From Blautia glucerasea (GTDB lineage Bacteria; Bacillota; Clostridia; Lachnospirales; Lachnospiraceae), in assembly GCF_013304385.1 (NCBI RefSeq), contig NZ_JAAITU010000015.1, forward strand, positions 1 through 64,000: a stretch of 64,000 nucleotides of DNA, given 5' to 3'. How positions within the stretch are numbered: the first letter of the stretch is position 1; each line of letters opens with the position of its first letter. Under the pieces are notes generated by a model. The model ran no database searches and had not been told where the DNA came from. It worked only from the letters and a program-made list of their open reading frames with translations. Of the stretch, positions 1 through 64,000 are shown one piece after another. The translations under genes and the position numbers were made by a program.

Positions 1-233
1 TTAAGATAATCATTTACCGCAGATATTTTTAGTGCTTTTGAGTAACTTTTGTTTTTGGGTTGATTAAGTAAACCTGTTGGTCCATTGCATTGGTATATAG
101 AAATCCATTTTCTAATACTCTGGCAAGCAACTCCAAGGTTTTTACTTGCCTGACCCAATCCAATCTCTCCATCAAGATATTGCTCAACTATTTTTACCTT
201 TACTATTGGATCTATTTTGCTTTTTCTGGACAT
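1..233 (-). CDS. IS3-family transposase OrfA, N-terminal part (runs off window)
   Basis: Minus-strand frame read from an ATG at 233 to the left window edge without a stop. The protein begins MSRKSKIDPIVKVKI and carries a helix-turn-helix of the IS3/IS150 OrfA type: residues such as GLGQASKNLGV followed by IRKWISIY. OrfA proteins bind the element ends and, with OrfB made by frameshifting, form the transposase. Only about 77 residues are visible, so completeness cannot be judged. Its upstream DNA ends abruptly inside an ISL3-type transposase gene, so it probably belongs to an element inserted there. Confidence 0.7.
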   Translation of the reverse strand, partial: MSRKSKIDPIVKVKIVEQYLDGEIGLGQASKNLGVACQSIRKWISIYQCNGPTGLLNQPKNKSYSKALKISAVNDYL

Positions 234-287
234 GAAAATACCCCCATATAGGACTTTTATATTTCATTGTCCTATATGAGGGTAGCA
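234..287 (-). repeat. Probable terminal region of the IS3-type element with a hairpin
   Basis: An inverted repeat (241-254 against 269-282, 14-bp arms with one mismatch, 14-bp loop) lies directly upstream of the OrfA start. Read on the minus strand the DNA begins TGCTACCCTCATATAGGAC, consistent with the TG...CA ends of IS3-family elements, so the IS boundary is placed near 287. No target duplication can be checked because the other end is outside the window. Confidence 0.5.
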
Positions 288-1252
288 TATCAGATGCCAT
301 TTCGATTGATGAAGTCTTTTTAGACATGGATGAGCACTGTAAATACGCGCTTGTCATTCAGGACTTCCACACAGGTGATCCCATCGATTTACTACGAAGC
401 AGACGTTCTAATGTGACCGAGCCTTACTTTACTTCAATCCCTACTGAGGAACGCTTTGCAGTGAAGTATCTTATCTCTGATATGTATAATCCATACATTT
501 CTTATGTGGAAAAATATTTTCCCAATGCAGTTTCTGTCGTAGATTCATTTCATGTCATTCAATGGATTACTCGTATGATTGATAATTATATTCGTCAGCT
601 ATTAAAGAAGTTCCGTCAGCGTGATCGTGAATACCAGGAAAAACTATCTCTTGAACAGCAAGTGCCGGTATCTCTTCCACCATCTGATGAAGTTTACCTG
701 CTTCAGAAATATCGTTGGCTTATTCTATGTAATCAATCAAATATTCGATATCATACTGATCCACATATGGATCCGCATTTCCATGCACTCATGAACACAT
801 ATGATTATGAAGATGCGTTATTTCGCATAGACTATAAACTCAAAGAGTTCAGAGATCTAAAAGAACTTTATCTTCAATTCAATGCCAGAAATGGCGGTAA
901 TCCTTCACAGGCTCAAATTGAATTGGAGGAATTGATTGAAGCATACCGGAAATCAAGACATGAGATATTTCGTGAATTCGCTTCTCTCTTAGAGAAATAT
1001 AAATCTTCCATTATCAACTCATTTATTATGGTTGAAAAAATCGGTAATGGAAGAATCTATGATAGCCGATTATCAAATGGACCTATTGAATCTATTAACA
1101 GAAAAATCAAAGATTTAAAACGACTTGGCAGAGGTTTCCGCAACTTCGAGCATTTTAGAAATCGCTTTTTATATGCAACAAGATCAGTCCCTGTATTAAA
1201 CGGTATCACGAATTACAACCCTGTTCTATATTTAGAAGAGGATGATTTTTAG
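288..1252 (+). pseudogene. ISL3-family transposase, 5'-truncated
   Basis: The frame is open from 288 and reads DAISIDEVFLDMDEH before the first internal ATG at 326. It continues through an ISL3/DDE core: the first Asp in ISIDEVFLD, a second in YLISDMYNPY followed by NAVSVVDSFHVIQ, and the late Glu in SNGPIESINRKIKDLKR. The usual N-terminal zinc-finger and HTH half of the family is missing. Upstream of 288 the sequence changes to the end of an IS3-type element, so the gene was most likely cut by that insertion. About 322 residues remain and the product is probably inactive. Confidence 0.75.
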
Positions 1253-1261
1253 GAGGAATTT

Positions 1262-1468
1262 ATGAAAAACCATTGTGCTTTTAGCAAGAATCATTCCTGT
1301 CCACTTTGGACAGATTATGAACTTACATGTTATGAATTAGAAGAGGCAAACTCACTATGTCATAGCAACTGGATTGAAATTGCACGTCAATACAAATATA
1401 TTCAAACACTGCAAAAAATCTTATCAGATAATGATATCCCATATCCCAACGAATATGATTTTGACTAA
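1262..1468 (+). CDS. Small protein following the ISL3 transposase
   Basis: A 68-residue ORF starting 9 bases after the transposase stop, with AGGAGG (1252-1257) a few bases ahead of the ATG. It is Cys-rich at the front (MKNHCAFSKNHSCPLW, then LTCYELEEANSLCH) and acidic at the end. I do not recognise a family. Its tight spacing suggests it travels with the ISL3-type element as an accessory ORF. No function is proposed. Confidence 0.5.
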   Translation: MKNHCAFSKNHSCPLWTDYELTCYELEEANSLCHSNWIEIARQYKYIQTLQKILSDNDIPYPNEYDFD

Positions 1469-1478
1469 TTATTTAAGA

Positions 1479-1501
1479 GGGCCTGGAATTATTCCAGACC
1501 C
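1479..1501. repeat. 23-bp palindrome after the IS accessory ORF
   Basis: Arms of 11 bases (1479-1489 and 1491-1501) are inverted copies with one mismatch around a single central T. No T-run follows, so it is a poor intrinsic terminator. It may be part of the element's right end. Confidence 0.5.
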
Positions 1502-1629
1502 TCAAACTCGCCCCTCAAGTTTGTCCCTCAAACCAGCCCCTCAAACTAAACCCTCAAAAACTGGCATTCTAAAAGGGCCAGCCCCTCACGACTGACCCTC
1601 AATTAGTTCGGCAAACCCTCAAAAACTTT
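1499..1629 (+). repeat. 13-bp-period CCCTCA repeat array
   Basis: CCCTCA begins at 1499, 1512, 1525, 1538 and 1551, exactly 13 bp apart, and again at 1583, 1596 and 1616. The consensus of the regular block is roughly CCCTCAAACnnGC. It lies between the ISL3-type genes and the chromosomal exonuclease gene. The rest of the gene-free stretch 1469-1838 holds only the adjacent palindrome and a short possible gene remnant. Confidence 0.85.
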
Positions 1630-1655
1630 GATTATCCGAATGTTTTTGTCATTAG

Positions 1656-1757
1656 TGCGACAGCCCCTTTTTTATAAAAACGCTTCGCGAGGATGCTCTC
1701 AATAACGATGTTGTACTGGCTGGAGGGCAAGCTTTAGGCACAGGGTTGACGGAATAG
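1656..1757 (+). pseudogene. Possible C-terminal remnant of an unidentified gene
   Basis: An open frame without a start ends at TAG 1755-1757 and reads EDALNNDVVLAGGQALGTGL near its end. The composition is protein-like, but it is short and could be chance. If real, it is the tail of a chromosomal gene destroyed by the IS insertions upstream. Confidence 0.2.
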
Positions 1758-1838
1758 CTTTTTTGCTTTATTCTTTCCTTATTGATTTACGCGCAGAAGA
1801 GATGATAGAAACGGCAAAAGGAAAGATGGAATCATACC

Positions 1839-2798
1839 ATGAATTATATTGTGTTTGATCTTGAATGGAATCAAAGTCCGGATGGGAAAAAATTTGAGAA
1901 TGCAAGACTACCATTTGAGATTATTGAGATAGGGGCTGTAAAGCTTGATAAAGATAAAAATATCATAGACAGTTTTCAACGGTTGATCAAACCGCAGGTG
2001 TACAACTGGATCCATGACAGTATCCATGAGGTGATCCATGTAGATTATAAAGATTTGACAGATGGCCTGCCTTTTCCGCTGGCAGTGCGAGAATTTCTTC
2101 AATGGTGCGGAAAGGATTATGCCTTTTTTACCTGGGGCAATCAGGATGTTATGGAGCTGCAGCGCAATATGAAATATTATAATATGCTGTCACTGATCAA
2201 AGGTCCTGTTACTTATTATGATGTACAGAAGCTATATGGGATCTGTTATGAGGAAGATGGCGAGAGACGGGCACTGGAGACCGCAGTGCAGCAGCTGAAG
2301 ATCAAAAGCCAGATGGAATTTCACAGGGCTGTTGCAGATGCATATTATACAGCATATGTGCTTCAGTATATTGACGATAATTGCATCCGTCAGAATCCAT
2401 CCCTGGACGTTTACCAGAATCCCAAGTCCAGAAAAGAAGAAGTTCATATGGAATATTCCATGTGGAATAAGTATGTTTCCAGGGAGTTCTTTTCCAGAGA
2501 GCGAGTGATGAAGGACAGGGAGGTTTTAAGCACCTGCTGTCCTGTGTGCCATTGTCCTGCCAGACGGAAGGTACGATGGTTCATGAATAATAATTCAAAG
2601 GTTTATTATTGCCTGGCAATTTGCCAGGAACATGGAACCATAGAGGGAAAGATCCGTATACGCAGAACAGAAGAAGATAAATATTTTGCTGTGAAAACTC
2701 TATACCGGGTAGGTACAGAAGAGGCGGAGAAAATCCGTGAAAAACGGGATTCTCTCCGCCTGAAGCGACAGTTAAAAAGGAAGCAGGAGGTCCGATAG
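1839..2798 (+). CDS. DEDDh-type 3'-5' exonuclease with C-terminal zinc-binding region
   Basis: A 319-residue protein of the DnaQ/ERI-1/KapD-like exonuclease superfamily, which removes nucleotides from 3' ends using two metal ions. The ExoI motif is at residues 5-10 (VFDLEW, D7 and E9). FFTWGNQDVMEL supplies the ExoII Asp, and FHRAVADAYYTA the ExoIII His and Asp. The exonuclease fold occupies roughly residues 1-185. A second part near residues 233-265 has CCPVCHC and CLAICQEH clusters suggestive of a zinc site, then a basic tail. The substrate, RNA or DNA, is not evident. Its end overlaps the convergent carboxypeptidase gene by 27 bp. Confidence 0.8.
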   Translation: MNYIVFDLEWNQSPDGKKFENARLPFEIIEIGAVKLDKDKNIIDSFQRLIKPQVYNWIHDSIHEVIHVDYKDLTDGLPFPLAVREFLQWCGKDYAFFTWGNQDVMELQRNMKYYNMLSLIKGPVTYYDVQKLYGICYEEDGERRALETAVQQLKIKSQMEFHRAVADAYYTAYVLQYIDDNCIRQNPSLDVYQNPKSRKEEVHMEYSMWNKYVSREFFSRERVMKDREVLSTCCPVCHCPARRKVRWFMNNNSKVYYCLAICQEHGTIEGKIRIRRTEEDKYFAVKTLYRVGTEEAEKIREKRDSLRLKRQLKRKQEVR

Positions 2799-4016
2799 GA
2801 CCTCTTTTTCATATTGTACACCCCATCCTACCAGCTGACCATTATAATAATAGCTGCTGTTTAAAAGAAGAGGACCGGCAGCGTTGGAGCCTAAGATCTG
2901 CTGCTTTTCCAGGGCAGATACATCTGTTCCCTTGGGAACGGTAACATATACAGTTCTGGTATAGGGAAACGGGCAGGTATTGCCATTATTTTGAAGAATA
3001 TATTTGTCGCAGGCAAGATCCACAGTAACTACAGGGGTCTTATCCTGTTTCAGATTGATCTTCTCAAAATTGCCAAACCCATAATCCAGCAGGGATGCTG
3101 TATCAGACCAGCCACCGTTAATGGTACCCATAACCACCACCAGAAGGGTCATATTCCCCCGTTTGGCATAAGTAACAAGCGTATTTCCTGCTGCTTCCGT
3201 GTATCCGGTCTTGCCGCCAAGAACACCTTCATAAGCATAGTCACGGCCTTCCATCATTTTGTGATGGTTCAGGAGATAACGGGTTTCCTCGAACTTGTTG
3301 GTAGGAGGAATCTCGAAGATCTTCCGTGTAACGTATTTGCGGAACAATGGATTGTACCAGGCTGCCCGTGAGATCTTAGCCATATCATTAGCAGTGGTAA
3401 CATGATTCTCATCCGGAAGACCGTTAGGATTGTTAAAGTGAGTACTAGTGCAACCAATTTCCGCTGAACGGGTATTCATAAGCTCTACAAACTTTTTCAC
3501 AGAACCGGAAACAGATTCTCCGATAGCCAGGGCAATTTCATTGGCTGATTCCAACATCAGAGCCATCAATGCCTGATGGACAGTAAAGATCTCGTCAGTA
3601 TCTGCGTAAATACTGGAATCGCCGGGGGAGATGCCATGTGCAGCAGTTTCTGACATCACCAGCTTGTTCTGTACACTTAAGTTCTCACAGCCAAGAAGTG
3701 CTGTCAGGATCTTGGTAATGCTGGCCGGGTACATTTTCTCGTCCGGATTTTTGGAATAAAGGATGGCACCGGTGTACACGTCCATCATCACTGCAGAACG
3801 GGCTTCCACCTGGGGACCCTGTGGCCAGCCGGGGATGGAATTGCTTTCCGGGGCAGCATAATAGGCCTCTGTGTGAGGATCCGGTGTAGGCGTGGGGGAT
3901 TCAGCAGCAGTTTCTCCTTCTTCTCCAAAGGCAAATGCAGGCTGTGTGACAAGCATTCCGGCAGATAAAGTGATACATAAAAGACGTTTTAATATTTTTT
4001 TTCCTGATTTAAACAT
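2772..4016 (-). CDS. D-alanyl-D-alanine carboxypeptidase (peptidase S11, DacA/DacF type)
   Basis: A low-molecular-weight penicillin-binding protein that trims the terminal D-Ala from peptidoglycan stem peptides outside the membrane. The chosen ATG at 4016 gives MFKSGKKILKRLL and is preceded by AAAGGAA at good spacing; a longer reading from 4031 is less likely. A signal peptide runs to about PAFAFG. The active-site triads are all present: SITK (about S99-K102), SAN (about 157-159) and KTG (about 269-271). The length, 414 residues, is normal for the family. A Pro/Thr-rich linker follows the signal peptide. The 3' end overlaps the convergent exonuclease gene. Confidence 0.9.
   Translation of the reverse strand: MFKSGKKILKRLLCITLSAGMLVTQPAFAFGEEGETAAESPTPTPDPHTEAYYAAPESNSIPGWPQGPQVEARSAVMMDVYTGAILYSKNPDEKMYPASITKILTALLGCENLSVQNKLVMSETAAHGISPGDSSIYADTDEIFTVHQALMALMLESANEIALAIGESVSGSVKKFVELMNTRSAEIGCTSTHFNNPNGLPDENHVTTANDMAKISRAAWYNPLFRKYVTRKIFEIPPTNKFEETRYLLNHHKMMEGRDYAYEGVLGGKTGYTEAAGNTLVTYAKRGNMTLLVVVMGTINGGWSDTASLLDYGFGNFEKINLKQDKTPVVTVDLACDKYILQNNGNTCPFPYTRTVYVTVPKGTDVSALEKQQILGSNAAGPLLLNSSYYYNGQLVGWGVQYEKEVLSDLLLPF
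2787..2809 (+). terminator. Intrinsic terminator of the exonuclease gene
   Basis: GAGGTCC (2787-2793) and GGACCTC (2798-2804) form a perfect 7-bp stem with loop GATA, followed by five T. The stem includes the exonuclease stop codon (2796-2798) and lies inside the last codons of the convergent dac gene. Confidence 0.85.
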
Positions 4017-4121
4017 AAAAATTCCTTTCATCTTAGCTTACAGGTTAGCATTTCCGAAATTTTGCTTCATTATAACACTTTTTTTCAGTAAAGAACAGGT
4101 GGAAAACTTGCCTAAAAAGTC

Positions 4122-4151
4122 TTGACACAGGGAATTTCATGCACTTATAAT
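4122..4151 (+). promoter_or_regulatory. Consensus sigma-A promoter for the ileS T-box leader
   Basis: TTGACA (4122-4127) and TATAAT (4146-4151) are both perfect consensus hexamers separated by 18 bp. Transcription would start near 4158 and enter the T-box leader. Confidence 0.9.
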
Positions 4152-4157
4152 AGAAAA

Positions 4158-4422
4158 GCATATGGAAAAACCATGATGGAGACAGTAAGCTGTATTGAAA
4201 GCTTCAGCGAGCCGGGGAGGGTGGAAGCCTGGTGTGAGTCAGATATAGCAGAAGATCACTCCGGAGTTGCGTCCCTGAGGGTGTCTGGCAGCAGATACAG
4301 GTAGGGGATGACGGATTTCCCACGTTAACGGGAACGGGTATCGGGCATATGGCCCTGTACATTGTAACAGGTGGTATTACGAGAGCACTTCGCCTTCGTC
4401 CTTTTACGGACGGAGGCTTTTT
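4158..4422 (+). ncRNA. T-box leader (isoleucine type) of ileS
   Basis: A leader of about 265 nt between the promoter and ileS. It has Stem I features (AGCGAGCCGGGGAGGGTGG near 4205-4223, then GAAGCC). A specifier-loop candidate AUC at 4255-4257, in GAAGATCACTCC, matches isoleucine. The T-box bulge AACAGGTGGTATTAC at 4366-4380 precedes a terminator. T-box RNAs sense uncharged tRNA directly and allow read-through when it accumulates, here raising isoleucyl-tRNA synthetase (and probably glgP, which follows) on isoleucine limitation. The specifier assignment rests on position and the downstream gene, not on a folded model. Confidence 0.9.
4392..4422 (+). terminator. T-box terminator stem
   Basis: GCCTTCGTCC (4392-4401) pairs with GGACGGAGGC (4408-4417), with one G-U pair, and is followed by a run of T. 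The 5' arm is the competitor for the antiterminator formed with the T-box bulge. Confidence 0.9.
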
Positions 4423-4495
4423 AAGTTGTAATAAGAGGCTTTTTTGAAGTTCCCTGTTACACATTTCTCAAGGATGAGCAAAAGGAGGAAATGCG

Positions 4496-7400
4496 ATGTA
4501 TCAGAAAGTAGATACGAACCTGAACTTTGTAGACCGGGAAAAAAAGGTTGAAAAGTTTTGGAAAGACAATGACATTTTTGAAAAAAGCATGGAAAACCGT
4601 AAAGAGGGACCAACATATACTTTTTACGACGGACCGCCAACAGCCAACGGAAAGCCTCATATCGGACATGTACTTACCAGAGTTATCAAGGATATGATTC
4701 CAAGATATCGGGCAATGAAGGGCTACATGGTTCCAAGAAAGGCAGGCTGGGATACTCATGGACTTCCGGTAGAACTGGAAGTTGAGAAGAAGCTGGGGCT
4801 TGATGGAAAGGATCAGATCGAGGAATACGGAATTGAGCCTTTTATCAAACAGTGTAAAGAAAGTGTATGGAAATATAAGGGAATGTGGGAGGATTTTTCC
4901 TCTACTGTAGGATTCTGGGCTGATATGGAGCACCCTTATGTTACCTATGAAGATAATTATATTGAGTCTGAGTGGTGGGCATTAAAGCAGATCTGGGACA
5001 AAGGCCTGTTATACAAAGGATTTAAGATCGTGCCTTACTGTCCAAGATGTGGGACACCGCTTTCCGCTCAGGAGGTTTCCCAGGGCTATAAGCTGGTAAA
5101 AGAGCGTTCTGCTATTGCAAGGTTTAAGGTAAAGGGTGAGGATGCATACTTCCTGGCATGGACCACAACTCCGTGGACTCTGCCATCCAACGTGGCTCTT
5201 TGTACAAATCCTCAGGATACTTACTGCAAAGTAAAGGCAGCAGACGGTTATACTTATTATATGGCAGAAGCACTGCTGGATACTGTTCTTGGCAAGCTTG
5301 CCACAGAAGAAGCACCTGCTTATGAGATCCTTGAGAAATTTACAGGAAAAGATCTGGAATATAAAGAGTATGAGCCGCTGTTTGACTGCACCGGTGAATA
5401 CGTGAAAAAACAGGGCAAAAAAGCTCATTACGTTGTATGTGATGATTATGTATCCATGAGTGATGGTACTGGTATCGTTCATATTGCGCCTGCTTTCGGT
5501 GAAGATGACAGCCGTATTGGACGGAACTACGGGCTTCCGTTTGTACAGTTTGTAGACGGTAAAGGCGATATGACTGCAGAAACTCCGTATGCAGGAGTAT
5601 TTGTTAAAGATGCAGATCCTATGGTTCTGAAAGATCTGGATAAAGAGGGCAAGCTGTTTTCAGCACCTAAGTTTGAACATGATTATCCTCATTGCTGGCG
5701 TTGCGATACACCGCTGATCTATTACGCAAGAGAATCCTGGTTCATCAAGATGACTGCAGTAAAGGATGACCTGATCCGCAACAATAATACCATCAACTGG
5801 ATCCCGGAAAGCATTGGAAAGGGGCGCTTTGGTGACTGGCTGGAGAATGTACAGGATTGGGGCATCAGCCGTAACAGATACTGGGGAACACCTTTGAATA
5901 TCTGGGAATGCCAGTGCGGACATATGGAGTCTATTGGCAGCCGTCAGGAGTTATTTGAAAAGACAGGGGATGAAAGAGCTAAGACCATCGAGCTCCATCG
6001 CCCATACCTGGATGATCTGACCATGAAATGTCCGAAATGTGGCGGTACCATGCATCGTGTACCGGAGGTAATTGACTGCTGGTTTGATTCCGGTGCAATG
6101 CCTTTTGCACAGCATCATTATCCATTTGAAAATAAAGAGCTTTTTGAACAGCAGTTCCCGGCAGACTTTATTTCCGAGGCTGTTGACCAGACAAGAGGAT
6201 GGTTCTATTCCTTACTTGCAGAGTCTACCCTTCTGTTCAATAAAGCACCCTACAGGAATGTAATCGTTCTTGGCCATGTGCAGGATGAAAATGGACAGAA
6301 GATGAGTAAATCCAAAGGAAATGCAGTAGATCCTTTTGATGCACTGGAAACATACGGCGCAGATGCGATCCGCTGGTATTTCTATATCAACAGTGCACCA
6401 TGGCTGCCAAACCGTTTCCACGGCAAAGCAGTGCAGGAAGGTCAGCGTAAGTTCATGAGCACTCTTTGGAATACCTACGCATTCTTCGTACTGTATGCCA
6501 ATATTGACGAATTTGACGCAACGAAGTATACTTTGGACTATGATAAACTCTCTGTTATGGATAAATGGCTGCTGAGTAAGCTGAATACAGTTGTTAAGAC
6601 TGTAGATCAGGATCTGGCAGACTATAAGATTCCGGAAAGTGCAAGAGCACTTCAGAACTTTGTAGATGAAATGAGTAACTGGTATGTAAGAAGAAGCCGT
6701 GAGCGTTTCTGGGCAAAAGGAATGGAGCAGGATAAGATCAATGCTTACATGACTTTATATACAGCTCTTGTGACCATTTCCAAGACAGCAGCTCCTCTGA
6801 TCCCGTTTATGACAGAAGATATTTATCAGAATCTGGTAAGAAGTATTGATAAGACTGCACCTGAGAGTATCCATCTCTGCGACTTCCCTACAGTGAAGGA
6901 AGAGTGGATCAATAAGGAACTGGAAGATAACATGGAAGAAGTGCTGAAAGTGGTTGTTCTTGGCCGTGCCTGCAGAAATACTGCAAACATCAAGAACCGT
7001 CAGCCTATCGGTACCATGTATGTGAAGGCTCCAGAGAAGATGGATACATTCTTTACTGATATTATTGCAGATGAACTGAATGTAAAAGAAGTAAAATTCA
7101 CAGATGATGTGGAATCCTTTATTTCCTACAGCTTTAAGCCACAGCTTCGTACGGTTGGACCGAAATACGGCAAGCTTCTGGGCGGTATCCGTAAGGCACT
7201 TGCTGAGATCAACGGAAGCAAGGCAATGAATGAACTGAAGACCAATGGTGTTCTTGTTCTGGACATCGACGGAAATAAGGTTGAACTGACAGAGGAAGAT
7301 CTGCTGATCGAGACTGCCCAGACAGAGGGGTATATGACAGAGACAGACGGCGATACAGCAGTTGTACTGGATACCAATCTGACTCCGGAACTGCTGGAGG

Positions 7401-7657
7401 AAGGTTTTGTACGTGAGATCATCAGCAAGATCCAGACCATGCGTAAAGAAGCAGGATTTGAGGTTATGGATAAGATCCTGGTTTATGCAAAAGATAATGA
7501 TAAGGTTATGGATGTGATGAAAGCGCATCAGGATGAAATCAAAGGCGAGGTTCTGGCAGATCAGATCATTCTGGGCGAAGTTCAGGGTTATACCAAAGAG
7601 TGGAATATCAATAAAGAGCAGGTAACACTGGCAGTAGTTAAAGTACAGGAGGATTAA
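4496..7657 (+). CDS. ileS: Isoleucyl-tRNA synthetase
   Basis: A class I aminoacyl-tRNA synthetase that charges tRNA-Ile, with an editing domain that removes misactivated valine. HIGH is at residues 55-58 (GKPHIGHV), KMSKS near 602-606 (GQKMSKSKGN), and the tryptophan-rich CP1 editing insert lies between. Paired cysteines (CPRCG, CWRC, CPKCGG) suggest zinc binding. At 1053 residues it has the longer 'type 2' architecture, distinct from the about 930-residue E. coli type. Such enzymes are often mupirocin-tolerant, which is an inference from length and style only. AAGGAGG sits 7 bases before the ATG. Controlled by the T-box upstream. Confidence 0.97.
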   Translation: MYQKVDTNLNFVDREKKVEKFWKDNDIFEKSMENRKEGPTYTFYDGPPTANGKPHIGHVLTRVIKDMIPRYRAMKGYMVPRKAGWDTHGLPVELEVEKKLGLDGKDQIEEYGIEPFIKQCKESVWKYKGMWEDFSSTVGFWADMEHPYVTYEDNYIESEWWALKQIWDKGLLYKGFKIVPYCPRCGTPLSAQEVSQGYKLVKERSAIARFKVKGEDAYFLAWTTTPWTLPSNVALCTNPQDTYCKVKAADGYTYYMAEALLDTVLGKLATEEAPAYEILEKFTGKDLEYKEYEPLFDCTGEYVKKQGKKAHYVVCDDYVSMSDGTGIVHIAPAFGEDDSRIGRNYGLPFVQFVDGKGDMTAETPYAGVFVKDADPMVLKDLDKEGKLFSAPKFEHDYPHCWRCDTPLIYYARESWFIKMTAVKDDLIRNNNTINWIPESIGKGRFGDWLENVQDWGISRNRYWGTPLNIWECQCGHMESIGSRQELFEKTGDERAKTIELHRPYLDDLTMKCPKCGGTMHRVPEVIDCWFDSGAMPFAQHHYPFENKELFEQQFPADFISEAVDQTRGWFYSLLAESTLLFNKAPYRNVIVLGHVQDENGQKMSKSKGNAVDPFDALETYGADAIRWYFYINSAPWLPNRFHGKAVQEGQRKFMSTLWNTYAFFVLYANIDEFDATKYTLDYDKLSVMDKWLLSKLNTVVKTVDQDLADYKIPESARALQNFVDEMSNWYVRRSRERFWAKGMEQDKINAYMTLYTALVTISKTAAPLIPFMTEDIYQNLVRSIDKTAPESIHLCDFPTVKEEWINKELEDNMEEVLKVVVLGRACRNTANIKNRQPIGTMYVKAPEKMDTFFTDIIADELNVKEVKFTDDVESFISYSFKPQLRTVGPKYGKLLGGIRKALAEINGSKAMNELKTNGVLVLDIDGNKVELTEEDLLIETAQTEGYMTETDGDTAVVLDTNLTPELLEEGFVREIISKIQTMRKEAGFEVMDKILVYAKDNDKVMDVMKAHQDEIKGEVLADQIILGEVQGYTKEWNINKEQVTLAVVKVQED

Positions 7658-7658
7658 C

Positions 7659-10121
7659 ATGATTAACAAGCAGTTTGAGAAAGAGGCCTTCAAGAAGAGT
7701 GTACGAGATAATGTAAAATTTCTCTATCGCAAAAGGCTGGAGGAAGCTACCCAGGAGCAGCTTTTCCAGGCTGTATGCTACACTGTGAAAGATGTTATCA
7801 TTGATAATTGGCTGAAGTCACAGAACGCATTTGAGGAGCAGGATCCGAAGATCGTTTATTACATGTCCATGGAGTTTCTGATGGGCCGTGCCCTGGGCAA
7901 CAACCTGATCAACCTTGGCGCTTACGGGGAAGTAAAGGAAGCACTGGAGGAGTTAGGACTTGATCTGAATGTTCTTGAGGACCAGGAGCCTGATCCGGCA
8001 TTGGGCAATGGCGGTCTGGGAAGACTTGCAGCATGTTTCCTGGATTCTCTGGCAACTCTTGGTTATTGTGCTTATGGATGCGGTATCCGTTATCGTTATG
8101 GTATGTTCAAGCAGGAGATCAGGGACGGTTATCAGGTAGAGGTACCGGATAACTGGCTTGTAAATGGTTATCCATTCGAGCTTCGCCGTCCGGAGTATGC
8201 AAAGGAAGTGCATTTTGGCGGTTATGTACGTGTAGAATATGATCCTGCAACAGGACAGAATAAATTTATCCATGAAGGCTATCAGGCAGTCAAGGCGATT
8301 CCTTATGATATGCCTATCGTGGGATACAAGAACAATATGGTAAATACCCTTCGTATCTGGGATGCAGCTGCGATTGAGGAATTTGGTTTTGATTCCTTTG
8401 ACAAGGGTGATTATAAGAAAGCAGTAGAGCAGGAAAACCTGGCAAAGGACATTGTAAATGTACTTTATCCTAATGATAACAAGATGTCAGGAAAAGAGCT
8501 TCGTCTGAAACAGCAGTACTTCTTTGTTTCTGCAAGTATCCAGGAAGCAATCGCAAAATATAAAAAGAAACATAATGACATTCGGAAGCTGCATGAAAAG
8601 GTTGTATTCCAAATGAATGATACACATCCTACCATGGCAGTTGCCGAGCTGATGCGTATCCTCATTGACCAGGAAGGCCTTGGCTGGGATGAGGCATGGG
8701 CAGTAACCACCAAATGTGTTGCTTATACTAACCACACCATTATGTCCGAGGCACTGGAGAAATGGCCCATCGAGCTGTTTTCAAGACTGCTTCCCCGTGT
8801 ATATCAGATGATTGAAGAGATCAACCGTCGTTTCATCATTGAGATTCAGAACAGATATCCGGGCAACTATGAGAAGATCAAGAAAATGGCGATCATTTAT
8901 GACGGCCAGGTGAAGATGGCACATCTTGCTATTGCAGCAGGATATTCTGTTAATGGTGTTGCAAAGCTTCATACTGAGATTCTTGAGAAACAGGAGCTGC
9001 GCGATTTCTATGAGATGATGCCTGAGAAATTCAATAATAAGACCAATGGTATTACACAGAGACGTTTCCTCCTTCATGGCAACCAGCTGCTTGCCAACTG
9101 GGTAACAGACCATATCGGACCAGACTGGATCACAGATCTGTCCCAGATGAAAAAACTGGCTGTTTATGCTGATGATGAGAAAGCACTTCAGGAGTTTATG
9201 AATATTAAATTCCAGAATAAGCAGCGTCTTGCAAAATACATCCTGGAGCATAATGGCATTGAGGTAGATCCTCATTCCATCTTTGATGTACAGGTTAAGA
9301 GACTTCATGAGTACAAGAGACAGCTTTTGAACATTCTGCATGTGATCTATCTGTACAATCAGATCAAGACACATCCGGAGATGGATATGTATCCGAGAAC
9401 CTTTATCTTTGGCGCAAAAGCTTCTGCAGCTTATGCCCGTGCAAAGAAGATCATTAAGCTGATCAACTCTGTTGCTAATGTGGTCAATAATGATGCATCC
9501 ATTAACGGCAAGATCAAGGTTGTATTCATTGAGAATTATCGTGTGTCTAATGCAGAGATGATCTTTGCCGCAGCAGATGTTTCCGAGCAGATTTCTACAG
9601 CCAGCAAGGAAGCTTCTGGTACAGGTAATATGAAATTCATGCTGAACGGTGCTCCTACACTGGGAACTATGGATGGTGCCAATGTGGAGATCGTAGCAGA
9701 GGTAGGCGCTGAGAATGCATTTATCTTTGGTATGAGTTCTGATCAGATCATCAATTATGAGAACAATGGAGGTTATGATCCGGATATGATCTATAATACA
9801 GATCCGGAGATCCGTCAGGTACTGATGCAGCTGATCAATGGTACTTTCTCCAGTGATACAGAGCTGTTCCGTGATATTTATGATTCTCTTCTGAGCACAA
9901 AGAACAGTTCCAGACCGGATCAGTATTTCATTCTTGGTGATTTCCGCTCCTATGCAGAGGCACAGAAGAAGGTGGAAGCAACTTATCGTGATGAGAAGAA
10001 GTGGGCGAAGATGGCACTTCTGAATACAGCTCACAGTGGTAAATTCTCTTCAGACAGAACCATCCAGGAGTATGTGGATGATATCTGGCATCTGGACAAA
10101 GTTACTGTAGGCACAAAATAA
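7659..10121 (+). CDS. glgP: Glycogen/starch/maltodextrin phosphorylase
   Basis: A pyridoxal-phosphate enzyme that releases glucose-1-phosphate from alpha-1,4-glucans. The family signature EASGTGNMKFMLNGAP lies near residue 650, with the PLP-binding Lys about 659. NGGLGRLAACFLDSLATLG marks the N-terminal half. The length, 820 residues, is normal. The ATG is one base after the ileS stop, with AGGAGG inside the last ileS codons, so the two genes are almost certainly co-translated from one transcript and share the T-box. That places glycogen breakdown under a tRNA-Ile-responsive leader, which is unusual. Confidence 0.95.
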   Translation: MINKQFEKEAFKKSVRDNVKFLYRKRLEEATQEQLFQAVCYTVKDVIIDNWLKSQNAFEEQDPKIVYYMSMEFLMGRALGNNLINLGAYGEVKEALEELGLDLNVLEDQEPDPALGNGGLGRLAACFLDSLATLGYCAYGCGIRYRYGMFKQEIRDGYQVEVPDNWLVNGYPFELRRPEYAKEVHFGGYVRVEYDPATGQNKFIHEGYQAVKAIPYDMPIVGYKNNMVNTLRIWDAAAIEEFGFDSFDKGDYKKAVEQENLAKDIVNVLYPNDNKMSGKELRLKQQYFFVSASIQEAIAKYKKKHNDIRKLHEKVVFQMNDTHPTMAVAELMRILIDQEGLGWDEAWAVTTKCVAYTNHTIMSEALEKWPIELFSRLLPRVYQMIEEINRRFIIEIQNRYPGNYEKIKKMAIIYDGQVKMAHLAIAAGYSVNGVAKLHTEILEKQELRDFYEMMPEKFNNKTNGITQRRFLLHGNQLLANWVTDHIGPDWITDLSQMKKLAVYADDEKALQEFMNIKFQNKQRLAKYILEHNGIEVDPHSIFDVQVKRLHEYKRQLLNILHVIYLYNQIKTHPEMDMYPRTFIFGAKASAAYARAKKIIKLINSVANVVNNDASINGKIKVVFIENYRVSNAEMIFAAADVSEQISTASKEASGTGNMKFMLNGAPTLGTMDGANVEIVAEVGAENAFIFGMSSDQIINYENNGGYDPDMIYNTDPEIRQVLMQLINGTFSSDTELFRDIYDSLLSTKNSSRPDQYFILGDFRSYAEAQKKVEATYRDEKKWAKMALLNTAHSGKFSSDRTIQEYVDDIWHLDKVTVGTK

Positions 10122-10185
10122 TATTTCATGTCTTATCCGGGCAGTGCAGGACATGAACGGGATAGTTATAGAAACTGAATAAGTA

Positions 10186-10238
10186 TAAAAATGGGATACG
10201 GTTATCACCAGTCAGTGAAAGCCGTATCCCATTCTTTT
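10186..10238. terminator. Bidirectional terminator between glgP and the PIG-L gene
   Basis: ATGGGATACGG (10191-10201) and CCGTATCCCAT (10222-10232) are perfect 11-bp arms. An A-run precedes and TCTTTTG follows, so it can stop transcripts from both convergent genes. Confidence 0.85.
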
Positions 10239-10242
10239 GTTG

Positions 10243-10986
10243 CTATTTTGGAAGAAATAATTCTCCGGTTGCTGCATTTTTCCAGTATTCATAAGGGAAC
10301 ATATGATACATTTTACGGATGGTACTGCGCTGACTTTCGTAGATCATTGCCAGTTTCCGTTTGCGGATGTACAGTTCTTTGTCCATTTCCCGCAAGCTGT
10401 ATGGAATCCGGTCATTTACGTAGTAGGTACCAAACCAGTATAATTCAGCCTTGCATCCGGTTTCTTTATATTCTTTTTCAATGATCTGATGTGTCATCTG
10501 ATGATGCAGATGGCCATATTCGCCATTTTCATTGTGGGTGGCAACAAGCTGCCAGTCTTTGTAGTTAAGAATCGTTGCCACATCTTTTTCCATGGCTGCT
10601 CGCCAGTATTTCCAGGAACTGCGCTTATTGCCAAGCTTATCCGGGTAGGAAAGCATCAGATATTTGCCACCGGCTTCTGTAACCACAGATTGAAATTCTT
10701 TGCTGCGGACCGGGTTGTTCCCACCGGTCATACACACTACCAGATACTTATCATCCAGCAGGTGGCCACCACCCCAGATCAGCTCATCATCCGGGTGTGC
10801 AGAAAACAGGATCTTTGTATAACCGGACAGATCCAATGCATCCAGCTGATCATCTGTAACTGCAGGCAGGTGCATGTATGGGGAAAGAATATGCCACCAG
10901 TAAATAAGCAGGGATGCGGCTGCCACAGCCAGTAGAGAAAGAAGGGGACGGCCCACTGTTTTGCAGGCTTGCTTCATTGTATACAT
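10243..10986 (-). CDS. PIG-L (LmbE-like) family deacetylase, membrane-anchored
   Basis: A 247-residue protein of the GlcNAc-PI/mycothiol-type de-N-acetylase superfamily, zinc-dependent amidases acting on N-acetyl-sugars. The N-terminus has a hydrophobic segment (about residues 13-31, LLSLLAVAAASLLIYWW) that should anchor it in the membrane. The zinc motif HPDDE follows at about 64-68 (FSAHPDDELIWGGGHL), with a second His set in GEYGHLHHQMTH. AGGAGG precedes the ATG by 5 bases. The natural substrate is unknown; an exported or membrane-linked sugar conjugate is likely from the anchor. Confidence 0.85.
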   Translation of the reverse strand: MYTMKQACKTVGRPLLSLLAVAAASLLIYWWHILSPYMHLPAVTDDQLDALDLSGYTKILFSAHPDDELIWGGGHLLDDKYLVVCMTGGNNPVRSKEFQSVVTEAGGKYLMLSYPDKLGNKRSSWKYWRAAMEKDVATILNYKDWQLVATHNENGEYGHLHHQMTHQIIEKEYKETGCKAELYWFGTYYVNDRIPYSLREMDKELYIRKRKLAMIYESQRSTIRKMYHMFPYEYWKNAATGELFLPK

Positions 10987-11020
10987 AAAAACCTCCTAAG
11001 GGCAGAATGTTCAGGGCGGC

Positions 11021-11653
11021 TTAGATCCCTTTTTTGTAGAGTATAAAAGAATAAATACAGGGAATCACAAAAAGCACTATCAGTATGGGAAAAAGAAGCC
11101 AATAGGACTGGACAAAACCGTTAATGATCATAATGATACCGCCAAGGATAAAAATCCAGGAGGCCATGCGGTGGGTACGGTTCCAGTTTTCTTCACTTGT
11201 CAGAGTCCAGGGCAGCCTGATGCCGATCGTAAAATTCTGTTTCACCTTATGCAGATAATTACCTATGACAATAAAGAGAAAGCCAATCATAAGGCTGACC
11301 CAAAGTCCGATATCCAGGTCATATCCCAGATTATAAGAATAAAGGAAAATATTAACGCATATGGAAAGCACAGGGATGATCCAGAAGACCATTTTGCCAA
11401 TGCGGGTATTGATATTTTTTCGTTTGGGATCTGCCAGGGTTGCCAGGGAAACAAAAAGCTGCAGGGCAAGCAGAATCAAAGGAAGCCCAAATACTCCAAA
11501 AAATTTGCTGCCCCATCCATCGGCTCCATTATTGTTTGAAAAGTGTATGGCGAATTTCTCAGGCAGCTGATTCCATAAAATCAGGCCTGCAAGTATAGGA
11601 CTGATAGTAAGAAGGCTTGTAAGTAAAAGAGTTTTTCTGTTATTTCGGATCAT
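11021..11653 (-). CDS. SdpI-family membrane protein
   Basis: A 210-residue protein with about six hydrophobic segments. The first half matches the DUF1648/SdpI pattern: ILWNQLPEKFAIHFSNNNGADGWGSK between TM1 and TM2, then TRIGKMVF and a conserved IGIRLPWTLTSEENW stretch. In Bacillus, SdpI protects against the SdpC toxin and sequesters the regulator SdpR when it binds toxin. Here it overlaps the upstream ArsR-type gene by 14 bp, the same regulator-immunity order. No SdpC-like toxin gene is visible nearby, so it may answer foreign toxins or another membrane stress. Confidence 0.85.
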   Translation of the reverse strand: MIRNNRKTLLLTSLLTISPILAGLILWNQLPEKFAIHFSNNNGADGWGSKFFGVFGLPLILLALQLFVSLATLADPKRKNINTRIGKMVFWIIPVLSICVNIFLYSYNLGYDLDIGLWVSLMIGFLFIVIGNYLHKVKQNFTIGIRLPWTLTSEENWNRTHRMASWIFILGGIIMIINGFVQSYWLLFPILIVLFVIPCIYSFILYKKGI

Positions 11654-11921
11654 TGTCAGATTCTCCTTTCAGATTCTTCAGCCATAGCAGGATTTCATCT
11701 ACAACTGAAGTATTCAATTCATAATATACATAATTTTTTTCTTTGGCTTCCCATACCAGATCTGCTTTTTTCAAAATGTTCAGATGGTAGGAGATGGTTG
11801 CACCAGTCATGTCAAAATGACTTCCGATTTCTCCTGCTGACATCCGACCGCTTTTCAGAAGCTGTAGGATTTCCCGTCGGACAGGATCGGATAGTGCCTT
11901 GAAAGTGTTGGCAAAAGACAA
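11640..11921 (-). CDS. ArsR/SdpR-type winged-helix repressor (TTG start)
   Basis: A 93-residue helix-turn-helix protein beginning LSFANTFKALSDPVRREIL, with recognition region GEIGSHFDMTGATISYHLNIL, typical of the SdpR/ArsR autorepressors. The start is TTG at 11921: AGGAGG lies 7 bases upstream of it, whereas the in-frame ATG at 11945 sits inside an operator palindrome. It is co-transcribed with the SdpI-like gene. Two matching palindromes flank its promoter, so autoregulation is likely. Confidence 0.85.
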   Translation of the reverse strand: MSFANTFKALSDPVRREILQLLKSGRMSAGEIGSHFDMTGATISYHLNILKKADLVWEAKEKNYVYYELNTSVVDEILLWLKNLKGESDNDPK

Positions 11922-11943
11922 TTTTGTTCCTCCTTTTAAAAGC

Positions 11944-11963
11944 ATTTAGAAATATTTCTAAAT
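11944..11963. promoter_or_regulatory. Operator palindrome 1 of the SdpR-like repressor
   Basis: ATTTAGAAATATTTCTAAAT is a perfect 20-bp palindrome. It lies just downstream of the -10 box, where bound repressor would block initiation. Confidence 0.8.
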
Positions 11964-11965
11964 AG

Positions 11966-11994
11966 AATATATGATAACTTTATGGAAAAGTCAA
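11966..11994 (-). promoter_or_regulatory. Promoter of the SdpR/SdpI-like operon
   Basis: On the minus strand TTGACT (11994-11989) and TATATT (11971-11966) are separated by exactly 17 bp and lie between the two operator palindromes. Confidence 0.85.
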
Positions 11995-11999
11995 GAACT

Positions 12000-12019
12000 A
12001 TTTAGAAAAAAATCTAAAT
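12000..12019. promoter_or_regulatory. Operator palindrome 2 of the SdpR-like repressor
   Basis: ATTTAGA and TCTAAAT half-sites, identical to those of operator 1 and with the same total length of 20 bp, placed just upstream of the -35 box. The remaining gap to the next gene (12020-12309) is AT-rich and holds only that gene's promoter. Confidence 0.75.
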
Positions 12020-12201
12020 ACAATGACACAGACAGAAAAAATGATTTTACTGCTTCAGTTCTGATACTATAATCATGTAAAGGAATGAGAATTGAAAGAA
12101 TATACTATATGGAATATATTTACAAAAGGGATGGTATGTTTCATTAATTATTTATGAGGTGGAATGATTTCTAAAAATATATAAATAATATACAAATAAT
12201 C

Positions 12202-12230
12202 TGTTAATTACCAAAAAAAACGTGTATAAT
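12202..12230 (+). promoter_or_regulatory. Promoter of the beta-CASP nuclease gene
   Basis: TATAAT at 12225-12230 with a weak -35 TGTTAA at 12202-12207 and 17-bp spacing, about 80 bp ahead of the start codon. Confidence 0.55.
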
Positions 12231-12309
12231 ATTACATAGTGATACCAGATAGGAAAGGTTAAAGTTGGTGTCAATATAAAATCAGGCAGGACATAAAGGG
12301 GGCTTGTAT

Positions 12310-13926
12310 ATGAAGATCACATTTATCGGTGCGACCCATGAGGTGACGGGCAGCTGTTATTATCTGGAGGCAGCCGGAAAACGGTTTCTGGTAGATTATG
12401 GGATGGAACAAGGACCAAATTACTATGAGAATCAGGAAATCCCGGTAGCCCCGGGAGAACTGGATTTTGTACTGCTGACACATGCACATATGGATCATGC
12501 AGGAATGTTGCCTGCATTATATGCAAAAGGCTTTCAGGGACCGATCTATGCAACAGAAGCCACCTGTCATTTGTGTGATATTATGCTTCGTGATAGTGCA
12601 CATATCCAGATGTTTGAGGCAGAATGGCGCAATCGTAAGGGACGCCGCCAGGGAAAAGCAGATTTTGTGCCTGTATATACCATGGAAGATGCACTGGCAG
12701 TGCTGAAGAATTTTGTGGGAAGACAATATGGAGAAATTTTCCAGCCGGCTTCCGGGATACAGGTTCGTTTTACAGATGCAGGACATTTGCTTGGTTCTTC
12801 CAGTATTGAGATCTGGATGGAAGAAGATGGAAAAGAAGAAAAAATAGTATTTTCCGGAGATATTGGAAATAAAAACCAACCACTGATCAAGGACCCAACA
12901 TATCTTAAGGAAGCAGATTATGTGGTGATGGAATCCACATATGGAGACAGAAGTCATGGAGAACGTCCGGAATATGTAAAGCTTCTGGCAGAGGTGATCC
13001 AGGAAACCTTTGACAGAGGCGGTAATCTGGTGATTCCTTCTTTTGCAGTAGGCAGAACGCAGGAAATGCTGTATTTTATTCGGCAGATCAAGGAGGAAGG
13101 CCTTGTTACTGGACATGATAATTTTAAGGTCTATGTGGATAGTCCGCTGGCAAATGAAGCTACTACCATTTTCGGAAAACATTATCATGACTGCTTTGAT
13201 GAGGAAGCTTTGAAATTGGTGCAAAAAGGGATCAATCCTTTAAGCTTCCCAGGTCTTAGGATTTCTGTAACAAGCGATGATTCCAGAGCTATCAATTTTG
13301 ATGAAGACTGCAAGGTGATCATTTCTGCCAGCGGCATGTGTGATGCAGGGCGTATTAAGCACCATTTAAAACATAATCTGTGGCGTGAAGAGTGTACGAT
13401 CCTGTTTGTTGGATATCAGGCTGTGGGGACAGCCGGAAGGGCACTGCTGGAAGGGGCGCAGGAGCTGAAGCTTTTCGGTGAGCCGGTTCATGTGGCTGCC
13501 CATATCCGCCAGATGCCGGGCATCAGCGGTCATGCAGATGTAAATGGACTGATTGACTGGGCGAAAGCTTTTAAACAGAAACCGAAACAAGTATTCATTA
13601 CTCATGGAGAGGACAGCGTAACAGAGCTTTTTGCAGGAAGACTGAAGGAAGAACTGGGGTACGATACCATGGCGCCTTTCAGTGGAACCATATATGATCT
13701 GAAAGAAAATGCCCTTGTATATGAGGCAAAGGGCATCCGCATTGAGAAAGCATCCAAGTCTCCCAAGGCTTCTAAAGCTGCTCAAGCTTATGCGAAGCTG
13801 GTTTCTCTTGGACACAGATTGATGTCTGTGATCCGCAAAAATGAAGGAACTCCCAATAAGGATCTGGACAGATTTGCGAGAGATATCCAGTCATTATGTG
13901 ATAAATGGGACAGACCGGATCAGTGA
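12310..13926 (+). CDS. MBL-fold RNA metallo-hydrolase (beta-CASP family)
   Basis: A 538-residue metallo-beta-lactamase-fold nuclease with the CPSF73-like layout. The zinc motif LTHAHMDHAG lies near residues 56-65. DAGHLLGS and FSGDIGN follow, then the beta-CASP insert (ESTYGDRSHG, PSFAVGRTQE) and the C-terminal HADVNGL and FITHGE motifs. Such proteins act as RNA endo/exonucleases. The ATG at 12310 is preferred over the TTG at 12304 because AAAGGGGG ends 7 bases ahead of it. A lysine/alanine-rich C-terminal extension (KASKSPKASKAAQA) is additional to the core fold. Confidence 0.88.
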   Translation: MKITFIGATHEVTGSCYYLEAAGKRFLVDYGMEQGPNYYENQEIPVAPGELDFVLLTHAHMDHAGMLPALYAKGFQGPIYATEATCHLCDIMLRDSAHIQMFEAEWRNRKGRRQGKADFVPVYTMEDALAVLKNFVGRQYGEIFQPASGIQVRFTDAGHLLGSSSIEIWMEEDGKEEKIVFSGDIGNKNQPLIKDPTYLKEADYVVMESTYGDRSHGERPEYVKLLAEVIQETFDRGGNLVIPSFAVGRTQEMLYFIRQIKEEGLVTGHDNFKVYVDSPLANEATTIFGKHYHDCFDEEALKLVQKGINPLSFPGLRISVTSDDSRAINFDEDCKVIISASGMCDAGRIKHHLKHNLWREECTILFVGYQAVGTAGRALLEGAQELKLFGEPVHVAAHIRQMPGISGHADVNGLIDWAKAFKQKPKQVFITHGEDSVTELFAGRLKEELGYDTMAPFSGTIYDLKENALVYEAKGIRIEKASKSPKASKAAQAYAKLVSLGHRLMSVIRKNEGTPNKDLDRFARDIQSLCDKWDRPDQ

Positions 13927-13935
13927 GATAAAAGA

Positions 13936-13982
13936 AAAACCGTCTGTGGTCTTAGTATTTCATCAGATCACAGACGGGTTTT
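13936..13982. terminator. Bidirectional terminator
   Basis: CCGTCTGTG (13940-13948) pairs with CACAGACGG (13969-13977). An A-run precedes and TTTTA follows, so it serves the two convergent genes. Confidence 0.8.
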
Positions 13983-13991
13983 AAGCTGCTT

Positions 13992-14234
13992 TTAGGCAAG
14001 TGCCTCTTTTAATGCGAAAGCAAGCTGCTGTGGACATGAAGTTGGTTTTGAACCGCACTTAATATTTTCAAGACGGCTGATCACTTCTTCAGCGTCCATG
14101 CCCTCCACCAATTTTGAAACACCCTGGGTATTTCCAGAGCATCCTCCGATAAAATTTACATTGTGAACCTTTTTATTGTCATCAATTTCAAATTCGATGG
14201 CCTGTGCACAGACACCTTTTGCTTTATACATCAT
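13992..14234 (-). CDS. TSCPD domain-containing protein (TIGR03905-like)
   Basis: An 80-residue single-domain protein with the hallmark Thr-Ser-Cys-Pro motif near its end (KPTSCPQQLAFALKEAL) and FIGGCSGNTQGVSKLVEG in the middle. TSCPD domains also occur at the C-terminus of class II ribonucleotide reductases. Stand-alone versions have no firmly assigned role. The ATG at 14234 (directly followed by another ATG) is chosen because AGGAGG lies 8 bases ahead; the longer reading to 14267 would include that site. Confidence 0.85.
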   Translation of the reverse strand: MMYKAKGVCAQAIEFEIDDNKKVHNVNFIGGCSGNTQGVSKLVEGMDAEEVISRLENIKCGSKPTSCPQQLAFALKEALA

Positions 14235-14297
14235 GGCTTTATCCTCCTTTTTGCAGTTCAAAAGCATTATGAACTTTTCGTTTTGGTATTATGTATT

Positions 14298-14367
14298 ATG
14301 ATTTTGGCGTGAAAACACCAAAATCATGATTACACGGATGGTTCCGTGCTTTTGACATTGTAATCAT
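14298..14367. repeat. Two tandem hairpins in an intergenic region
   Basis: ATGATTTTGG (14298-14307) pairs with CCAAAATCAT (14318-14327). ATGATTACA (14326-14334) pairs with TGTAATCAT (14359-14367) and encloses a CACGG/CCGTG stem. The rest of the gene-free stretch 14235-14634 shows only the terminator-like hairpin at 14530-14570. Confidence 0.65.
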
Positions 14368-14529
14368 ATTATAGCAGAATCGCTGTAAAAATCTATAGGG
14401 GATTTGGGAAGAATAAGGAAATAGATTGGGATATGGTAAAATTACAAGGGTATCAATTTGATAATTCGGTCTTAATATGATATTAAAAATTGCCAGTTTC
14501 AGAAAAAAAGACTAATATAAGGAACAGCA

Positions 14530-14570
14530 AAGGTGCAGTCGTGGTGAAAACCACAGGCTGCGCCTTTTTC
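14530..14570 (+). terminator. Terminator-like hairpin upstream of the xdh cluster
   Basis: The arm at 14530-14544 pairs with 14551-14566 through AAGGyGCAGyC and GTGG/CCAC, followed by five T. It sits 65 bp ahead of the xdhA remnant. It may end an upstream transcript or attenuate the cluster; no riboswitch core was recognised. Confidence 0.55.
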
Positions 14571-14634
14571 GCATTACAAGATTATCGATAAGATTACCAA
14601 TTACACGATTATCAAAATGAAAGAGTGATCCACA

Positions 14635-16702
14635 ATGGTATTTCATTCCGTAACAAAAAGCAAGCAAAGAGTAGAAGCATACAAAAAAGTAAATGGTGAA
14701 ACCATTTTTGCAAATGACCTGGAGATGAAAGACATGCAGTACGCATACGGCGTAAGTTCCAAATATGCATTTGCATGGGTTAAAAATATTGACACTTCTC
14801 AGGCAGAACAGGCACCAGGCGTATCCTGTGTTGTTACATACCAGGACATACCAGGAGACATTCTTATGGGTGAAGACAAGCAGGATCAGTATGTACTGGC
14901 TGTAGACCGGGTGATCACGGTAGGAGATATTCTGGCCGTCGTGGTGGCTGATACCATGGAACATGCAAAACAGGCTGGACAACTGGTAAAAATAGAATAT
15001 GAAAAGCTTCATGAACTGACGGACCTGGAAGAGGCCTATCGTTCGGATATGGTGGTAAATCCATATAGAAATGATAACCTGTGTTCCCAGTGTTTTATCA
15101 AAAAAGGAAACATTGATAATGCCTTTGGACCGGAAAATGTATCTGTGCAGACTCATTATGAGACAACCTGGCAGGAACATGCATATATAGAACCGGAATG
15201 CGTAGTGGCATATCCGGGAAGAATCTATGCAGCAGAGCCATAAACGCCATCCCTTTAACTTCGATGTTCATGTATCTGCAGATCAGGAAGGAAAGCTGCA
15301 AGGGTTTGAAGCACTTGCAATGACCGATTCCGGAGCCTATGCAAACATGTCTCCGGGAGTGGCTTTTAAAGCTGTATCCTTAGGGGCAGGTCCTTATGTA
15401 GTTCCCAATGTTTATTGTGGGGCAAAGGCAATTTATACAAATAATATCCCATCAGGCTCTATGCGCGGCTTTGGAAATCCCCAGGGGATTTTTGCAAGGG
15501 AATGTGCTTTAGATGAACTGGCAGAAAAGCTGGGAATGTCCCCTTATTTGCTGAGAAAAAGAAATGTAATGCATAGAGGAGATGCCACTGGATCCGGGCA
15601 GATCATTGATTTTGAGGATATCGGTGCAGAAGAGGTGCTGGATCAGGTAGCACAGAAGCTGGATTACGAGAAAAAATACTGGCAGTATAAAAAGGAAAAT
15701 CCGGGAAAAACAAAAAGAAGGGGAGTAGGACTTTCCCTTTCCTACCGCGGAAACAGCTACGGAACTGGTGTCCCTGATGTTGGACGGTGTTATCTGGAAG
15801 TGCAGATGGACGGAAGTGTAAGACTGAATATCGGTTTAACGGAAATCGGCCAGGGGCTTCATACAGTGATGGGGCAGATTGCAGCAGAAGCATTGATGGT
15901 CAGTGATGACCAGGTAACGGTAAGCGAAAGTACCACAGATGCTCCGGCTACCGGAATCTGTAATGCTTCCAGAGGAACCTTTGTTGGCGGTAATGCCATT
16001 TTGGATGCAGCGAAAAAGATACATGAATGTATGAGGGACGCATTATCAGAAACCTTTCAGTGTGACCGTAGGAAAATCCGTTTCCTGTTGGACATGGTGG
16101 ATGTGGATGGAAAAAAATTATCTTTTAAAGAGGCTGCCGGGATCACTTTTTCAACAGGCCGGACACCTGCCTTTACAGGAAATTATAAAACCACGGATCC
16201 TGTGTTCGATGAAAAGACAGGATTTGGTGACACCTTTTATGAATATACTTATTCCTGCATCGGAGCAGAAGTGGAGATTGATACCTGTACAGGAGAAACA
16301 ACAGTGCTGAATGTGGTGTCTGCCCATGATGCTGGCCGGATCATGAATCCTAAGCTGGCAGCAGGACAGATCGTAGGCGGTGCAGTCATGGCTCAGGGTT
16401 ATGCGTTGATGGAAGATATCAATTCAGTAAAAGGATATGCAAAGAATGAGAATTTTGACCAGTATATGATACCCGGAATCAAAGATGTGGGCAGGGTTTT
16501 GCCGGTAACAGTAGAAAATCCCAATGACCGCGGACCTTTTGGAGCCAGATCCCTGGGAGAACCGACTCTGGATCCAGGGCTTGGAGCTTTTACAAATGCA
16601 GTAAACCATGCACTGGGAGAACTGGGAAAAGTAAAAAGCTCCCCTGCCAGTCTGGAAAAGGTTTTGTTCTCATGTGGAGGAGCAAAGGGGGATGGAAGAT
16701 GA
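14635..16702 (+). pseudogene. xdhA: Xanthine dehydrogenase molybdopterin subunit, internally deleted and frameshifted
   Basis: Two frames together cover most of a molybdenum hydroxylase large subunit. The first (14635-15243) runs from GETIFANDLE through HAYIEPECVVAYPG and then stops. The second joins near 15222 with ESMQQSHKRHPFN, which in intact relatives corresponds to a region about 60-70 residues further on. The segment that should carry the GGGFGGKE molybdopterin motif is absent. The rest looks normal: SGSMRGFGNPQG, IGQGLHTVMGQIAAE, GARSLGEPT. The product cannot be functional as read. It would have oxidised hypoxanthine/xanthine together with the XdhB and XdhC subunits encoded next. Confidence 0.85.
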
Positions 16703-17640
16703 AGTATCAGGATTACATTACCGTTTCTTCTTTGAAAGAAGCATTGGAGCAGCTGGAGAAATATGGGAAAGATGCTGTGATCGTTGCCGGGGCAACTGAC
16801 CTGGCAGTAAAGGCAAGGTCAAAGGACTGGTATGAAAGCAAATATTTGGTGGACATCAGCCGCATTCAGGAATTACAGGGAATCCGAAAAGAACATGGAA
16901 AAATTATGGTGGGAGCAATGACTACCATCTATGAATTGCTTCATTCTGAACTGATCCGAAAAGGAGCAGGGCTCCTGTATCAGGCCTGTGGAAATATTGC
17001 GGGACCGCAGATACGGAATCAGGCTACCATAGGAGGTAATCTGGCGAATAGCTGTCTGGCTGCAGATACGATTCCTGCGCTTTGTGTATTAGAAGCAACG
17101 ATACGGATCATGGGACCGTCAGGCACCAGAGAAATTCCGGTAGAAGAATTGCTGAAATCCTGTCCGCCATGTTTGAGACATGAGGAAATGAGTGTAGGCG
17201 GATGTTTTTATGGGATACCTGCAGGGAAAAAGAATACGCTGGAGCCGGATGAAATCATCACCCAGGTAGTAATTCCAGTTATGTCAACGGATTATCGGTA
17301 TTCATTTCAGAAAGTAGGCCGGAAGAAAAGCGGATGTATGTCCAGGTTCACTTTGGCAGTGGCGATGAAGCTTTCAAAGGATCAAAAGATTGAAGATGTT
17401 CGGCTTTCCATAGGGGCTGCGCTGGCTGATATCAGACTGCAGAAGGAAGTGACAGAATCTCTCAAGGGCCATAAACCGGACAGTGAATTATTCCATGCTT
17501 GTATGGCGCAGCTTGGGGAGAAAATCCGCAGTCAGGTGCGGAAAGTGGATGACAATATAGAATACAAAGCAGCTGTCTGTGAACGGCTGGGGACAAGAAC
17601 TTTAAGTGAACTTGCTTTTGGAACAGTTTTTGTGAAATAA
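16699..17640 (+). CDS. xdhB: Xanthine dehydrogenase FAD-binding subunit
   Basis: A 313-residue FAD subunit of a molybdenum hydroxylase complex, passing electrons from the iron-sulfur subunit to FAD. The CO-dehydrogenase flavoprotein-like FAD motifs are visible: VIVAGATDLAVKAR near the start, IAGPQIRNQATIGGNLANS and a C-terminal RLSIGAALADIRLQ type region. The chosen ATG at 16699 overlaps the xdhA stop as ATGA and follows AAAGGGGGA; an upstream in-frame ATG at 16672 is less likely. The gene appears intact, although its partner xdhA is broken. Confidence 0.9.
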   Translation: MKYQDYITVSSLKEALEQLEKYGKDAVIVAGATDLAVKARSKDWYESKYLVDISRIQELQGIRKEHGKIMVGAMTTIYELLHSELIRKGAGLLYQACGNIAGPQIRNQATIGGNLANSCLAADTIPALCVLEATIRIMGPSGTREIPVEELLKSCPPCLRHEEMSVGGCFYGIPAGKKNTLEPDEIITQVVIPVMSTDYRYSFQKVGRKKSGCMSRFTLAVAMKLSKDQKIEDVRLSIGAALADIRLQKEVTESLKGHKPDSELFHACMAQLGEKIRSQVRKVDDNIEYKAAVCERLGTRTLSELAFGTVFVK

Positions 17641-17663
17641 AATGGGATAAGGACTGATGCAGA

Positions 17664-18161
17664 ATGAAAAAAGTGATACAATTTATATTGAATGAGCAGG
17701 CAGTGTGTATAGAAACTGATCCTGCAGGAAGACTTCTGGATACCATTCGCCACATTCTTGGATACAAGGGAACCAAAGAAGGCTGTGGGATCGGGGAATG
17801 TGGAGCCTGTACAGTGATCATGGATGGCAGGACAGTGAACAGCTGTGTGACTCTGAATGCACAGGCAGAAGGACGGAAGGTGACTACTATAGAAGGCCTG
17901 GCAGGAGACAGGATGGCAGATGTGATCAAAAAGGCCTATGTGGAAGAAGGAGCTGTACAGTGTGGATTCTGTACACCTGGCATGGTTTTAAGTACATATG
18001 TTTTGCTAAAAGAAAATCCAAAGCCCACCCAGGATGAAGTGCGGGACGGCCTGTCAGGCAATCTTTGCAGGTGTACCGGATATACGGCTATCATCCGGGC
18101 GGTATTACGGGCAGCAAAAGAGCTTTCAGGTAAAGAACCTGAAAAAGAAGGGAGCGATTAA
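17664..18161 (+). CDS. xdhC: Xanthine dehydrogenase [2Fe-2S] subunit
   Basis: A 165-residue small subunit with two [2Fe-2S] clusters. The plant-ferredoxin-type cluster ligands are in GCGIGECGACTV, completed by a Cys in VNSCVT. The second set is CGFCTPGM with NLCRCTGYT. The length and order are typical of the family. It lies 23 bases after xdhB and is followed directly by ygeY. The gene is intact, but without a working XdhA it probably has no partner here. Confidence 0.93.
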   Translation: MKKVIQFILNEQAVCIETDPAGRLLDTIRHILGYKGTKEGCGIGECGACTVIMDGRTVNSCVTLNAQAEGRKVTTIEGLAGDRMADVIKKAYVEEGAVQCGFCTPGMVLSTYVLLKENPKPTQDEVRDGLSGNLCRCTGYTAIIRAVLRAAKELSGKEPEKEGSD

Positions 18162-19349
18162 ATGATGATAGCAGATGGATGGAAAGAGGAAGTTGTAGAG
18201 CTTTGTAAGAAAATTGTTTCCAGGAGGAGCTATTCCGGAGAAGAAAATGGTGTGGCAGAGGAATTAAAAGCTTACATGGAAGCAAATGGATTTGATCAGG
18301 TTTATATTGATAAATACGGAAATATCATTGGAAAGATAAAAGGAAAACGTCCTGGAAAGAAGCTGTTATTTGACGGACATATTGATACGGTTCCGGTAGG
18401 AAATGAAAGTGAATGGACCCATGCCCCTTTTGCTCCCGAGACATGTGATGGAAAGCTGTACGGACGGGGAACCACAGATATGAAAGGGGCTGTGGCAGCT
18501 TATACAGTGGCTGCCTGTCATTTTGCAAAGGATTTTGACAGAGATTTTGCAGGAGAGATTTATGTGGATGGAGTTGTCCACGAGGAATGTTTTGAAGGGG
18601 TAGCTGCCAGAAGCATCAGCGAATATGTGAAACCGGATTATGTGGTGATCGGGGAAGCTTCAGACCTGAATCTGAAAATCGGCCAGAGAGGACGTGCAGA
18701 GATTGTACTGGAAACCTTTGGAAAACCTGCACACAGTGCAAATCCTGAAAAAGGGATCAATGCAGTATATAAGATGGCAGAACTGATCGGGGAAATCAGA
18801 AAGCTTACGCCTACAGAGCATCCGGTTCTGGGAAAAGGAATCCTGGAGCTTACAGATGTGAAGTCCAGCCCATATCCTGGAGCATCAGTTGTACCTGAAT
18901 ACTGTAGGGCCACCTATGACAGAAGACTTCTGGTAGGAGAAACCAAGGAATCTGTGCTGGAGCCTATTCAGAAGCTGCTGGATGAAAAAATGAAAGAAGA
19001 TCCGGAACTGAAAGCAAAGGTTTCCTATGCCTACGGTAAGGAAAAATGTTATACAGGCGAGACGATCCAGGGGGAAAGATTTTTCCCGGGATGGCTGTTT
19101 GAGGAAGACGCTGATTATGTACAGGCAGTGAAAAAAGAATTGGAATCCATGGGCTTTACCCCCAAGATCACAAAATATAACTTCTGCACAAATGGCAGTC
19201 ACTACGCAGGGGAAGCCAACATTAAAACAATTGGTATGGGACCATCTGTGGAGAGCCTGGCTCATACAGTGGATGAATACTGTACGTTAGAGGCACTGGA
19301 AAAGGTGGCCGGATGTTATTACGGTATTATGAAAGCTTTGCTGAAATAA
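18162..19349 (+). CDS. ygeY: YgeY-family M20 hydrolase
   Basis: A 395-residue M20-type metallopeptidase/amidohydrolase of the YgeY family, commonly clustered with selenium-dependent molybdenum hydroxylases and purine or urate breakdown genes. The metal ligands are recognisable: LFDGHIDTVPVG, GRGTTDMKGA, HEECFEG and GEASDL, with the lid domain around HSANPEKGINAV. It starts on the base after the xdhC stop. No lesion is seen. It likely hydrolysed a linear intermediate of the purine pathway; the exact substrate is not shown by sequence. Confidence 0.9.
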   Translation: MMIADGWKEEVVELCKKIVSRRSYSGEENGVAEELKAYMEANGFDQVYIDKYGNIIGKIKGKRPGKKLLFDGHIDTVPVGNESEWTHAPFAPETCDGKLYGRGTTDMKGAVAAYTVAACHFAKDFDRDFAGEIYVDGVVHEECFEGVAARSISEYVKPDYVVIGEASDLNLKIGQRGRAEIVLETFGKPAHSANPEKGINAVYKMAELIGEIRKLTPTEHPVLGKGILELTDVKSSPYPGASVVPEYCRATYDRRLLVGETKESVLEPIQKLLDEKMKEDPELKAKVSYAYGKEKCYTGETIQGERFFPGWLFEEDADYVQAVKKELESMGFTPKITKYNFCTNGSHYAGEANIKTIGMGPSVESLAHTVDEYCTLEALEKVAGCYYGIMKALLK

Positions 19350-19415
19350 AGGGTCCGGTATTGCCGCTTACCGGATCAAAGGAAATATCCAGGTAACAGG
19401 AAGCGAGGGAGAGAC

Positions 19416-20436
19416 ATGAAGATATACAAAAATCTTAGAATTTTTACCATGGACAAAGAAGGAAAAGCATATGATAATGGGTACATTAAGGTTTCAAAGG
19501 GAAAGATCCTGGCAATTGGGAATTGCGATGATCTGACCTGTCAGGAGCTTGAGGCAGGAGAATGCGTGGACTGCAAAAATAAGATCGCAGTGCCAGGCAT
19601 GATCACTACCCATGCACATTTTTATGGGACTTTTGCCAGAGGGATGCAGTTATCCCAGCCGATATGCAACTGGCAGCAGATGCTGACCCATATGTGGTGG
19701 AAGTTCGATAAGAAGCTTACCTTCGACCAGTGCTATTACAGTGCTATGCTTGGACTGATAGATGGCCTGAAAAGCGGCACTACCACATTTTTTGATCATC
19801 AGGCAAGTCCGAATGCCACAGATGGGGTTCTGGATATCCTGGAAAAAGCGGTAAGACAGGCAGGTGCAAGAGCATGCCTTTCCTATGAGGTTTCGGATCG
19901 GGACGGAACAGTGGGAGCTTCTGCAAAAAACAGGCACAACCGCTGCTTATAATGTACAGTCCAATACCAATAATGCAGTAGGGATCTGCCCGGCAGTATC
20001 CATGTTGGATCATGGGGTTAATGTGGCGCTTGGCGGAGATGGTTATACATACGATCTTTATCAGGAACTTGGATTCGGAGTGATCATGCAGCGGATCAGG
20101 GAAAAGGATCCTCGTGTTTTTTCAGGGGAACAGATCCGCAGGTTTGCCTTTGAAAACCCTGGAAACCTTGGGAAAAGGCTGTTTGGTGTACAGCTTGGCA
20201 TGCTGGAGCCTGGTGCGGCAGCAGATATTGTTCTGGTGGATTATCAGGAACCAACACCCATAACAGGCAGTAATTTCCTGTCGCATATGACCTCTGCATT
20301 CAGCGGAAAAGTGACAGATGTGATCGTAAATGGAAAAACGGTTGTGAGAGACAGGCACTGTACCCAGATTGATGAAGAAAAGATTTTGGCAGAATGCAAG
20401 GTACAGGCAGACCAGCTCTGGAAAAGTCTTGACTGA
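19416..20436 (+). pseudogene. ssnA: SsnA-type aminohydrolase, internally deleted and frameshifted
   Basis: The first frame (19416-19952) gives the N-terminal half of an SsnA-like amidohydrolase with the metal motif GMITTHAHFYGTFARG, up to ARACLSYEVSDRDG. The reading then shifts. From about 19918 another frame supplies the C-terminal half, starting ELLQKTGTTAAYNVQSNTNN and ending EEKILAECKVQADQLWKSLD. About 100 residues of the middle, including the downstream metal-binding His region, are missing. The gene is therefore a remnant. Intact homologues are deaminase-like enzymes found next to ygeY and xdh genes. Confidence 0.83.
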
Positions 20437-20488
20437 ACATAACAAATGTGTCCCACGAAAATGAAGGGGCATTCCTGAAAGGTGATCA

Positions 20489-21354
20489 ATGAAAAAAAGT
20501 AAATTATATGAGATACAGGATGTGGCGATCCAGATTGCCAATACATTGGCAACCATGCTGCAGGTAGATGTGGAGATCATTGATTCTGCACATATGAGGG
20601 TGGCGGCAACCGGGCATTTTGCCTGCCGTGTGAATCAATCTAATGTGGGAGATGGCCATGCTTACCGGGACACACTTGAGACAGGAAAGAAAATGTTTAT
20701 TGATAATCCGGGACAGAATCTTTACTGCGTGGGCTGTAAGGAAATAGATACCTGTGATGCGCTTCTTGAAGTGTCTGCACCGATTATTGTGGATGACCGG
20801 ATCGAAGGAGCCATCGGGATGACCTGCTACAAAGAAGACAGGGAACAGTTTATGGCGGAGCATTTGCAGGAATCTATGTTTTTTCTGGAACAAATGTGCA
20901 TGCTGGTGGCAGGAAAGATCAAGGAACGCGCCAATCTGCAGAAGCATCTTTCTGCAAGCAGGATGCTGCATGCCATGATGGGTATGGTAGACAAGGGCGT
21001 GCTGATCCTGGAATCGTCGGTCAGCCTGTGAATATCATCCTGACTGGGGATGTGATGATGGAAAAAAGGGAATATACAGTCCGTATCAAAAAAGAGATCA
21101 ATCAGGCGGCAGCCCATAATGGACCTGTGCTGATCGAAGGTGAAGAAGGTACAGGGAAAAAGACCATAGGAACGGCTATCTGGAAGGCCAGCCAAAGAGC
21201 GGAAAAGCCTTTTGTATATTTTAACTGTGCAAGCGTAGAGGAAGGTCTTTTGGAAGAACGGTTATTTGGTGCCACCGGGCAGAATAAGGCCGGTATGGGA
21301 TCCGAACAGGAGAGCACGGAAGTGATGCTTTGTAAATCAGTTGCGGAACAATAG
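20489..21354 (+). pseudogene. Sigma-54-type purine-cluster regulator, broken
   Basis: The first frame (20489-21031) carries a sensor region with GQNLYCVGCKEIDTCDA and VSAPIIVDDRIEGAIGM, then stops after LILESSVSL. A second frame, joining near 21010 with GQPVNIILTG, holds part of an AAA+ module. It has a Walker-A-like GEEGTGKKT and FVYFNCASVEEGLLEERLFG, the region preceding the GAFTGA loop in sigma-54 activators. It ends early at 21354. The rest of the AAA+ domain and the DNA-binding HTH are absent, so this is a remnant of the cluster's probable activator. Confidence 0.75.
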
Positions 21355-21412
21355 ATAGTAATTACAAATTCTTTAAATTTGGTCTGGCGTACAGGCTGAT
21401 GAATTGATACAA

Positions 21413-21471
21413 TAGAAGGGTCAGTGTGCAAAAAAAGGGAAGATTTTCCCGGCACTGGCGCTTCTATTTTT
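21413..21471 (+). terminator. Multi-stem terminator upstream of mtnN
   Basis: TAGAAG...CAGTG pairs with CACTG...CTTCTA around an inner GGGAA/TTCCC stem, followed by a T-run. It ends the decaying purine cluster 20 bases before mtnN. Confidence 0.65.
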
Positions 21472-21490
21472 ATGAAAAGAGGTTCAGAGG

Positions 21491-22189
21491 ATGAATTGTA
21501 TTGGAATTATCGGAGCTATGGAAACTGAGGTAGCCAGACTTAAAGAGATGATGGAAGATGTGACAGTGGTCACAAAAGCTTCCATGGAATTTTATCAGGG
21601 AACTTTAAAAGGAAAAAAGGCAGTGGTAGTCCGTTCCGGGATTGGCAAGGTGAATGCAGGAATCTGTGCGCAGATCCTGGCAGATGTTTTTCAGGTAGAT
21701 GCCCTGATCAATACCGGTATTGCAGGAAGCTTGAATAATGATATCAATATTGGCGATATTGTACTTTCTACAGATGTGGTGCAGCATGATGTGGATGCAG
21801 GAGCGTTCGGATATAAGAAAGGAGAGATTCCCCAGATGGGACAGCTTTCTTTCCCGGCAGACGCAAAGCTCCGTCAGCTGGCAGCAGATGCCTGCAGGGA
21901 GGTGAATCCGGAGATCCAGGTTTTCCAGGGCAGGATTGCTTCTGGAGATCAGTTTATCTGTGATCGGGCAGTAAAAAATGATATCCGTGATACTTTTGGC
22001 GCTTATGCAGTGGAGATGGAAGGTGCAGCGATCGGACAGGCGGCATGGCTGAATCAGGTACCTTTTCTGATCATTCGTGCCATTTCAGATAATGCAGATG
22101 ACAGCACTGGTATGGAGTATAATACCTTTGAAAGGCTGGCAGCTGAGCACAGTGTGCGTCTTACTGAGAAGATCATGGAAGCTCTGTAA
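21491..22189 (+). CDS. mtnN: 5'-methylthioadenosine/S-adenosylhomocysteine nucleosidase
   Basis: A 232-residue nucleosidase that cleaves adenine from MTA and SAH, recycling the by-products of S-adenosylmethionine use. The family opening MNCIGIIGAMETEV includes the catalytic-base Glu position. VRSGIGKVNAGICAQIL, INTGIAGSLN, DQFICD and VEMEGAAIGQAA follow, and RAISDNADDS contains the catalytic Asp. The length is normal. It appears to be a single-gene unit bounded by terminators. Confidence 0.95.
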   Translation: MNCIGIIGAMETEVARLKEMMEDVTVVTKASMEFYQGTLKGKKAVVVRSGIGKVNAGICAQILADVFQVDALINTGIAGSLNNDINIGDIVLSTDVVQHDVDAGAFGYKKGEIPQMGQLSFPADAKLRQLAADACREVNPEIQVFQGRIASGDQFICDRAVKNDIRDTFGAYAVEMEGAAIGQAAWLNQVPFLIIRAISDNADDSTGMEYNTFERLAAEHSVRLTEKIMEAL

Positions 22190-22198
22190 GAACAAAAA

Positions 22199-22247
22199 GG
22201 GCAAAACAGGTGTGCAGTCCTTTAGGAGGCTATAACCTATTTTGCCC
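22199..22247 (+). terminator. Terminator after mtnN
   Basis: GGGCAAAACAGG (22199-22210) pairs with CCTATTTTGCCC (22236-22247), preceded by an A-run. The loop is long (25 nt), so strength is uncertain. Confidence 0.6.
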
Positions 22248-22292
22248 TGTCTGCATATACTGGAACAGACAGGAAAATAAGGGGAAAACCAT

Positions 22293-22775
22293 ATGTATCA
22301 TAAAGAGTTTTATCCTTTTTATACAGCATATGCAGAAGCCGGGCTTTTCGATGGACAAAAGGTACAGGATCAGGAGTTTGAACTGATGAAATCCTATTAT
22401 CCTTCTGCTGCCAGAAGGGTGCAGGCTCAGGTGGAACAGGAATGTGATCTGATGGATTACGAAGGCAGCAGGATTTATGATCAGTACCCGGATAAACTAA
22501 TGCTTTACCATATGTGCCGAAAGATCCGTGAAAAGGTATCTGGGATGAGGGAAATGGAGCCGTTGTCCGGAGATTTTCTGGATGATCTGATCCAGGTTTT
22601 GCTTTTTCAGGAGATTTCCAGGAGGCGTTGCAGGCGTAACCGGTGCCGGGGAAGAAACACAGCAGTTAATTTTTTTGTAGATGAATCCAAAAAACACAAT
22701 ATATACAATATCAGGGAAAAAAGATATAATAAAAATGATGACATTAGAAGAATATTTAGAGAAACAGATCAATGA
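22293..22775 (+). CDS. Uncharacterised protein, possibly with an abnormal C-terminus
   Basis: A 160-residue protein beginning MYHKEFYPFYTAYAEAGLF, helical and rich in Tyr and acidic residues. A basic Arg/Cys tract follows near residues 109-121 (SRRRCRRNRCRGR). I do not recognise the family. The final 40 residues look unlike the rest and overlap the next gene, so the original stop may have been lost after the Arg/Cys tract. There is no clear strong ribosome binding site apart from AAGGGGAAAA upstream. Confidence 0.6.
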   Translation: MYHKEFYPFYTAYAEAGLFDGQKVQDQEFELMKSYYPSAARRVQAQVEQECDLMDYEGSRIYDQYPDKLMLYHMCRKIREKVSGMREMEPLSGDFLDDLIQVLLFQEISRRRCRRNRCRGRNTAVNFFVDESKKHNIYNIREKRYNKNDDIRRIFRETDQ

Positions 22776-23865
22776 ATATTTGAAACAGGCGGTGCTCAGT
22801 GGAAATCGTAAAGAAGGTGTGGGCACAGTAAAGATCCGTCCGGTAAAGATACGGGAGCAGATCTTTTATCAGGCTTCAGCCATGGAGGGTACAAAGGTGC
22901 TCCATAAAAACTATGACAGGGAGCAGGTGATCGCCTATATTAAAGAGGCTCTTGGCAGCGGCTTCGGACAGCTGCAGGCGCAGGGACAGGAATTGGATGG
23001 TACAGTTCTTGTAAGTAAAAAAGGAAAGATCACGGTAAAGGCAAAAAGGCATTCTGGTGCAGAAAAGATCCAGATCCAGGCACATAACCGTGTTAAGAAA
23101 TATATACTTGAGGAAGGAACGCCAGTTCCGTTTCTGGTGGATCTGGGAGTGATGCATCCGTCAGGCAGCATTGTTTCCTCCAGATATGACAAATTCCGTC
23201 AGATCAACCGTTTCCTGGAATTTATTGAAGACATTCTGCCTAGGCTTCCAAAGGACAGAGAAATCACGATTCTGGATTTTGGATGTGGGAAATCTTACCT
23301 TACTTTTGCTATGTATTATTATCTTCGGGAATTAAAAGGCTATGATGTTCAGATCATTGGCCTTGATCTGAAGGAAGATGTGATCCGGCATTGCAGCCGG
23401 CTGGCAGAAGAGTATGGATATGAGAAGCTGCATTTTTATAAAGGGAATATCGCAGATTATGAAGGAGTAACATCTGTAGATATGGTAGTGACCCTCCATG
23501 CTTGTGATACAGCCACGGATTATGCACTGGCAAAAGCCGTTGAGTGGGGGGCGCAGGTGATCCTGTCTGTGCCCTGTTGCCAGCATGAGCTGAACCGGCA
23601 GATAGAAAATCAGCTGCTGCAGCCTGTACTGAAGTACGGGATCTTAAGAGAGCGGATAAGTGCCCTTCTTACAGATGGGATTAGAGCAAATCTGCTGGAA
23701 GAGGCTGGCTATGATACACAGATCCTGGAGTTTATTGATATGGAGCATACCCCCAAGAATTTGCTGATCCGTGCAGTACACACAGGGAAAAAGCGTGACG
23801 GGGAAGCGTTAAAACATATGATGAAGGCTTTGCATGTGCAGCCTTCACTGGAAAAACTGCTTTAA
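22735..23865 (+). CDS. Class I SAM-dependent methyltransferase (Methyltransf_32-like)
   Basis: A protein of about 376 residues. The SAM-binding motif I is ITILDFGCGKSYLTFAMYYY. Further motifs are DLKEDVIRHCSRLA and VTLHACDTATDYALAKAV, then LSVPCCQHELNRQ. The last two are typical of the PF13679-type methyltransferases. The N-terminal part (about 170 residues) is a separate domain of unknown fold. The substrate is unknown, though RNA is plausible. The start is uncertain: ATG 22735/22738 (MMTLEEYLEK) is the natural N-terminus, while an ATG at 22681 is also open. It overlaps the upstream ORF by 41 bp. Confidence 0.8.
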   Translation: MMTLEEYLEKQINEYLKQAVLSGNRKEGVGTVKIRPVKIREQIFYQASAMEGTKVLHKNYDREQVIAYIKEALGSGFGQLQAQGQELDGTVLVSKKGKITVKAKRHSGAEKIQIQAHNRVKKYILEEGTPVPFLVDLGVMHPSGSIVSSRYDKFRQINRFLEFIEDILPRLPKDREITILDFGCGKSYLTFAMYYYLRELKGYDVQIIGLDLKEDVIRHCSRLAEEYGYEKLHFYKGNIADYEGVTSVDMVVTLHACDTATDYALAKAVEWGAQVILSVPCCQHELNRQIENQLLQPVLKYGILRERISALLTDGIRANLLEEAGYDTQILEFIDMEHTPKNLLIRAVHTGKKRDGEALKHMMKALHVQPSLEKLL

Positions 23866-23886
23866 TCGGTTTGGTAGGAGAAAAAC

Positions 23887-26340
23887 ATGAAGAAATTTTT
23901 ATGCAGGCTATTGCTTTTACTGCTGGTGTTTGCAGCGGGAGTGGCAGGAACCGCCTTTCTTCTGAATAGTGAGACAACTGATGACCGGTCGGATATGAAT
24001 AATCCGGTGCTGCCTGAGGTGATGATCGATGTAGGCGGCATATATGCTAACCGGATGTACGGATATGCACAGGAAATGCAGGCCGATTTTACGCGTGATA
24101 GCGTGACGCCTTTAGACACATCCAAGGAATTAAAATTTGTGATCAACGGATATGATACAAAGGTATCCAGCCTGGCTTATGAGATCCGTACTTCAGATGG
24201 TATGAAGGTGTTGGAGAACCGGAAGATCAAGAATCTGGGAGAAGAGGACGGGTATCTTACTGCGTCTGTGACGGTGAACAGCAGTCTCAGGGTGAATCAG
24301 GAATATTCTATGCAGATCACATTGGAAACATCCAAAGGGACTGCCTATTATTATACACGTGTAGTATCCAGGTCAGGACTGAATGTGGATCAGTATGTGA
24401 AATTTGTTAAAAGCTTTTATGAAAAGTCCATGGACAAGGCTTCTGCCGAGGATTTGACCAGTTATCTGGAGCCTGTGGATACTGGCGCTTCTGCTAATTA
24501 TAATGATGTGAATATTAATTCCACCTTCAATCAGATCAGCTGGGGGTCTTTAAGTCCGCAGATCTACAAAAAAGGAATTCCATTGATCAAGGATATTAAT
24601 GAGACAACAGCAAGTATTTCCCTGGAATATCAGATCATGGCAAGGGATGGGGACAGCGCTCCGGAGATTTATGATGTAACAGAGTTTTACAGGATGAGGT
24701 ACACTTCTTCCAGGATCATGCTTCTGGATTTTGAACGTTCTGCCAGCCAGGTGTTTGATGAAAACAATATAAAGATTTCCCAGGATGGACTTCTTCTTGG
24801 TGTCCGCAGCAGGGACGTGGAATATATGACTAATGAAACAGCAGGTGTGGCTGCTTTTGTACAAGAGGGAGACCTGTGGTCTTTTGACCCTGAAGATGGG
24901 AAGACTATCCGTATTTTCAGCTTCCGCAGAGATGAAGGCGATTTCCGTGATGCAAGGAATCAGCACAACATTAAGATCATTCGTGTGGAAGATAACGGTG
25001 ATGTGGATTTTGTATTGTATGGATATATGAATCGGGGATTGAGAGAAGGCTATAGCGGTCTTTGTGTATATCACTATAGCAGTGATCAGAATGTGGTAGA
25101 GGAAAAAGTATTTATCCCCACTACAGAGTCTTATGAGTTTTTAAAGGAAGACCTTGGTACACTGTCTTATGTAAGTAAGAATAACCAACTCTTTTTGCTG
25201 TTTTCCGGAAAGCTGTATCGTGTAGATATCGATAAAGGCGACTTTCAGGTTATGGAAGAGCAGATCAATCCTTCACAGTTTGTTGTTTCAGACACAAATG
25301 CACATGCAGCCTGGACTATACAGGAAGGGGAAAATGCAGGATGTATCAAAGAAATACAGTTTGACACCTTGGATACCAGGATCCTTACAGGAGCAGCTGG
25401 ACAGAGCGTAAAGCCGGTAGGCTTTATGAATGAAGATCTGGTATATGGTGTGGTTATGGACGGGGATGCTCTGACGGATGATGACGGCCATGTGACAGAA
25501 GGAATCCATACCCTTCGGATTGAAGGCTTTGATGGTGAGATCAAAAAGGAATATCACCAGGAAGGCCTGTACATAACCAATGTGACGATCGGAAGTACAC
25601 TGATGGAGTTTGAACTTTCTGCCAAACAGGGGAATACCTATGTTGTTCAGAAGAATGATAATATTATGAACAACAAAAAGGCGGGGGAAACTCAGGCTGA
25701 GGTTGAACTGGTGTCCAATTCCAGAACAGGCACCCAGGTCAGATTGTCCTTTAGCAGTGCACCTGAGGTTGAGGAGGCACTGGTGGTCTATGCCAAAATG
25801 AAGAGCGGGGATGAAAATAAGATCGTTCTGGATACTCAGGTGCCGCAGGATGAGATTTACTATGTTTATGCAAAAGGCGGTCTGGACAGTACATTTACAG
25901 ATCCGGGTCAAGCCGTGAAGCATGCAGATGACCTGGCAGGCGTGGTATTGAACCGTGCACAGCAGTATGTCTGGGAACGAGGCAATAAAAAGACAAAGAT
26001 CACGTTGAATATTGAAGATGTGCCGGAAGTGATGCGTACTGGATCCATGGATCTGGCGGCACTGCAGCAAGGCATGGGAGATCAGGGCACAGTGATCGAT
26101 CTGTCCGGATGTACTTTGGACAGTGTACTGTATGAGGTAAGTGCTCAGAGGCCTGTGATCGCCAAGACGGGAAATAATACCAGCGTGGTGATCATTGGAT
26201 ATGATGAGTATAATACCTGGCTGTATGATCCGGCGACCGGTGAGACACAACCTTATGGTATGAATGACAGTACAGCACTGTTTGAAAAGGCTGGTAATAT
26301 TTTTGTCAGCTATATTGAAAACATAAAAGATCCAACATAA
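23887..26340 (+). CDS. Large membrane-anchored extracytoplasmic protein
   Basis: An 817-residue protein with an N-terminal hydrophobic helix (LCRLLLLLLVFAAGVAGTAF) acting as anchor or signal. A long beta-rich middle follows, with repeated WSFDPEDGK / LYRVDIDKGDF / YDPATGE patterns that suggest propeller-like blades. Near the end, SGCTLDSVLYEVSAQRPVIA and VVIIGYDEYNTWLYDPATG resemble a C39-like papain-fold peptidase, but the usual active-site His before VVIIGYD is not evident. The fold may therefore be degenerate. A start ATG lies 20 bases after the methyltransferase stop, following AGGAG. Function unknown. Confidence 0.7.
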   Translation: MKKFLCRLLLLLLVFAAGVAGTAFLLNSETTDDRSDMNNPVLPEVMIDVGGIYANRMYGYAQEMQADFTRDSVTPLDTSKELKFVINGYDTKVSSLAYEIRTSDGMKVLENRKIKNLGEEDGYLTASVTVNSSLRVNQEYSMQITLETSKGTAYYYTRVVSRSGLNVDQYVKFVKSFYEKSMDKASAEDLTSYLEPVDTGASANYNDVNINSTFNQISWGSLSPQIYKKGIPLIKDINETTASISLEYQIMARDGDSAPEIYDVTEFYRMRYTSSRIMLLDFERSASQVFDENNIKISQDGLLLGVRSRDVEYMTNETAGVAAFVQEGDLWSFDPEDGKTIRIFSFRRDEGDFRDARNQHNIKIIRVEDNGDVDFVLYGYMNRGLREGYSGLCVYHYSSDQNVVEEKVFIPTTESYEFLKEDLGTLSYVSKNNQLFLLFSGKLYRVDIDKGDFQVMEEQINPSQFVVSDTNAHAAWTIQEGENAGCIKEIQFDTLDTRILTGAAGQSVKPVGFMNEDLVYGVVMDGDALTDDDGHVTEGIHTLRIEGFDGEIKKEYHQEGLYITNVTIGSTLMEFELSAKQGNTYVVQKNDNIMNNKKAGETQAEVELVSNSRTGTQVRLSFSSAPEVEEALVVYAKMKSGDENKIVLDTQVPQDEIYYVYAKGGLDSTFTDPGQAVKHADDLAGVVLNRAQQYVWERGNKKTKITLNIEDVPEVMRTGSMDLAALQQGMGDQGTVIDLSGCTLDSVLYEVSAQRPVIAKTGNNTSVVIIGYDEYNTWLYDPATGETQPYGMNDSTALFEKAGNIFVSYIENIKDPT

Positions 26341-26395
26341 TAACATAAAGTTGTTGGAATAAAAAGTAAGCAAAAATAGCAGGAGGGATTTTATT

Positions 26396-27595
26396 ATGCA
26401 GAAACAATTAATGGAACTGTTTACACAGATGTATGGAGAAGGTGGAGACATTCGTGGATATTTTGCACCTGGCCGTGTAAATCTGATCGGAGAACATACA
26501 GACTATAATGGCGGTCATGTTTTTCCGTGTGCTCTTACGCTTGGTACCTATGGTCTTGCAAGAAAACGTGAGGATAATATACTTCGTTTTTATTCTGCTA
26601 ATTTTCCAAAGACCGGCATGATCCAGTCTTCTCTGGAGGAGCTTGTTCCATCTGAAGAGGCTGGCTGGACCAATTATCCAAAGGGAGTTATGTGGACCTT
26701 TGAAAAGAGAGGCTATAAGCTGACTTGTGGACTGGATTTTATGATCTTTGGTAATATTCCTAACGGTTCCGGACTTTCATCCTCCGCTTCCCTGGAAGTG
26801 CTTACAGGAACTATGTTAAAAGATCTGTTTGGATTTGATGAGATATCCATGCAGGATATTGCTATTATGGGACAGTATTCTGAGAATAATTTCAATGGGA
26901 TGAATTGTGGGATCATGGATCAGTTTGCAAGTGCAATGGGTAAAAAAGGCTGTGCTATTTTCCTGGATACGAATACCCTGCAGTATGAGTATGCACCGGT
27001 AAACCTTCCAGATGCAAAGATCGTGATCACAAACAGCAAAGTGAAACACAGTCTTGTAAGCTCCGCCTATAATGACAGGAGAAATGAATGTGAGACAGCA
27101 TTAGAAGATCTGCAGAAAGTGATGGATATTAAGACACTGGGAGATTTAACAGAGGCTGAGTTTGAAGCACATAAGGATGCAATCCAGGATCCGGTATGCG
27201 TAAAGAGGGCAAAGCATGCAGTTTATGAGAATCAGCGTACCATCAAGGCTGTACAGGCACTGAAAGAAAATAACATCAAAGAATTCGGAAAGCTGATGAA
27301 CGCATCTCATGTATCCTTAAGAGATGATTTTGAAGTGTCCTGTGAAGAGATCGATATTCTGGTAGATCTTGCGTGGAAAACACCGGGAGTGATCGGGTCA
27401 CGTATCACAGGAGGCGGATTTGGCGGTTGTACTGTAAGCATTGTGGAAAATGACCAGGTACAGGCTTTTACAGAGAACATCGGAAAGGCATACGCAGAAA
27501 AGGTAGGCCATGAGGCAGAATTTTATGTAGTGGACATGGGCGATGGTGCCGGAAAGATGGATATAAAAGATATGAATGTACAGGTTGAATGCTAA
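26396..27595 (+). CDS. galK: Galactokinase
   Basis: A 399-residue GHMP kinase that phosphorylates alpha-D-galactose at C1, the first committed step of the Leloir pathway. The galactokinase signature GRVNLIGEHTDYNGGH lies near residues 24-39. The ATP-binding GHMP motif PNGSGLSSSASLE lies near 122-134, and the C-terminal GGGFGGCT is near 343. AGGAGGGA precedes the ATG. galT follows 13 bases later, so the two are one operon. Confidence 0.97.
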   Translation: MQKQLMELFTQMYGEGGDIRGYFAPGRVNLIGEHTDYNGGHVFPCALTLGTYGLARKREDNILRFYSANFPKTGMIQSSLEELVPSEEAGWTNYPKGVMWTFEKRGYKLTCGLDFMIFGNIPNGSGLSSSASLEVLTGTMLKDLFGFDEISMQDIAIMGQYSENNFNGMNCGIMDQFASAMGKKGCAIFLDTNTLQYEYAPVNLPDAKIVITNSKVKHSLVSSAYNDRRNECETALEDLQKVMDIKTLGDLTEAEFEAHKDAIQDPVCVKRAKHAVYENQRTIKAVQALKENNIKEFGKLMNASHVSLRDDFEVSCEEIDILVDLAWKTPGVIGSRITGGGFGGCTVSIVENDQVQAFTENIGKAYAEKVGHEAEFYVVDMGDGAGKMDIKDMNVQVEC

Positions 27596-27608
27596 GGGGT
27601 GACGGGAA

Positions 27609-29099
27609 ATGTTAAGTGAGAATATTAAGAAACTGGTACAGTATGGGATTGAAACAGGTTTGACACCGGAATGTGAGCGGATCTATACTACCAATCTTCT
27701 GCTGGATGTATTTAAGGAAGACGAGTATACAGAGCCGGAAGAAGAATATAGTAATATTGATCTTGAGCAGGTTTTAAAAGAGTTACTGGATGAGGCAGTT
27801 GCACGAGGACTGATCCAGGACAGTGTGGTATACAGGGATTTGTTTGATACCAGGCTTATGAATTGTCTGATGCCCAGACCGGCCCAGGTAAGAAATACTT
27901 TCTGGGAAAAATATAAAGAGGATCCGGAGAAAGCGACCGATTACTTTTATAAGCTGAGTCAGGACAGCGATTATATCCGTCGCTACCGTGTAAAGAAGGA
28001 CCAGAAATGGACAGTGGACAGCCCATATGGACAGATTGATATTACCATTAACCTGTCAAAGCCGGAGAAGGATCCAAAGGCTATTGCAGCGGCCAAGCTG
28101 ATCAAGTCCAGCAGTTATCCAAAGTGTCTGCTTTGCCCGGAAAATGAAGGATATGCAGGCAGAGCCAACCATCCGGCAAGGGAGAACCACAGGATCATTC
28201 CTGTTACCATTAATGATACTCCCTGGGGCTTTCAGTATTCTCCTTATGTATATTACAATGAGCATTGTATTGTATTCAATTTCAGCCATACACCTATGAA
28301 GATCGAGAGGAATACCTTTATTAAGCTATTTGATTTTGTAAAGCTGTTCCCTCATTATTTCCTTGGCTCCAATGCAGATCTGCCTATCGTAGGCGGTTCT
28401 ATTTTAAGCCATGATCATTTCCAGGGCGGACATTATACCTTTGCAATGGCGAAGGCAGAGATTGAGAAGACAGTGACGATCCCAGGTTATGAGGATGTGG
28501 AAGCCGGGATTCTGAAGTGGCCGCTTTCTGTACTGAGGATCCGTCATAAGGATTCTGACAGGCTGGTGGATCTGGCTACTCATATTCTGAATAAGTGGAG
28601 AGGCTATACAGATGAAGAGGCTTTTGTTTTTGCACAGACAGATGGAGAACCTCATAATACCATTACTCCTATTGCAAGAAAGAAGGGTGATCTGTTTGAG
28701 CTTGATCTGACTCTTCGGAATAACATTACCACAGAGGAGAATCCGCTGGGCGTGTACCATCCTCATGCACAGTATCATCATATCAAGAAAGAGAATATCG
28801 GTCTGATCGAGGTGATGGGGCTGGCAGTGCTTCCAGCAAGACTGAAAGAAGAATTGGAGCTTCTTGAAGAATATATTCTGGAAGGCAAGGATATTGCTTC
28901 CAATGAGAAGATAGAGAAACATGCACAGTGGGTAGCTGAGTTCCTTCCTAAATATCCTCATTTGGATAAAGAGAACATCCAGCAAGTTCTGCGTGAGGAA
29001 GTAGGACAGGTATTTGTGCATGTTCTGGAGGATGCCGGTGTTTACAAATGTACTCCAAAGGGCAGGGATGCATTCATGCGTTTTGTTCATACACTGTAA
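27609..29099 (+). CDS. galT: UDP-glucose--hexose-1-phosphate uridylyltransferase (type 2)
   Basis: A 496-residue enzyme of the long Firmicute GalT class. It exchanges galactose-1-phosphate and UDP-glucose. CLLCPENEGYAGRANHPAR and the His-rich GGSILSHDHFQGGHYTFAMA are the conserved nucleotide/active-site segments, with GVYHPHAQYHHIKKENIGLIEVMG in the C-terminal domain. It is distinct from the shorter E. coli-type GalT. No galE is present in the window. Follows galK with a GGGGTGACGGG ribosome-binding stretch. Confidence 0.95.
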   Translation: MLSENIKKLVQYGIETGLTPECERIYTTNLLLDVFKEDEYTEPEEEYSNIDLEQVLKELLDEAVARGLIQDSVVYRDLFDTRLMNCLMPRPAQVRNTFWEKYKEDPEKATDYFYKLSQDSDYIRRYRVKKDQKWTVDSPYGQIDITINLSKPEKDPKAIAAAKLIKSSSYPKCLLCPENEGYAGRANHPARENHRIIPVTINDTPWGFQYSPYVYYNEHCIVFNFSHTPMKIERNTFIKLFDFVKLFPHYFLGSNADLPIVGGSILSHDHFQGGHYTFAMAKAEIEKTVTIPGYEDVEAGILKWPLSVLRIRHKDSDRLVDLATHILNKWRGYTDEEAFVFAQTDGEPHNTITPIARKKGDLFELDLTLRNNITTEENPLGVYHPHAQYHHIKKENIGLIEVMGLAVLPARLKEELELLEEYILEGKDIASNEKIEKHAQWVAEFLPKYPHLDKENIQQVLREEVGQVFVHVLEDAGVYKCTPKGRDAFMRFVHTL

Positions 29100-29163
29100 G
29101 ATTTGATGGAAATACTTATGTAATACAAATGTAAAATTTGTTAAACTTTTTTCTGACCTGTGG

Positions 29164-29192
29164 TTGAAAGTTAAAAATGTTTCAGTTATACT
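29164..29192 (+). promoter_or_regulatory. Promoter of the InlB-repeat/SGNH gene
   Basis: TTGAAA (29164-29169) and TATACT (29187-29192) with exactly 17-bp spacing, about 70 bp before the start codon. Confidence 0.75.
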
Positions 29193-29260
29193 GATACAGA
29201 AGCAAGGAATTGTGATGTTGCCGGCAGGCGGCATGAGGGTTTATGAACAGAGGAGAGTAT

Positions 29261-31222
29261 ATGAAGAATAATAAGCAAAAAAGCAAAGGCCGTTTCCTAT
29301 GTCTGCTGCTTGCTCTTTTGATGGTATTTATTGATATACCATTTACCGGGAGCGCAGGCAACCTTGGAGCAGCAGAAGTAAAGGCAGATACTTTGCAGGA
29401 CGGAGATGCTGTTACGATTCGGTTTAAGGATCCTACAGGCAGGAAATATTATGAGGATCTTCAAATTGATACTAGCATAGGCGAGACGGTTACACTTCCG
29501 GCAAGAAAGGGGTATCGGTGGAAGCTGTCCGGGAAGTTTCGGTTTAATGGTGCTTCCAAGCTTACTCTTTCCGCTGATGCAGCATGGAGCCGTTATATCA
29601 AAGATGGTGTGCTGACTCTTCGGGCAGATAAGTTCTATTATGTGCAGTTTTATAATACCAATGGGACAAGCACCAGGAAGATGAAGGCTTTGAAGAAGAT
29701 TGTGGTAGCTGGCAGGAAGATCAAGCTTCCCCAGGTGCCGGGAGCATATGGCTATAACAATCTTGGATGGTCTGTGAAGAAGAATGCAGATACTGCAAAA
29801 TTTCAGGGTGGACAGGTGATCACTGTAAAGAGGAACCTTAAATTCTATGCAGTCCGTAAAAGGATCGCTACCTCCGCAGTTCTGTTTTATAACAGTAATG
29901 GCAAGACAAATGCAGCTTATAAGAAGCTGAACAAGCGTGTGGCTAAAGGCAGTACATTTACCCTGCCGGAGATTCCGAAAGTGACCGGCTATCAGGGAGT
30001 TGGATGGACGACGACCCGGGGGGCAGCTGCTCCATTATACAAAGTGGGTGATACAGTAACCATTACCGCCAATACTAAATTCTATGCGGTGAGAGAGAAA
30101 GTAGATACTTATACAGTTTCTTTCTACATGTACAATGGCAGAAGCAATGCAGATTACAGGGAACTCCAGGTGGAGGCTGAGAGCGGATCTTATATTACAC
30201 TTCCGGCAGTTCCTTCAAGAACCGGGTATGTAGGTTTGGGCTGGTCTACGGTAAAGAACAGTAGCACATCTGTACTGAAAACTGGCAGTAAATACAAAGT
30301 GACGAAAGATGTTAAGCTGTATGCTGTTCAGGAAGCCGGAGTGACAGTGACCCTGTGCAAGAATGATGGATCAGTTTACCGTAAGGTTTCTGTTGGAAAG
30401 GGCAATTATCTTACTCTTCCGGCAGTGGCGAACGGTTCTGGTTACACATTCCTTGGATGGTCAAGGACGCAGGGAAAGAGTACAGATCCGGAATATGAGG
30501 CTGCAGGGCGTATCCGTGTAAATGGAGATGTGACTTTATATGCAGTGGTCTTTAACAGAAGTACAGAGCCTAATCTTACAGCTGCAGACATGGCACAGGT
30601 AGATTTATGGAAACGTAAATATAAGCAGGTGATTTTTGTAGGCGATTCCAGGACAGTCCGGATGCAGGCAACTCTGAACAGAGAGTTTGGTGCAAGCAGT
30701 ACGGTAGTATGGAATTCTGAGTTTGTAGCACAATCCGGAATGGGACTTGACTGGCTGAAAGGTGACGGTTACAACCAGATCATGAATATTGTAAATAAGA
30801 ATAACAGCACCCAGAATTCTACAGCAGTGATCTTTAATCTGGGAGTGAATGATCTGTCTAATCTGCCTTCTTATGTGACTTACATGAAGAGTCTGGCCTC
30901 TACATTGAAAAAGAAGAACTGCAAGCTTTTCTATATGTCTGTTAATCCAGGTAACAGTAAGATGATGGAGAACACCGGACATGTGGTAAGAAGTGAGGCA
31001 GCGGTACGCCAGTTTAACAGCACGATCCGCAGTCAGCTGGCGTCGGATTATACATTTATTGATACCTATTCCTGGCTGTTAAAGAATGGCTATGGCACAA
31101 ATGCCAGCGGAAGCGGTGTAGATAACAGCGTGGATGACGGACTTCATTATACAACAAAAACCTATAAGAGAATTTATTATCATTGCCTGGAATTTTTGCT
31201 TCTGCAAGATGTTCCTAAGTAA
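29261..31222 (+). CDS. Secreted protein with InlB-type repeats and a C-terminal SGNH hydrolase domain
   Basis: A 653-residue exported protein. The signal peptide covers MKNNKQKSKGRFLCLLLALL and beyond, ending near GSAGNLGAAEVKA. Residues of about 55-435 contain five beta-grasp (Listeria-Bacteroides/InlB B-type) repeats, each with a GYnnLGWS core and an LYAV or FYAV end. From about residue 445 there is an SGNH/GDSL-like esterase fold with VGDSRTVRM (Ser block), LGVNDLSN (Asn block) and DDGLHYT (Asp-His block). A role in removing acyl groups from surface glycans is plausible but inferred. The ATG at 29261 is chosen for its GAGGAG site. Confidence 0.85.
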   Translation: MKNNKQKSKGRFLCLLLALLMVFIDIPFTGSAGNLGAAEVKADTLQDGDAVTIRFKDPTGRKYYEDLQIDTSIGETVTLPARKGYRWKLSGKFRFNGASKLTLSADAAWSRYIKDGVLTLRADKFYYVQFYNTNGTSTRKMKALKKIVVAGRKIKLPQVPGAYGYNNLGWSVKKNADTAKFQGGQVITVKRNLKFYAVRKRIATSAVLFYNSNGKTNAAYKKLNKRVAKGSTFTLPEIPKVTGYQGVGWTTTRGAAAPLYKVGDTVTITANTKFYAVREKVDTYTVSFYMYNGRSNADYRELQVEAESGSYITLPAVPSRTGYVGLGWSTVKNSSTSVLKTGSKYKVTKDVKLYAVQEAGVTVTLCKNDGSVYRKVSVGKGNYLTLPAVANGSGYTFLGWSRTQGKSTDPEYEAAGRIRVNGDVTLYAVVFNRSTEPNLTAADMAQVDLWKRKYKQVIFVGDSRTVRMQATLNREFGASSTVVWNSEFVAQSGMGLDWLKGDGYNQIMNIVNKNNSTQNSTAVIFNLGVNDLSNLPSYVTYMKSLASTLKKKNCKLFYMSVNPGNSKMMENTGHVVRSEAAVRQFNSTIRSQLASDYTFIDTYSWLLKNGYGTNASGSGVDNSVDDGLHYTTKTYKRIYYHCLEFLLLQDVPK

Positions 31223-31234
31223 TGAGAGCTGATG

Positions 31235-31277
31235 AAAAATGCCCCAAAGCAACGGATGCTTTGAGGCATTTTTTTAC
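31235..31277. terminator. Bidirectional terminator
   Basis: AAAAATGCC...CAAAGCA pairs with TGCTTTG...GGCATTTTT with one mismatch. A T-run follows on each strand, serving the convergent SGNH and YeiH genes. Confidence 0.88.
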
Positions 31278-31325
31278 TCAAATTAAGTTATGAACTTCTC
31301 CAGGATTCTTAAATCCTGGTTTGCA

Positions 31326-32363
31326 TTACCACAGATTCATAACATGCTGTATAAGGAGACTGACCAGTGTAATGCCGCACCAACAGCATGCACCCAGAAA
31401 AATCGGTTTGCCTCCCTTTTTGATCAGTTTTACAATGTTGCTTCCAAGACCTATGGCGGCCATTGCCATGATGATAAAGAATTTGCTCAGTTCCTTTAAT
31501 GGCGCAAAAAAGGATGCAGGAGCACCTAAGCGAAGAGCTATGGTAGTGATCACTGAGGCAAGGATGAACCATAATATGAACATTGGAAAAGACTTTTTCA
31601 GGCTGAAACCATTGGAACTGTTACCGGCGGATTTACTGCTTCTGGCACGGATAAGGGCAAGCACCAAAGTGATAGGAATGATGGCAAGAGTCCGGGTCAG
31701 CTTTACGGTTACTGCTTTATCCAGCGTCTGAGAGCCAAGATTCCACATACTGTCCCAGGTAGAAGCTGCTGCTGTGACCGAAGAGGTATCATTAATAGCA
31801 GTACCTGCAAAAATTCCAAAGGATTCACCGGAGGCAGTGTTGAAGCCAATGGCATGGCCAAGTATTGGGAAAAACAGAGCTGCTAGTACATTGAAAAAGA
31901 AGATTACAGAAATTGCCTGCGCCACTTCTTCATCATCTGCATCAATAACAGGCGCTGTGGCTGCAATGGCAGATCCACCGCAGATAGAAGACCCTACTCC
32001 GATCAGGGTACTGATGTTGGAATCAATATGCATGGTTTTATGTAAAAGAAAAGCAATCAGCAGGGAAGTAGAAATGGTGCAGATGATAATAGGCAGGGAC
32101 TGGCTTCCGGTGCGAAGTACCACATTCAGGTCAAGGCCAAAGCCCAGAAGGATTACTGCCAGCTGCAAAACTTTTTTGGAAGTAAAGGTAATGCCGGTTT
32201 TCAGATTCCCGGAAGGTGTCCATACCAGTGCCAGAAGCATTCCAATGATAATGGCGATCACCGGACCGCCTATTACCGGGAATTTTTTGCCGATCAGCCA
32301 GGAAGGAACAGCAATCAGCAGGCAGATCAATATGCCGGGAAGGTTTTGCTTTATAGTTTTCAT
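31326..32363 (-). CDS. YeiH-family putative sulfate exporter
   Basis: A 345-residue polytopic membrane protein with about ten to eleven hydrophobic segments, belonging to the Cons_hypoth698/YeiH family. Recognisable stretches are [30 protein letters not shown], the family hallmark [19 protein letters not shown], and [15 protein letters not shown]. Transport of sulfate or another anion is the usual annotation for the family and is not strongly supported biochemically. AAGGAG lies about 11 bases before the ATG. It stands alone, divergent from the spoIIID region. Confidence 0.88.
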
Positions 32364-32520
32364 GGTGATTTTGTCTCCTTTGATAAGTTTGATGTGAACC
32401 CACGTATGAGCCAGATTCGATTATAAAGGAAAAACAGAAAAATATAAAGGAGAATGTGTGAGAAACTATATACGGAGAATGAATATATCCTGGCAGTTAG
32501 AGAAACGCATACATACGTAT

Positions 32521-32567
32521 AAAATCCCCAGCATACATTGTAAAAATGATGTACGCGGGGGATTTTT
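32521..32567 (+). promoter_or_regulatory. Hairpin and possible sigma-E -10 box in front of spoIIID
   Basis: AAAATCCCC (32521-32529) is inverted against GGGGATTTT (32558-32566), with a further GC.TACA/TGTA.GC pairing inside. The right arm contains the GGGGGA ribosome-binding sequence for the GTG at 32568. CATACATT at 32532-32539 matches the sigma-E -10 consensus; no good -35 is seen. The rest of the gap 32364-32520 has nothing recognisable. Confidence 0.45.
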
Positions 32568-32699
32568 GTGAAAGATTATATTGAAGAGCGTGCAGTGGAA
32601 CTGGGAAATTACATTGTAGAAAAGAAGGCAACTGTAAGACAGACCGCGAAAAAGTTTGGAATCAGTAAAAGTACAGTACATATGGAAGTAACAATATAG
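32568..32699 (+). pseudogene. spoIIID: spoIIID, 5' part, interrupted by the integrative element
   Basis: GTG start at 32568, five bases after GGGGGA. The frame reads VKDYIEERAVELGNYIVEKK, then ATVRQTAKKFGISKSTVH, which is the N-terminus of the sporulation transcription factor SpoIIID up to His38. After the core ACATA it runs into foreign DNA (five codons, TAG at 32697-32699). His38 sits in the DNA-recognition helix of the HTH, so this fragment cannot bind DNA as the intact protein does. SpoIIID acts in the mother cell after sigma-E and tunes sigK and many coat genes. The remainder of the gene is at 47372-47539. Confidence 0.93.
32678..32682. other. attL core of the spoIIID element
   Basis: ACATA shared with 47371-47375. 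Left of it is spoIIID; right of it begins the element with TGGAAGTAAC and, 14 bases on, TAGAACGGTT (32697-32706), one arm of the reconstructed attP palindrome. Confidence 0.85.
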
Positions 32700-32748
32700 A
32701 ACGGTTCGTTTGGGTAATAGAATAAGAAAAACCAAGGAGGAACGAACC

Positions 32749-33126
32749 ATGAAGGATTTGAAAACAAGAATTACGGAGAATGGCATTGATTATGTACTTG
32801 TCGGGGATTATTATATCCCAGACTTGAAGCTGCCGGAGGAAAAGCGATCTATCGGTAAGTGGGGACGAATGCACAGGGAGTATCTGAAAAAGCAGTGCTA
32901 CGGTAGATATTCCAGTTTACTGCTGACCGGAAAACTTTGGAGCTATCTGGAGGATTTGGACGAACAAGCGGAGGAACGGTTTACGTGTATTGTTGATCAG
33001 ATGAAAGCGGCTGAGGGAGTGACGGAGGAATTGAAGCGGAAAGATGCTATGCTTTGGGTACAACGGTGTAATAATATTAGAAACAGAGCAGAAGAAATTG
33101 TACTGAACGAAATGGTTTATATTTAG
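32749..33126 (+). CDS. TnpV-like protein
   Basis: A 125-residue protein beginning MKDLKTRITENGIDYVLVGD, with the TnpV pattern YYIPDLKLPEE and RMHREYLKK. TnpV was named from Tn4451-type elements that use the large serine recombinase TnpX. Its role is not firmly established, but a small-protein helper or directionality function has been suggested for such genes by position. Start: ATG 32749 after AAGGAGG. An 8-bp inverted repeat (GGTTCGTT 32703-32710, AACGAACC 32741-32748) brackets that ribosome site. It is the first gene of the element, next to attL. Confidence 0.8.
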   Translation: MKDLKTRITENGIDYVLVGDYYIPDLKLPEEKRSIGKWGRMHREYLKKQCYGRYSSLLLTGKLWSYLEDLDEQAEERFTCIVDQMKAAEGVTEELKRKDAMLWVQRCNNIRNRAEEIVLNEMVYI

Positions 33127-33133
33127 TATGGAG

Positions 33134-33160
33134 CAGTCAGCCGAAAGGCTGGCTGTTTTT
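33134..33160 (+). terminator. Terminator after the TnpV-like gene
   Basis: CAGTCAGCC pairs with GGCTGGCTG around a GAAA tetraloop, followed by TTTTT. Confidence 0.88.
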
Positions 33161-33183
33161 CTTTTCCTAGCGACAGAAAATGA

Positions 33184-33239
33184 TTGACAATGCTATAAGA
33201 CTGTGGTAGTCTGAAAACAAGAACAGACTACTGTAGTCT
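33184..33239 (+). promoter_or_regulatory. Promoter and BlaI-type operators
   Basis: TTGACA at 33184-33189 with a weak -10 TAGTCT at 33207-33212 (17-bp spacing). AGACTGTGGTAGTCT (33198-33212) and the perfect palindrome AGACTACTGTAGTCT (33225-33239) contain the ACTAC/GTAGT half-sites known for BlaI/MecI repressors. Confidence 0.8.
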
Positions 33240-33256
33240 TATAGGAGGCGAAACAA

Positions 33257-33625
33257 GTGACAGAGGAAAATATCAAACTTTTTGATTCGGAATTAAAGGT
33301 AATGGATGTTCTGTGGAAGGATGGTGACGTGCCAGCGAAATATGTTGCAGATACTTTAAACAGAGAAGTCAGCTGGAATAAAAACACAACGTATACATTG
33401 ATTAAGCGGTGTATCAATAAAGGCGCGATTGAACGAACGGAACCGGGATTTATGTGCCATGCGCTTATAGCAAAAGAACAGGTACAGGATCTGGAAACAG
33501 ATGAACTTATTGATAAGATATATGATGGATCTGTTGACAAGTTGTTTGCGGCACTTCTTGGCAGAAAAAAACTTTCTATGGAGCAGATTAAGAACCTGAA
33601 GCAGATCGTCAGTGAATTGGAATGA
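33257..33625 (+). CDS. BlaI/MecI/CopY-family repressor
   Basis: A 122-residue winged-helix repressor. ELKVMDVLWKDGDVPAKYVADTLN and NTTYTLIKRCINKGAIERTEPG are the DNA-binding half, and the C-terminal helices would dimerise (AALLGRKKLSMEQIKNLKQI). GTG start after AGGAGG. Two BlaI-type operators overlap its promoter. In BlaI/MecI systems the membrane protease BlaR1/MecR1 relieves repression; the BlaR1-like gene begins 10 bases downstream, so this is a complete two-gene switch. Confidence 0.9.
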   Translation: MTEENIKLFDSELKVMDVLWKDGDVPAKYVADTLNREVSWNKNTTYTLIKRCINKGAIERTEPGFMCHALIAKEQVQDLETDELIDKIYDGSVDKLFAALLGRKKLSMEQIKNLKQIVSELE

Positions 33626-33635
33626 GGTGATGTAT

Positions 33636-35660
33636 ATGAGCCTGCTGCAAATGAGTTTTCTGGGAACGGTTATTATTTTACTTATTGTGGTATTAAGGGC
33701 TGTGCTTATCAACAGATTACCGAAGAAAACATTTTTGATTTTATGGTGGATTGCATTAATACGGTTATTAGTTCCATTTTCCATAAAATCAGTCACAAGT
33801 ATTTATTCTCTGTTGCAGAGTATTTATTCTGATATAAACCCAGTGAGAACGGCGCAAACGACAACATTTTTACCCATTCATGGGAATATGCCTGAGATAG
33901 CAAATGGATTATCAGAGGCTATGGTACAGAGAACAGAATCCATTTCGATTTTGAGTGTAATATGGCTGGCAGGTCTGTTACTTTGTTTTGGATTTTTTGC
34001 GGTTTCCTATATAAAATGTTATCGGGAATTTCGATTTTCGCTGCCTGTTGAAAATGATATTTTGGAAGCATGGAAGGAAAAACATCCACTAAAAAGGAGT
34101 CTATCCATCCGGCAGACAGAAACCATAGCTGCACCACTTTCTTATGGTGTGATTCGCCCAGTTATTTTAATGCCGAAAAATACAGAATGGAAAAATATTT
34201 ATCAGCTTCGTTATGTGTTGGAACATGAATATGTGCATATCAGACGGCTTGATATGCTTACAAAGCTGATAATGATTGCTGCAGTATGCATTCATTGGTT
34301 TAATCCTCTTGTGTGGGTAATGTATATTCTTTTTAACAGAGATTTGGAATTATCCTGTGACGAAACCGTAGTCCGTAGATTTGGAATGGATATAAAGTCG
34401 GTATATGCAACTGCTTTAATATCTATGGAAGAAAAAAAGAGCGGACTGACACCATTATGTAACAGTTTCAGTAAAAATGCGATTGAAGAGAGGATAAGAG
34501 CAATTATGAAGATAAAGAAGACATCTAAGTTTGCAGTAATGATAAGTGCAGTATTGGTAATTTGCGTGACAGGTGGATTTGCAACTTCCGCATCATCCTT
34601 GGAGAAAAAGACAGAGACAGCGCAAGAAAACGGTGAAACAACAGTTGCTTTAAACGAAGTGAATATCCGGGAAGATGAATCACTTTCAAGTTCGGATGTG
34701 GAATGGTGGACAGCAGAAGAGTATGCGAAATGGCTGGACGAGGAAAAAGAAGTTCTGCAGTCTATGATTGGTGAAAAAGCTTATACAGGCGGCGACGGAT
34801 GGTTTGTATGGACACAGGAAAAGGTAGATGAGACGATTGCACTTTATGAGGATAATCTTCAAAAAATAAAAGATGGGATGAAGTTGTCGAAATCATCTGA
34901 TGATGCAGTGGGAATTACAATGGCATATTCTCCGGAAAATATAGAATATGCGAAGCAGGAAGCAGAAACGGTCACCGAAAATAAAGACAGTAATGAAAAT
35001 GTATTCAGCGAAGAACAGCTTTCTGAATATGCAAAAGCGGGAATAACTTACCAGAAAGAAACAGGATTTCTGATGTATGATGGAAAGACCATTGGATATT
35101 TCCGGGATGAGTTTAAGCCGGGTACTTATACAATAAGTTCCAAACGTGGAGGTACGCTTCGAGTTGAAGTGCAAAGGGAAAACTATGGCACCATCACAGA
35201 CGTAAAGGCAGAACCGTTATCAGATGATTTTTGGTCAGAACCGGCGGCATTGGTTGAAAGTTCCGGCGGAGAAGCTGTAACTGCAGATGAAATGAAAGGA
35301 TCTGTTTTTGAAGAAGGAGGAAGTGAGAACATAGCGGCTGATGACATGGGCGAATATAGCAGTGAAGAGGGAAAAGGTCTTAATATTGCTGTTCCACAGG
35401 AGTATGCTGATTATGGAGTATCCTGTGATGCTAAAGGAAACTGGGTTTATAATGGTAAGATTATAGCAGATTTATATGATGAGGGAAGGGGAATCTTTTC
35501 TAACAGCAACGGCACTATGTACATTGAAGTAACGAGAGACAAAAGTGGAAAGATTAGTAGCTTTCAAAAAGTAAGCAAAAATAGAATGCAGGAATTATTT
35601 ACTGAATTTAATCCGGAAACGGAAACATTTGCGGAATATAATTCAGAGGCGAAGCATTAA
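33636..35660 (+). CDS. BlaR1-type M56 membrane metallopeptidase without a penicillin-sensor domain
   Basis: A 674-residue protein: N-terminal transmembrane helices, then the M56 zinc-protease core with HEYVH (VLEHEYVHIRRLDM) and the third-ligand region NRDLELSCDETVVRRFG, a further membrane helix near residues 300-320 and a long extracytoplasmic C-terminus. The C-terminus has no penicillin-binding SxxK/KTG set. Instead it has WWTAEEYAKWLDEEKEVLQ and two similar segments (TYTISSKRGGTLRVEV, GIFSNSNGTMYIEV). It therefore senses something other than beta-lactams. ATG 33636 is preferred after GAGGTG; a GTG at 33612 would overlap the repressor gene. Confidence 0.83.
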   Translation: MSLLQMSFLGTVIILLIVVLRAVLINRLPKKTFLILWWIALIRLLVPFSIKSVTSIYSLLQSIYSDINPVRTAQTTTFLPIHGNMPEIANGLSEAMVQRTESISILSVIWLAGLLLCFGFFAVSYIKCYREFRFSLPVENDILEAWKEKHPLKRSLSIRQTETIAAPLSYGVIRPVILMPKNTEWKNIYQLRYVLEHEYVHIRRLDMLTKLIMIAAVCIHWFNPLVWVMYILFNRDLELSCDETVVRRFGMDIKSVYATALISMEEKKSGLTPLCNSFSKNAIEERIRAIMKIKKTSKFAVMISAVLVICVTGGFATSASSLEKKTETAQENGETTVALNEVNIREDESLSSSDVEWWTAEEYAKWLDEEKEVLQSMIGEKAYTGGDGWFVWTQEKVDETIALYEDNLQKIKDGMKLSKSSDDAVGITMAYSPENIEYAKQEAETVTENKDSNENVFSEEQLSEYAKAGITYQKETGFLMYDGKTIGYFRDEFKPGTYTISSKRGGTLRVEVQRENYGTITDVKAEPLSDDFWSEPAALVESSGGEAVTADEMKGSVFEEGGSENIAADDMGEYSSEEGKGLNIAVPQEYADYGVSCDAKGNWVYNGKIIADLYDEGRGIFSNSNGTMYIEVTRDKSGKISSFQKVSKNRMQELFTEFNPETETFAEYNSEAKH

Positions 35661-35690
35661 GTTAGTGCTAAATGAAACGAGGATGATTAA

Positions 35691-36122
35691 GTGGGAAAAA
35701 TATTGCTGGTATCATTCGAGGGAGATGAGGAAGAGTTGGTAAATTCTGTTATTTCCGTGTTAGATTCCGGCAGAGAAAAATTCCTTTTTCAGGAAATACA
35801 ACTTCAATCGAAAATAAGGCATAAGGGTATAGCGATTGATTTGAAACGGAGGGAAGTTGTTCGTGATAATAGAAAAATAGAATTAACTTACACCGAGTTT
35901 GAAATCCTGCAGTTATTAGCACAAAATCCAGGAAGGGTATTTAGTAAGGAGCAGATTTATGATGTAGTCTGGAAAGAAGCCTATTCTGGCGATTACAATA
36001 TTGTCATGAGTCATATCAGCCATATTCGTGAGAAGATAGAAGATGATCCGGGCAACCCGGTATATATTCAAACCGTCTGGGGTGTAGGATACAAGTTTAA
36101 TGAGAGGGCAGGCAGCGAGTAA
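35691..36122 (+). CDS. Stand-alone OmpR-type winged-helix protein
   Basis: A 143-residue protein whose C-terminal about 95 residues form a Trans_Reg_C winged helix (LTYTEFEILQLLAQNPGRVFSKEQIYDVVW, then VMSHISHIREKI and IQTVWGVGYKF). The N-terminal part is too short for a full receiver domain and shows no phospho-acceptor Asp pattern. GTG start. It is probably in the same transcript as the BlaI/BlaR1-like pair, 30 bases behind it, suggesting control of the same targets. Confidence 0.8.
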   Translation: MGKILLVSFEGDEEELVNSVISVLDSGREKFLFQEIQLQSKIRHKGIAIDLKRREVVRDNRKIELTYTEFEILQLLAQNPGRVFSKEQIYDVVWKEAYSGDYNIVMSHISHIREKIEDDPGNPVYIQTVWGVGYKFNERAGSE

Positions 36123-36139
36123 ATTCGCTGCCTTTCCTT
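36111..36139 (+). terminator. Terminator after the winged-helix gene
   Basis: GGCAGCGA (36111-36118) pairs with TCGCTGCC (36125-36132), followed by TTTCCTTT. The stem overlaps the stop codon region. Confidence 0.75.
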
Positions 36140-36152
36140 TACAGGGATGGAT

Positions 36153-37196
36153 TCAGATTTCGCTGAGTTTTAAGATAATATTGCTCTGCTGATACAACCA
36201 GTCTGTGAATTCTGTCGGACTGGTTGCTCCTGCCTTTACAGCTTTCTTACGCTGCAGAGCTTCTTTCTTAAAAAGGTCAAACGCATTTTTCATTTCTTCC
36301 AGGCGTTCAATCGGAAAATTAGCAGTTTTTTGGGATTTATTGATTTTATTACGCCAATTCTGGCATTCATTTTTATAAAGCAGATCATAGTTGTTTTCTC
36401 TGGCTCGTTCATCAAACTCCCTTTTGTTTTGAAGTGCCTGTGCTTTACGGCACTTATCACTGCACAGTTCATAACGCTGGCTTTTTGCCAGAAAATATTT
36501 TCCACAGACTTTGCACTGACGGAAACAAAGGCCCCAGTCATTCAGTCGATTCAAGTAATAAGTGATAAGCGGATAAAAAGAGCTGTAGGCAGCTACACAT
36601 TCTGTTCTGCGCCTATTATCCGGAAACCAAAGCTCAAGTCGGGTAATTTCAGCAGGAATATTGCGGAAATAAAGACTGCCAGTATGAAAACGTTCAGGTT
36701 TTCCAGTATCAGAATTAAAATTCATGACATTTTCTGTTTGGAATGCCTGAGTCAAAATTTGCATTTTTTCTATAAAATGATCACAGGCAGTATTACGGTC
36801 ACGATATTCCCTTGTAACAAGATATTCATTCCAAATACGGAATGCAGCATATATTCTCACCGGATCGTCGGTGAGATATTTTTTTGCCAGAAAATCAGCA
36901 GAGGTCTGTTCCAGTGCAGGCTGTTTCCAACGGTTAGTGTGCAATGCATCACGTAGAGGAGCGAGTCCATATATATTCCAGTTCTTCTCTTTATCATATT
37001 CAAAATTTATCAGAAAACGTCCGAGAGGGCGCGTTATATCATGCATGACATCGTTATCTTTATTTCCGTCCAGTCGAAAACGGATTTGCTGTTCTGTTCC
37101 GATTAAAATTCGCTCCTTCATTTTGTCTCTATCCAATGCCAGAACGAAGAGGATGTGGTCGTAGCAAGGTTCTTGCCTTATAAATTGATAAGCCAT
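36153..37196 (-). CDS. DUF6076-type protein with a treble-clef zinc motif
   Basis: A 347-residue cytoplasmic protein, the only minus-strand gene of the element. Residues of about 235-262 contain CKVCGKYFLAKSQRYELC...C, a CGNR-like zinc-finger arrangement suggestive of nucleic acid binding. The remainder is helical. The DUF6076 assignment is from memory of similar mobile-element proteins and should be checked. A promoter lies 60-90 bases upstream. Transcribed against the flow of the element, it may be an element-maintenance or regulatory gene; no function is known to me. Confidence 0.65.
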   Translation of the reverse strand: MAYQFIRQEPCYDHILFVLALDRDKMKERILIGTEQQIRFRLDGNKDNDVMHDITRPLGRFLINFEYDKEKNWNIYGLAPLRDALHTNRWKQPALEQTSADFLAKKYLTDDPVRIYAAFRIWNEYLVTREYRDRNTACDHFIEKMQILTQAFQTENVMNFNSDTGKPERFHTGSLYFRNIPAEITRLELWFPDNRRRTECVAAYSSFYPLITYYLNRLNDWGLCFRQCKVCGKYFLAKSQRYELCSDKCRKAQALQNKREFDERARENNYDLLYKNECQNWRNKINKSQKTANFPIERLEEMKNAFDLFKKEALQRKKAVKAGATSPTEFTDWLYQQSNIILKLSEI

Positions 37197-37253
37197 TTCT
37201 ATTTGCTCCTGTTTTATATGGTAATTTTAAAAAATATAATATTAGTTACATTT

Positions 37254-37282
37254 ATGGTATCGCGAAAGTATTGAAAAGTCAA
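37254..37282 (-). promoter_or_regulatory. Promoter of the DUF6076-type gene
   Basis: Minus-strand TTGACT (37282-37277) and TACCAT (37259-37254), 17-bp spacer. The gene-free stretch 37197-37512 otherwise holds only the leader of the HTH gene. Confidence 0.6.
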
Positions 37283-37512
37283 GATAAGATTGATAAGATA
37301 CGATTGCATGGTAATTTCGTACTATGCAGTGTACTTTGACAACTTTATGACCGTCTAACCTGAGATAAACCGCCATGATCTTCGATAAAAGAAGTGAGCG
37401 CATCCGAATGGATGACGTGTTGTATGCCTTGACAGCAGTATGACTCAGGAAACAGGAAAGATAAAACGGCAATGAGAAGCTAAAAAAATGAGATCAAAAA
37501 TGGAGGAACAAC

Positions 37513-37737
37513 ATGAGTGAAAATAAGAGATTAAACAATTATGATGAACTGCCTCTTGTACTGGATGTGGCTGATATTCAGCGGATTATGGGGATTTCCA
37601 GAGTAACGGCTTATGAACTGGTTCATACACCCGGTTTTCCGGCATTTCGAAGCGGCAGATTAATTAAGGTTAGTAAAATTGCTTTTTTCGAATGGATGGC
37701 AAAGGGAAATGGAAAGGTGCCGGAAAATAGTCACTAA
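37513..37737 (+). CDS. Excisionase-like helix-turn-helix protein
   Basis: A 74-residue MerR/excisionase-type HTH: LVLDVADIQRIMGISRVTAYELVHTPGFPAFRSGRLIKVSKIAFFEWM. Proteins of this kind bind near attachment sites or relaxase genes of mobile elements. GGAGG precedes the ATG. It lies ahead of the relaxase, so it may control mobilisation or act as an Xis-like factor for the recombinase; which of the two cannot be told from sequence. Confidence 0.85.
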   Translation: MSENKRLNNYDELPLVLDVADIQRIMGISRVTAYELVHTPGFPAFRSGRLIKVSKIAFFEWMAKGNGKVPENSH

Positions 37738-37918
37738 ATCTGGAGCAGAGCGGAGAGCGCAGTCTTTTGTGCAGGTTAAGGGCGGCAGCCATTGCCCAGT
37801 GAGTTGATGCGTGCGTCTACTCGTACTGGGTATTATCTGACGCAAAATCACGCAGGTTTGCAGCTTCGCCGCTTTATTCAATTTAGAAAAAATGCAAAAA
37901 AGGAGGGAAAGAAAATTA

Positions 37919-39157
37919 TTGAAAGCAACAAGACACAACGGACGCTCCGGGAAAAATGGCACTTACAATCCCAGGCATAATGATCGCCGTTTCGATTTGG
38001 AAAACAGTGAACATATTGATGCTGGAAGAGTCAGAAAAAATATTTACTGGGACTGTTACCGTGGCTATACCACAATGCAGAGCAGGGAAGAAGATTCTCA
38101 GGATATCAGTTTTGAGAAGATTGAATGTACTTTTTATCAGGAACATTATGGAATGCATATAGAAGCGCAGAATGAAAGAAATGCAAGAACCCGTCATACA
38201 GAGCGTAACCGATCTGTGGAAGATTTACTAAAAAACAATAAAACCTGTCCAGAGGAAACTATTTTTCAAATAGGAACAGTAGAAGAATCTGTTTCCTATG
38301 AAATATTGCTTGCGGTCGTACAGGACTTTACAAAGCAGTTTACAAATCGGTTCGGTTCTCATGTACATATTCTGGACTGGGCACTGCACTTGGATGAGGG
38401 AACACCGCACATCCATGAACGTCATGTATTTGATTGTGAGAATAAGTACGGGGAAATCTGTCCTCAGCAGGAAAAAGCACTGGAAGAATTAGGGATTCCA
38501 CTTCCAAAACCGGATAAACCCAAAGGCCGCAATAATAATCGAAAGCAGACTTTTGATGCTATTTGCCGGATAATGCTTTTTGATATAACCCGAAAATACG
38601 GGTTGCATCTGGAAGAAGAACCGTCTTATGGAGGGCGTGACTATCTTGAAAAACAGGATTATATTCTGTTTAAGCAAAAGGAACAGATGAAAAACCAGAC
38701 GGAAATACTGGATAGACTTACTTTGAAAATTGAGGATGTGGAAGCTCTGATCGATGAAGTTTCAGATATTGCTTACGACAAAGCTGTGGAGGTTGTGACG
38801 GATGAGGTCAGAGTGGAAACCCATAAAGAAGACATTCGTCTGGTAGAACAGTCAAAGGCGTGGGTGCTTTCCCCTGAGCGCAAGGCTTCCCAAAAAGAAA
38901 GGACTTATGCTGCAAGCCGATTGGATGGAGTAATTACCAAAATTACAAAAGCTATGCAGACAGCAGTTAAAACAATTCAGACCACGCTGATAAAACCAGA
39001 AGTCAAAAAGGCGAATACCGAGCAGATTAAGAAAAAAGCCAGAAGTTCCATTCTGGATAGGCTGACAAAAGCGAAAATTACTGCGGAACAGGAGAACCGG
39101 GAGCGATGGGAACACGAAGGAAGAATTAAATTAGGAAGAAACGATATGGAGTTGTGA
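37919..39157 (+). CDS. MobV-like relaxase
   Basis: A protein of about 412 residues. The histidine motif HLDEGTPHIHERHVFD matches the HxDExxPHxH motif of Pre/MobV relaxases, which nick DNA at an origin of transfer. The basic N-terminus reads KATRHNGRSGKNG followed by YNPRHNDRRFD. The TTG at 37919 gives that N-terminus and lies 11 bases after GGAGGG; an ATG at 37892 would precede the ribosome site. A long coiled-coil and basic C-terminus follows. There are no transfer genes, so mobilisation would need a helper. Confidence 0.75.
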   Translation: MKATRHNGRSGKNGTYNPRHNDRRFDLENSEHIDAGRVRKNIYWDCYRGYTTMQSREEDSQDISFEKIECTFYQEHYGMHIEAQNERNARTRHTERNRSVEDLLKNNKTCPEETIFQIGTVEESVSYEILLAVVQDFTKQFTNRFGSHVHILDWALHLDEGTPHIHERHVFDCENKYGEICPQQEKALEELGIPLPKPDKPKGRNNNRKQTFDAICRIMLFDITRKYGLHLEEEPSYGGRDYLEKQDYILFKQKEQMKNQTEILDRLTLKIEDVEALIDEVSDIAYDKAVEVVTDEVRVETHKEDIRLVEQSKAWVLSPERKASQKERTYAASRLDGVITKITKAMQTAVKTIQTTLIKPEVKKANTEQIKKKARSSILDRLTKAKITAEQENRERWEHEGRIKLGRNDMEL

Positions 39158-39178
39158 TGTAAAGGAAAGAGGAAAAGG

Positions 39179-39883
39179 ATGAATATATTTGAAGCAGTTA
39201 AACAGTCTGTGACTACCCGGCAGGCTGCAGAATACTATGGAATACGGGTAAACAGGAACGGAATGGCGGTCTGCCCGTTTCACCGTGACAAGAATCCGAG
39301 CATGAAAGTGGACAGGCGTTTTCATTGTTTCGGATGTCAGGCAGATGGGGATGTGATTGATTTTACGGCACACTTGTACAATTTAAAACCGAAAGAGGCG
39401 GCAGAGAAACTGGTAAGGGATTTTTCTGTATATTATGAGAACATGGGGCACAGCCCGCCACAGAGAAAACAAATCAAACGACAGCTAACACAGGAACAGA
39501 GGTATCTGCAGGCAGAAAATAGATATTTCCGTGCATTGGTAGATTACCTGCATTTGTTGAAACAGTGGAAAGAAGAGTATTCGCCGAAACAGATGGAAGA
39601 TGTCTGGCATCCGTTGTTTATGGAGGCATTGGAAAAAATATCAGAAATAGAGTACCTGCTGGATATATTATTATCAGGCACATTAGAAGAACGAGTTGCC
39701 GTAGTGGTAGCTCATGGGAAGGAGGTGACAGCGATTGAACAGAGAATTTCGGACTTTAACGCCACAGACACGACAGGAATTGTGCGAAGTAATGGATATA
39801 ATGGAAGCGGAGTTGACAGTAGAGGAAATCAGAGAACAACTGGAAATAACACAGAAGGGTGCTGTGAAAAACAATCGGCATAA
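39179..39883 (+). CDS. CHC2 zinc-finger (DNA primase-like) protein
   Basis: A 234-residue protein with an N-terminal primase-type CHC2 zinc finger: AVCPFHRDKNPSMKVDRRFHCFGCQADGDVIDF. No TOPRIM catalytic domain follows, only helices. Such truncated primase proteins pair with VapE-like ATPases in integrative elements and probably support element replication. Its last 149 bases overlap the next gene in another frame, so the C-terminal 50 residues are constrained by that overlap. Confidence 0.85.
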   Translation: MNIFEAVKQSVTTRQAAEYYGIRVNRNGMAVCPFHRDKNPSMKVDRRFHCFGCQADGDVIDFTAHLYNLKPKEAAEKLVRDFSVYYENMGHSPPQRKQIKRQLTQEQRYLQAENRYFRALVDYLHLLKQWKEEYSPKQMEDVWHPLFMEALEKISEIEYLLDILLSGTLEERVAVVVAHGKEVTAIEQRISDFNATDTTGIVRSNGYNGSGVDSRGNQRTTGNNTEGCCEKQSA

Positions 39884-41141
39884 CTGTAAGCTAATTTTAG
39901 AACATGATTCTCTGCTAAAAGGTGTATTCCGGTATAATATTTTGACTGAGCAGACAGACCTTGTAAAACCTGTGTGGTGGGAACGGATAAGCCCGGCATT
40001 CACAGATATGGATTTGAACTATATTATGCTTTATCTGGAAGAAACGTATGGTTTGACGATGGATAAGGTTGTGCAGAAAAGTATTGTCCATCAGGCAGAT
40101 CGGAACAAATATCATCCTGTCCGGAATTATCTGAATAGTCTGCAATGGGATGGACAGGAGCGTATCCGCTATGTGCTGCATCATTTCTTGGGCGCACCTG
40201 TGGATGAGTTGACGTATGAAAGTATGAAAATGTTTTTGCTGGGAGCTATTGCCCGTGCGTTCCGCCCTGGAATTAAGTTTGAATATATGCTCTGTCTGGT
40301 CGGTGGTCAGGGCGTAGGAAAATCTACATTTTTTCGATTCATGGCAGTAAAGGACGACTGGTTCACCGATGACATCGGCAAATTGGATTCGGAAAAAGTT
40401 TATTGTCAGCTTCGTGGTCATTGGATGATTGAAATGTCTGAAATGGTCGCAACGGCACGCTCTAAGAGTATTGAGGAAACAAAGAGCTTTCTGAGCAGGC
40501 AGAAAGAGACTTATCGGGATTCTTATGCAGTATATGCTCTTGATCGTCCGAGGCAATGTGTATTTGGAGGAACATCCAATATAAAGCGATTCCTGCCTTT
40601 TGACCGTACCGGAAATCGAAGATTCGTTCCAGTTCAGACGAACCGGGCAGAGATGGAGGTTCATATCCTCGAAAATGAGAAGGAATCCAGACAGTATATT
40701 GATCAGGTGTGGGCGGAAGCAATGATGTTGTACCGTAATGGGAATTTTAAATTGGCGTTTTCAAAGGAAACAGAAGCACAGCTTGATAAATTGCGGCAGG
40801 AGTTCATGGCGGATGATACGGAAGCCGGAATGATACAGGCATGGCTGGATGAACATGAGGATAGGAAAGTCTGTTCATTGATGCTGTTTAAGGAGGCACT
40901 GGACAATCCTTATATAAAGCCGAAGAAGGCGGAGACAGACCGCATCTGTGAAATTATGAATACAAGCATTGTGGGTTGGAAACAGGGTACGATGACAAGA
41001 TTCAAGGATTACGGTACACAGCGTTCGTGGGTATGTGTAAACGAAAACTGTAAACGAGATGCAAAAGACTTAAAAAATGAAAATGACTGGTACCCGGTTA
41101 CTGAGGAGAAAGCCCGGCAGATGGAGTTACCCTTCCGGTAA
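39735..41141 (+). CDS. VapE-like P-loop ATPase
   Basis: A 468-residue protein of the virulence-associated E family, replication-type helicase/ATPases of phage satellites and integrative elements. Walker A is GGQGVGKST within YMLCLVGGQGVGKSTFFRF. ALRAF-like AIARAFRPG and a later GGTSNIKRFLPFDRTGNRRF sensor/arginine region are present. TTG start at 39735, 10 bases after GGAGG, inside the CHC2 gene. It likely initiates or assists replication of the excised element. Confidence 0.85.
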   Translation: MNREFRTLTPQTRQELCEVMDIMEAELTVEEIREQLEITQKGAVKNNRHNCKLILEHDSLLKGVFRYNILTEQTDLVKPVWWERISPAFTDMDLNYIMLYLEETYGLTMDKVVQKSIVHQADRNKYHPVRNYLNSLQWDGQERIRYVLHHFLGAPVDELTYESMKMFLLGAIARAFRPGIKFEYMLCLVGGQGVGKSTFFRFMAVKDDWFTDDIGKLDSEKVYCQLRGHWMIEMSEMVATARSKSIEETKSFLSRQKETYRDSYAVYALDRPRQCVFGGTSNIKRFLPFDRTGNRRFVPVQTNRAEMEVHILENEKESRQYIDQVWAEAMMLYRNGNFKLAFSKETEAQLDKLRQEFMADDTEAGMIQAWLDEHEDRKVCSLMLFKEALDNPYIKPKKAETDRICEIMNTSIVGWKQGTMTRFKDYGTQRSWVCVNENCKRDAKDLKNENDWYPVTEEKARQMELPFR

Positions 41142-41448
41142 AAAGCCAGTCAGGTTTACGGTAGTTGGCGTGTAGTTTACGCTTTTATCTATGGTTATTG
41201 CTTTGAGTCGTAGAATTTGTAAACAGTAAACAGATATATAAGAGTAATTTGGTATTGAGGAAAGAAAACTGAAAAAACAAAAAGAATTAGATTTTTTGGA
41301 GCTTGTTTACAGCAGTGGTTTACAACAGGGATGCCCCTTTGACCGGCATCTATTTAAGTTGAACAGGAATGACATTTGGTAGGACTATTTGAAAAAATAT
41401 TTTCATAGTTATGGACAAGGATATACGGGAGGAGGTGGAAATTCCGCT

Positions 41449-41625
41449 ATGAAAAAGAGAAAACTTAATTATCGATTCCATAATCCAAACACAGCGGAAG
41501 TAACCGCCGACTATCTGTTAAAGATATTGATTGAAGCAAATGCAAGTAAGGTGGAACAGGCAATACAAGAAGCAGCGGATGAGCTTCCCAATGAACCAAA
41601 ACATGATGGAGGGTGTCCTGCGTAG
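41449..41625 (+). CDS. Small conserved element protein
   Basis: A 58-residue protein, MKKRKLNYRFHNPNTAEVTA and on to NEPKHDGGCPA, with GGAGGAGG ahead of the ATG at 41449. An upstream TTG at 41389 is open in frame but lacks a ribosome site. Function unknown; small proteins like this recur in Lachnospiraceae integrative elements. The 300 bases before it (41142-41448) show no other gene. Confidence 0.65.
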   Translation: MKKRKLNYRFHNPNTAEVTADYLLKILIEANASKVEQAIQEAADELPNEPKHDGGCPA

Positions 41626-41753
41626 CGCGTGGGATGCCTTTTATTTTTTTGCTATTGCTTGTGTTCTGTCTGAAAATCAGTTAAAATTAGTTCTAGAAAG
41701 TCATAGATTAGTCATAGAATTTAGTCATAGAAAATTTTGAAAGGCGGAAGAAT

Positions 41754-43427
41754 ATGATATATACGGATAGCCAATTAAAAGAAAAGATTGTTCGCATGAT
41801 AGAATCTTTTGAAAATGAAGTTGTAGAATTTAAAGAAGCACGCACAAATTATTCGTTTAATGACATTGGTAAATATTTTTCTGCACTTAGCAATGAAGCA
41901 AATCTTCGGGGATTACAGGAGGCGTGGCTGATTTTCGGAATTTCGGATGATAAACGATATGTAGGAACGGAATTTCGGAAACAGGGAAGTCTGCAAAGTT
42001 TGAAAAAGGAAATCGTAAATGGAACCAATGAACGATTGACATTTCTGGAGATATACGAACTGACAATGGAAAAATGTCGAGTGATAGCATTTCAAATTCC
42101 TCCAGCTATTAGGGGGATTCCGACAACATGGCAAGGGGCAGCGTATGCCAGAGAGCATGAATCTATATCACCGCTTCCGATGAATAAAGTAGATCTACTT
42201 AGAAGTCAAATAGGAATGGATTGGTCAAAAGAAATTGTAGAAGATGCAACGATAGAAGACTTGGATGAAGAAGCGATTAAAAGAGCAAGAGAACTTTTCT
42301 CAAAACGTCAGAGTGATCGAAAAAAAGCACAGGAAGTTTTAAAGAAACTGTCTGATATTGAGGTTTTAAATAAAGCTGGTATTACAATAAAAGGAAAAAT
42401 CACCAGAACGGCATTATTGTTATTAGGAAAAAGTGAGGCTAAATATTTCTTTGATGGCTTTATTCCTAGAATTACCTGGACACTTTATAATGCAGATAAT
42501 TCGGTAAAAGCTTATGAACATTTTGATATACCGATGTTAATGGCAGTGGATAAGGTATATTCCAGGATCAGAAATGTAAAGTATCGTTATATTGCCGGAC
42601 AGCAGACTTTGTTTCCGGATGAAGTAGATCAATATGAACCAGAGCTGATCAAAGAGATTATTAATAACTGTATTGCTCATCAGGACTATCGCTTGCGTGG
42701 AAAAATCAACGTAGAGGAATTTGAGGACAGACTGGTATTTATCAATGAGGGGGCTTTTATACCAGAAACTATTGAACAAGCACTGGAACCGGGATATAAA
42801 CCACCGTATTATCGAAATGTGTTTTTGTGTAACGCAATGGTAAATCTGTATATGATTGATACAAATTCAATGGGAATACCAATGATGTATCAGATACAGC
42901 GTGATAAATGCTTCCCATTGCCGACATATGATTTGAACACAATTAATAGAGTTACAGTGACTGTGTACGGAAAGATATTGGATAAGAATTATACTCAGCT
43001 TTTATATTCCAATGAAGATTTAGATATGAGAACTGTATTTTTGTTGGATAAAGTTCAGAAACAGGAAGTAGTTTCTAAAGAAAGCTTTAAGGATTTGAAG
43101 AAAAAAGGTCTTGTGGAAGGACGTTATCCTAATGTTTTTGTATCTTTCAAGGTGGCAGATATTGTCGGACAGAAAGCTGCTTATGTTCGAAATAAAGGGT
43201 TAGATGATGATATTTGCAAGCAGTTAATTATAAAAGCACTTCAGTCAATGGGAGAAGCCAGCAAAAAAGATTTGATGGAAGTTTTAGAGAAGGCTTTGCC
43301 GGAGGTGCTGAGTGAGGAACAGAAATCAAAGAAGGTTTCAAATTTGCTACAAGTATTAAAGAAAGATGGGATAATTGAAGTTAGTGGTGGGAATAGATAT
43401 TCCAAATGGTTTGTAAAAAACAAATAG
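41754..43427 (+). CDS. AlbA_2/Schlafen-type protein with HATPase_c_4 domain
   Basis: A 557-residue protein. The N-terminal AlbA_2 domain has FENEVVEFKEARTNYSFNDIGKYFSAL and WLIFGISDDKRYVG. The middle domain has ELIKEIINNCIAHQDYRLRGKINVEEF and EDRLVFINEGAF, the GHKL-like 'AAA_4' arrangement. A winged-helix C-terminus ends in KKDGIIEVSGGNRYSKWF. Relatives are called ATP-dependent helicase-like or RNA-binding regulators and are frequent in defence islands. It is followed after 39 bases by two AT-rich unknown genes. The role is unproven. Confidence 0.8.
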   Translation: MIYTDSQLKEKIVRMIESFENEVVEFKEARTNYSFNDIGKYFSALSNEANLRGLQEAWLIFGISDDKRYVGTEFRKQGSLQSLKKEIVNGTNERLTFLEIYELTMEKCRVIAFQIPPAIRGIPTTWQGAAYAREHESISPLPMNKVDLLRSQIGMDWSKEIVEDATIEDLDEEAIKRARELFSKRQSDRKKAQEVLKKLSDIEVLNKAGITIKGKITRTALLLLGKSEAKYFFDGFIPRITWTLYNADNSVKAYEHFDIPMLMAVDKVYSRIRNVKYRYIAGQQTLFPDEVDQYEPELIKEIINNCIAHQDYRLRGKINVEEFEDRLVFINEGAFIPETIEQALEPGYKPPYYRNVFLCNAMVNLYMIDTNSMGIPMMYQIQRDKCFPLPTYDLNTINRVTVTVYGKILDKNYTQLLYSNEDLDMRTVFLLDKVQKQEVVSKESFKDLKKKGLVEGRYPNVFVSFKVADIVGQKAAYVRNKGLDDDICKQLIIKALQSMGEASKKDLMEVLEKALPEVLSEEQKSKKVSNLLQVLKKDGIIEVSGGNRYSKWFVKNK

Positions 43428-43466
43428 TCAAAAAGATTCATAATGTTAAGGAAGGGAGACACATAG

Positions 43467-44636
43467 ATGAAAATTTTAGATTTAGTAGATGATGTAAGAA
43501 GTGGCTGTAAGTCTGTTTTAACAACGATGACATTAGAAGAATATAAGAAATTGTCATTTTTTGCGTTTAATAATAATGGAAACATTGATGGACAGCGAAG
43601 TGTTATAAAACGTTCTTCTACAGCGGCGAAAATTCGAAAGCGTATGGCGGATGATTTTAGAAAAGGAGCAATTTTTCCACAGGTAGTTTTGGGAGTGCTT
43701 TTTTCAACTGAGAATATGCAAAATTTGGATGAATCAAAATTTTACATGTTGTTAGAAAGTGTTAATGAGGGGCAGATTTCTATTATTGACGGTATGCAGA
43801 GGAGTAATATATACTTTGAAAATTATGAGGACAATAAACAACAAAAAATCCGTGTGGAATTTTGGTGTTCAGATGCAAGTACTAAATTATTATATCGAAT
43901 GCTTGTTTTAAATACAGGGCAGGTTCCGTGGAATACTCGCAGACAGTTAGAAGTGATTTTTGATGGAATAAGTAATAAAATTTCTGAAGAAATCAAAAAG
44001 ACAGATCCATTGCTTGATATTCAACTGAATATTTTAGCTGTTGATGAAATTAAACGACGTAAAGCGGGAATGTTTAAAAAATCATCACTTATTGAAATGT
44101 ATCTTGGATTTAATACAAGAAAAGTGAATGTTGATGTTAATGATGAACTGGCAGATGAATTTCAACGTTTTGATATGATGGAAGCAATTGATAGTGCAGT
44201 AAATTTTGAAATGTTTGTAGATACTTTTCGCAATCTGTGTAAGTTGGATTTTGCAGTAACGGCTACAAGTGAAACTGTTGAAGGTAAACAGTTTGCATCT
44301 GGACAAGATTTGTTCCGTAGTGATCCGGTATGTTTAGGTTTTGTGGTTTCATGTGCAGAGTATATTATGGGAAAAATGGGAGTTCAACGCAGTGATGAAG
44401 AAAAACGAAATAGAGCATTAGAATTGGATAATAAAATTGCAAAAGTAATAAAATGTATTGAAAGTAAACCAGAGACATATTTAAGTCTTGAAGTTTTGAA
44501 TGAAATTGTTGAAAAGTTACCAAGAACACGAATTGGTGATAGCTTAAGGCATTTATTTAAAAATGCTTTTAGCGAGTTAATTCGCTATGATAAACTTGAA
44601 GAGATTCCTTCTATGGAGACGTTTTGGAGAGAATAA
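43467..44636 (+). CDS. Unknown protein with a DGQHR/ParB-like motif
   Basis: A 389-residue protein, AT-rich in codon use compared with the chromosome. IDGMQRSNIYFENYED together with LLYRMLVLNTGQVPWNTRRQLE resembles the DGQ(H/Q)R segments of DUF262, DndB and ParB-like nuclease-superfamily proteins. An early NGNIDGQRSVIKRSSTAAKIRKRM is also present. I cannot assign it to a named family. It is tightly followed (2 bases) by the next gene, so the two probably act together. Confidence 0.6.
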   Translation: MKILDLVDDVRSGCKSVLTTMTLEEYKKLSFFAFNNNGNIDGQRSVIKRSSTAAKIRKRMADDFRKGAIFPQVVLGVLFSTENMQNLDESKFYMLLESVNEGQISIIDGMQRSNIYFENYEDNKQQKIRVEFWCSDASTKLLYRMLVLNTGQVPWNTRRQLEVIFDGISNKISEEIKKTDPLLDIQLNILAVDEIKRRKAGMFKKSSLIEMYLGFNTRKVNVDVNDELADEFQRFDMMEAIDSAVNFEMFVDTFRNLCKLDFAVTATSETVEGKQFASGQDLFRSDPVCLGFVVSCAEYIMGKMGVQRSDEEKRNRALELDNKIAKVIKCIESKPETYLSLEVLNEIVEKLPRTRIGDSLRHLFKNAFSELIRYDKLEEIPSMETFWRE

Positions 44637-44638
44637 GT

Positions 44639-45745
44639 ATGTCAAGAAATCTATTACAAATGACGGGTAAGATTTTTGATGAGTTTGCTACCCGAGTTAG
44701 TGAGGAACATAAAGAATATATTGTATCTGTAAATAGACATATATCTATAAGCGAAGAAAATCGGGCAGAGTGTTGTGAATTATTAAAAGATGCAATTATA
44801 ATCGGTAGGAGACATGATTATTTGCCCACAGTTGTTTTTATAAAATATAAGGAAGAATTTTATGTAGGAATAGATACAAGGTATGCTGAAAAATTTGAAA
44901 ATTTTGGATATGTGATGGAAGAAAGGGCCGCAATTTGTATCGGATGTCAAATTTTAAGTATAACAGAAAAATATTACCAACTAAAAGTAGAATCAAGAGA
45001 ACTGATAGATTATTGTTTGGGATTACAACCAGAAGAAGGTATGGATGCGGTTGTTTTTTCAGAAGATAATATTCTTGACTTGATTTATGGATTATCAATT
45101 TTTAAGGTGGTAAATAATGAGTTGGAAATAGATATTGATTCTTTGGATGATGTGTTGAGAGTTTCAGTATTATTATTGATTGCGAATAGTGAAAAAATAA
45201 CTCCTGTTTATAAAGAAACTATGGAAAAACTATTATCAATGATATGTGTAAGGAAAATATGCAGTAATATTTTGGATTTTCTTATCATCAAAGACACTAG
45301 AATTAAATTTTTAAGTTTATATCAATGCATAGAATTTCTCTTTATTCCAAACAGGGCAAGCGAATTTGTACAAAAGTATAATATGAATATTTCGGATGCA
45401 TTAAAATTACATATAAATGAAGCGATGAGAAGGGATGAACGAATAAACGCATTAGCAATCTTAAAAATTGCAGGAATGCCTTTGATTCATAAGATGTACA
45501 TTTTATTGTTTAATGAATCAGAGGGTGATAATGAGTTAGAACGCATTAATAATTGGATATATGACAAAAGATGCTCAATAGCTCATTTTAGATATGGACA
45601 ACAAAAAAATGAAGAAACATATGTAAATGAAGAAATATTAGAAATGATGTTAGAATTATTAGTAGGGATTTTTTCAAATATGAATCAAAATATGAAAGAT
45701 ATTTGTAGTGGACTTGTAAAATTAGAGGAAAGTACTTTGGCATAA
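44639..45745 (+). CDS. Unknown protein with HEPN-like C-terminal motif
   Basis: A 368-residue protein. The ATG at 44639 follows GGAGAG and the previous stop by 2 bases. Most of it is unrecognised. Near the C-terminus, NNWIYDKRCSIAHFRYGQ contains an R-x4-H arrangement in a helix, as in HEPN-domain RNases, and the region before it is all-helical. The HEPN reading is tentative. With the preceding gene and the AlbA_2 protein it forms a compact cargo block between the replication genes and the recombinase. It ends in a terminator. Confidence 0.6.
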   Translation: MSRNLLQMTGKIFDEFATRVSEEHKEYIVSVNRHISISEENRAECCELLKDAIIIGRRHDYLPTVVFIKYKEEFYVGIDTRYAEKFENFGYVMEERAAICIGCQILSITEKYYQLKVESRELIDYCLGLQPEEGMDAVVFSEDNILDLIYGLSIFKVVNNELEIDIDSLDDVLRVSVLLLIANSEKITPVYKETMEKLLSMICVRKICSNILDFLIIKDTRIKFLSLYQCIEFLFIPNRASEFVQKYNMNISDALKLHINEAMRRDERINALAILKIAGMPLIHKMYILLFNESEGDNELERINNWIYDKRCSIAHFRYGQQKNEETYVNEEILEMMLELLVGIFSNMNQNMKDICSGLVKLEESTLA

Positions 45746-45763
45746 ATGCTAAGGTACTTTTTC
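45728..45763 (+). terminator. Terminator after the cargo block
   Basis: GAAAGTACTTTGGCA (45728-45742) pairs with TGCTAAGGTACTTTT (45747-45761) with two wobble pairs, ending in a T-run. The stem includes the last codons of the preceding gene. Confidence 0.85.
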
Positions 45764-45766
45764 TTA

Positions 45767-45795
45767 TTGTTATTTTATTTAAAACAGTGTATACT
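45767..45795 (+). promoter_or_regulatory. Sigma-A-like promoter of the serine recombinase
   Basis: TTGTTA (45767-45772) and TATACT (45790-45795), 17-bp spacer. TGTAACAG occurs twice in the leader (45801-45808 and 45820-45827) with AAAGT/ACTTT pairing between, possibly an operator. No clear sigma-E promoter is seen. Confidence 0.65.
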
Positions 45796-45840
45796 AAAGT
45801 TGTAACAGAACGACTTTAATGTAACAGGAAGGTATCAACT

Positions 45841-47376
45841 ATGAATATAGCTGCCTATTGCCGAGTTTCCACCGATAAAGCTGACCAGCTCAACAGTCTG
45901 GAAGCGCAAAAAGAATTTTTCTCTGAGTACACCCAGCGTACCGGTGACAACTTAGTAAGATTATATGCTGACGAAGGAATTTCAGGTACAAAAATAAAAA
46001 ATCGAAAAGAATTTTTACGCATGATGGTAGATGCCGAGCATGGACTGTTTGATATGGTGGTTGTAAAGGATATTTCCCGTTTTGCAAGAAACACGGTTGA
46101 CCTTCTGCAAAACGTCCGCAAGCTGAAAGCATTGGGTATCGAAACACAGTTCCTGACAGCCAATATGACCAGCATGGGAAACAGCGAATTTGTCCTGACG
46201 ATTTTTGGCGCACTGGCGCAGGAGGAAAGTGCTAATACTTCTAAGCGTGTAAAGTTCGGCAAGAAAATGAATGCAGAAAAGGGACGAGTTCCGAATATTG
46301 TGTACGGATATGATAAAACCATCGGTGATTACTTTAATTTGGCAATCAATGAGGAAGAAGCAGCTGTTATCCGTCAGATTTATAGATGGTATATCGAAGA
46401 AGGTTACGGTGCCGCCAAAATTGCGAATATGCTGAATGCCAAGGGCATCCGGACAAAGCGTAATTGCCAGTGGAGCCAGAATGCAACCTGCCGGATTCTG
46501 ACAAATGAGCTTTATACCGGTAAAATCATCAATGGTAAGCAGGAAGTAGCTGACTTCCTGACCGGACAGAGAACGGAAAAAGATGAAACGGAGTGGATGG
46601 TAACAGAACGTCCGGAACTGCGGATTATTGAGCCGGAAATGTATGAAAAGGCACAGGAGATTTTGGAGTCCAGAAGCAAGGCTTTTAAATTAACGAAGGA
46701 ACGGCAGAGCAATAAGTATTTGTTTTCTACTCTGATTAAATGTAAGGAGTGTGGCTGGTCTTTCCGACGAACGGTTCGTACCTATAAGAATACCTATATT
46801 CGCTGGGTCTGCTCCGGTCATAATGGTCGTGGTGCGGATAGCTGCCCCAATGCGCAGACAGTAGACGAAGAAGAGCTGATTGAAGTTTTATCCGAATATT
46901 TTTCCGAGCTGCTGAAAGCAAAGAAAAATGTAATTCGTCATGTGACGAGTGAATTTCAACGGGTTTACAAGGCGAAAGACGAGAATCTGAATTACGAAAA
47001 GGAACTGAATGCACAGCTTCGCAAGCTTCAAAAGATGCGTCAGAAATATATGGATATGTACACAGACGATCTCATTACCCGTGAGGAATTGAATGAAAAA
47101 ATCGGCGGAACAAAACAGGAAATCGAGCGTCTGGAAAATGAGTTGAAAATGGTTGCCTATCATCTGACAAAAGGAGAACAGCTGGAAACAATCCTGAATC
47201 GTACTTTTAAAGAGATTGAAGATATTTCAGATGTCCGCCAGATGACCAATGCACAGCTAAAACGCATAATCCAGAAAATCGAAGTGGACAAGGATGGTAA
47301 TGTAGATATTTATTTACGCATCTTTGGAGATTTGGGCCTAGATGAAACCGTTCTAATTAGTGACAACCAAACATAA
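45841..47376 (+). CDS. Large serine recombinase of the spoIIID element
   Basis: A 511-residue site-specific recombinase. The catalytic domain starts MNIAAYCRVSTDKADQLNS (Ser10), with KDISRFARNTVD and the E-helix region. A recombinase domain follows (AAVIRQIYRWYIEEGYGAAKIANMLN), then a zinc ribbon (IKCKECGWSFRR...C...C) and a coiled coil near residues 370-450. The size matches the skin-element recombinases SpoIVCA and the C. difficile sigK recombinase (about 500 residues). AGGAAGG precedes the ATG. The stop codon TAA (47374-47376) is formed across the attR core. It should catalyse integration and excision between the ACATA cores. Confidence 0.95.
   Translation: MNIAAYCRVSTDKADQLNSLEAQKEFFSEYTQRTGDNLVRLYADEGISGTKIKNRKEFLRMMVDAEHGLFDMVVVKDISRFARNTVDLLQNVRKLKALGIETQFLTANMTSMGNSEFVLTIFGALAQEESANTSKRVKFGKKMNAEKGRVPNIVYGYDKTIGDYFNLAINEEEAAVIRQIYRWYIEEGYGAAKIANMLNAKGIRTKRNCQWSQNATCRILTNELYTGKIINGKQEVADFLTGQRTEKDETEWMVTERPELRIIEPEMYEKAQEILESRSKAFKLTKERQSNKYLFSTLIKCKECGWSFRRTVRTYKNTYIRWVCSGHNGRGADSCPNAQTVDEEELIEVLSEYFSELLKAKKNVIRHVTSEFQRVYKAKDENLNYEKELNAQLRKLQKMRQKYMDMYTDDLITREELNEKIGGTKQEIERLENELKMVAYHLTKGEQLETILNRTFKEIEDISDVRQMTNAQLKRIIQKIEVDKDGNVDIYLRIFGDLGLDETVLISDNQT
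47371..47375. other. attR core of the spoIIID element
   Basis: ACATA identical to 32678-32682. To the left lies AACCGTTCTA (47346-47355), the arm complementary to TAGAACGGTT (32697-32706) at the other end; the distances from each arm to the core are symmetrical (11 bases plus CCA or TGG). Confidence 0.85.
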
Positions 47377-47539
47377 AGATGTGACAGAGCGTCTGGCGTC
47401 TATTCGTCCGTCTTTGGCAGAACGGACACGGGAGGTATTGGAGGTGAACAAGCAGGAACGACATATCCGGGGCGGACTGGCTACAAGGGAGAAGTACCTG
47501 CATCTTCATGAAAAATATCCAGAGCAGGATGGTGGTTAA
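47372..47539 (+). pseudogene. spoIIID: spoIIID, 3' part
   Basis: Without a start codon of its own, the frame from CAT 47372 reads HKDVTERLASIRPSLAERTR then EVLEVNKQERHIRGGLATRE and ends EKYPEQDGG with TAA at 47537-47539. This is the C-terminal part of SpoIIID, including the conserved IRGG-ATREKY basic segment. Joined at the core to codons 1-38 upstream, it gives a 92-residue protein in frame, close to the 93 residues of the B. subtilis protein. It is followed by a perfect 8-bp GC-rich stem (47548-47567) without a T-run. Confidence 0.93.
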
Positions 47540-47596
47540 ATATGCAGCAGCCCCGATTCCGGGGCTGTAGTATCGTGCTGAGATATAGGGCAAGGG

Positions 47597-47625
47597 TTGA
47601 ATCTGCTGGGAAGCTATTGTATAAT
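47597..47625 (+). promoter_or_regulatory. Promoter upstream of the 82-residue protein
   Basis: TTGAAT (47597-47602), 17-bp spacer, perfect TATAAT (47620-47625). Confidence 0.75.
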
Positions 47626-47684
47626 TTGGGTAATTATTTGGTGAGTAAGAAGGAGAAAACAGAAATAAATCGGAGGTGCAGCAT

Positions 47685-47933
47685 ATGCGGCTGACAAAGG
47701 TACAGGATGCATTACAGAAAAAGAAAATTAAATATGAATATACAGAAGTAGACAATTGCGGAAGTCTGGATTTCTTATTCCGGGGTCTGAAATTTCATGT
47801 GTGGGAATATGAAGATAAGGTCTGGGGAGCAGAAACCAATGTTTTTGAAGCTGGCAGAAGTCAGGATATAGAAGGGGATTATGAAGAAGTGATTTCAAAA
47901 GAAATCCTTAGCTGGCCGGACATGCTGGCCTGA
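47685..47933 (+). CDS. Small uncharacterised protein
   Basis: An 82-residue acidic cytoplasmic protein starting MRLTKVQDALQKKKIKYEYT and ending EILSWPDMLA. GGAGGTG precedes the ATG at 47685. The pattern of alternating strands and the aromatic stretch FHVWEYEDKVWGAETN suggest a small alpha/beta fold. I do not recognise it. It has its own promoter and follows the spoIIID remnant. Confidence 0.7.
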   Translation: MRLTKVQDALQKKKIKYEYTEVDNCGSLDFLFRGLKFHVWEYEDKVWGAETNVFEAGRSQDIEGDYEEVISKEILSWPDMLA

Positions 47934-48023
47934 ACAGGATGTGTGATGCGAAATGCAAGGGAAAACAGCAGAGTAACTGCTGTACTCTTCCTACATATGT
48001 GCTTTTTTAAGGAAGTGTATAAT

Positions 48024-48977
48024 TTGGTAATATTTAGAAAAGAGAAAAAAGGTATCCGACGATTTGGATTGATTTTAATCTGCATGATAATGATAGGGTG
48101 TACAGGCTGTGGTAACAGTGAAGAAAAGGCACAGCAGGCAGAAACAGCAGGGCCGTCAAAGCCTTCCGGTGTGCCAGAGACTGTACAGGAAATGACGGAA
48201 GAAGTTACTGTGGTAAGACCAAGTATAACTCCATCTTTAAGTCCTGAGCCAACAGCTGCCCCTGCATCTGTGACTGCGGTCAGTGCCACTCCAGAGATAA
48301 GCAGTGAACCAGAGATCAGTGCGGCTCCTGTTGTGAGTATCACGCCTCCACCGGAAATGAGTCCAGTGTCCACCATAACCCAGGCACCTACCATAACTCC
48401 GGCGAAGCGAAAGTCTGAGCAGTCTTCGGAAGAAGGCACTTTAAGCAGACCTGACCATCCGGATACGGTGACGAATGATAAGCTGATCTTTGTGGGAGAT
48501 TCCAGGACAGAAGGAATCCGGGACGCAGTAGGAGATGACAGTGTCTGGTCCTGCCTTTCAGGAAAAGGATATGATTGGATGGTGCAGACTGGAGTACCGC
48601 AGATCGAAGATGAGATCGAGAAAAACACGGCCATTATTTTTTTGATGGGAGTAAATGACCCTTTCAATGTAAATAATTATATCAATTACATTAATGAAAA
48701 GGCCTACGAATGGGCGGCAATAGGAGCCCAGACATATTTTGTGTCTGTAGGACCGGTTGAGAAGGATCCCTATATAACCAATGCGCAGATTGAAAGCTTT
48801 AACACATCTATGGAGAATAATCTTTCCGGAGTGAAATACATTGATGTTTATACCCATCTTGTGGAAAATGGGTATGCTACTGTGGATGGTCTGCATTATC
48901 CGGCAAATGTATCCATAGAAATATACAATTACATTTTGGAAAATCTGGAGGAAGTAAGAAGCGGTATCTGGGGATAG
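48024..48977 (+). CDS. Lipoprotein with Thr/Pro-rich linker and SGNH domain
   Basis: A 317-residue protein. The TTG at 48024 after AAGGAAG gives MVIFRKEKKGIRRFGLILIC with a lipobox around MIGCTGCG, so it is probably lipid-anchored. A low-complexity Ser/Thr/Pro linker spans about residues 35-140. The SGNH esterase-like domain follows: LIFVGDSRTEGI, FLMGVNDPFNV and TVDGLHYPANV give the Ser, Asn and Asp-His blocks. It is a paralogue of the C-terminal domain of the InlB-repeat protein at 29261-31222. The start is a judgement; an ATG at 47943 would bury the signal sequence. Confidence 0.78.
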   Translation: MVIFRKEKKGIRRFGLILICMIMIGCTGCGNSEEKAQQAETAGPSKPSGVPETVQEMTEEVTVVRPSITPSLSPEPTAAPASVTAVSATPEISSEPEISAAPVVSITPPPEMSPVSTITQAPTITPAKRKSEQSSEEGTLSRPDHPDTVTNDKLIFVGDSRTEGIRDAVGDDSVWSCLSGKGYDWMVQTGVPQIEDEIEKNTAIIFLMGVNDPFNVNNYINYINEKAYEWAAIGAQTYFVSVGPVEKDPYITNAQIESFNTSMENNLSGVKYIDVYTHLVENGYATVDGLHYPANVSIEIYNYILENLEEVRSGIWG

Positions 48978-48991
48978 AACAGGCAGGATAA

Positions 48992-50047
48992 TCAGTTTTT
49001 TGTGTCTGTAACAGGGATTTCTTTTTGGAAGTCTTTGGTATAATGCATTTCATAATCGTCTGTGATAAACACTGCCTGAACATTGTCCAGGGATTCTGCA
49101 TAGGTAAGCCCATCTTCTAATCCAAGGGCAAAACAACTGGTACTTAAAGCATCGCCCATCACGGACTGATCACAGACAATAGTAACGGAAATCAAGCCGT
49201 TCTGGTATGGATAGCCTGTTTTAGGATTCAGGATATGATGGTAAGATTTGCCATTGTATTGGAAACAGCGTTCATAAATACCGGAAGATACTACAGACTT
49301 ATTCGTGATATCCATAATGGCTTCTGTTTCATTGCGATCTGCAAAAGGCTTTTGGATGCCTATTTTGAAAGGAGTTCCGTCAGGCTTTTTTCCTATGCAA
49401 AGAACATTTCCGCCCAGGTTAATGATCCCGCTTTCTACACCTTGGGATACAAGATACTCTTTAATACGGTCAGCAATGTATCCCTTTGCTACAGCACCCA
49501 GATCAATCTGGATATCAGGAGAATCAAAGGTAATGATCCGATCCTGCAGATTTACGTGCTGATAGCCACAGGAAGAAAGGGCAGTGTGAATGGCACTGTA
49601 TTCAGGTGGAATCGGATTTTCAGCTGTAAAATTCCAAAGAGATGTAAGAGGTGCAATGGCAATGTCAAAGGCACCTTGGGTAGCTTCTGAATAGGAAAGG
49701 CCGGTGGCAATCAGATCGGCAAGGGGCTGGGATATCTGGTAGGAATTTTCTCTGCCATCCACATGGGAAAGCTTACGGTGATTCAATTGATAAAGCTCAC
49801 TTGTTTCAAGTGTACGGCTGAATATTTTTTCGTATTTGTCACAAAGTGCCATGGAATGATCCAGAAGGGTCTGATCCTGTGCATCATAAATTGTAATGGT
49901 AACAACCGTGTTCAGCTTCAGGGAGGTTTCCTGAAGGGGCTGGGAGGTATCTTGGAAATTTTGCAGGGAGCTGTCTGTATTTTTACATCCGGATAAAAAG
50001 ACAGTGCACAACAGCAAAAGAATAATATAAGAAAAATGTCTGTTCAT
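48992..50047 (-). CDS. apbE: FAD:protein FMN transferase
   Basis: A 351-residue lipoprotein (MNRHFSYIILLLLCTVFLSGC, lipobox LSGC) of the ApbE family, which attaches FMN through a phosphodiester to Thr of exported flavoproteins such as RnfG/NqrC. Family segments: IAIAPLTSLWNF, IQIDLGAVAKGYIADRI, GIINLGGNVLCIG, YHHILNPKTGYPYQNGL, DALSTSCFALG. The ATG at 50047 begins the signal peptide; a longer frame to 50095 is unlikely. No flavoprotein substrate gene is in the window. Confidence 0.93.
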   Translation of the reverse strand: MNRHFSYIILLLLCTVFLSGCKNTDSSLQNFQDTSQPLQETSLKLNTVVTITIYDAQDQTLLDHSMALCDKYEKIFSRTLETSELYQLNHRKLSHVDGRENSYQISQPLADLIATGLSYSEATQGAFDIAIAPLTSLWNFTAENPIPPEYSAIHTALSSCGYQHVNLQDRIITFDSPDIQIDLGAVAKGYIADRIKEYLVSQGVESGIINLGGNVLCIGKKPDGTPFKIGIQKPFADRNETEAIMDITNKSVVSSGIYERCFQYNGKSYHHILNPKTGYPYQNGLISVTIVCDQSVMGDALSTSCFALGLEDGLTYAESLDNVQAVFITDDYEMHYTKDFQKEIPVTDTKN

Positions 50048-50165
50048 ATGAAATCGTTTCTTTCCTGCAGGATATTTTGGCGTACCTTCCTGCATAAGGA
50101 AAGTATACCAGAAAAAGAAGGCCAGGCACAGCAGGAAATAAAATAAGTTTTAAGGGGAGATTACG

Positions 50166-50348
50166 ATGGAAAAAGGAACTAATTGTGAGTATTGTGTAAA
50201 CTATTCTTATGATGAGGATTATGAGTGCTATACATGTGAAGTGAATCTGGATGAAGATGAGATGGCACATTTTATTACAGGAAATTTCAGACAATGTCCT
50301 TATTTTAAAATGGGGGACGAATACCGGGTAGTGCGAAAACAGATGTAA
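50166..50348 (+). CDS. DUF6472-type small Cys-rich protein
   Basis: A 60-residue acidic protein with CEYCVNYSYDEDYECYTCEVNLDEDEM and a later CPYF: paired cysteines that could bind a metal. It corresponds to the small DUF6472-like proteins common in Lachnospiraceae (name from memory). AGGGGAG precedes the ATG. Function unknown. Confidence 0.8.
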   Translation: MEKGTNCEYCVNYSYDEDYECYTCEVNLDEDEMAHFITGNFRQCPYFKMGDEYRVVRKQM

Positions 50349-50366
50349 AAGTATCCGGATACAGAA

Positions 50367-50513
50367 GTGTTACTGTTCACACACCACTATCCCGCGAGGT
50401 GTTTTGGCATGAATATGCCAAAATCCCGAGACATACAAGCCAAAATTCCATTGCCGCAGGCAATCTGGAATGAATTTTGGCTACGTTACTGTGAACGGAG
50501 TGAACAGTAACAC
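50367..50513. repeat. 147-bp compound palindromic element
   Basis: The outer arms GTGTTACTGTTCAC (50367-50380) and GTGAACAGTAACAC (50500-50513) are perfect inverted copies. Inside are two further hairpins: TTTTGGCAT/ATGCCAAAA (50402-50410, 50415-50423) and a 17-bp imperfect stem (50438-50482) containing AGCCAAAATTCCA. No coding potential; the rest of 50349-50587 is AT-rich leader DNA. Confidence 0.8.
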
Positions 50514-50551
50514 AGAAGTAACGGGAGATGCAAAAATTTTTAATTAAGGTA

Positions 50552-50580
50552 TTGACATATCTGGAAAAAGATGATATTGT
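50552..50580 (+). promoter_or_regulatory. Promoter of the rplJ-rplL operon
   Basis: TTGACA (50552-50557) with TATTGT (50575-50580) at 17-bp spacing, just before the L10 leader. Confidence 0.8.
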
Positions 50581-50587
50581 TCTTTAG

Positions 50588-50702
50588 AACGCTGCCGAAG
50601 ACAGTAGGTGCCGTATGGCATAAGGTTTAAAACGCCTACCGAGGAATAAGTATTCTTATAAGAGATTACTGGAACCTTACTGTCATGCAGTAAGGTTTTT
50701 AT
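50588..50702 (+). ncRNA. L10 leader RNA with attenuator
   Basis: The sequence CTGCCGAAGACAGTAGGTGCC, in the 50592-50612 region, and CGCCTACCGAGGAA, near 50633-50646, are the typical L10-leader parts that bind the L10(L12)4 complex. An intrinsic terminator follows: AACCTTACTG (50673-50682) with CAGTAAGGTT (50688-50697) and a T-run. It gives feedback control of rplJ and rplL. Confidence 0.88.
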
Positions 50703-50801
50703 ATTGCAGGAAAGCATGTGCTTTCTGGTAATAAAAACCCTCCGGGTAGAGTCTCATTGTGACGGCGGTATATCAAAATCTATAAGGAGGTGTACCATTT
50801 C

Positions 50802-51344
50802 ATGGCAAAAGTAGAACTGAAACAACCAATCGTAAATGAAATTTCTGACAGCATTAAAGACGCACAGGCAGTAGTTCTGGTTAACTACAGTGGTCTTACT
50901 GTTGAGCAGGATACAGTTTTACGTAAAGAGTTAAGAGAGTCTGGTGTACAGTACAAGGTTTACAAGAACACTATGATGCATCGTGCATTTGAAGGTACTG
51001 CATGCGAGGATCTGATTCAGCATTTACATGGAACAAATGCTCTGGCTATCTCTGATACAGATGCAACTGCTCCCGCAAGAATTCTTGCAAAATATGCAAA
51101 ACAGTATCCGGCTCTTGAGTTAGTAGCTGGTATTGTTGAAGGCAACTACAATGATCAGGCAGGAATTCAGGCACTGTCCCAGGTTCCTTCCAGAGACGAA
51201 CTTCTTGGAAAACTTCTTGGAAGCATCCAGTCTCCGATCACAAACTTCGCTCGTGTGCTTAAGCAGATTGCAGAAGCAGGCGGAGAGAGCGCAGCACCTG
51301 CTGCAGAAGAAGCAGCTGAGGGTGAGGCACCGGCAGCAGAATAA
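50802..51344 (+). CDS. rplJ: 50S ribosomal protein L10
   Basis: A 180-residue L10, base of the ribosomal stalk that carries L7/L12. MAKVELKQPIVNEI, VLVNYSGLTVEQDTVLRKELRESG and VYKNTMMHRA are typical. The C-terminal helices for L12 dimers end in an Ala/Glu-rich tail. The ATG at 50802 has AAGGAGGTG 9 bases upstream. It is autoregulated through the L10 leader. Confidence 0.97.
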   Translation: MAKVELKQPIVNEISDSIKDAQAVVLVNYSGLTVEQDTVLRKELRESGVQYKVYKNTMMHRAFEGTACEDLIQHLHGTNALAISDTDATAPARILAKYAKQYPALELVAGIVEGNYNDQAGIQALSQVPSRDELLGKLLGSIQSPITNFARVLKQIAEAGGESAAPAAEEAAEGEAPAAE

Positions 51345-51420
51345 TCTGGCCGGTTATATCATGATCCCCTATAGAGGGAAAATTCATTATTAATAAAATT
51401 ATAAAATGGAGGTAATTGAA

Positions 51421-51792
51421 ATGGCAAAGTTAACAACTGAAGAATTTATTGCGGCAATCAAAGAATTATCCGTATTAGAGTTAAATGATTTAGTAAAAGC
51501 TTGTGAAGAAGAGTTCGGCGTATCCGCAGCAGCAGGTGTTGTTGTTGCAGCAGCAGGACAGGCAGAGGCAGCTGAGGAGAAAGATGAGTTTGACGTAGAG
51601 CTGACAGAAGTTGGCCCGAACAAAGTTAAAGTTATCAAAGTTGTTCGTGAAGTAACAGGTTTAGGCCTGAAAGAGGCTAAGGCTGTTGTTGATGGCGCTC
51701 CGAAAGCAGTTAAAGAGGGTGCTTCTAAAGCAGAGGCTGAGGATATCAAGGCTAAACTTGAGGCAGAAGGCGCTAAAGTTACTCTTAAATAA
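51421..51792 (+). CDS. rplL: 50S ribosomal protein L7/L12
   Basis: A 123-residue stalk protein that recruits translation factors. [20 protein letters not shown] is the dimerisation domain, an Ala-rich hinge follows, and the C-terminal domain reads [35 protein letters not shown] precedes the ATG at 51421. Encoded with rplJ. Confidence 0.98.
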
Positions 51793-51807
51793 TTTTTGCC
51801 TTTTATG

Positions 51808-51855
51808 CCCCCCGCAAATGCTTGCTTCGCAGGTGTTTGCGGGGGTTCTTTTTTT
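51808..51855 (+). terminator. Terminator after rplL
   Basis: CCCCCGCAAA and TTTGCGGGGG arms with an inner GC-rich stem, followed by TTCTTTTTTT. It probably separates rplJL from rpoBC or allows partial read-through. Confidence 0.9.
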
Positions 51856-51926
51856 GCCTGCAAACAGGGAATAGACTGGGTAAAGCTGGAAATAATATAA
51901 AAAACGAAAAAAATTGAGAAAATTGG

Positions 51927-51955
51927 TTGACAGCCTTTTTTCGTTGTGATATAGT
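51927..51955 (+). promoter_or_regulatory. Promoter of rpoB-rpoC
   Basis: TTGACA (51927-51932) and TATAGT (51950-51955), 17-bp spacer. The leader that follows (51962-52094) contains an inverted repeat GAAATCTG (51998-52005)/CAGATTTC (52022-52029). Confidence 0.85.
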
Positions 51956-52094
51956 GAAGAATGCTATATTATGGCATGATATGCCTACTCTGCCCTCGAA
52001 ATCTGGTCAGAAACTCATATACAGATTTCTGATAGGAGGATAGGCAAAGAAGGCTTAGATTGTAATAAAAAATAAAAACAGGGGTGAAACGTCA

Positions 52095-55000
52095 ATGGAA
52101 AAAAACAGAATTCGTTCTGTAAAAACTGGAAAAAGCATGCGAATGAGCTACCAGAGACAAAAAGAAGTCCTGGAAATGCCAAACCTGATTGAAGTCCAGA
52201 AAGATTCTTACCAGTGGTTTCTCGACGAAGGATTGAAGGAAGTCTTTGATGACATTTCTCCGATCGCAGATTACGGCGGAAAGCTCAGCCTTGAGTTCAT
52301 CGATTTTACATTTGATGAGAAGGATGCGAAATATTCCATCGAACAGTGTAAAGAACGTGATGTGACTTATGCCGCACCTTTGAAGGTTCGAGTGAGACTG
52401 ATTAACAAAGAAACAGAAGAAATCAACGAACACGAGATTTTCATGGGAGATTTACCGTTGATGACAGCTACAGGCACCTTTGTAATCAACGGAGCCGAGC
52501 GAGTTATCGTAAGCCAGTTAGTACGTTCCCCTGGAATCTATTATGCAATTGCTCACGATAAAGTTGGTAAAAGGCTGTTTTCATCAACCGTTATTCCTAA
52601 CCGAGGCGCATGGCTGGAATATGAGACTGATTCCAACGATGTGTTCTATGTTCGTGTTGACAGAACCAGAAAGGTACCGATCACAGTCCTGATCCGTGCA
52701 TTAGGTGTTGGTACAAATGCAGAGATTGTAGAACTGTTTGGTGAGGAGCCTAAGATCCTGGCCAGCTTTACAAAAGATACTTCCACCAATTACCAGGAAG
52801 GTCTGCTTGAATTATATAAGAAGATCCGTCCAGGTGAGCCTCTGGCAGTAGAGAGTGCAGAGAGCCTGATCGGGGCAATGTTCTTTGACCCGAGAAGATA
52901 TGATCTGGCAAAGGTTGGACGTTATAAATTCAACAAAAAGCTTCATTTCAATAAGAGAATTGTAGGACATAAGCTGGCAGATGATGTGGTAGAAGAGTCT
53001 ACCGGAGAGATCATTGCAGAAGCCGGTACTGTTGTTACAAGAGAACTGGCAGATGAGATCCAGAACGCAGCAGTTCCTTATGTGTGGATCCTTGGGGAAG
53101 AAGACCGCAGGATCAAAGTCCTTTCCAGCTTGATGGTGGATATCCGCCATTATCTGCCTGAGATTCAGGATCCAAAGGAAGAACTGGGTGTTACAGAGTT
53201 AGTATATTACCCTGTGCTTCAGAAAATCCTGGAAGAAAATGACACTCTTGAGGAAATAAAGGCAGCGATCCACAGGGATATCCATGATCTGATTCCAAAA
53301 CATATCACAAGAGAAGATATTTTTGCTTCTATTAACTATAACATGCATCTTGAGTACGGTCTGGGTAATGATGATGATATCGATCATCTGGGCAACCGCC
53401 GTATCCGTGCAGTAGGCGAACTTCTTCAGAATCAGTACCGTATCGGTCTTTCCAGACTGGAGAGAGTGGTTCGTGAGAGAATGACCACGCAGGATACAGA
53501 GAGTATTTCTCCCCAGTCTCTGATCAACATCAAGCCTGTAACTGCAGCTGTTAAAGAATTCTTTGGATCTTCCCAGCTGTCCCAGTTTATGGATCAGAAT
53601 AACCCTCTTGGTGAGTTGACTCATAAGAGACGTCTTTCTGCGTTGGGACCAGGCGGTCTGTCACGAGACAGAGCCGGATTTGAGGTGCGAGATGTACATT
53701 ATTCCCATTACGGAAGAATGTGCCCTATCGAGACTCCAGAGGGTCCGAACATTGGTCTGATCAACTCCCTTGCATCTTATGCAAGGATCAATCAGTACGG
53801 CTTTGTTGAAGCTCCGTACCGTAAGATTGATAAGACAGATCCAAAGAATCCGCGGGTTACAGATGAAGTTGTTTATATGACCGCAGATGAAGAAGATAAT
53901 TATCATGTGGCACAGGCGAATGAGGCTTTGGATGCGGATGGACATTTTGTTCGTAAGAATGTTTCAGGTCGTTTCCGTGAAGAAACTCAGGAGTATGAGC
54001 GCCAGATGTTTGACTATATGGATGTATCCCCGAAGATGGTATTTTCTGTGGCTACAGCCCTGATTCCGTTCCTTCAGAATGATGATGCCAACCGTGCGCT
54101 GATGGGATCCAACATGCAGCGTCAGGCCGTACCGCTTCTTACTACAGAAGCACCGGTTGTTGGTACTGGTATGGAGACCAAGACAGCTGTAGACTCCGGT
54201 GTATGTATTCTTGCTAAGAAAGCAGGTACTGTTCTTCGCTCTACATCTACAGATATTACAATTAAGAATGATGACGGAACAAAAGATGATTATCATCTTA
54301 CAAAATTCCAGAGAAGTAACCAGAGCAACTGCTACAATCAGCGCCCAATCGTAAATCAGGGCGAGCACGTGGAGGCAGGTGATGTGATCGCTGATGGTCC
54401 ATCCACATCCAATGGTGAGCTTGCTCTTGGTAAGAACCCGCTGATCGGATTTATGACCTGGGAAGGTTATAACTATGAGGATGCTGTTCTTTTAAGCGAA
54501 AAGCTTGTACAGAATGATGTTTATACATCTGTTCATATTGAGGAATACGAAGCAGAAGCACGTGATACCAAGTTAGGACCGGAAGAGATCACAAGAGATG
54601 TCCCTGGTGTTGGTGATGATGCTCTTAAAGATCTGGATGAGCGTGGTATCATCCGTATCGGAGCAGAAGTACGTGCTGGTGATATTCTGGTAGGTAAGGT
54701 AACTCCTAAGGGAGAAACTGAACTTACAGCAGAAGAGAGACTTCTCCGCGCCATCTTTGGTGAGAAGGCAAGAGAGGTTCGTGATACATCCCTTAAGGTG
54801 CCGCACGGTGAGTATGGTATCGTAGTGGATGCAAAGGTATTTACAAGAGAGAATGGCGATGAATTGTCTCCAGGTGTTAATGAAGCTGTCCGTATTTATA
54901 TTGCCCAGAAGAGAAAGATCTCTGTTGGTGATAAGATGGCCGGACGTCATGGTAACAAGGGTGTTGTTTCCAGGGTTCTTCCAGTGGAGGACATGCCATT

Positions 55001-55949
55001 CCTTCCTAACGGACGTCCTCTGGACATCGTGTTAAATCCTCTGGGTGTGCCTTCCCGTATGAATATCGGACAGGTCCTTGAGATTCACCTTAGCCTTGCT
55101 GCAAAGGCTCTTGGATTTAATATTGCAACACCGGTATTTGATGGTGCAAACGAGAATGATATCCAGGATACACTGGAACTTGCAAATGACTATGTAAATA
55201 CAGAGGATTTTGAGGAGTTCCGAGAGAAATACAAAGATATACTTGCTCCGGATGTTATGCAGTATCTGGATGAGAATAAAGAGCACAGAGCTCTTTGGAA
55301 GGGTGTTCCTATTTCCAGAGATGGTAAGGTACAGCTTCGTGACGGACGTACAGGAGAACCGTTTGACGGTCCGACTACCATTGGCCACATGCATTATCTG
55401 AAGCTGCATCATTTGGTTGATGATAAGATCCATGCACGTTCTACTGGCCCATACTCCTTAGTTACACAGCAGCCGTTGGGTGGTAAAGCTCAGTTCGGTG
55501 GACAGCGTTTCGGAGAGATGGAGGTATGGGCACTGGAGGCATACGGCGCATCTTACACACTGCAGGAGATCCTTACAGTGAAGTCTGATGATGTTGTAGG
55601 CCGTGTGAAGACCTATGAAGCTATTATTAAGGGGGATAATATCCCTGAGCCGGGTATTCCGGAATCCTTCAAGGTACTTCTTAAAGAGCTTCAGTCCCTG
55701 GCACTGGATGTGCGGGTTCTTCGTGATGACCAGACTGAAGTGGAGATCATGGAGAGTGTAGATTACGGAGAAACAGATCTTCGTGCTGTTATTGAAGGAG
55801 ATTCCCGGGGACATCGGGATCATGAATCATTTGCAAAACATGGCTACACCAAACAGGAATTCGACGGTGATGAGCTTGTTGATGTAGATGAGGACGAGGA
55901 AGAAGATTACGAAGAATTAGAAGAAACCTTCGATAATGACGAAGAATAG
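52095..55949 (+). CDS. rpoB: RNA polymerase beta subunit
   Basis: A 1284-residue beta subunit. The rifampicin-pocket region [38 protein letters not shown] is wild-type in appearance, with Ser/His/Arg positions as in susceptible bacteria. Later motifs include [25 protein letters not shown] and the C-terminal [24 protein letters not shown]. The C-terminus is strongly acidic ([16 protein letters not shown]). It has its own promoter and overlaps nothing; rpoC starts 16 bases after its stop. Confidence 0.99.
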
Positions 55950-55965
55950 AAAGGGGAAAGAATAC

Positions 55966-58900
55966 ATGGCAGAAGCAACTAATACCAATGAAACATATCA
56001 GCCAATGACTTTCGATGCCATTAAGATAGGACTGGCGTCCCCTGAGAAAATCAGAGAGTGGTCAAGAGGCGAGGTTTTAAAACCTGAGACCATCAACTAT
56101 AGAACACTGAAGCCTGAAAAAGACGGACTTTTCTGCGAAAGGATTTTCGGACCCAGCAAAGACTGGGAGTGCCATTGCGGAAAATACAAGAAAATCCGTT
56201 ATAAAGGTGTTGTGTGCGACCGTTGTGGTGTAGAAGTAACAAAAGCCTCTGTCCGCAGGGAGCGTATGGGACACATTGAACTGGCAGCGCCGGTTTCCCA
56301 TATCTGGTATTTTAAAGGGATTCCGTCCCGCATGGGACTGATCCTGGATCTTTCACCAAGAACATTGGAGAAAGTTCTTTACTTTGCAAACTATATTGTA
56401 CTGGATCCGGCTGAGTCCGGACTCCAGTACAAGCAAATCCTTACAGAGAGAGAGTATCAGGAAGCAAGGGAAAGCTATGGAAGTGGCTTCCGTGTAGGTA
56501 TGGGTGCCGAGTCCATCAAAGAACTTCTTGAAGCTATTGATCTTGAGAAGGATTCTGCAGAATTAAAGGCTGAACTGGTGGATGCGACTGGTCAGAAGAG
56601 AGCACGTATCATCAAACGTCTGGAGGTTGTTGAGTCCTTCAGAGAGTCCGGCAACCGTCCGGAGTGGATGATCCTGACCGTGGTCCCGGTTATTCCGCCG
56701 GATCTTCGTCCTATGGTACAGCTGGACGGAGGACGATTTGCTACTTCCGACCTGAATGATCTGTACAGACGTATTATTAACCGTAATAACCGTCTGAAAA
56801 GACTGCTGGAGCTTGGCGCTCCGGATATTATCGTCCGCAATGAGAAGCGTATGCTTCAGGAAGCTGTAGATGCGCTGATCGATAACGGACGTAGAGGCCG
56901 TCCGGTAACAGGACCTGGCAACAGAGCCCTGAAATCTCTTTCCGATATGCTGAAAGGTAAATCCGGACGTTTCCGTCAGAACCTTCTTGGTAAACGTGTT
57001 GACTATTCCGGACGTTCCGTTATCGTTGTAGGACCGGAACTGAAGATTTATCAGTGTGGTCTGCCTAAGGAGATGGCAATCGAGTTGTTCAAGCCATTCG
57101 TAATGAAAGAACTTGTTGCCAACGGAACCTCCCACAACATTAAAAATGCTAAGAAGATGGTAGAGAAGCTTGAGCCGGCTGTTTGGGATGTGCTTGAGGA
57201 CGTTATCAAAGAACATCCGGTTATGCTGAACCGCGCACCTACACTGCATCGTCTGGGTATCCAGGCGTTTGAGCCGATCCTTGTTGAAGGTAAGGCAATC
57301 AAGCTTCATCCGCTGGTTTGTACTGCATTTAATGCGGACTTCGATGGTGACCAGATGGCTGTCCATCTTCCACTTTCCCAGGAAGCTCAGGCTGAGTGCC
57401 GTTTCCTGCTGCTTTCACCAAACAACCTTCTGAAACCGTCTGATGGAGGCCCTGTAGCAGTACCTTCTCAGGATATGGTTCTTGGTATTTACTATCTGAC
57501 ACAGGAAAGACCGGGAAGTATTGGTGAAGGTAAATTCTTCAAGAGCGTTAACGAAGCAATCCTTGCTTATGAGAATAAAGCAATCAAGCTGCAGACCAAG
57601 ATCAGTGTACGCTGCAGCAAAGAAATGCCGGATGGTACAGTGATCAGCAGTAATGTAGAATCCACGTTAGGACGTTTCCTCTTTAATGAGATCCTTCCAC
57701 AGGATCTGGGATTTGTTGATCGAAGCATTCCTGGCAATGAGCTTGTTCTTGAGGTAGACTTCCTTGTTGGTAAAAAGCAGCTGAAGCAGATTCTTGAAAA
57801 AGTTATCAATACACATGGAGCAACAAAAACAGCAGAGGTACTTGATTCCATTAAGGCTATGGGTTACAAGTTCTCTACAAGAGCAGCCATGACAGTATCT
57901 ATTTCAGATATGACTGTGCCGCCTCAGAAACCTGAGATGATCAAACAGGCTCAGGATACCGTGGATCTGATCACAAAGAACTATAAGCGTGGTTTGATCA
58001 CAGAAGAAGAGCGTTACAAAGAAGTTGTAGACACCTGGAAGAAGACAGATGATGAGCTGACTCATGCACTGCTGACAGGACTTGATAAATACAACAATAT
58101 CTTCATGATGGCTGACTCCGGAGCCCGTGGTTCCGATAAACAGATCAAACAGCTTGCCGGCATGCGAGGCCTGATGGCAGATACAACCGGTCATACTATC
58201 GAGCTTCCTATCAAGTCCAACTTCCGTGAAGGTCTTGACGTACTGGAGTACTTCATGTCTGCACATGGAGCACGTAAAGGTCTGTCTGATACAGCCCTCC
58301 GTACCGCCGATTCCGGATACCTGACCAGACGTCTGGTAGATGTTTCACAGGATCTGATCGTTCGTGAGATGGACTGCTGCGAGAATCGAACAGAGATTTC
58401 CGGTATGTATGTGAAAGGCTTTATGGATGGCAAAGAAGAGATCGAAAGCCTTCAGGATCGTATCACAGGACGTTTTTCCTGCGAGACGATTAAGAATAAA
58501 GACGGTGAGGTTCTGGTTAAAGCGAACCATATGATCACACCGAGACGTGCGGCACGTATCATGAAGGAAGGCGTGGATAATATTACCGGCGGAGCTGTTG
58601 AGCAGGTTAAGATTCGTACTATCCTTACATGTAAATGTAAAGTTGGTGTATGTGCCAAGTGTTATGGTGCCAACATGGCTACAGGCGAGCCTGTGCAGGT
58701 TGGTGAGTCTATTGGTATTATTGCTGCTCAGTCCATTGGTGAGCCTGGTACACAGCTTACCATGCGTACATTCCATACCGGTGGTGTTGCCGGTGGTGAT
58801 ATCACACAGGGTCTTCCTCGTGTGGAGGAGCTTTTTGAGGCGAGAAAGCCAAAGGGTCTTGCTGTTATCACTGAGATCAAGGGTATTGCCACTATTAATG

Positions 58901-59679
58901 ATACCAAGAAGAAACGAGAGATTATCGTAACAGATCCGGAGAACGGTGATTCCAAAACTTATCTGATTCCATATGGATCACGCATCAAGATCGTGGACGG
59001 ACAGGTTATGGAGGCCGGTGATGAACTTACAGAAGGTAGCGTGAATCCACATGATATCCTTCGTATCAAGGGTGTTCGTGCTGTTCAGGATTATATGCTT
59101 CGTGAGGTTCAGCGTGTATATCGTCTCCAGGGTGTTGAGATCAACGATAAGCATATTGAGGTTATTGTTCATCAGATGCTGAAGAAAATCCGTATCGAAG
59201 ATAATGGTGACAGTGAATTCCTGCCAGGTACATTGGTTGACTATTTGGAATACGAAGAAGTCAATGAGAAGCTTGAGGCAGAAGGACTTCGTCCGGCTAC
59301 CGGAAAGCAGGGCATGCTTGGTATTACCAAGGCTTCTCTTGCTACAGATTCCTTCCTGTCAGCTGCATCCTTCCAGGAGACCACCAAAGTCCTTACTGAG
59401 GCTGCCATCAAAGGTAAGGTTGACCATTTGATCGGTCTTAAAGAGAACGTAATCATCGGTAAGCTGATTCCTGCCGGAACCGGTATGAAGTGCTATAGTG
59501 ATGTAGAACTTGATACAGGCATGCCAGAGGAAACAGAAGAGGATTTTGCCATTGATGAGGATGAGGATGATCTTCCGATTCTGGATGACATGGAAGAAGT
59601 TGAGATCGACGACGAGCCGGAGGATGCTTCTGAGGATCTGGGGGAAGATGAAATTCCTGAAGAGGATACAGAAGAATAA
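55966..59679 (+). CDS. rpoC: RNA polymerase beta' subunit
   Basis: A 1237-residue beta' subunit. The zinc-ribbon cysteines are in [20 protein letters not shown]. The active-site motif [12 protein letters not shown] carries the three Mg-binding Asp residues, and the second zinc site is [15 protein letters not shown]. The trigger-loop area [20 protein letters not shown] is intact. An acidic C-terminal tail ends [14 protein letters not shown] 55966 with AAAGGGGAAAG before it; an open ATG at 55936 lies within the rpoB end and is not used. Confidence 0.99.
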
Positions 59680-59712
59680 ATTTCAGCAAAGAGTGAAATC
59701 CATAAGATAACT

Positions 59713-59754
59713 AAAGGCTGCGGTTCGGAGCAAATCCGGACTGCGGCCTTTTCG
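59713..59754 (+). terminator. Terminator of the rpoBC operon
   Basis: AAAGGCTGCGGTTCGGA (59713-59729) pairs with TCCGGACTGCGGCCTTTT with G-U pairs, ending in a T-run. Confidence 0.88.
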
Positions 59755-59865
59755 TATCTGTATGCTGACTGCAGCTTTTAATAGGAAAATACAGGGAATG
59801 CTATCTTTTGTGATATGATTCTAGTATAATACTGTAAAGAAAAAGATTCGGAAAGGAGGAAATCC

Positions 59866-61452
59866 ATGGATAAGGAATTGCCAGCTTCTGTATGGCCAGA
59901 ATGGAAGATTATCGAAAAAATCGGGGAAGGATCCTTCGGCAGAGTTTACAAAGCAGAAAGAACAGAACAGGGAAGGCCTTTTTATTCTGCAATCAAGATC
60001 ATTACTATACCTGGAAACCCAGATGAACTGAACAGTATCCGGGAAGAAATATCTGGCGATGATTCAGTACGGGAATACTTTCAGAATCTTGTGGATGAAT
60101 GTATTCAAGAAGTAAGCACCATGGAATGTTTCAGGGGGAATTCCCATATTGTTTCCGTTGAAGATTATAAAGTTGTGGAATATCTTGATGAGATCGGTTG
60201 GGATATTTATATTAGAATGGAATATCTGATCAGCTTCACTGAGTATTGTGCAGGTAAGGCTCTTACCCAGAATGAAGTATTGAAGCTGGGGTGCGATCTG
60301 GCAAAGGCTTTACATTACTGCAGGCAGTTGAATATTATACATCGGGATATTAAGCCAGAGAATATATTTGTATCGTATTTTGGCGATTTTAAGCTGGGTG
60401 ATTTTGGTATTGCCAGGGAGCTGGAGCGTTCTATGAGCAACATGTCCAAGAAGGGTACCTATTCCTACATGGCTCCTGAGATGTACAGAGGCGAGCTGTA
60501 TGACCGGCGAGTAGATATTTATTCTTTGGGAATTGTACTGTATAAGCTGATGAATGATGGCAGACTGCCATTTCTAAGCAGGGAGAAGCAGCTGATCACG
60601 TACAGGGACAAAGAAAATGCCCTGGCGAAGCGGATGTCAGGAGAAGAATTGATTCCGCCAGTTCATGCTGACCAGGCTTTTTCCACTATTATTCTGAAGG
60701 CCTGTGCATATCGCCCGGAAGAACGGTATCAGACACCTGAGGAGTTTTATTATGCAATGGATGATCTGCTGCATGGACGTATGGAGACAGATTCGGAAAA
60801 GAAACCAAAAGAAAAGCCGGTAGTGGAAAGCGAACGGTCCAAACCTGTGAAAAAGCATTCTAAACTACTTGATAAGATCAAGTCAGGGCCGGACGAAGTG
60901 AAACGAAGACCCGCTTTGTGGAGTGTACTGGCTGCCGGGATTGCACTGGCAGCTTGTATAATAACGATTTTATATGTAAGAAGCATGCTTGAAGAGAATC
61001 TTCCCTTGCGCAAATCCAACCAGGTAGTAAGCATCCTGGAGGAAAATGATACACATACAGCGCAGGTTGATGATTTTTCCACTGCTATTGAGACTATAAA
61101 ACAGCAGGCTTCCGAAATTGTCAGTGAGCTTCCGGACTGCCAGGAAGTAGGGAAAAAAGGCGAAAGATTAAGATATTATGATCAGAACAACAAGCTGGTA
61201 AAGACTTTGATCTATCCAGAGATGTCCGATGATGGTGTTTATGAAGAATATTATTACTGGGATGAACGTCTGTTTTTTGCATATATTTGGACAGATAGCA
61301 AGCAGGAATTATACTATTATGACAGAAGAGGCAAGCTGATTCGCTGGATTGATGCTGATGGGATCGTTCATGACAAAGAAACCGACAGTACAGAGTACAA
61401 TAAGCGGGGAGAAAAATACTGGAAAAATTCTCTGGAGCAGTTTGACGAATAG
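59866..61452 (+). CDS. Membrane-anchored eukaryotic-type Ser/Thr protein kinase
   Basis: A 528-residue PknB/PrkC-like kinase. The Gly-rich loop is IGEGSFGRVYKA, the catalytic Lys lies in YSAIKIIT, the catalytic loop is HRDIKPENIF, and the Mg loop is KLGDFGIARE with activation segment TYSYMAPEM. A single transmembrane helix lies near residues 349-370 (WSVLAAGIALAACIITILYV). The extracytoplasmic part lacks PASTA repeats and has instead YYYWDERLFF/YYYDRRGKLIRW. The input signal is therefore different from cell-wall-sensing PrkC. It is followed by a PP2C phosphatase gene. Confidence 0.92.
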   Translation: MDKELPASVWPEWKIIEKIGEGSFGRVYKAERTEQGRPFYSAIKIITIPGNPDELNSIREEISGDDSVREYFQNLVDECIQEVSTMECFRGNSHIVSVEDYKVVEYLDEIGWDIYIRMEYLISFTEYCAGKALTQNEVLKLGCDLAKALHYCRQLNIIHRDIKPENIFVSYFGDFKLGDFGIARELERSMSNMSKKGTYSYMAPEMYRGELYDRRVDIYSLGIVLYKLMNDGRLPFLSREKQLITYRDKENALAKRMSGEELIPPVHADQAFSTIILKACAYRPEERYQTPEEFYYAMDDLLHGRMETDSEKKPKEKPVVESERSKPVKKHSKLLDKIKSGPDEVKRRPALWSVLAAGIALAACIITILYVRSMLEENLPLRKSNQVVSILEENDTHTAQVDDFSTAIETIKQQASEIVSELPDCQEVGKKGERLRYYDQNNKLVKTLIYPEMSDDGVYEEYYYWDERLFFAYIWTDSKQELYYYDRRGKLIRWIDADGIVHDKETDSTEYNKRGEKYWKNSLEQFDE

Positions 61453-61507
61453 AATAAAAGAAGGATTGTAACTGTTCAGTACCCTTACAGTTACGAAGGA
61501 CTATAGA

Positions 61508-62320
61508 ATGAATTACGATATTGAGTATGCTTATGCTTGTCACAGGGGAAAGGTACGCAGCAATAATGAGGACAATTTCTGGTGCTGTGGGCACATGCTT
61601 CCTGAAATAAATGATGGATCCGGAAAAATATCCGAAGAAAGGTGTTCCAGCCGGACATTTCCTGTACTGGCTCTTTTTGATGGCATGGGTGGTGAAAGCT
61701 GCGGAGAAGTAGCAGCAAAGCTGGCAGCAGAAAGGCTGGGCAGTTACTATCAAAGGAACAGAGCAAAGCTGAAACATCGGGCAGAAGAGTTTGTACAGGA
61801 AGCATGCAGGGAAATGAACCGGGCTGTGTGCAGTTATGCTGCAAAGAATCGTATCAGTACGATGGGAACAACTTTGGCAATGGCTGTTTTTGCCGGACAG
61901 AAGCTGTATATGTGTAATGTAGGTGACAGCCGGATCTATCAGGAAAGAAATGGAGCCTTTTTCAGGATGTCTACCGACCATGTTCAGGGGAACGGGCTTT
62001 TCGGAAAAGCTCCTCTTACTCAGTATCTTGGGATTCCTGAGGACCATATGGTGATCCAGCCTTCTGTGGCAGAGATTGATTGTCAGCCGGATACCAGGAT
62101 CATGCTGTGCTCGGACGGAATCTCGGATATGCTTACAGAAGTGGAGATCCAGGCAATCCTGAACAGGAGAAAGAATGCATCAGATACAGTCCATGATCTG
62201 ATGAAGCTTGCACTTGAAAAGGGCGGCAGAGATAATGCAACTGTGATTCTCTGTCAGGTTCATGAAAGAAAGGCAAAAGAACCCATAAGGGAAAGATTAA
62301 AGAAAGTATTGCAGCTGTAG
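61508..62320 (+). CDS. PP2C-type protein phosphatase
   Basis: A 270-residue metal-dependent Ser/Thr phosphatase of the Stp/PrpC class. The metal ligands sit in GKVRSNNEDNFW and LALFDGMGGESCGEVAA. NVGDSRIYQ, LCSDGISDML and GRDNATVILCQV complete the motif series. It would reverse phosphorylation by the kinase gene 55 bases upstream. An insert after the first motif (about residues 30-45) is slightly longer than in typical Stp. A GTAACTGT/ACAGTTAC inverted repeat lies in the intergenic gap. Confidence 0.93.
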   Translation: MNYDIEYAYACHRGKVRSNNEDNFWCCGHMLPEINDGSGKISEERCSSRTFPVLALFDGMGGESCGEVAAKLAAERLGSYYQRNRAKLKHRAEEFVQEACREMNRAVCSYAAKNRISTMGTTLAMAVFAGQKLYMCNVGDSRIYQERNGAFFRMSTDHVQGNGLFGKAPLTQYLGIPEDHMVIQPSVAEIDCQPDTRIMLCSDGISDMLTEVEIQAILNRRKNASDTVHDLMKLALEKGGRDNATVILCQVHERKAKEPIRERLKKVLQL

Positions 62321-62361
62321 GGAAATGTCAGGGAGCATTTAAATAAAGAAGGTGTTTGATC

Positions 62362-63603
62362 ATGAATAATCGGATGAAGGATTTGGATTTTGAACAGACC
62401 GTTGTATTTGATACAGTTAAGGATTTTGAATTTACAAGGAAGGCAGCCCAGAGGTTTCGTCAGGTGGTTGAATTGGATAGTTTTGAAGAAAAGGATACGG
62501 AGGTAATCTTTCATTATCTTTATAAAGAGATGGAATTGGTATCCTTTGGAGATCATCTGAAAAGATATATTTATGAGCGGGCAGGGCTGGAAGAGCCTTT
62601 TGCACAGGTTCCACAGGAGGTTTACAGGGAGATTGCATTAGAATCATTTAAAGAAACCTGTACACCTAAGTCAATGAACCCCACATCAACAAAGCTGCCG
62701 GCTCTTATAAATAACTGGCTGACACAGGCATCTGTGAAACGTGATACTGTATTCCTTTTAGGATTCGGCCTGCGGATGAGTGCAGGAGATGTGTCGGATT
62801 TCCTTACCCGTGTGCTGCGGGAGCAGGATTTTGATTTTTCAAATCCGGAAGAGGTGATCTACTGGTATTGCTATACTCATCATTACCTGTATGCAAAGGC
62901 ACAGGAATATAAAGAAAAATACAAAGAACTGGTGCCGGCTGCAATACAAAATGAGACAGCTGCTTGTGGGGGAGGCCTGATGATCGATACAGAGGAAAAA
63001 CTGATGGAATATCTGGCAGGACTGAAAGCTGGCTGGGTAGACCCCAGATCTGAAAAGAGTCAGGCATTTCAGGAATTTATGAGACTCCTGGAACAGGCAA
63101 AGCAGGTCATTGCTGATCTGTATCAGAAGGATGAAGATGAAAAAGGCAGGCACAGAAGATGGACAGCAGAGAATATTACACCTTCAGATCTGGAAAAGGT
63201 GATCTGTAATGGGATTCCTATCAACAAAATGGGAAATCTGAAAAAAATGTCTGCTTCCATTTTGGCAAAGCATTTCAGCCAAAAGCGTTTCAGCCGACAG
63301 AGGATCACAAACATCCTGAACCACAAATTTCCGGTAGAAAGATTTGATCTTCTAACTTTGGAGTTTTTCATAATTTCTCAGAAAATGCAAGATGAAGATC
63401 CTTATAAGCGCTATCATCATTTTATTGAAGAAGGTCAGAAGCTTCTGGAAAAATGCGGTATGAGTGATATATACATAGTCAATCCTTATGAATGTTTTCT
63501 TTTGATGTGTATGCTGACAGACTGTCCTCTGGCAGTGTTCTCTGAGATATGGGAGAAATCCTACGAGGGGACAGATGAGAGTAGTATGGAATCATTATCG
63601 TGA
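62362..63603 (+). CDS. Unknown protein linked to the kinase/phosphatase pair
   Basis: A 413-residue cytoplasmic, mostly helical protein. The N-terminus MNNRMKDLDFEQTVVFDT contains a threonine in an acidic/hydrophobic setting that resembles kinase target and FHA-binding sites; this is an inference. The middle has LLGFGLRMSAGDVSDFLTRVL and YWYCYTHHYLYAKA; the C-terminal half includes HFSQKRFSRQRITNILN. I do not recognise the family. ATG 62362 after GAAGGTG; 41 bases after the phosphatase stop, so it is likely co-transcribed and functionally connected. Confidence 0.75.
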   Translation: MNNRMKDLDFEQTVVFDTVKDFEFTRKAAQRFRQVVELDSFEEKDTEVIFHYLYKEMELVSFGDHLKRYIYERAGLEEPFAQVPQEVYREIALESFKETCTPKSMNPTSTKLPALINNWLTQASVKRDTVFLLGFGLRMSAGDVSDFLTRVLREQDFDFSNPEEVIYWYCYTHHYLYAKAQEYKEKYKELVPAAIQNETAACGGGLMIDTEEKLMEYLAGLKAGWVDPRSEKSQAFQEFMRLLEQAKQVIADLYQKDEDEKGRHRRWTAENITPSDLEKVICNGIPINKMGNLKKMSASILAKHFSQKRFSRQRITNILNHKFPVERFDLLTLEFFIISQKMQDEDPYKRYHHFIEEGQKLLEKCGMSDIYIVNPYECFLLMCMLTDCPLAVFSEIWEKSYEGTDESSMESLS

Positions 63604-63680
63604 AAATAAAAAGGTTGAAAATAAAAACAAGAAAACATGTGAGGTGCCTGTAAAAAACAAGAAAAAACATGTAAAATGCC

Positions 63681-63709
63681 TTGACAGTCTAATCTTTACA
63701 GGATATAAT
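63681..63709 (+). promoter_or_regulatory. Consensus promoter of the rpsL operon
   Basis: TTGACA (63681-63686) and TATAAT (63704-63709), both perfect, 17-bp spacer. Just upstream are two imperfect copies of a ACAAGAAAACATGT-type repeat (63626-63640 and 63656-63672). The leader to 63815 contains a small CCATG/CATGG stem (63775-63789). Confidence 0.9.
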
Positions 63710-63815
63710 CAAAAAGCGTGCGAAATAAAGCATATTTTTTTTGCATGTCAAAAGATAATAGCAACCGCAAGGCCCCATGTTAAGCATGGAGAAATAAATC
63801 GGGAGGTGAAATGGA

Positions 63816-64000
63816 ATGCCAACATTCAACCAGTTAGTAAGAAAAGGTCGTCAGACCACTGTAAAGAAATCTACAGCACCGGCTCTGCAGAAGACATTCA
63901 ACTCTTTAAGAAAGAAAGCAGTTGAGCAGTCTGCACCGCAGAAACGTGGCGTTTGTACAGCTGTTAAGACAGCTACTCCTAAGAAGCCTAACTCAGCTCT
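63816..64000 (+). CDS. rpsL: 30S ribosomal protein S12 (partial, runs off window)
   Basis: The ATG at 63816 follows GGAGGTGAAATGGA. It reads [15 protein letters not shown], then [19 protein letters not shown] at the window end, the highly conserved N-terminus of S12 including the PKKPNSA decoding-site region. Only 61 codons are visible. Confidence 0.97.

Follow-up and report, generated by a model that had tools for sequence, protein, structure and literature searches.

The sporulation gene spoIIID is split by an element carrying its own recombinase in the window (the whole 64,000-nucleotide stretch of Blautia glucerasea DNA that was analyzed), and this split is recurrent rather than the accident of one strain. 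We consider it likely that these are mobile, cargo-carrying elements that reside in spoIIID and leave it once HNPN, a small element-encoded protein, is made under sigma-E; the excision is inferred.

The split gene, its predicted repair and the ends of the element

The break in spoIIID lies at the pentanucleotide ACATA, two copies of which stand 14,693 bp apart (Table 1). Read on into the element, the 5' frame terminates after ...SKSTVHMEVTI. Both halves match Pfam PF12116 (E 2.2e-19 and 4.8e-19), and they cover positions 1–41 and 34–79 of the SpoIIID model TIGR02844. When the halves were joined in silico at ACATA, an in-frame SpoIIID of 92 aa was obtained, scoring 154 bits; the intact relatives used to build the scoring model range from 157 to 170 bits. 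No further SpoIIID match was found at E 0.001 in the window's 3.99-Mb assembly, which is 99.97% complete. Thus, the skin-type criterion, namely interruption of the coding sequence of a sole-copy sporulation gene, is met. Upstream of many intact spoIIID genes of relatives, a pattern like the window's sigma-E-type promoter was seen, as judged by eye.

The element encodes its own site-specific recombinase, with attL and attR at its ends, and its attP is a near-palindrome in which 21-bp arms surround NNACATAN. By itself, the shared ACATA is weak evidence for the junction; the case for it rests on the inverted 21-bp arms, on an architecture shared by all 23 complete elements and on the intact gene in 25 other genomes of the genus. 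The earlier note had given the positions of the halves, the ACATA break, the 14,693-bp distance and the 92-aa in-frame repair, all of which held. One refinement was added: the recombinase ORF runs precisely to the right junction, where host DNA completes its TAA stop.

Among the other genes of the element, the ORF at 37892–39157 contains an HxH stretch that resembles a relaxase motif; it had no Pfam, NCBIfam or PHROG match, and 5 of the 23 elements carry its cluster. No phage structural or packaging families were found among the window element's ORFs scanned with Pfam.

Table 1. Features of the split spoIIID gene and of the inserted element (window positions).
Feature	Position	Strand	Basis
Sigma-E-type promoter of spoIIID, ATA-N16-CATACATT (ATA-N16-CATA)	32513..32539	+	Sequence pattern
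5' part of spoIIID, ending with the ACATA core	32568..32682	+	GTG at 32568
Left crossover core ACATA (attL)	32678..32682	.	Sequence comparison of ends
Left arm of the element's attP, GGAAGTAACAATATAGAACGG	32684..32704	.	Inverted counterpart of 47348–47368
TnpV-family protein (cargo)	32710..33126	+	Pfam PF14198
BlaI/penicillinase-repressor-type regulator (cargo)	33257..33625	+	Pfam PF03965
BlaR1-type M56 peptidase/sensor (cargo)	33612..35660	+	Pfam PF05569
Response-regulator C-terminal DNA-binding protein (cargo)	35691..36122	+	Pfam PF00486
DUF6076 protein (cargo)	36153..37196	-	Pfam PF19553
Small HTH/excisionase-like protein (cargo, not universal)	37513..37737	+	HTH_17; TIGR01764 below cut-off
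Large ORF with relaxase-like HxH-containing stretch	37892..39157	+	HxH motif; no family match
CHC2 zinc-finger primase-like protein	39179..39883	+	Pfam PF01807
VapE/DNA-helicase-type replication protein	39735..41141	+	Pfam PF05272, phrog_1313
Putative mother-cell (sigma-E-like) promoter of the HNPN gene, CTA-N16-CATAGTTAT	41385..41412	+	Sequence pattern
GGACAAGG, conserved box beside the expected start site; candidate SpoIIID operator	41413..41420	+	Resemblance to SpoIIID consensus
HNPN protein, 58 aa, candidate recombination directionality factor	41449..41625	+	Conservation in complete loci
Schlafen/AlbA_2 protein (cargo)	41754..43427	+	Pfam PF04326
DzbA-like antiphage defence protein (cargo)	43467..44636	+	PADLOC PDLC03835, E 1.5e-47
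DzbB-like antiphage defence protein (cargo)	44624..45745	+	PADLOC PDLC03836, E 4.6e-8
Sigma-A-like -10 (TATACT) and conserved GTAACAGAACG / GTAACAGGAAGG leader repeats of the recombinase	45790..45832	+	
Large serine recombinase, 511 aa	45841..47376	+	Pfam PF00239, PF07508 and PF13408; phrog_95
Right arm of the element's attP, CCGTTCTAATTAGTGACAACC	47348..47368	.	Inverted counterpart of 32684–32704
Right crossover core ACATA (attR)	47371..47375	.	Sequence comparison of ends
3' part of spoIIID	47376..47539	+	Open frame to stop at 47539; C-part begins with ACATA at 47371–47375

A family of elements in spoIIID

Among the top 80 recombinase relatives in GTDB genomes, 75 have the end of the recombinase gene abutting a spoIIID C-half, and the frame of the C-half is open in all 75. 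The 24 complete loci hold elements of 3.8–16.3 kb. Both spoIIID halves are open in 23/23 complete elements, and in silico joining restores the frame in every one, giving products of 82–92 aa, four of which score well below the intact proteins (L072, 103 bits; L066, 115; L078, 123; L138, 142). Only two genes, those of the recombinase and HNPN, are common to all 23; leaving aside proteins encoded over the recombinase gene, the next commonest occurs in nine.

Within the genus, 38 of 64 genomes had spoIIID matches: 13 carry half-genes only, broken at the same codon, and 25 carry the intact gene, so that the comparison with related genomes proposed in the earlier note does show an uninterrupted spoIIID. 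The remaining 26 genomes, many of them incomplete, had no match. Sixteen carrier genomes were also chosen from the 80 loci (two of them repeat the genus genomes G004 and G005). Fifteen contain only half-genes with the same break codon and no second spoIIID, and the sixteenth, a Christensenella, had no spoIIID match whatsoever. Schaedlerella arabinosiphila DSM 106076 and Blautia massiliensis GD8 are examples of commensal isolates in which the gene is split. A second intact spoIIID, which had been set beforehand as a condition refuting a developmental role, was found neither in the window genome nor in 15 of the 16 carriers. In the integrated strains, each species being represented by one genome and without reads, neither a rejoined chromosome nor a circular form of the element was seen.

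Between some species, the element backbone is about 97% identical over 8–11 kb while the spoIIID halves are only 60–77% identical, which indicates that the elements move between species; in the L044–L045 pair, the recombinases share 99% identity versus 80% for the flanks. Purely vertical inheritance was rejected, as many pairs show transfer. Where element and flank have diverged together, the halves are still open and their divergence is synonymous-biased. Only a few substitutions can be assigned to the time during which the gene was split. The expectation for a degenerate insertion with decaying spoIIID halves is thus not met (75/75 open C-halves, synonymous bias). A related contig, L139, phage-like by inspection of its ORFs, carries a joined attP.

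In the genus genomes, SpoIVA is full length in 13/13 with split spoIIID, 21/25 with the intact gene and 3/26 without spoIIID. Two long SigK-family matches were present in 12 of the 13 split genomes and one in G015. A Blautia review calls most Blautia strains sporeless (PMC7872077), and no usable spore-formation phenotype of named carriers was found in the literature searched.

HNPN and the predicted timing of excision

HNPN was present in 24/24 complete loci (23/23 once a duplicate was removed). It had no family match in Pfam, NCBIfam or PHROG, and a single-sequence structure model was poor (pLDDT 67). Its role as a directionality factor is inferred; it remains a candidate without family match and with its function untested. 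The Xis-like HTH gene at 37513 was set aside for this role, its cluster being present in only 5/23 elements.

The pattern (A/C)TA-N15-17-CATA was found in 66 of 71 unique HNPN upstreams, with N16 spacing in 65 of 67 matches, against 1.9 expected (shuffle average) and 3 of 90 recombinase upstreams. This pattern was picked after inspection of the sequences. A stricter first pattern, with a -10 of CATAnnnT, caught 34/71 and missed that of the window; it was replaced because the usual form is CATAGNNAT, one base longer. An exact ATA -35 is absent in 50/71 HNPN upstreams, including the window's (CTA form only in 45; pattern missed in 5). Control of HNPN by a mother-cell sigma factor is accordingly an inference from a sequence pattern, and promoter activity was not measured. 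For the recombinase, a sigma-E promoter like that of the Bacillus subtilis skin was rejected, since the sigma-E-like pattern occurs in just those 3/90 upstreams; a simple sigma-A scan gave matches in 41/90 recombinase upstreams versus 9/71 HNPN upstreams.

The HNPN start carries a GGACAA box in 36/71 upstreams, versus 0.01 expected and 0/90 recombinase upstreams. GGACAAG is the SpoIIID consensus; a SpoIIID binding consensus was not found in the literature searched.

These observations suggest a family of site-specific mobile elements whose attB is the stretch of spoIIID that codes for the recognition helix. In growing cells, a constitutive recombinase would keep the element integrated. Once sigma-E is active in the mother cell, HNPN would be expressed from a sigma-E-type promoter of its own and would switch the recombinase to excision by attL x attR recombination; spoIIID, having the same promoter type, would be rejoined in time to act, and the element would be retained in the forespore and so inherited. 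Restored SpoIIID may then repress HNPN via the GGACAA box (present in about half of the relatives). The elements also travel between species and bear variable cargo, in the window regulators, replication genes and a DzbAB-like defence.

A bolder reading, to which we lean slightly less than to its denial, is that mobile DNA finds in spoIIID, across gut Clostridia, a standing and licensed docking site. The joint claim would be that one recombinase family serves phages and cargo islands, that HNPN, driven by sigma-E, has them excised in the mother cell and thereby spares sporulation of the host, and that the restored SpoIIID turns HNPN off via the GGACAA box, which makes a self-limiting DNA switch ahead of sigma-K.

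Whether HNPN marks spoIIID elements only is not settled. In two loci, L037 and L042, HNPN is present and spoIIID was not seen in the available sequence; for L037, two spoIIID matches of partial strength lie in its genome (G257). An order-wide search returned distant HNPN genes, the insertion sites of whose elements are unchecked, and most have CATA-type motifs upstream.

Rival readings and known systems

An ordinary integrative element or phage with spoIIID as its attB, which excises upon stress or transfer rather than in development and whose carriers stay sporulation-defective until rare vegetative excision, is in our view unlikely. It draws support from the clear horizontal movement (about 97% backbone versus 60–77% spoIIID-half identity), the joined attP of L139, the frequent sigma-A-like promoter of the recombinase and the description of Blautia as often sporeless (PMC7872077). 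However, it leaves unexplained the mother-cell-type pattern (66/71) on the only other universal gene, the full-length SpoIVA in 13/13 split genomes and, in co-diverged pairs, the bias of the halves towards synonymous changes. That the element inactivates sporulation, to its own benefit or that of a host adapted to spore-free life, with spoIIID being lost, is less credible still. Loss of sporulation genes does look common (26/64 genus genomes, many incomplete, lack a spoIIID match), but the C-halves are open in 75/75 cases and both halves in 23/23, and SpoIVA is full length in 13/13 split genomes versus 3/26 without spoIIID. An assembly artefact or chimaera could be suspected from the 175 contigs of the window's assembly; it is all but excluded because the split recurs at 75 loci in other records and in assemblies of one or a few contigs (G067, G086, G004).

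The skin-like reading proposed in the earlier note is supported and extended by the relatives and by HNPN, the gene of which lies behind a mother-cell-type promoter pattern in each of the 24 complete loci. The alternative offered there, a recent insertion that killed sporulation, is not favoured, as it leaves the HNPN promoter and the intact halves unexplained. Developmental control had been called an inference and remains one: excision during sporulation was not observed and is inferred from sequence. That note knew of no spoIIID case, and no element splitting spoIIID was found in the literature searched.

If timed excision is true, programmed DNA rearrangement extends to the mother-cell regulator acting right after sigma-E, is common and recurrent in commensal gut bacteria beyond a few Bacillus and Clostridium strains, and explains why spoIIID seems missing or broken in some Lachnospiraceae genomes, a point that bears on genome-based calls of gut bacteria as spore-formers. 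In HNPN, the study and use of serine recombinases gain a candidate family of directionality factors that comes with matched recombinases and attachment sites by the dozen, and the elements make testable how timed exit buys a mobile element tolerance.

The closest parallel is the Clostridioides difficile skin in sigK, where a constitutive recombinase and a sigma-E-controlled directionality factor have been demonstrated (PMC5025042). Shared features are a serine recombinase (CD1231) with a sigma-A promoter, often sigma-A-like in spoIIID elements; a small element-encoded directionality factor under sigma-E (CD1234, with HNPN as the candidate counterpart by analogy, its sigma-E control inferred from a sequence pattern); and a split mother-cell regulator that is restored (inferred here) (PMC5025042). 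The present target, however, acts earlier in the cascade than sigK. CD1234, a 72-aa protein reported to have no database relatives, needs SpoIIID for full expression (PMC5025042); such dependence cannot hold in spoIIID elements, because SpoIIID is the split product. The B. subtilis skin (sigK; SpoIVCA) likewise undergoes developmental excision from a mother-cell regulator gene, inferred for spoIIID elements, but there the recombinase itself is under sigma-E and SpoIIID (PMC5025042), whereas HNPN is the candidate timing gene here.

The gin element of Bacillus cereus ATCC10987 is also non-phage, splits a very small mother-cell DNA-binding regulator gene, gerE, and encodes a serine recombinase plus GirX (PMC5595907); it differs in its 28.6 kb, three recombinases and late target, the spoIIID family being smaller and present in many genomes. 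Elements also lie in sporulation genes in the cases of yin (yabG, Clostridium botulinum) and vfbin (spoVFB) (PMC10747680) and of SP-beta in spsM (PMC4191935), but these are prophage-like and occupy other targets, late coat or metabolic genes. The main text of Durrant et al. (2022) (PMC10083194) does not contain the term spoIIID. The large-serine-recombinase elements described there resemble the present family in that diverged recombinases have one target gene in common, and differ in that the targets are magnesium chelatase, prolyl isomerase and competence genes.

Split spoIIID, its in silico repair and its recurrence

The earlier note had claimed that spoIIID lies in two parts with the break at ACATA, and that joining there restores a 92-residue protein in frame. 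Both claims held. The two halves match the SpoIIID models PF12116 and TIGR02844, and the gene joined in silico at ACATA encodes 92 amino acids and scores 154 bits; the intact genes used for the model score 157–170. A second intact spoIIID, named as evidence against a developmental role, was looked for, and no further spoIIID match was found in the assembly at E 0.001. The split and its exact in silico repair are facts of the sequence. Excision itself is inferred, with strong comparative support.

Coordinates of the split gene and of the main element features in the window
Feature	Coordinates	Remarks
spoIIID promoter	32513–32539	ATA-N16-CATACATT; upstream of the 5' part
spoIIID 5' part	32568–32682	GTG start at 32568; in frame up to ACATA (32678–32682)
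Inverted 21-bp arms	32684–32704 and 47348–47368	inside the core
HNPN gene	41449–41625	58 aa
DzbA/DzbB-like antiphage pair	43467–45745	cargo between HNPN and recombinase
Large serine recombinase	45841–47376	Resolvase, Recombinase and zinc-ribbon domains; right end of the element, last codon adjoining the junction
spoIIID 3' part	47376–47539	after ACATA (47371–47375) to the stop at 47539

The comparison with related genomes that the earlier note had suggested was run. Among 64 Blautia genomes searched, 38 had spoIIID matches: 25 were intact, and 13 contained halves only, broken at the same codon (one half only from G015 and G034; halves on separate contigs in G008 and G078). In 397 genomes of the family, a spoIIID match was found in 240 (209 reaching the curated cut-off) and the recombinase, at E 1e-100, in 21. 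The spoIIID C-half lay directly downstream in 75 of the best 80 recombinase loci in GTDB genomes. The exceptions were L111, with the start of the C-half at a contig end; L121, which ends with its contig; and L062, L067 and L074, with other DNA downstream. The L067 host is a Christensenella without any spoIIID match, which left that element without a standard site. Sixteen carrier genomes were picked from these 80 loci, overlapping the genus set (L059 is G005, L060 is G004), and 15 contained two spoIIID halves and nothing above the cut-off. Carriers checked include Blautia massiliensis GD8, Blautia schinkii MSK.6.26, Schaedlerella arabinosiphila, Agathobaculum butyriciproducens, Angelakisella massiliensis and two Pseudoflavonifractor phocaeensis strains. 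The recurrence is likewise a sequence fact.

A C-half also adjoins a recombinase of only 57% identity in a record labelled Bacteriophage sp., L256 (MT838016.1, 2113–3790); it follows the recombinase there, so the record includes host DNA. G111 and G431, of one genus, have three spoIIID matches each (best E 4e-34 and 1e-32), and the recombinase relative may therefore sit in a second spoIIID copy there. L052 (G061, 1447–12105) and L253 show a variant layout, in which the 5' half is followed at once by a more distantly related recombinase that does not precede the 3' half; in L253 the HNPN gene adjoins the 5' half.

No spoIIID-intervening element was found in the open-access literature searched, which does not exclude publication elsewhere, especially in subscription journals. 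The papers examined name sigK, spsM, spoVFB, gerE and yabG as sporulation genes carrying intervening elements, and a paper on Anaerostipes refers to differences in spoIIID between strains without specifying them (PMC12888040). We regard the spoIIID element, with its excision inferred, as a skin-type switch whose target gene is new and acts earlier, borne by a widespread mobile family.

Recombinase, HNPN and att sites

Twenty-four complete elements (3.8–16.3 kb) were recovered, 23 once a duplicate was dropped. In silico joining gave an open SpoIIID of 82–92 aa and 103–168 bits in all 23, with the lowest scores in L072, L066, L078 and L138. Only the recombinase and HNPN, a small element-encoded protein, were common to all 23; the next independent protein occurred in nine. 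Other clusters present in at least 10 elements are shadow frames, as nearly all of their members overlap the recombinase gene (8 of 13 in one cluster). With incomplete loci included, 77 of 92 loci with enough upstream sequence contained HNPN; the other 15 lack it in the sequence available. No family in Pfam, NCBIfam or PHROGs matched HNPN, and its role as a recombination directionality factor is an inference with strong comparative support.

An alignment of 21 intact genes with 29 left-hand and 105 right-hand junctions (the latter including at least 15 repeats) showed that the arms recur and derive from the element, and that the outer sides belong to host spoIIID; the arm palindrome is centred, by counting, on the dinucleotide CA. 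At attR, the right junction, host DNA supplies the end of the recombinase stop codon. Once the ends are joined in the circular form, the frame extends to 525 aa, so the integrated and free elements may encode different C-termini. At 45802–45832 and in relatives, conserved GTAACAGAACG and TAACAGARAGG repeats lie between the recombinase promoter and start; they resemble attP arms and might serve the recombinase in autoregulation or form a SpoIIID site.

GC content is 38.4% in the element versus 43.5% and 43.8% in the flanks. Its cargo includes TnpV, BlaI/BlaR1-type regulators, a response-regulator domain, replication genes, a Schlafen-type protein and DzbA/DzbB-like defence proteins.

L139 comes from a 62-kb IMG/VR contig, 21.5 kb of which was analysed. 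Its recombinase is 70% identical and lies next to an attP that is not interrupted (CCGTTCTATTATCTAACGACC GTGCATAC AGTAGTAATAATTTAGAACGG); inspection also showed polymerase-, ligase- and tail-like ORFs, suggesting that the family reaches into phages. HNPN was not found there among frames of at least 60 residues within the 21.5 kb.

Promoter patterns and predicted timing

A conserved block, typically GGACTATTTT-N12-CATAGNNATGGACAAAG, lies 5' of HNPN. The pattern (A/C)TA-N15-17-CATA, 20–75 bases from the HNPN start, occurred in 66 of 71 unique upstreams, with N16 spacing in 65 of 67 matches and the exact ATA form in 21 of 71. This pattern was picked after inspecting the sequences, and the controls were run later: across 200 first-order Markov resamples the mean was 1.9 matches and the maximum 6, and 3/90 recombinase upstreams matched. 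The window's spoIIID promoter is ATA-N16-CATA, and by eye the sequence 5' of many other spoIIID genes, whether split or intact, is similar. This common mother-cell-type pattern is a sequence fact. Sigma-E promoters of C. difficile carry ATA at -35, and their -10 is common to sigma-K promoters (PMC3789822). A simple sigma-A scan matched 41/90 recombinase upstreams versus 9/71 HNPN upstreams.

In the C. difficile skin element, CD1231 is expressed constitutively, and sigma-E and SpoIIID control the 72-aa directionality factor CD1234 (PMC5025042); the HNPN/recombinase promoter arrangement inferred here from sequence is the one shown there by experiment. Unlike CD1234, the putative directionality factor of spoIIID elements cannot need SpoIIID, because excision is what restores SpoIIID. 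A GGACAA box, which resembles the B. subtilis SpoIIID site, lies 4–8 bases after CATA in 36/71 HNPN upstreams (resamples, 0.01; recombinase upstreams, 0/90). Its position suggests repression, and restored SpoIIID may repress HNPN.

Transfer, descent and sporulation capacity of hosts

Against four other Blautia genomes (L044, L045, L053 and L057), the window is ~97% identical in backbone and ~90% in recombinase; its spoIIID 5' half is 74.5–76.5% and its 3' half 60–66% identical. Flanks of L044 and L045 are 80% identical versus 99% for their recombinases. The elements move between genomes. Five other pairs look vertically inherited, by flank and recombinase identity: L107–L115 (93.9 and 93.5%), L088–L090 (98.9 and 98.1%), L099–L103 (99.4 and 97.4%), L089–L093 (84.3 and 87.2%) and L092–L098 (93.2 and 97.2%, with a single alignment spanning recombinase, C-half and flank at 93.9%). 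The spoIIID parts compared in these five differ by 14 synonymous and 2 nonsynonymous changes, L089–L093 alone supplying 11 and 2; L077–L079, L044–L053 and L071–L080 add 24.5 and 7.5. Nine pairs were computed, but the ninth repeats a genome, leaving eight distinct. There are about three nonsynonymous sites for every synonymous one, yet they show fewer differences, which indicates purifying selection on the spoIIID parts. In transferred pairs, some of this selection may predate insertion.

Full-length SpoIVA was found in 13/13 split, 21/25 intact and 3/26 spoIIID-less Blautia genomes, many of these 26 being incomplete. Two long SigK-family matches (positions ~24–224 of 227 and ~18–226), by inference SigK and SigE, were found in 12 of the 13 split genomes and one in G015; only 1/64 genomes reached the family's curated cut-off. 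A review describes most Blautia strains as sporeless (PMC7872077), which counts against sporulation-competent hosts, and no sporulation phenotype for any carrier was found in the open-access literature searched.

At L058 (G013:C44, 1590–2195), an intact second spoIIID is preceded, at a distance of ~0.2 kb, by a spoIIID 5' half with attL, the left junction, and a short remnant of the element. Both copies of the N-terminal part have identical residues with many synonymous differences, as if an intact spoIIID had been re-acquired beside a dead element.
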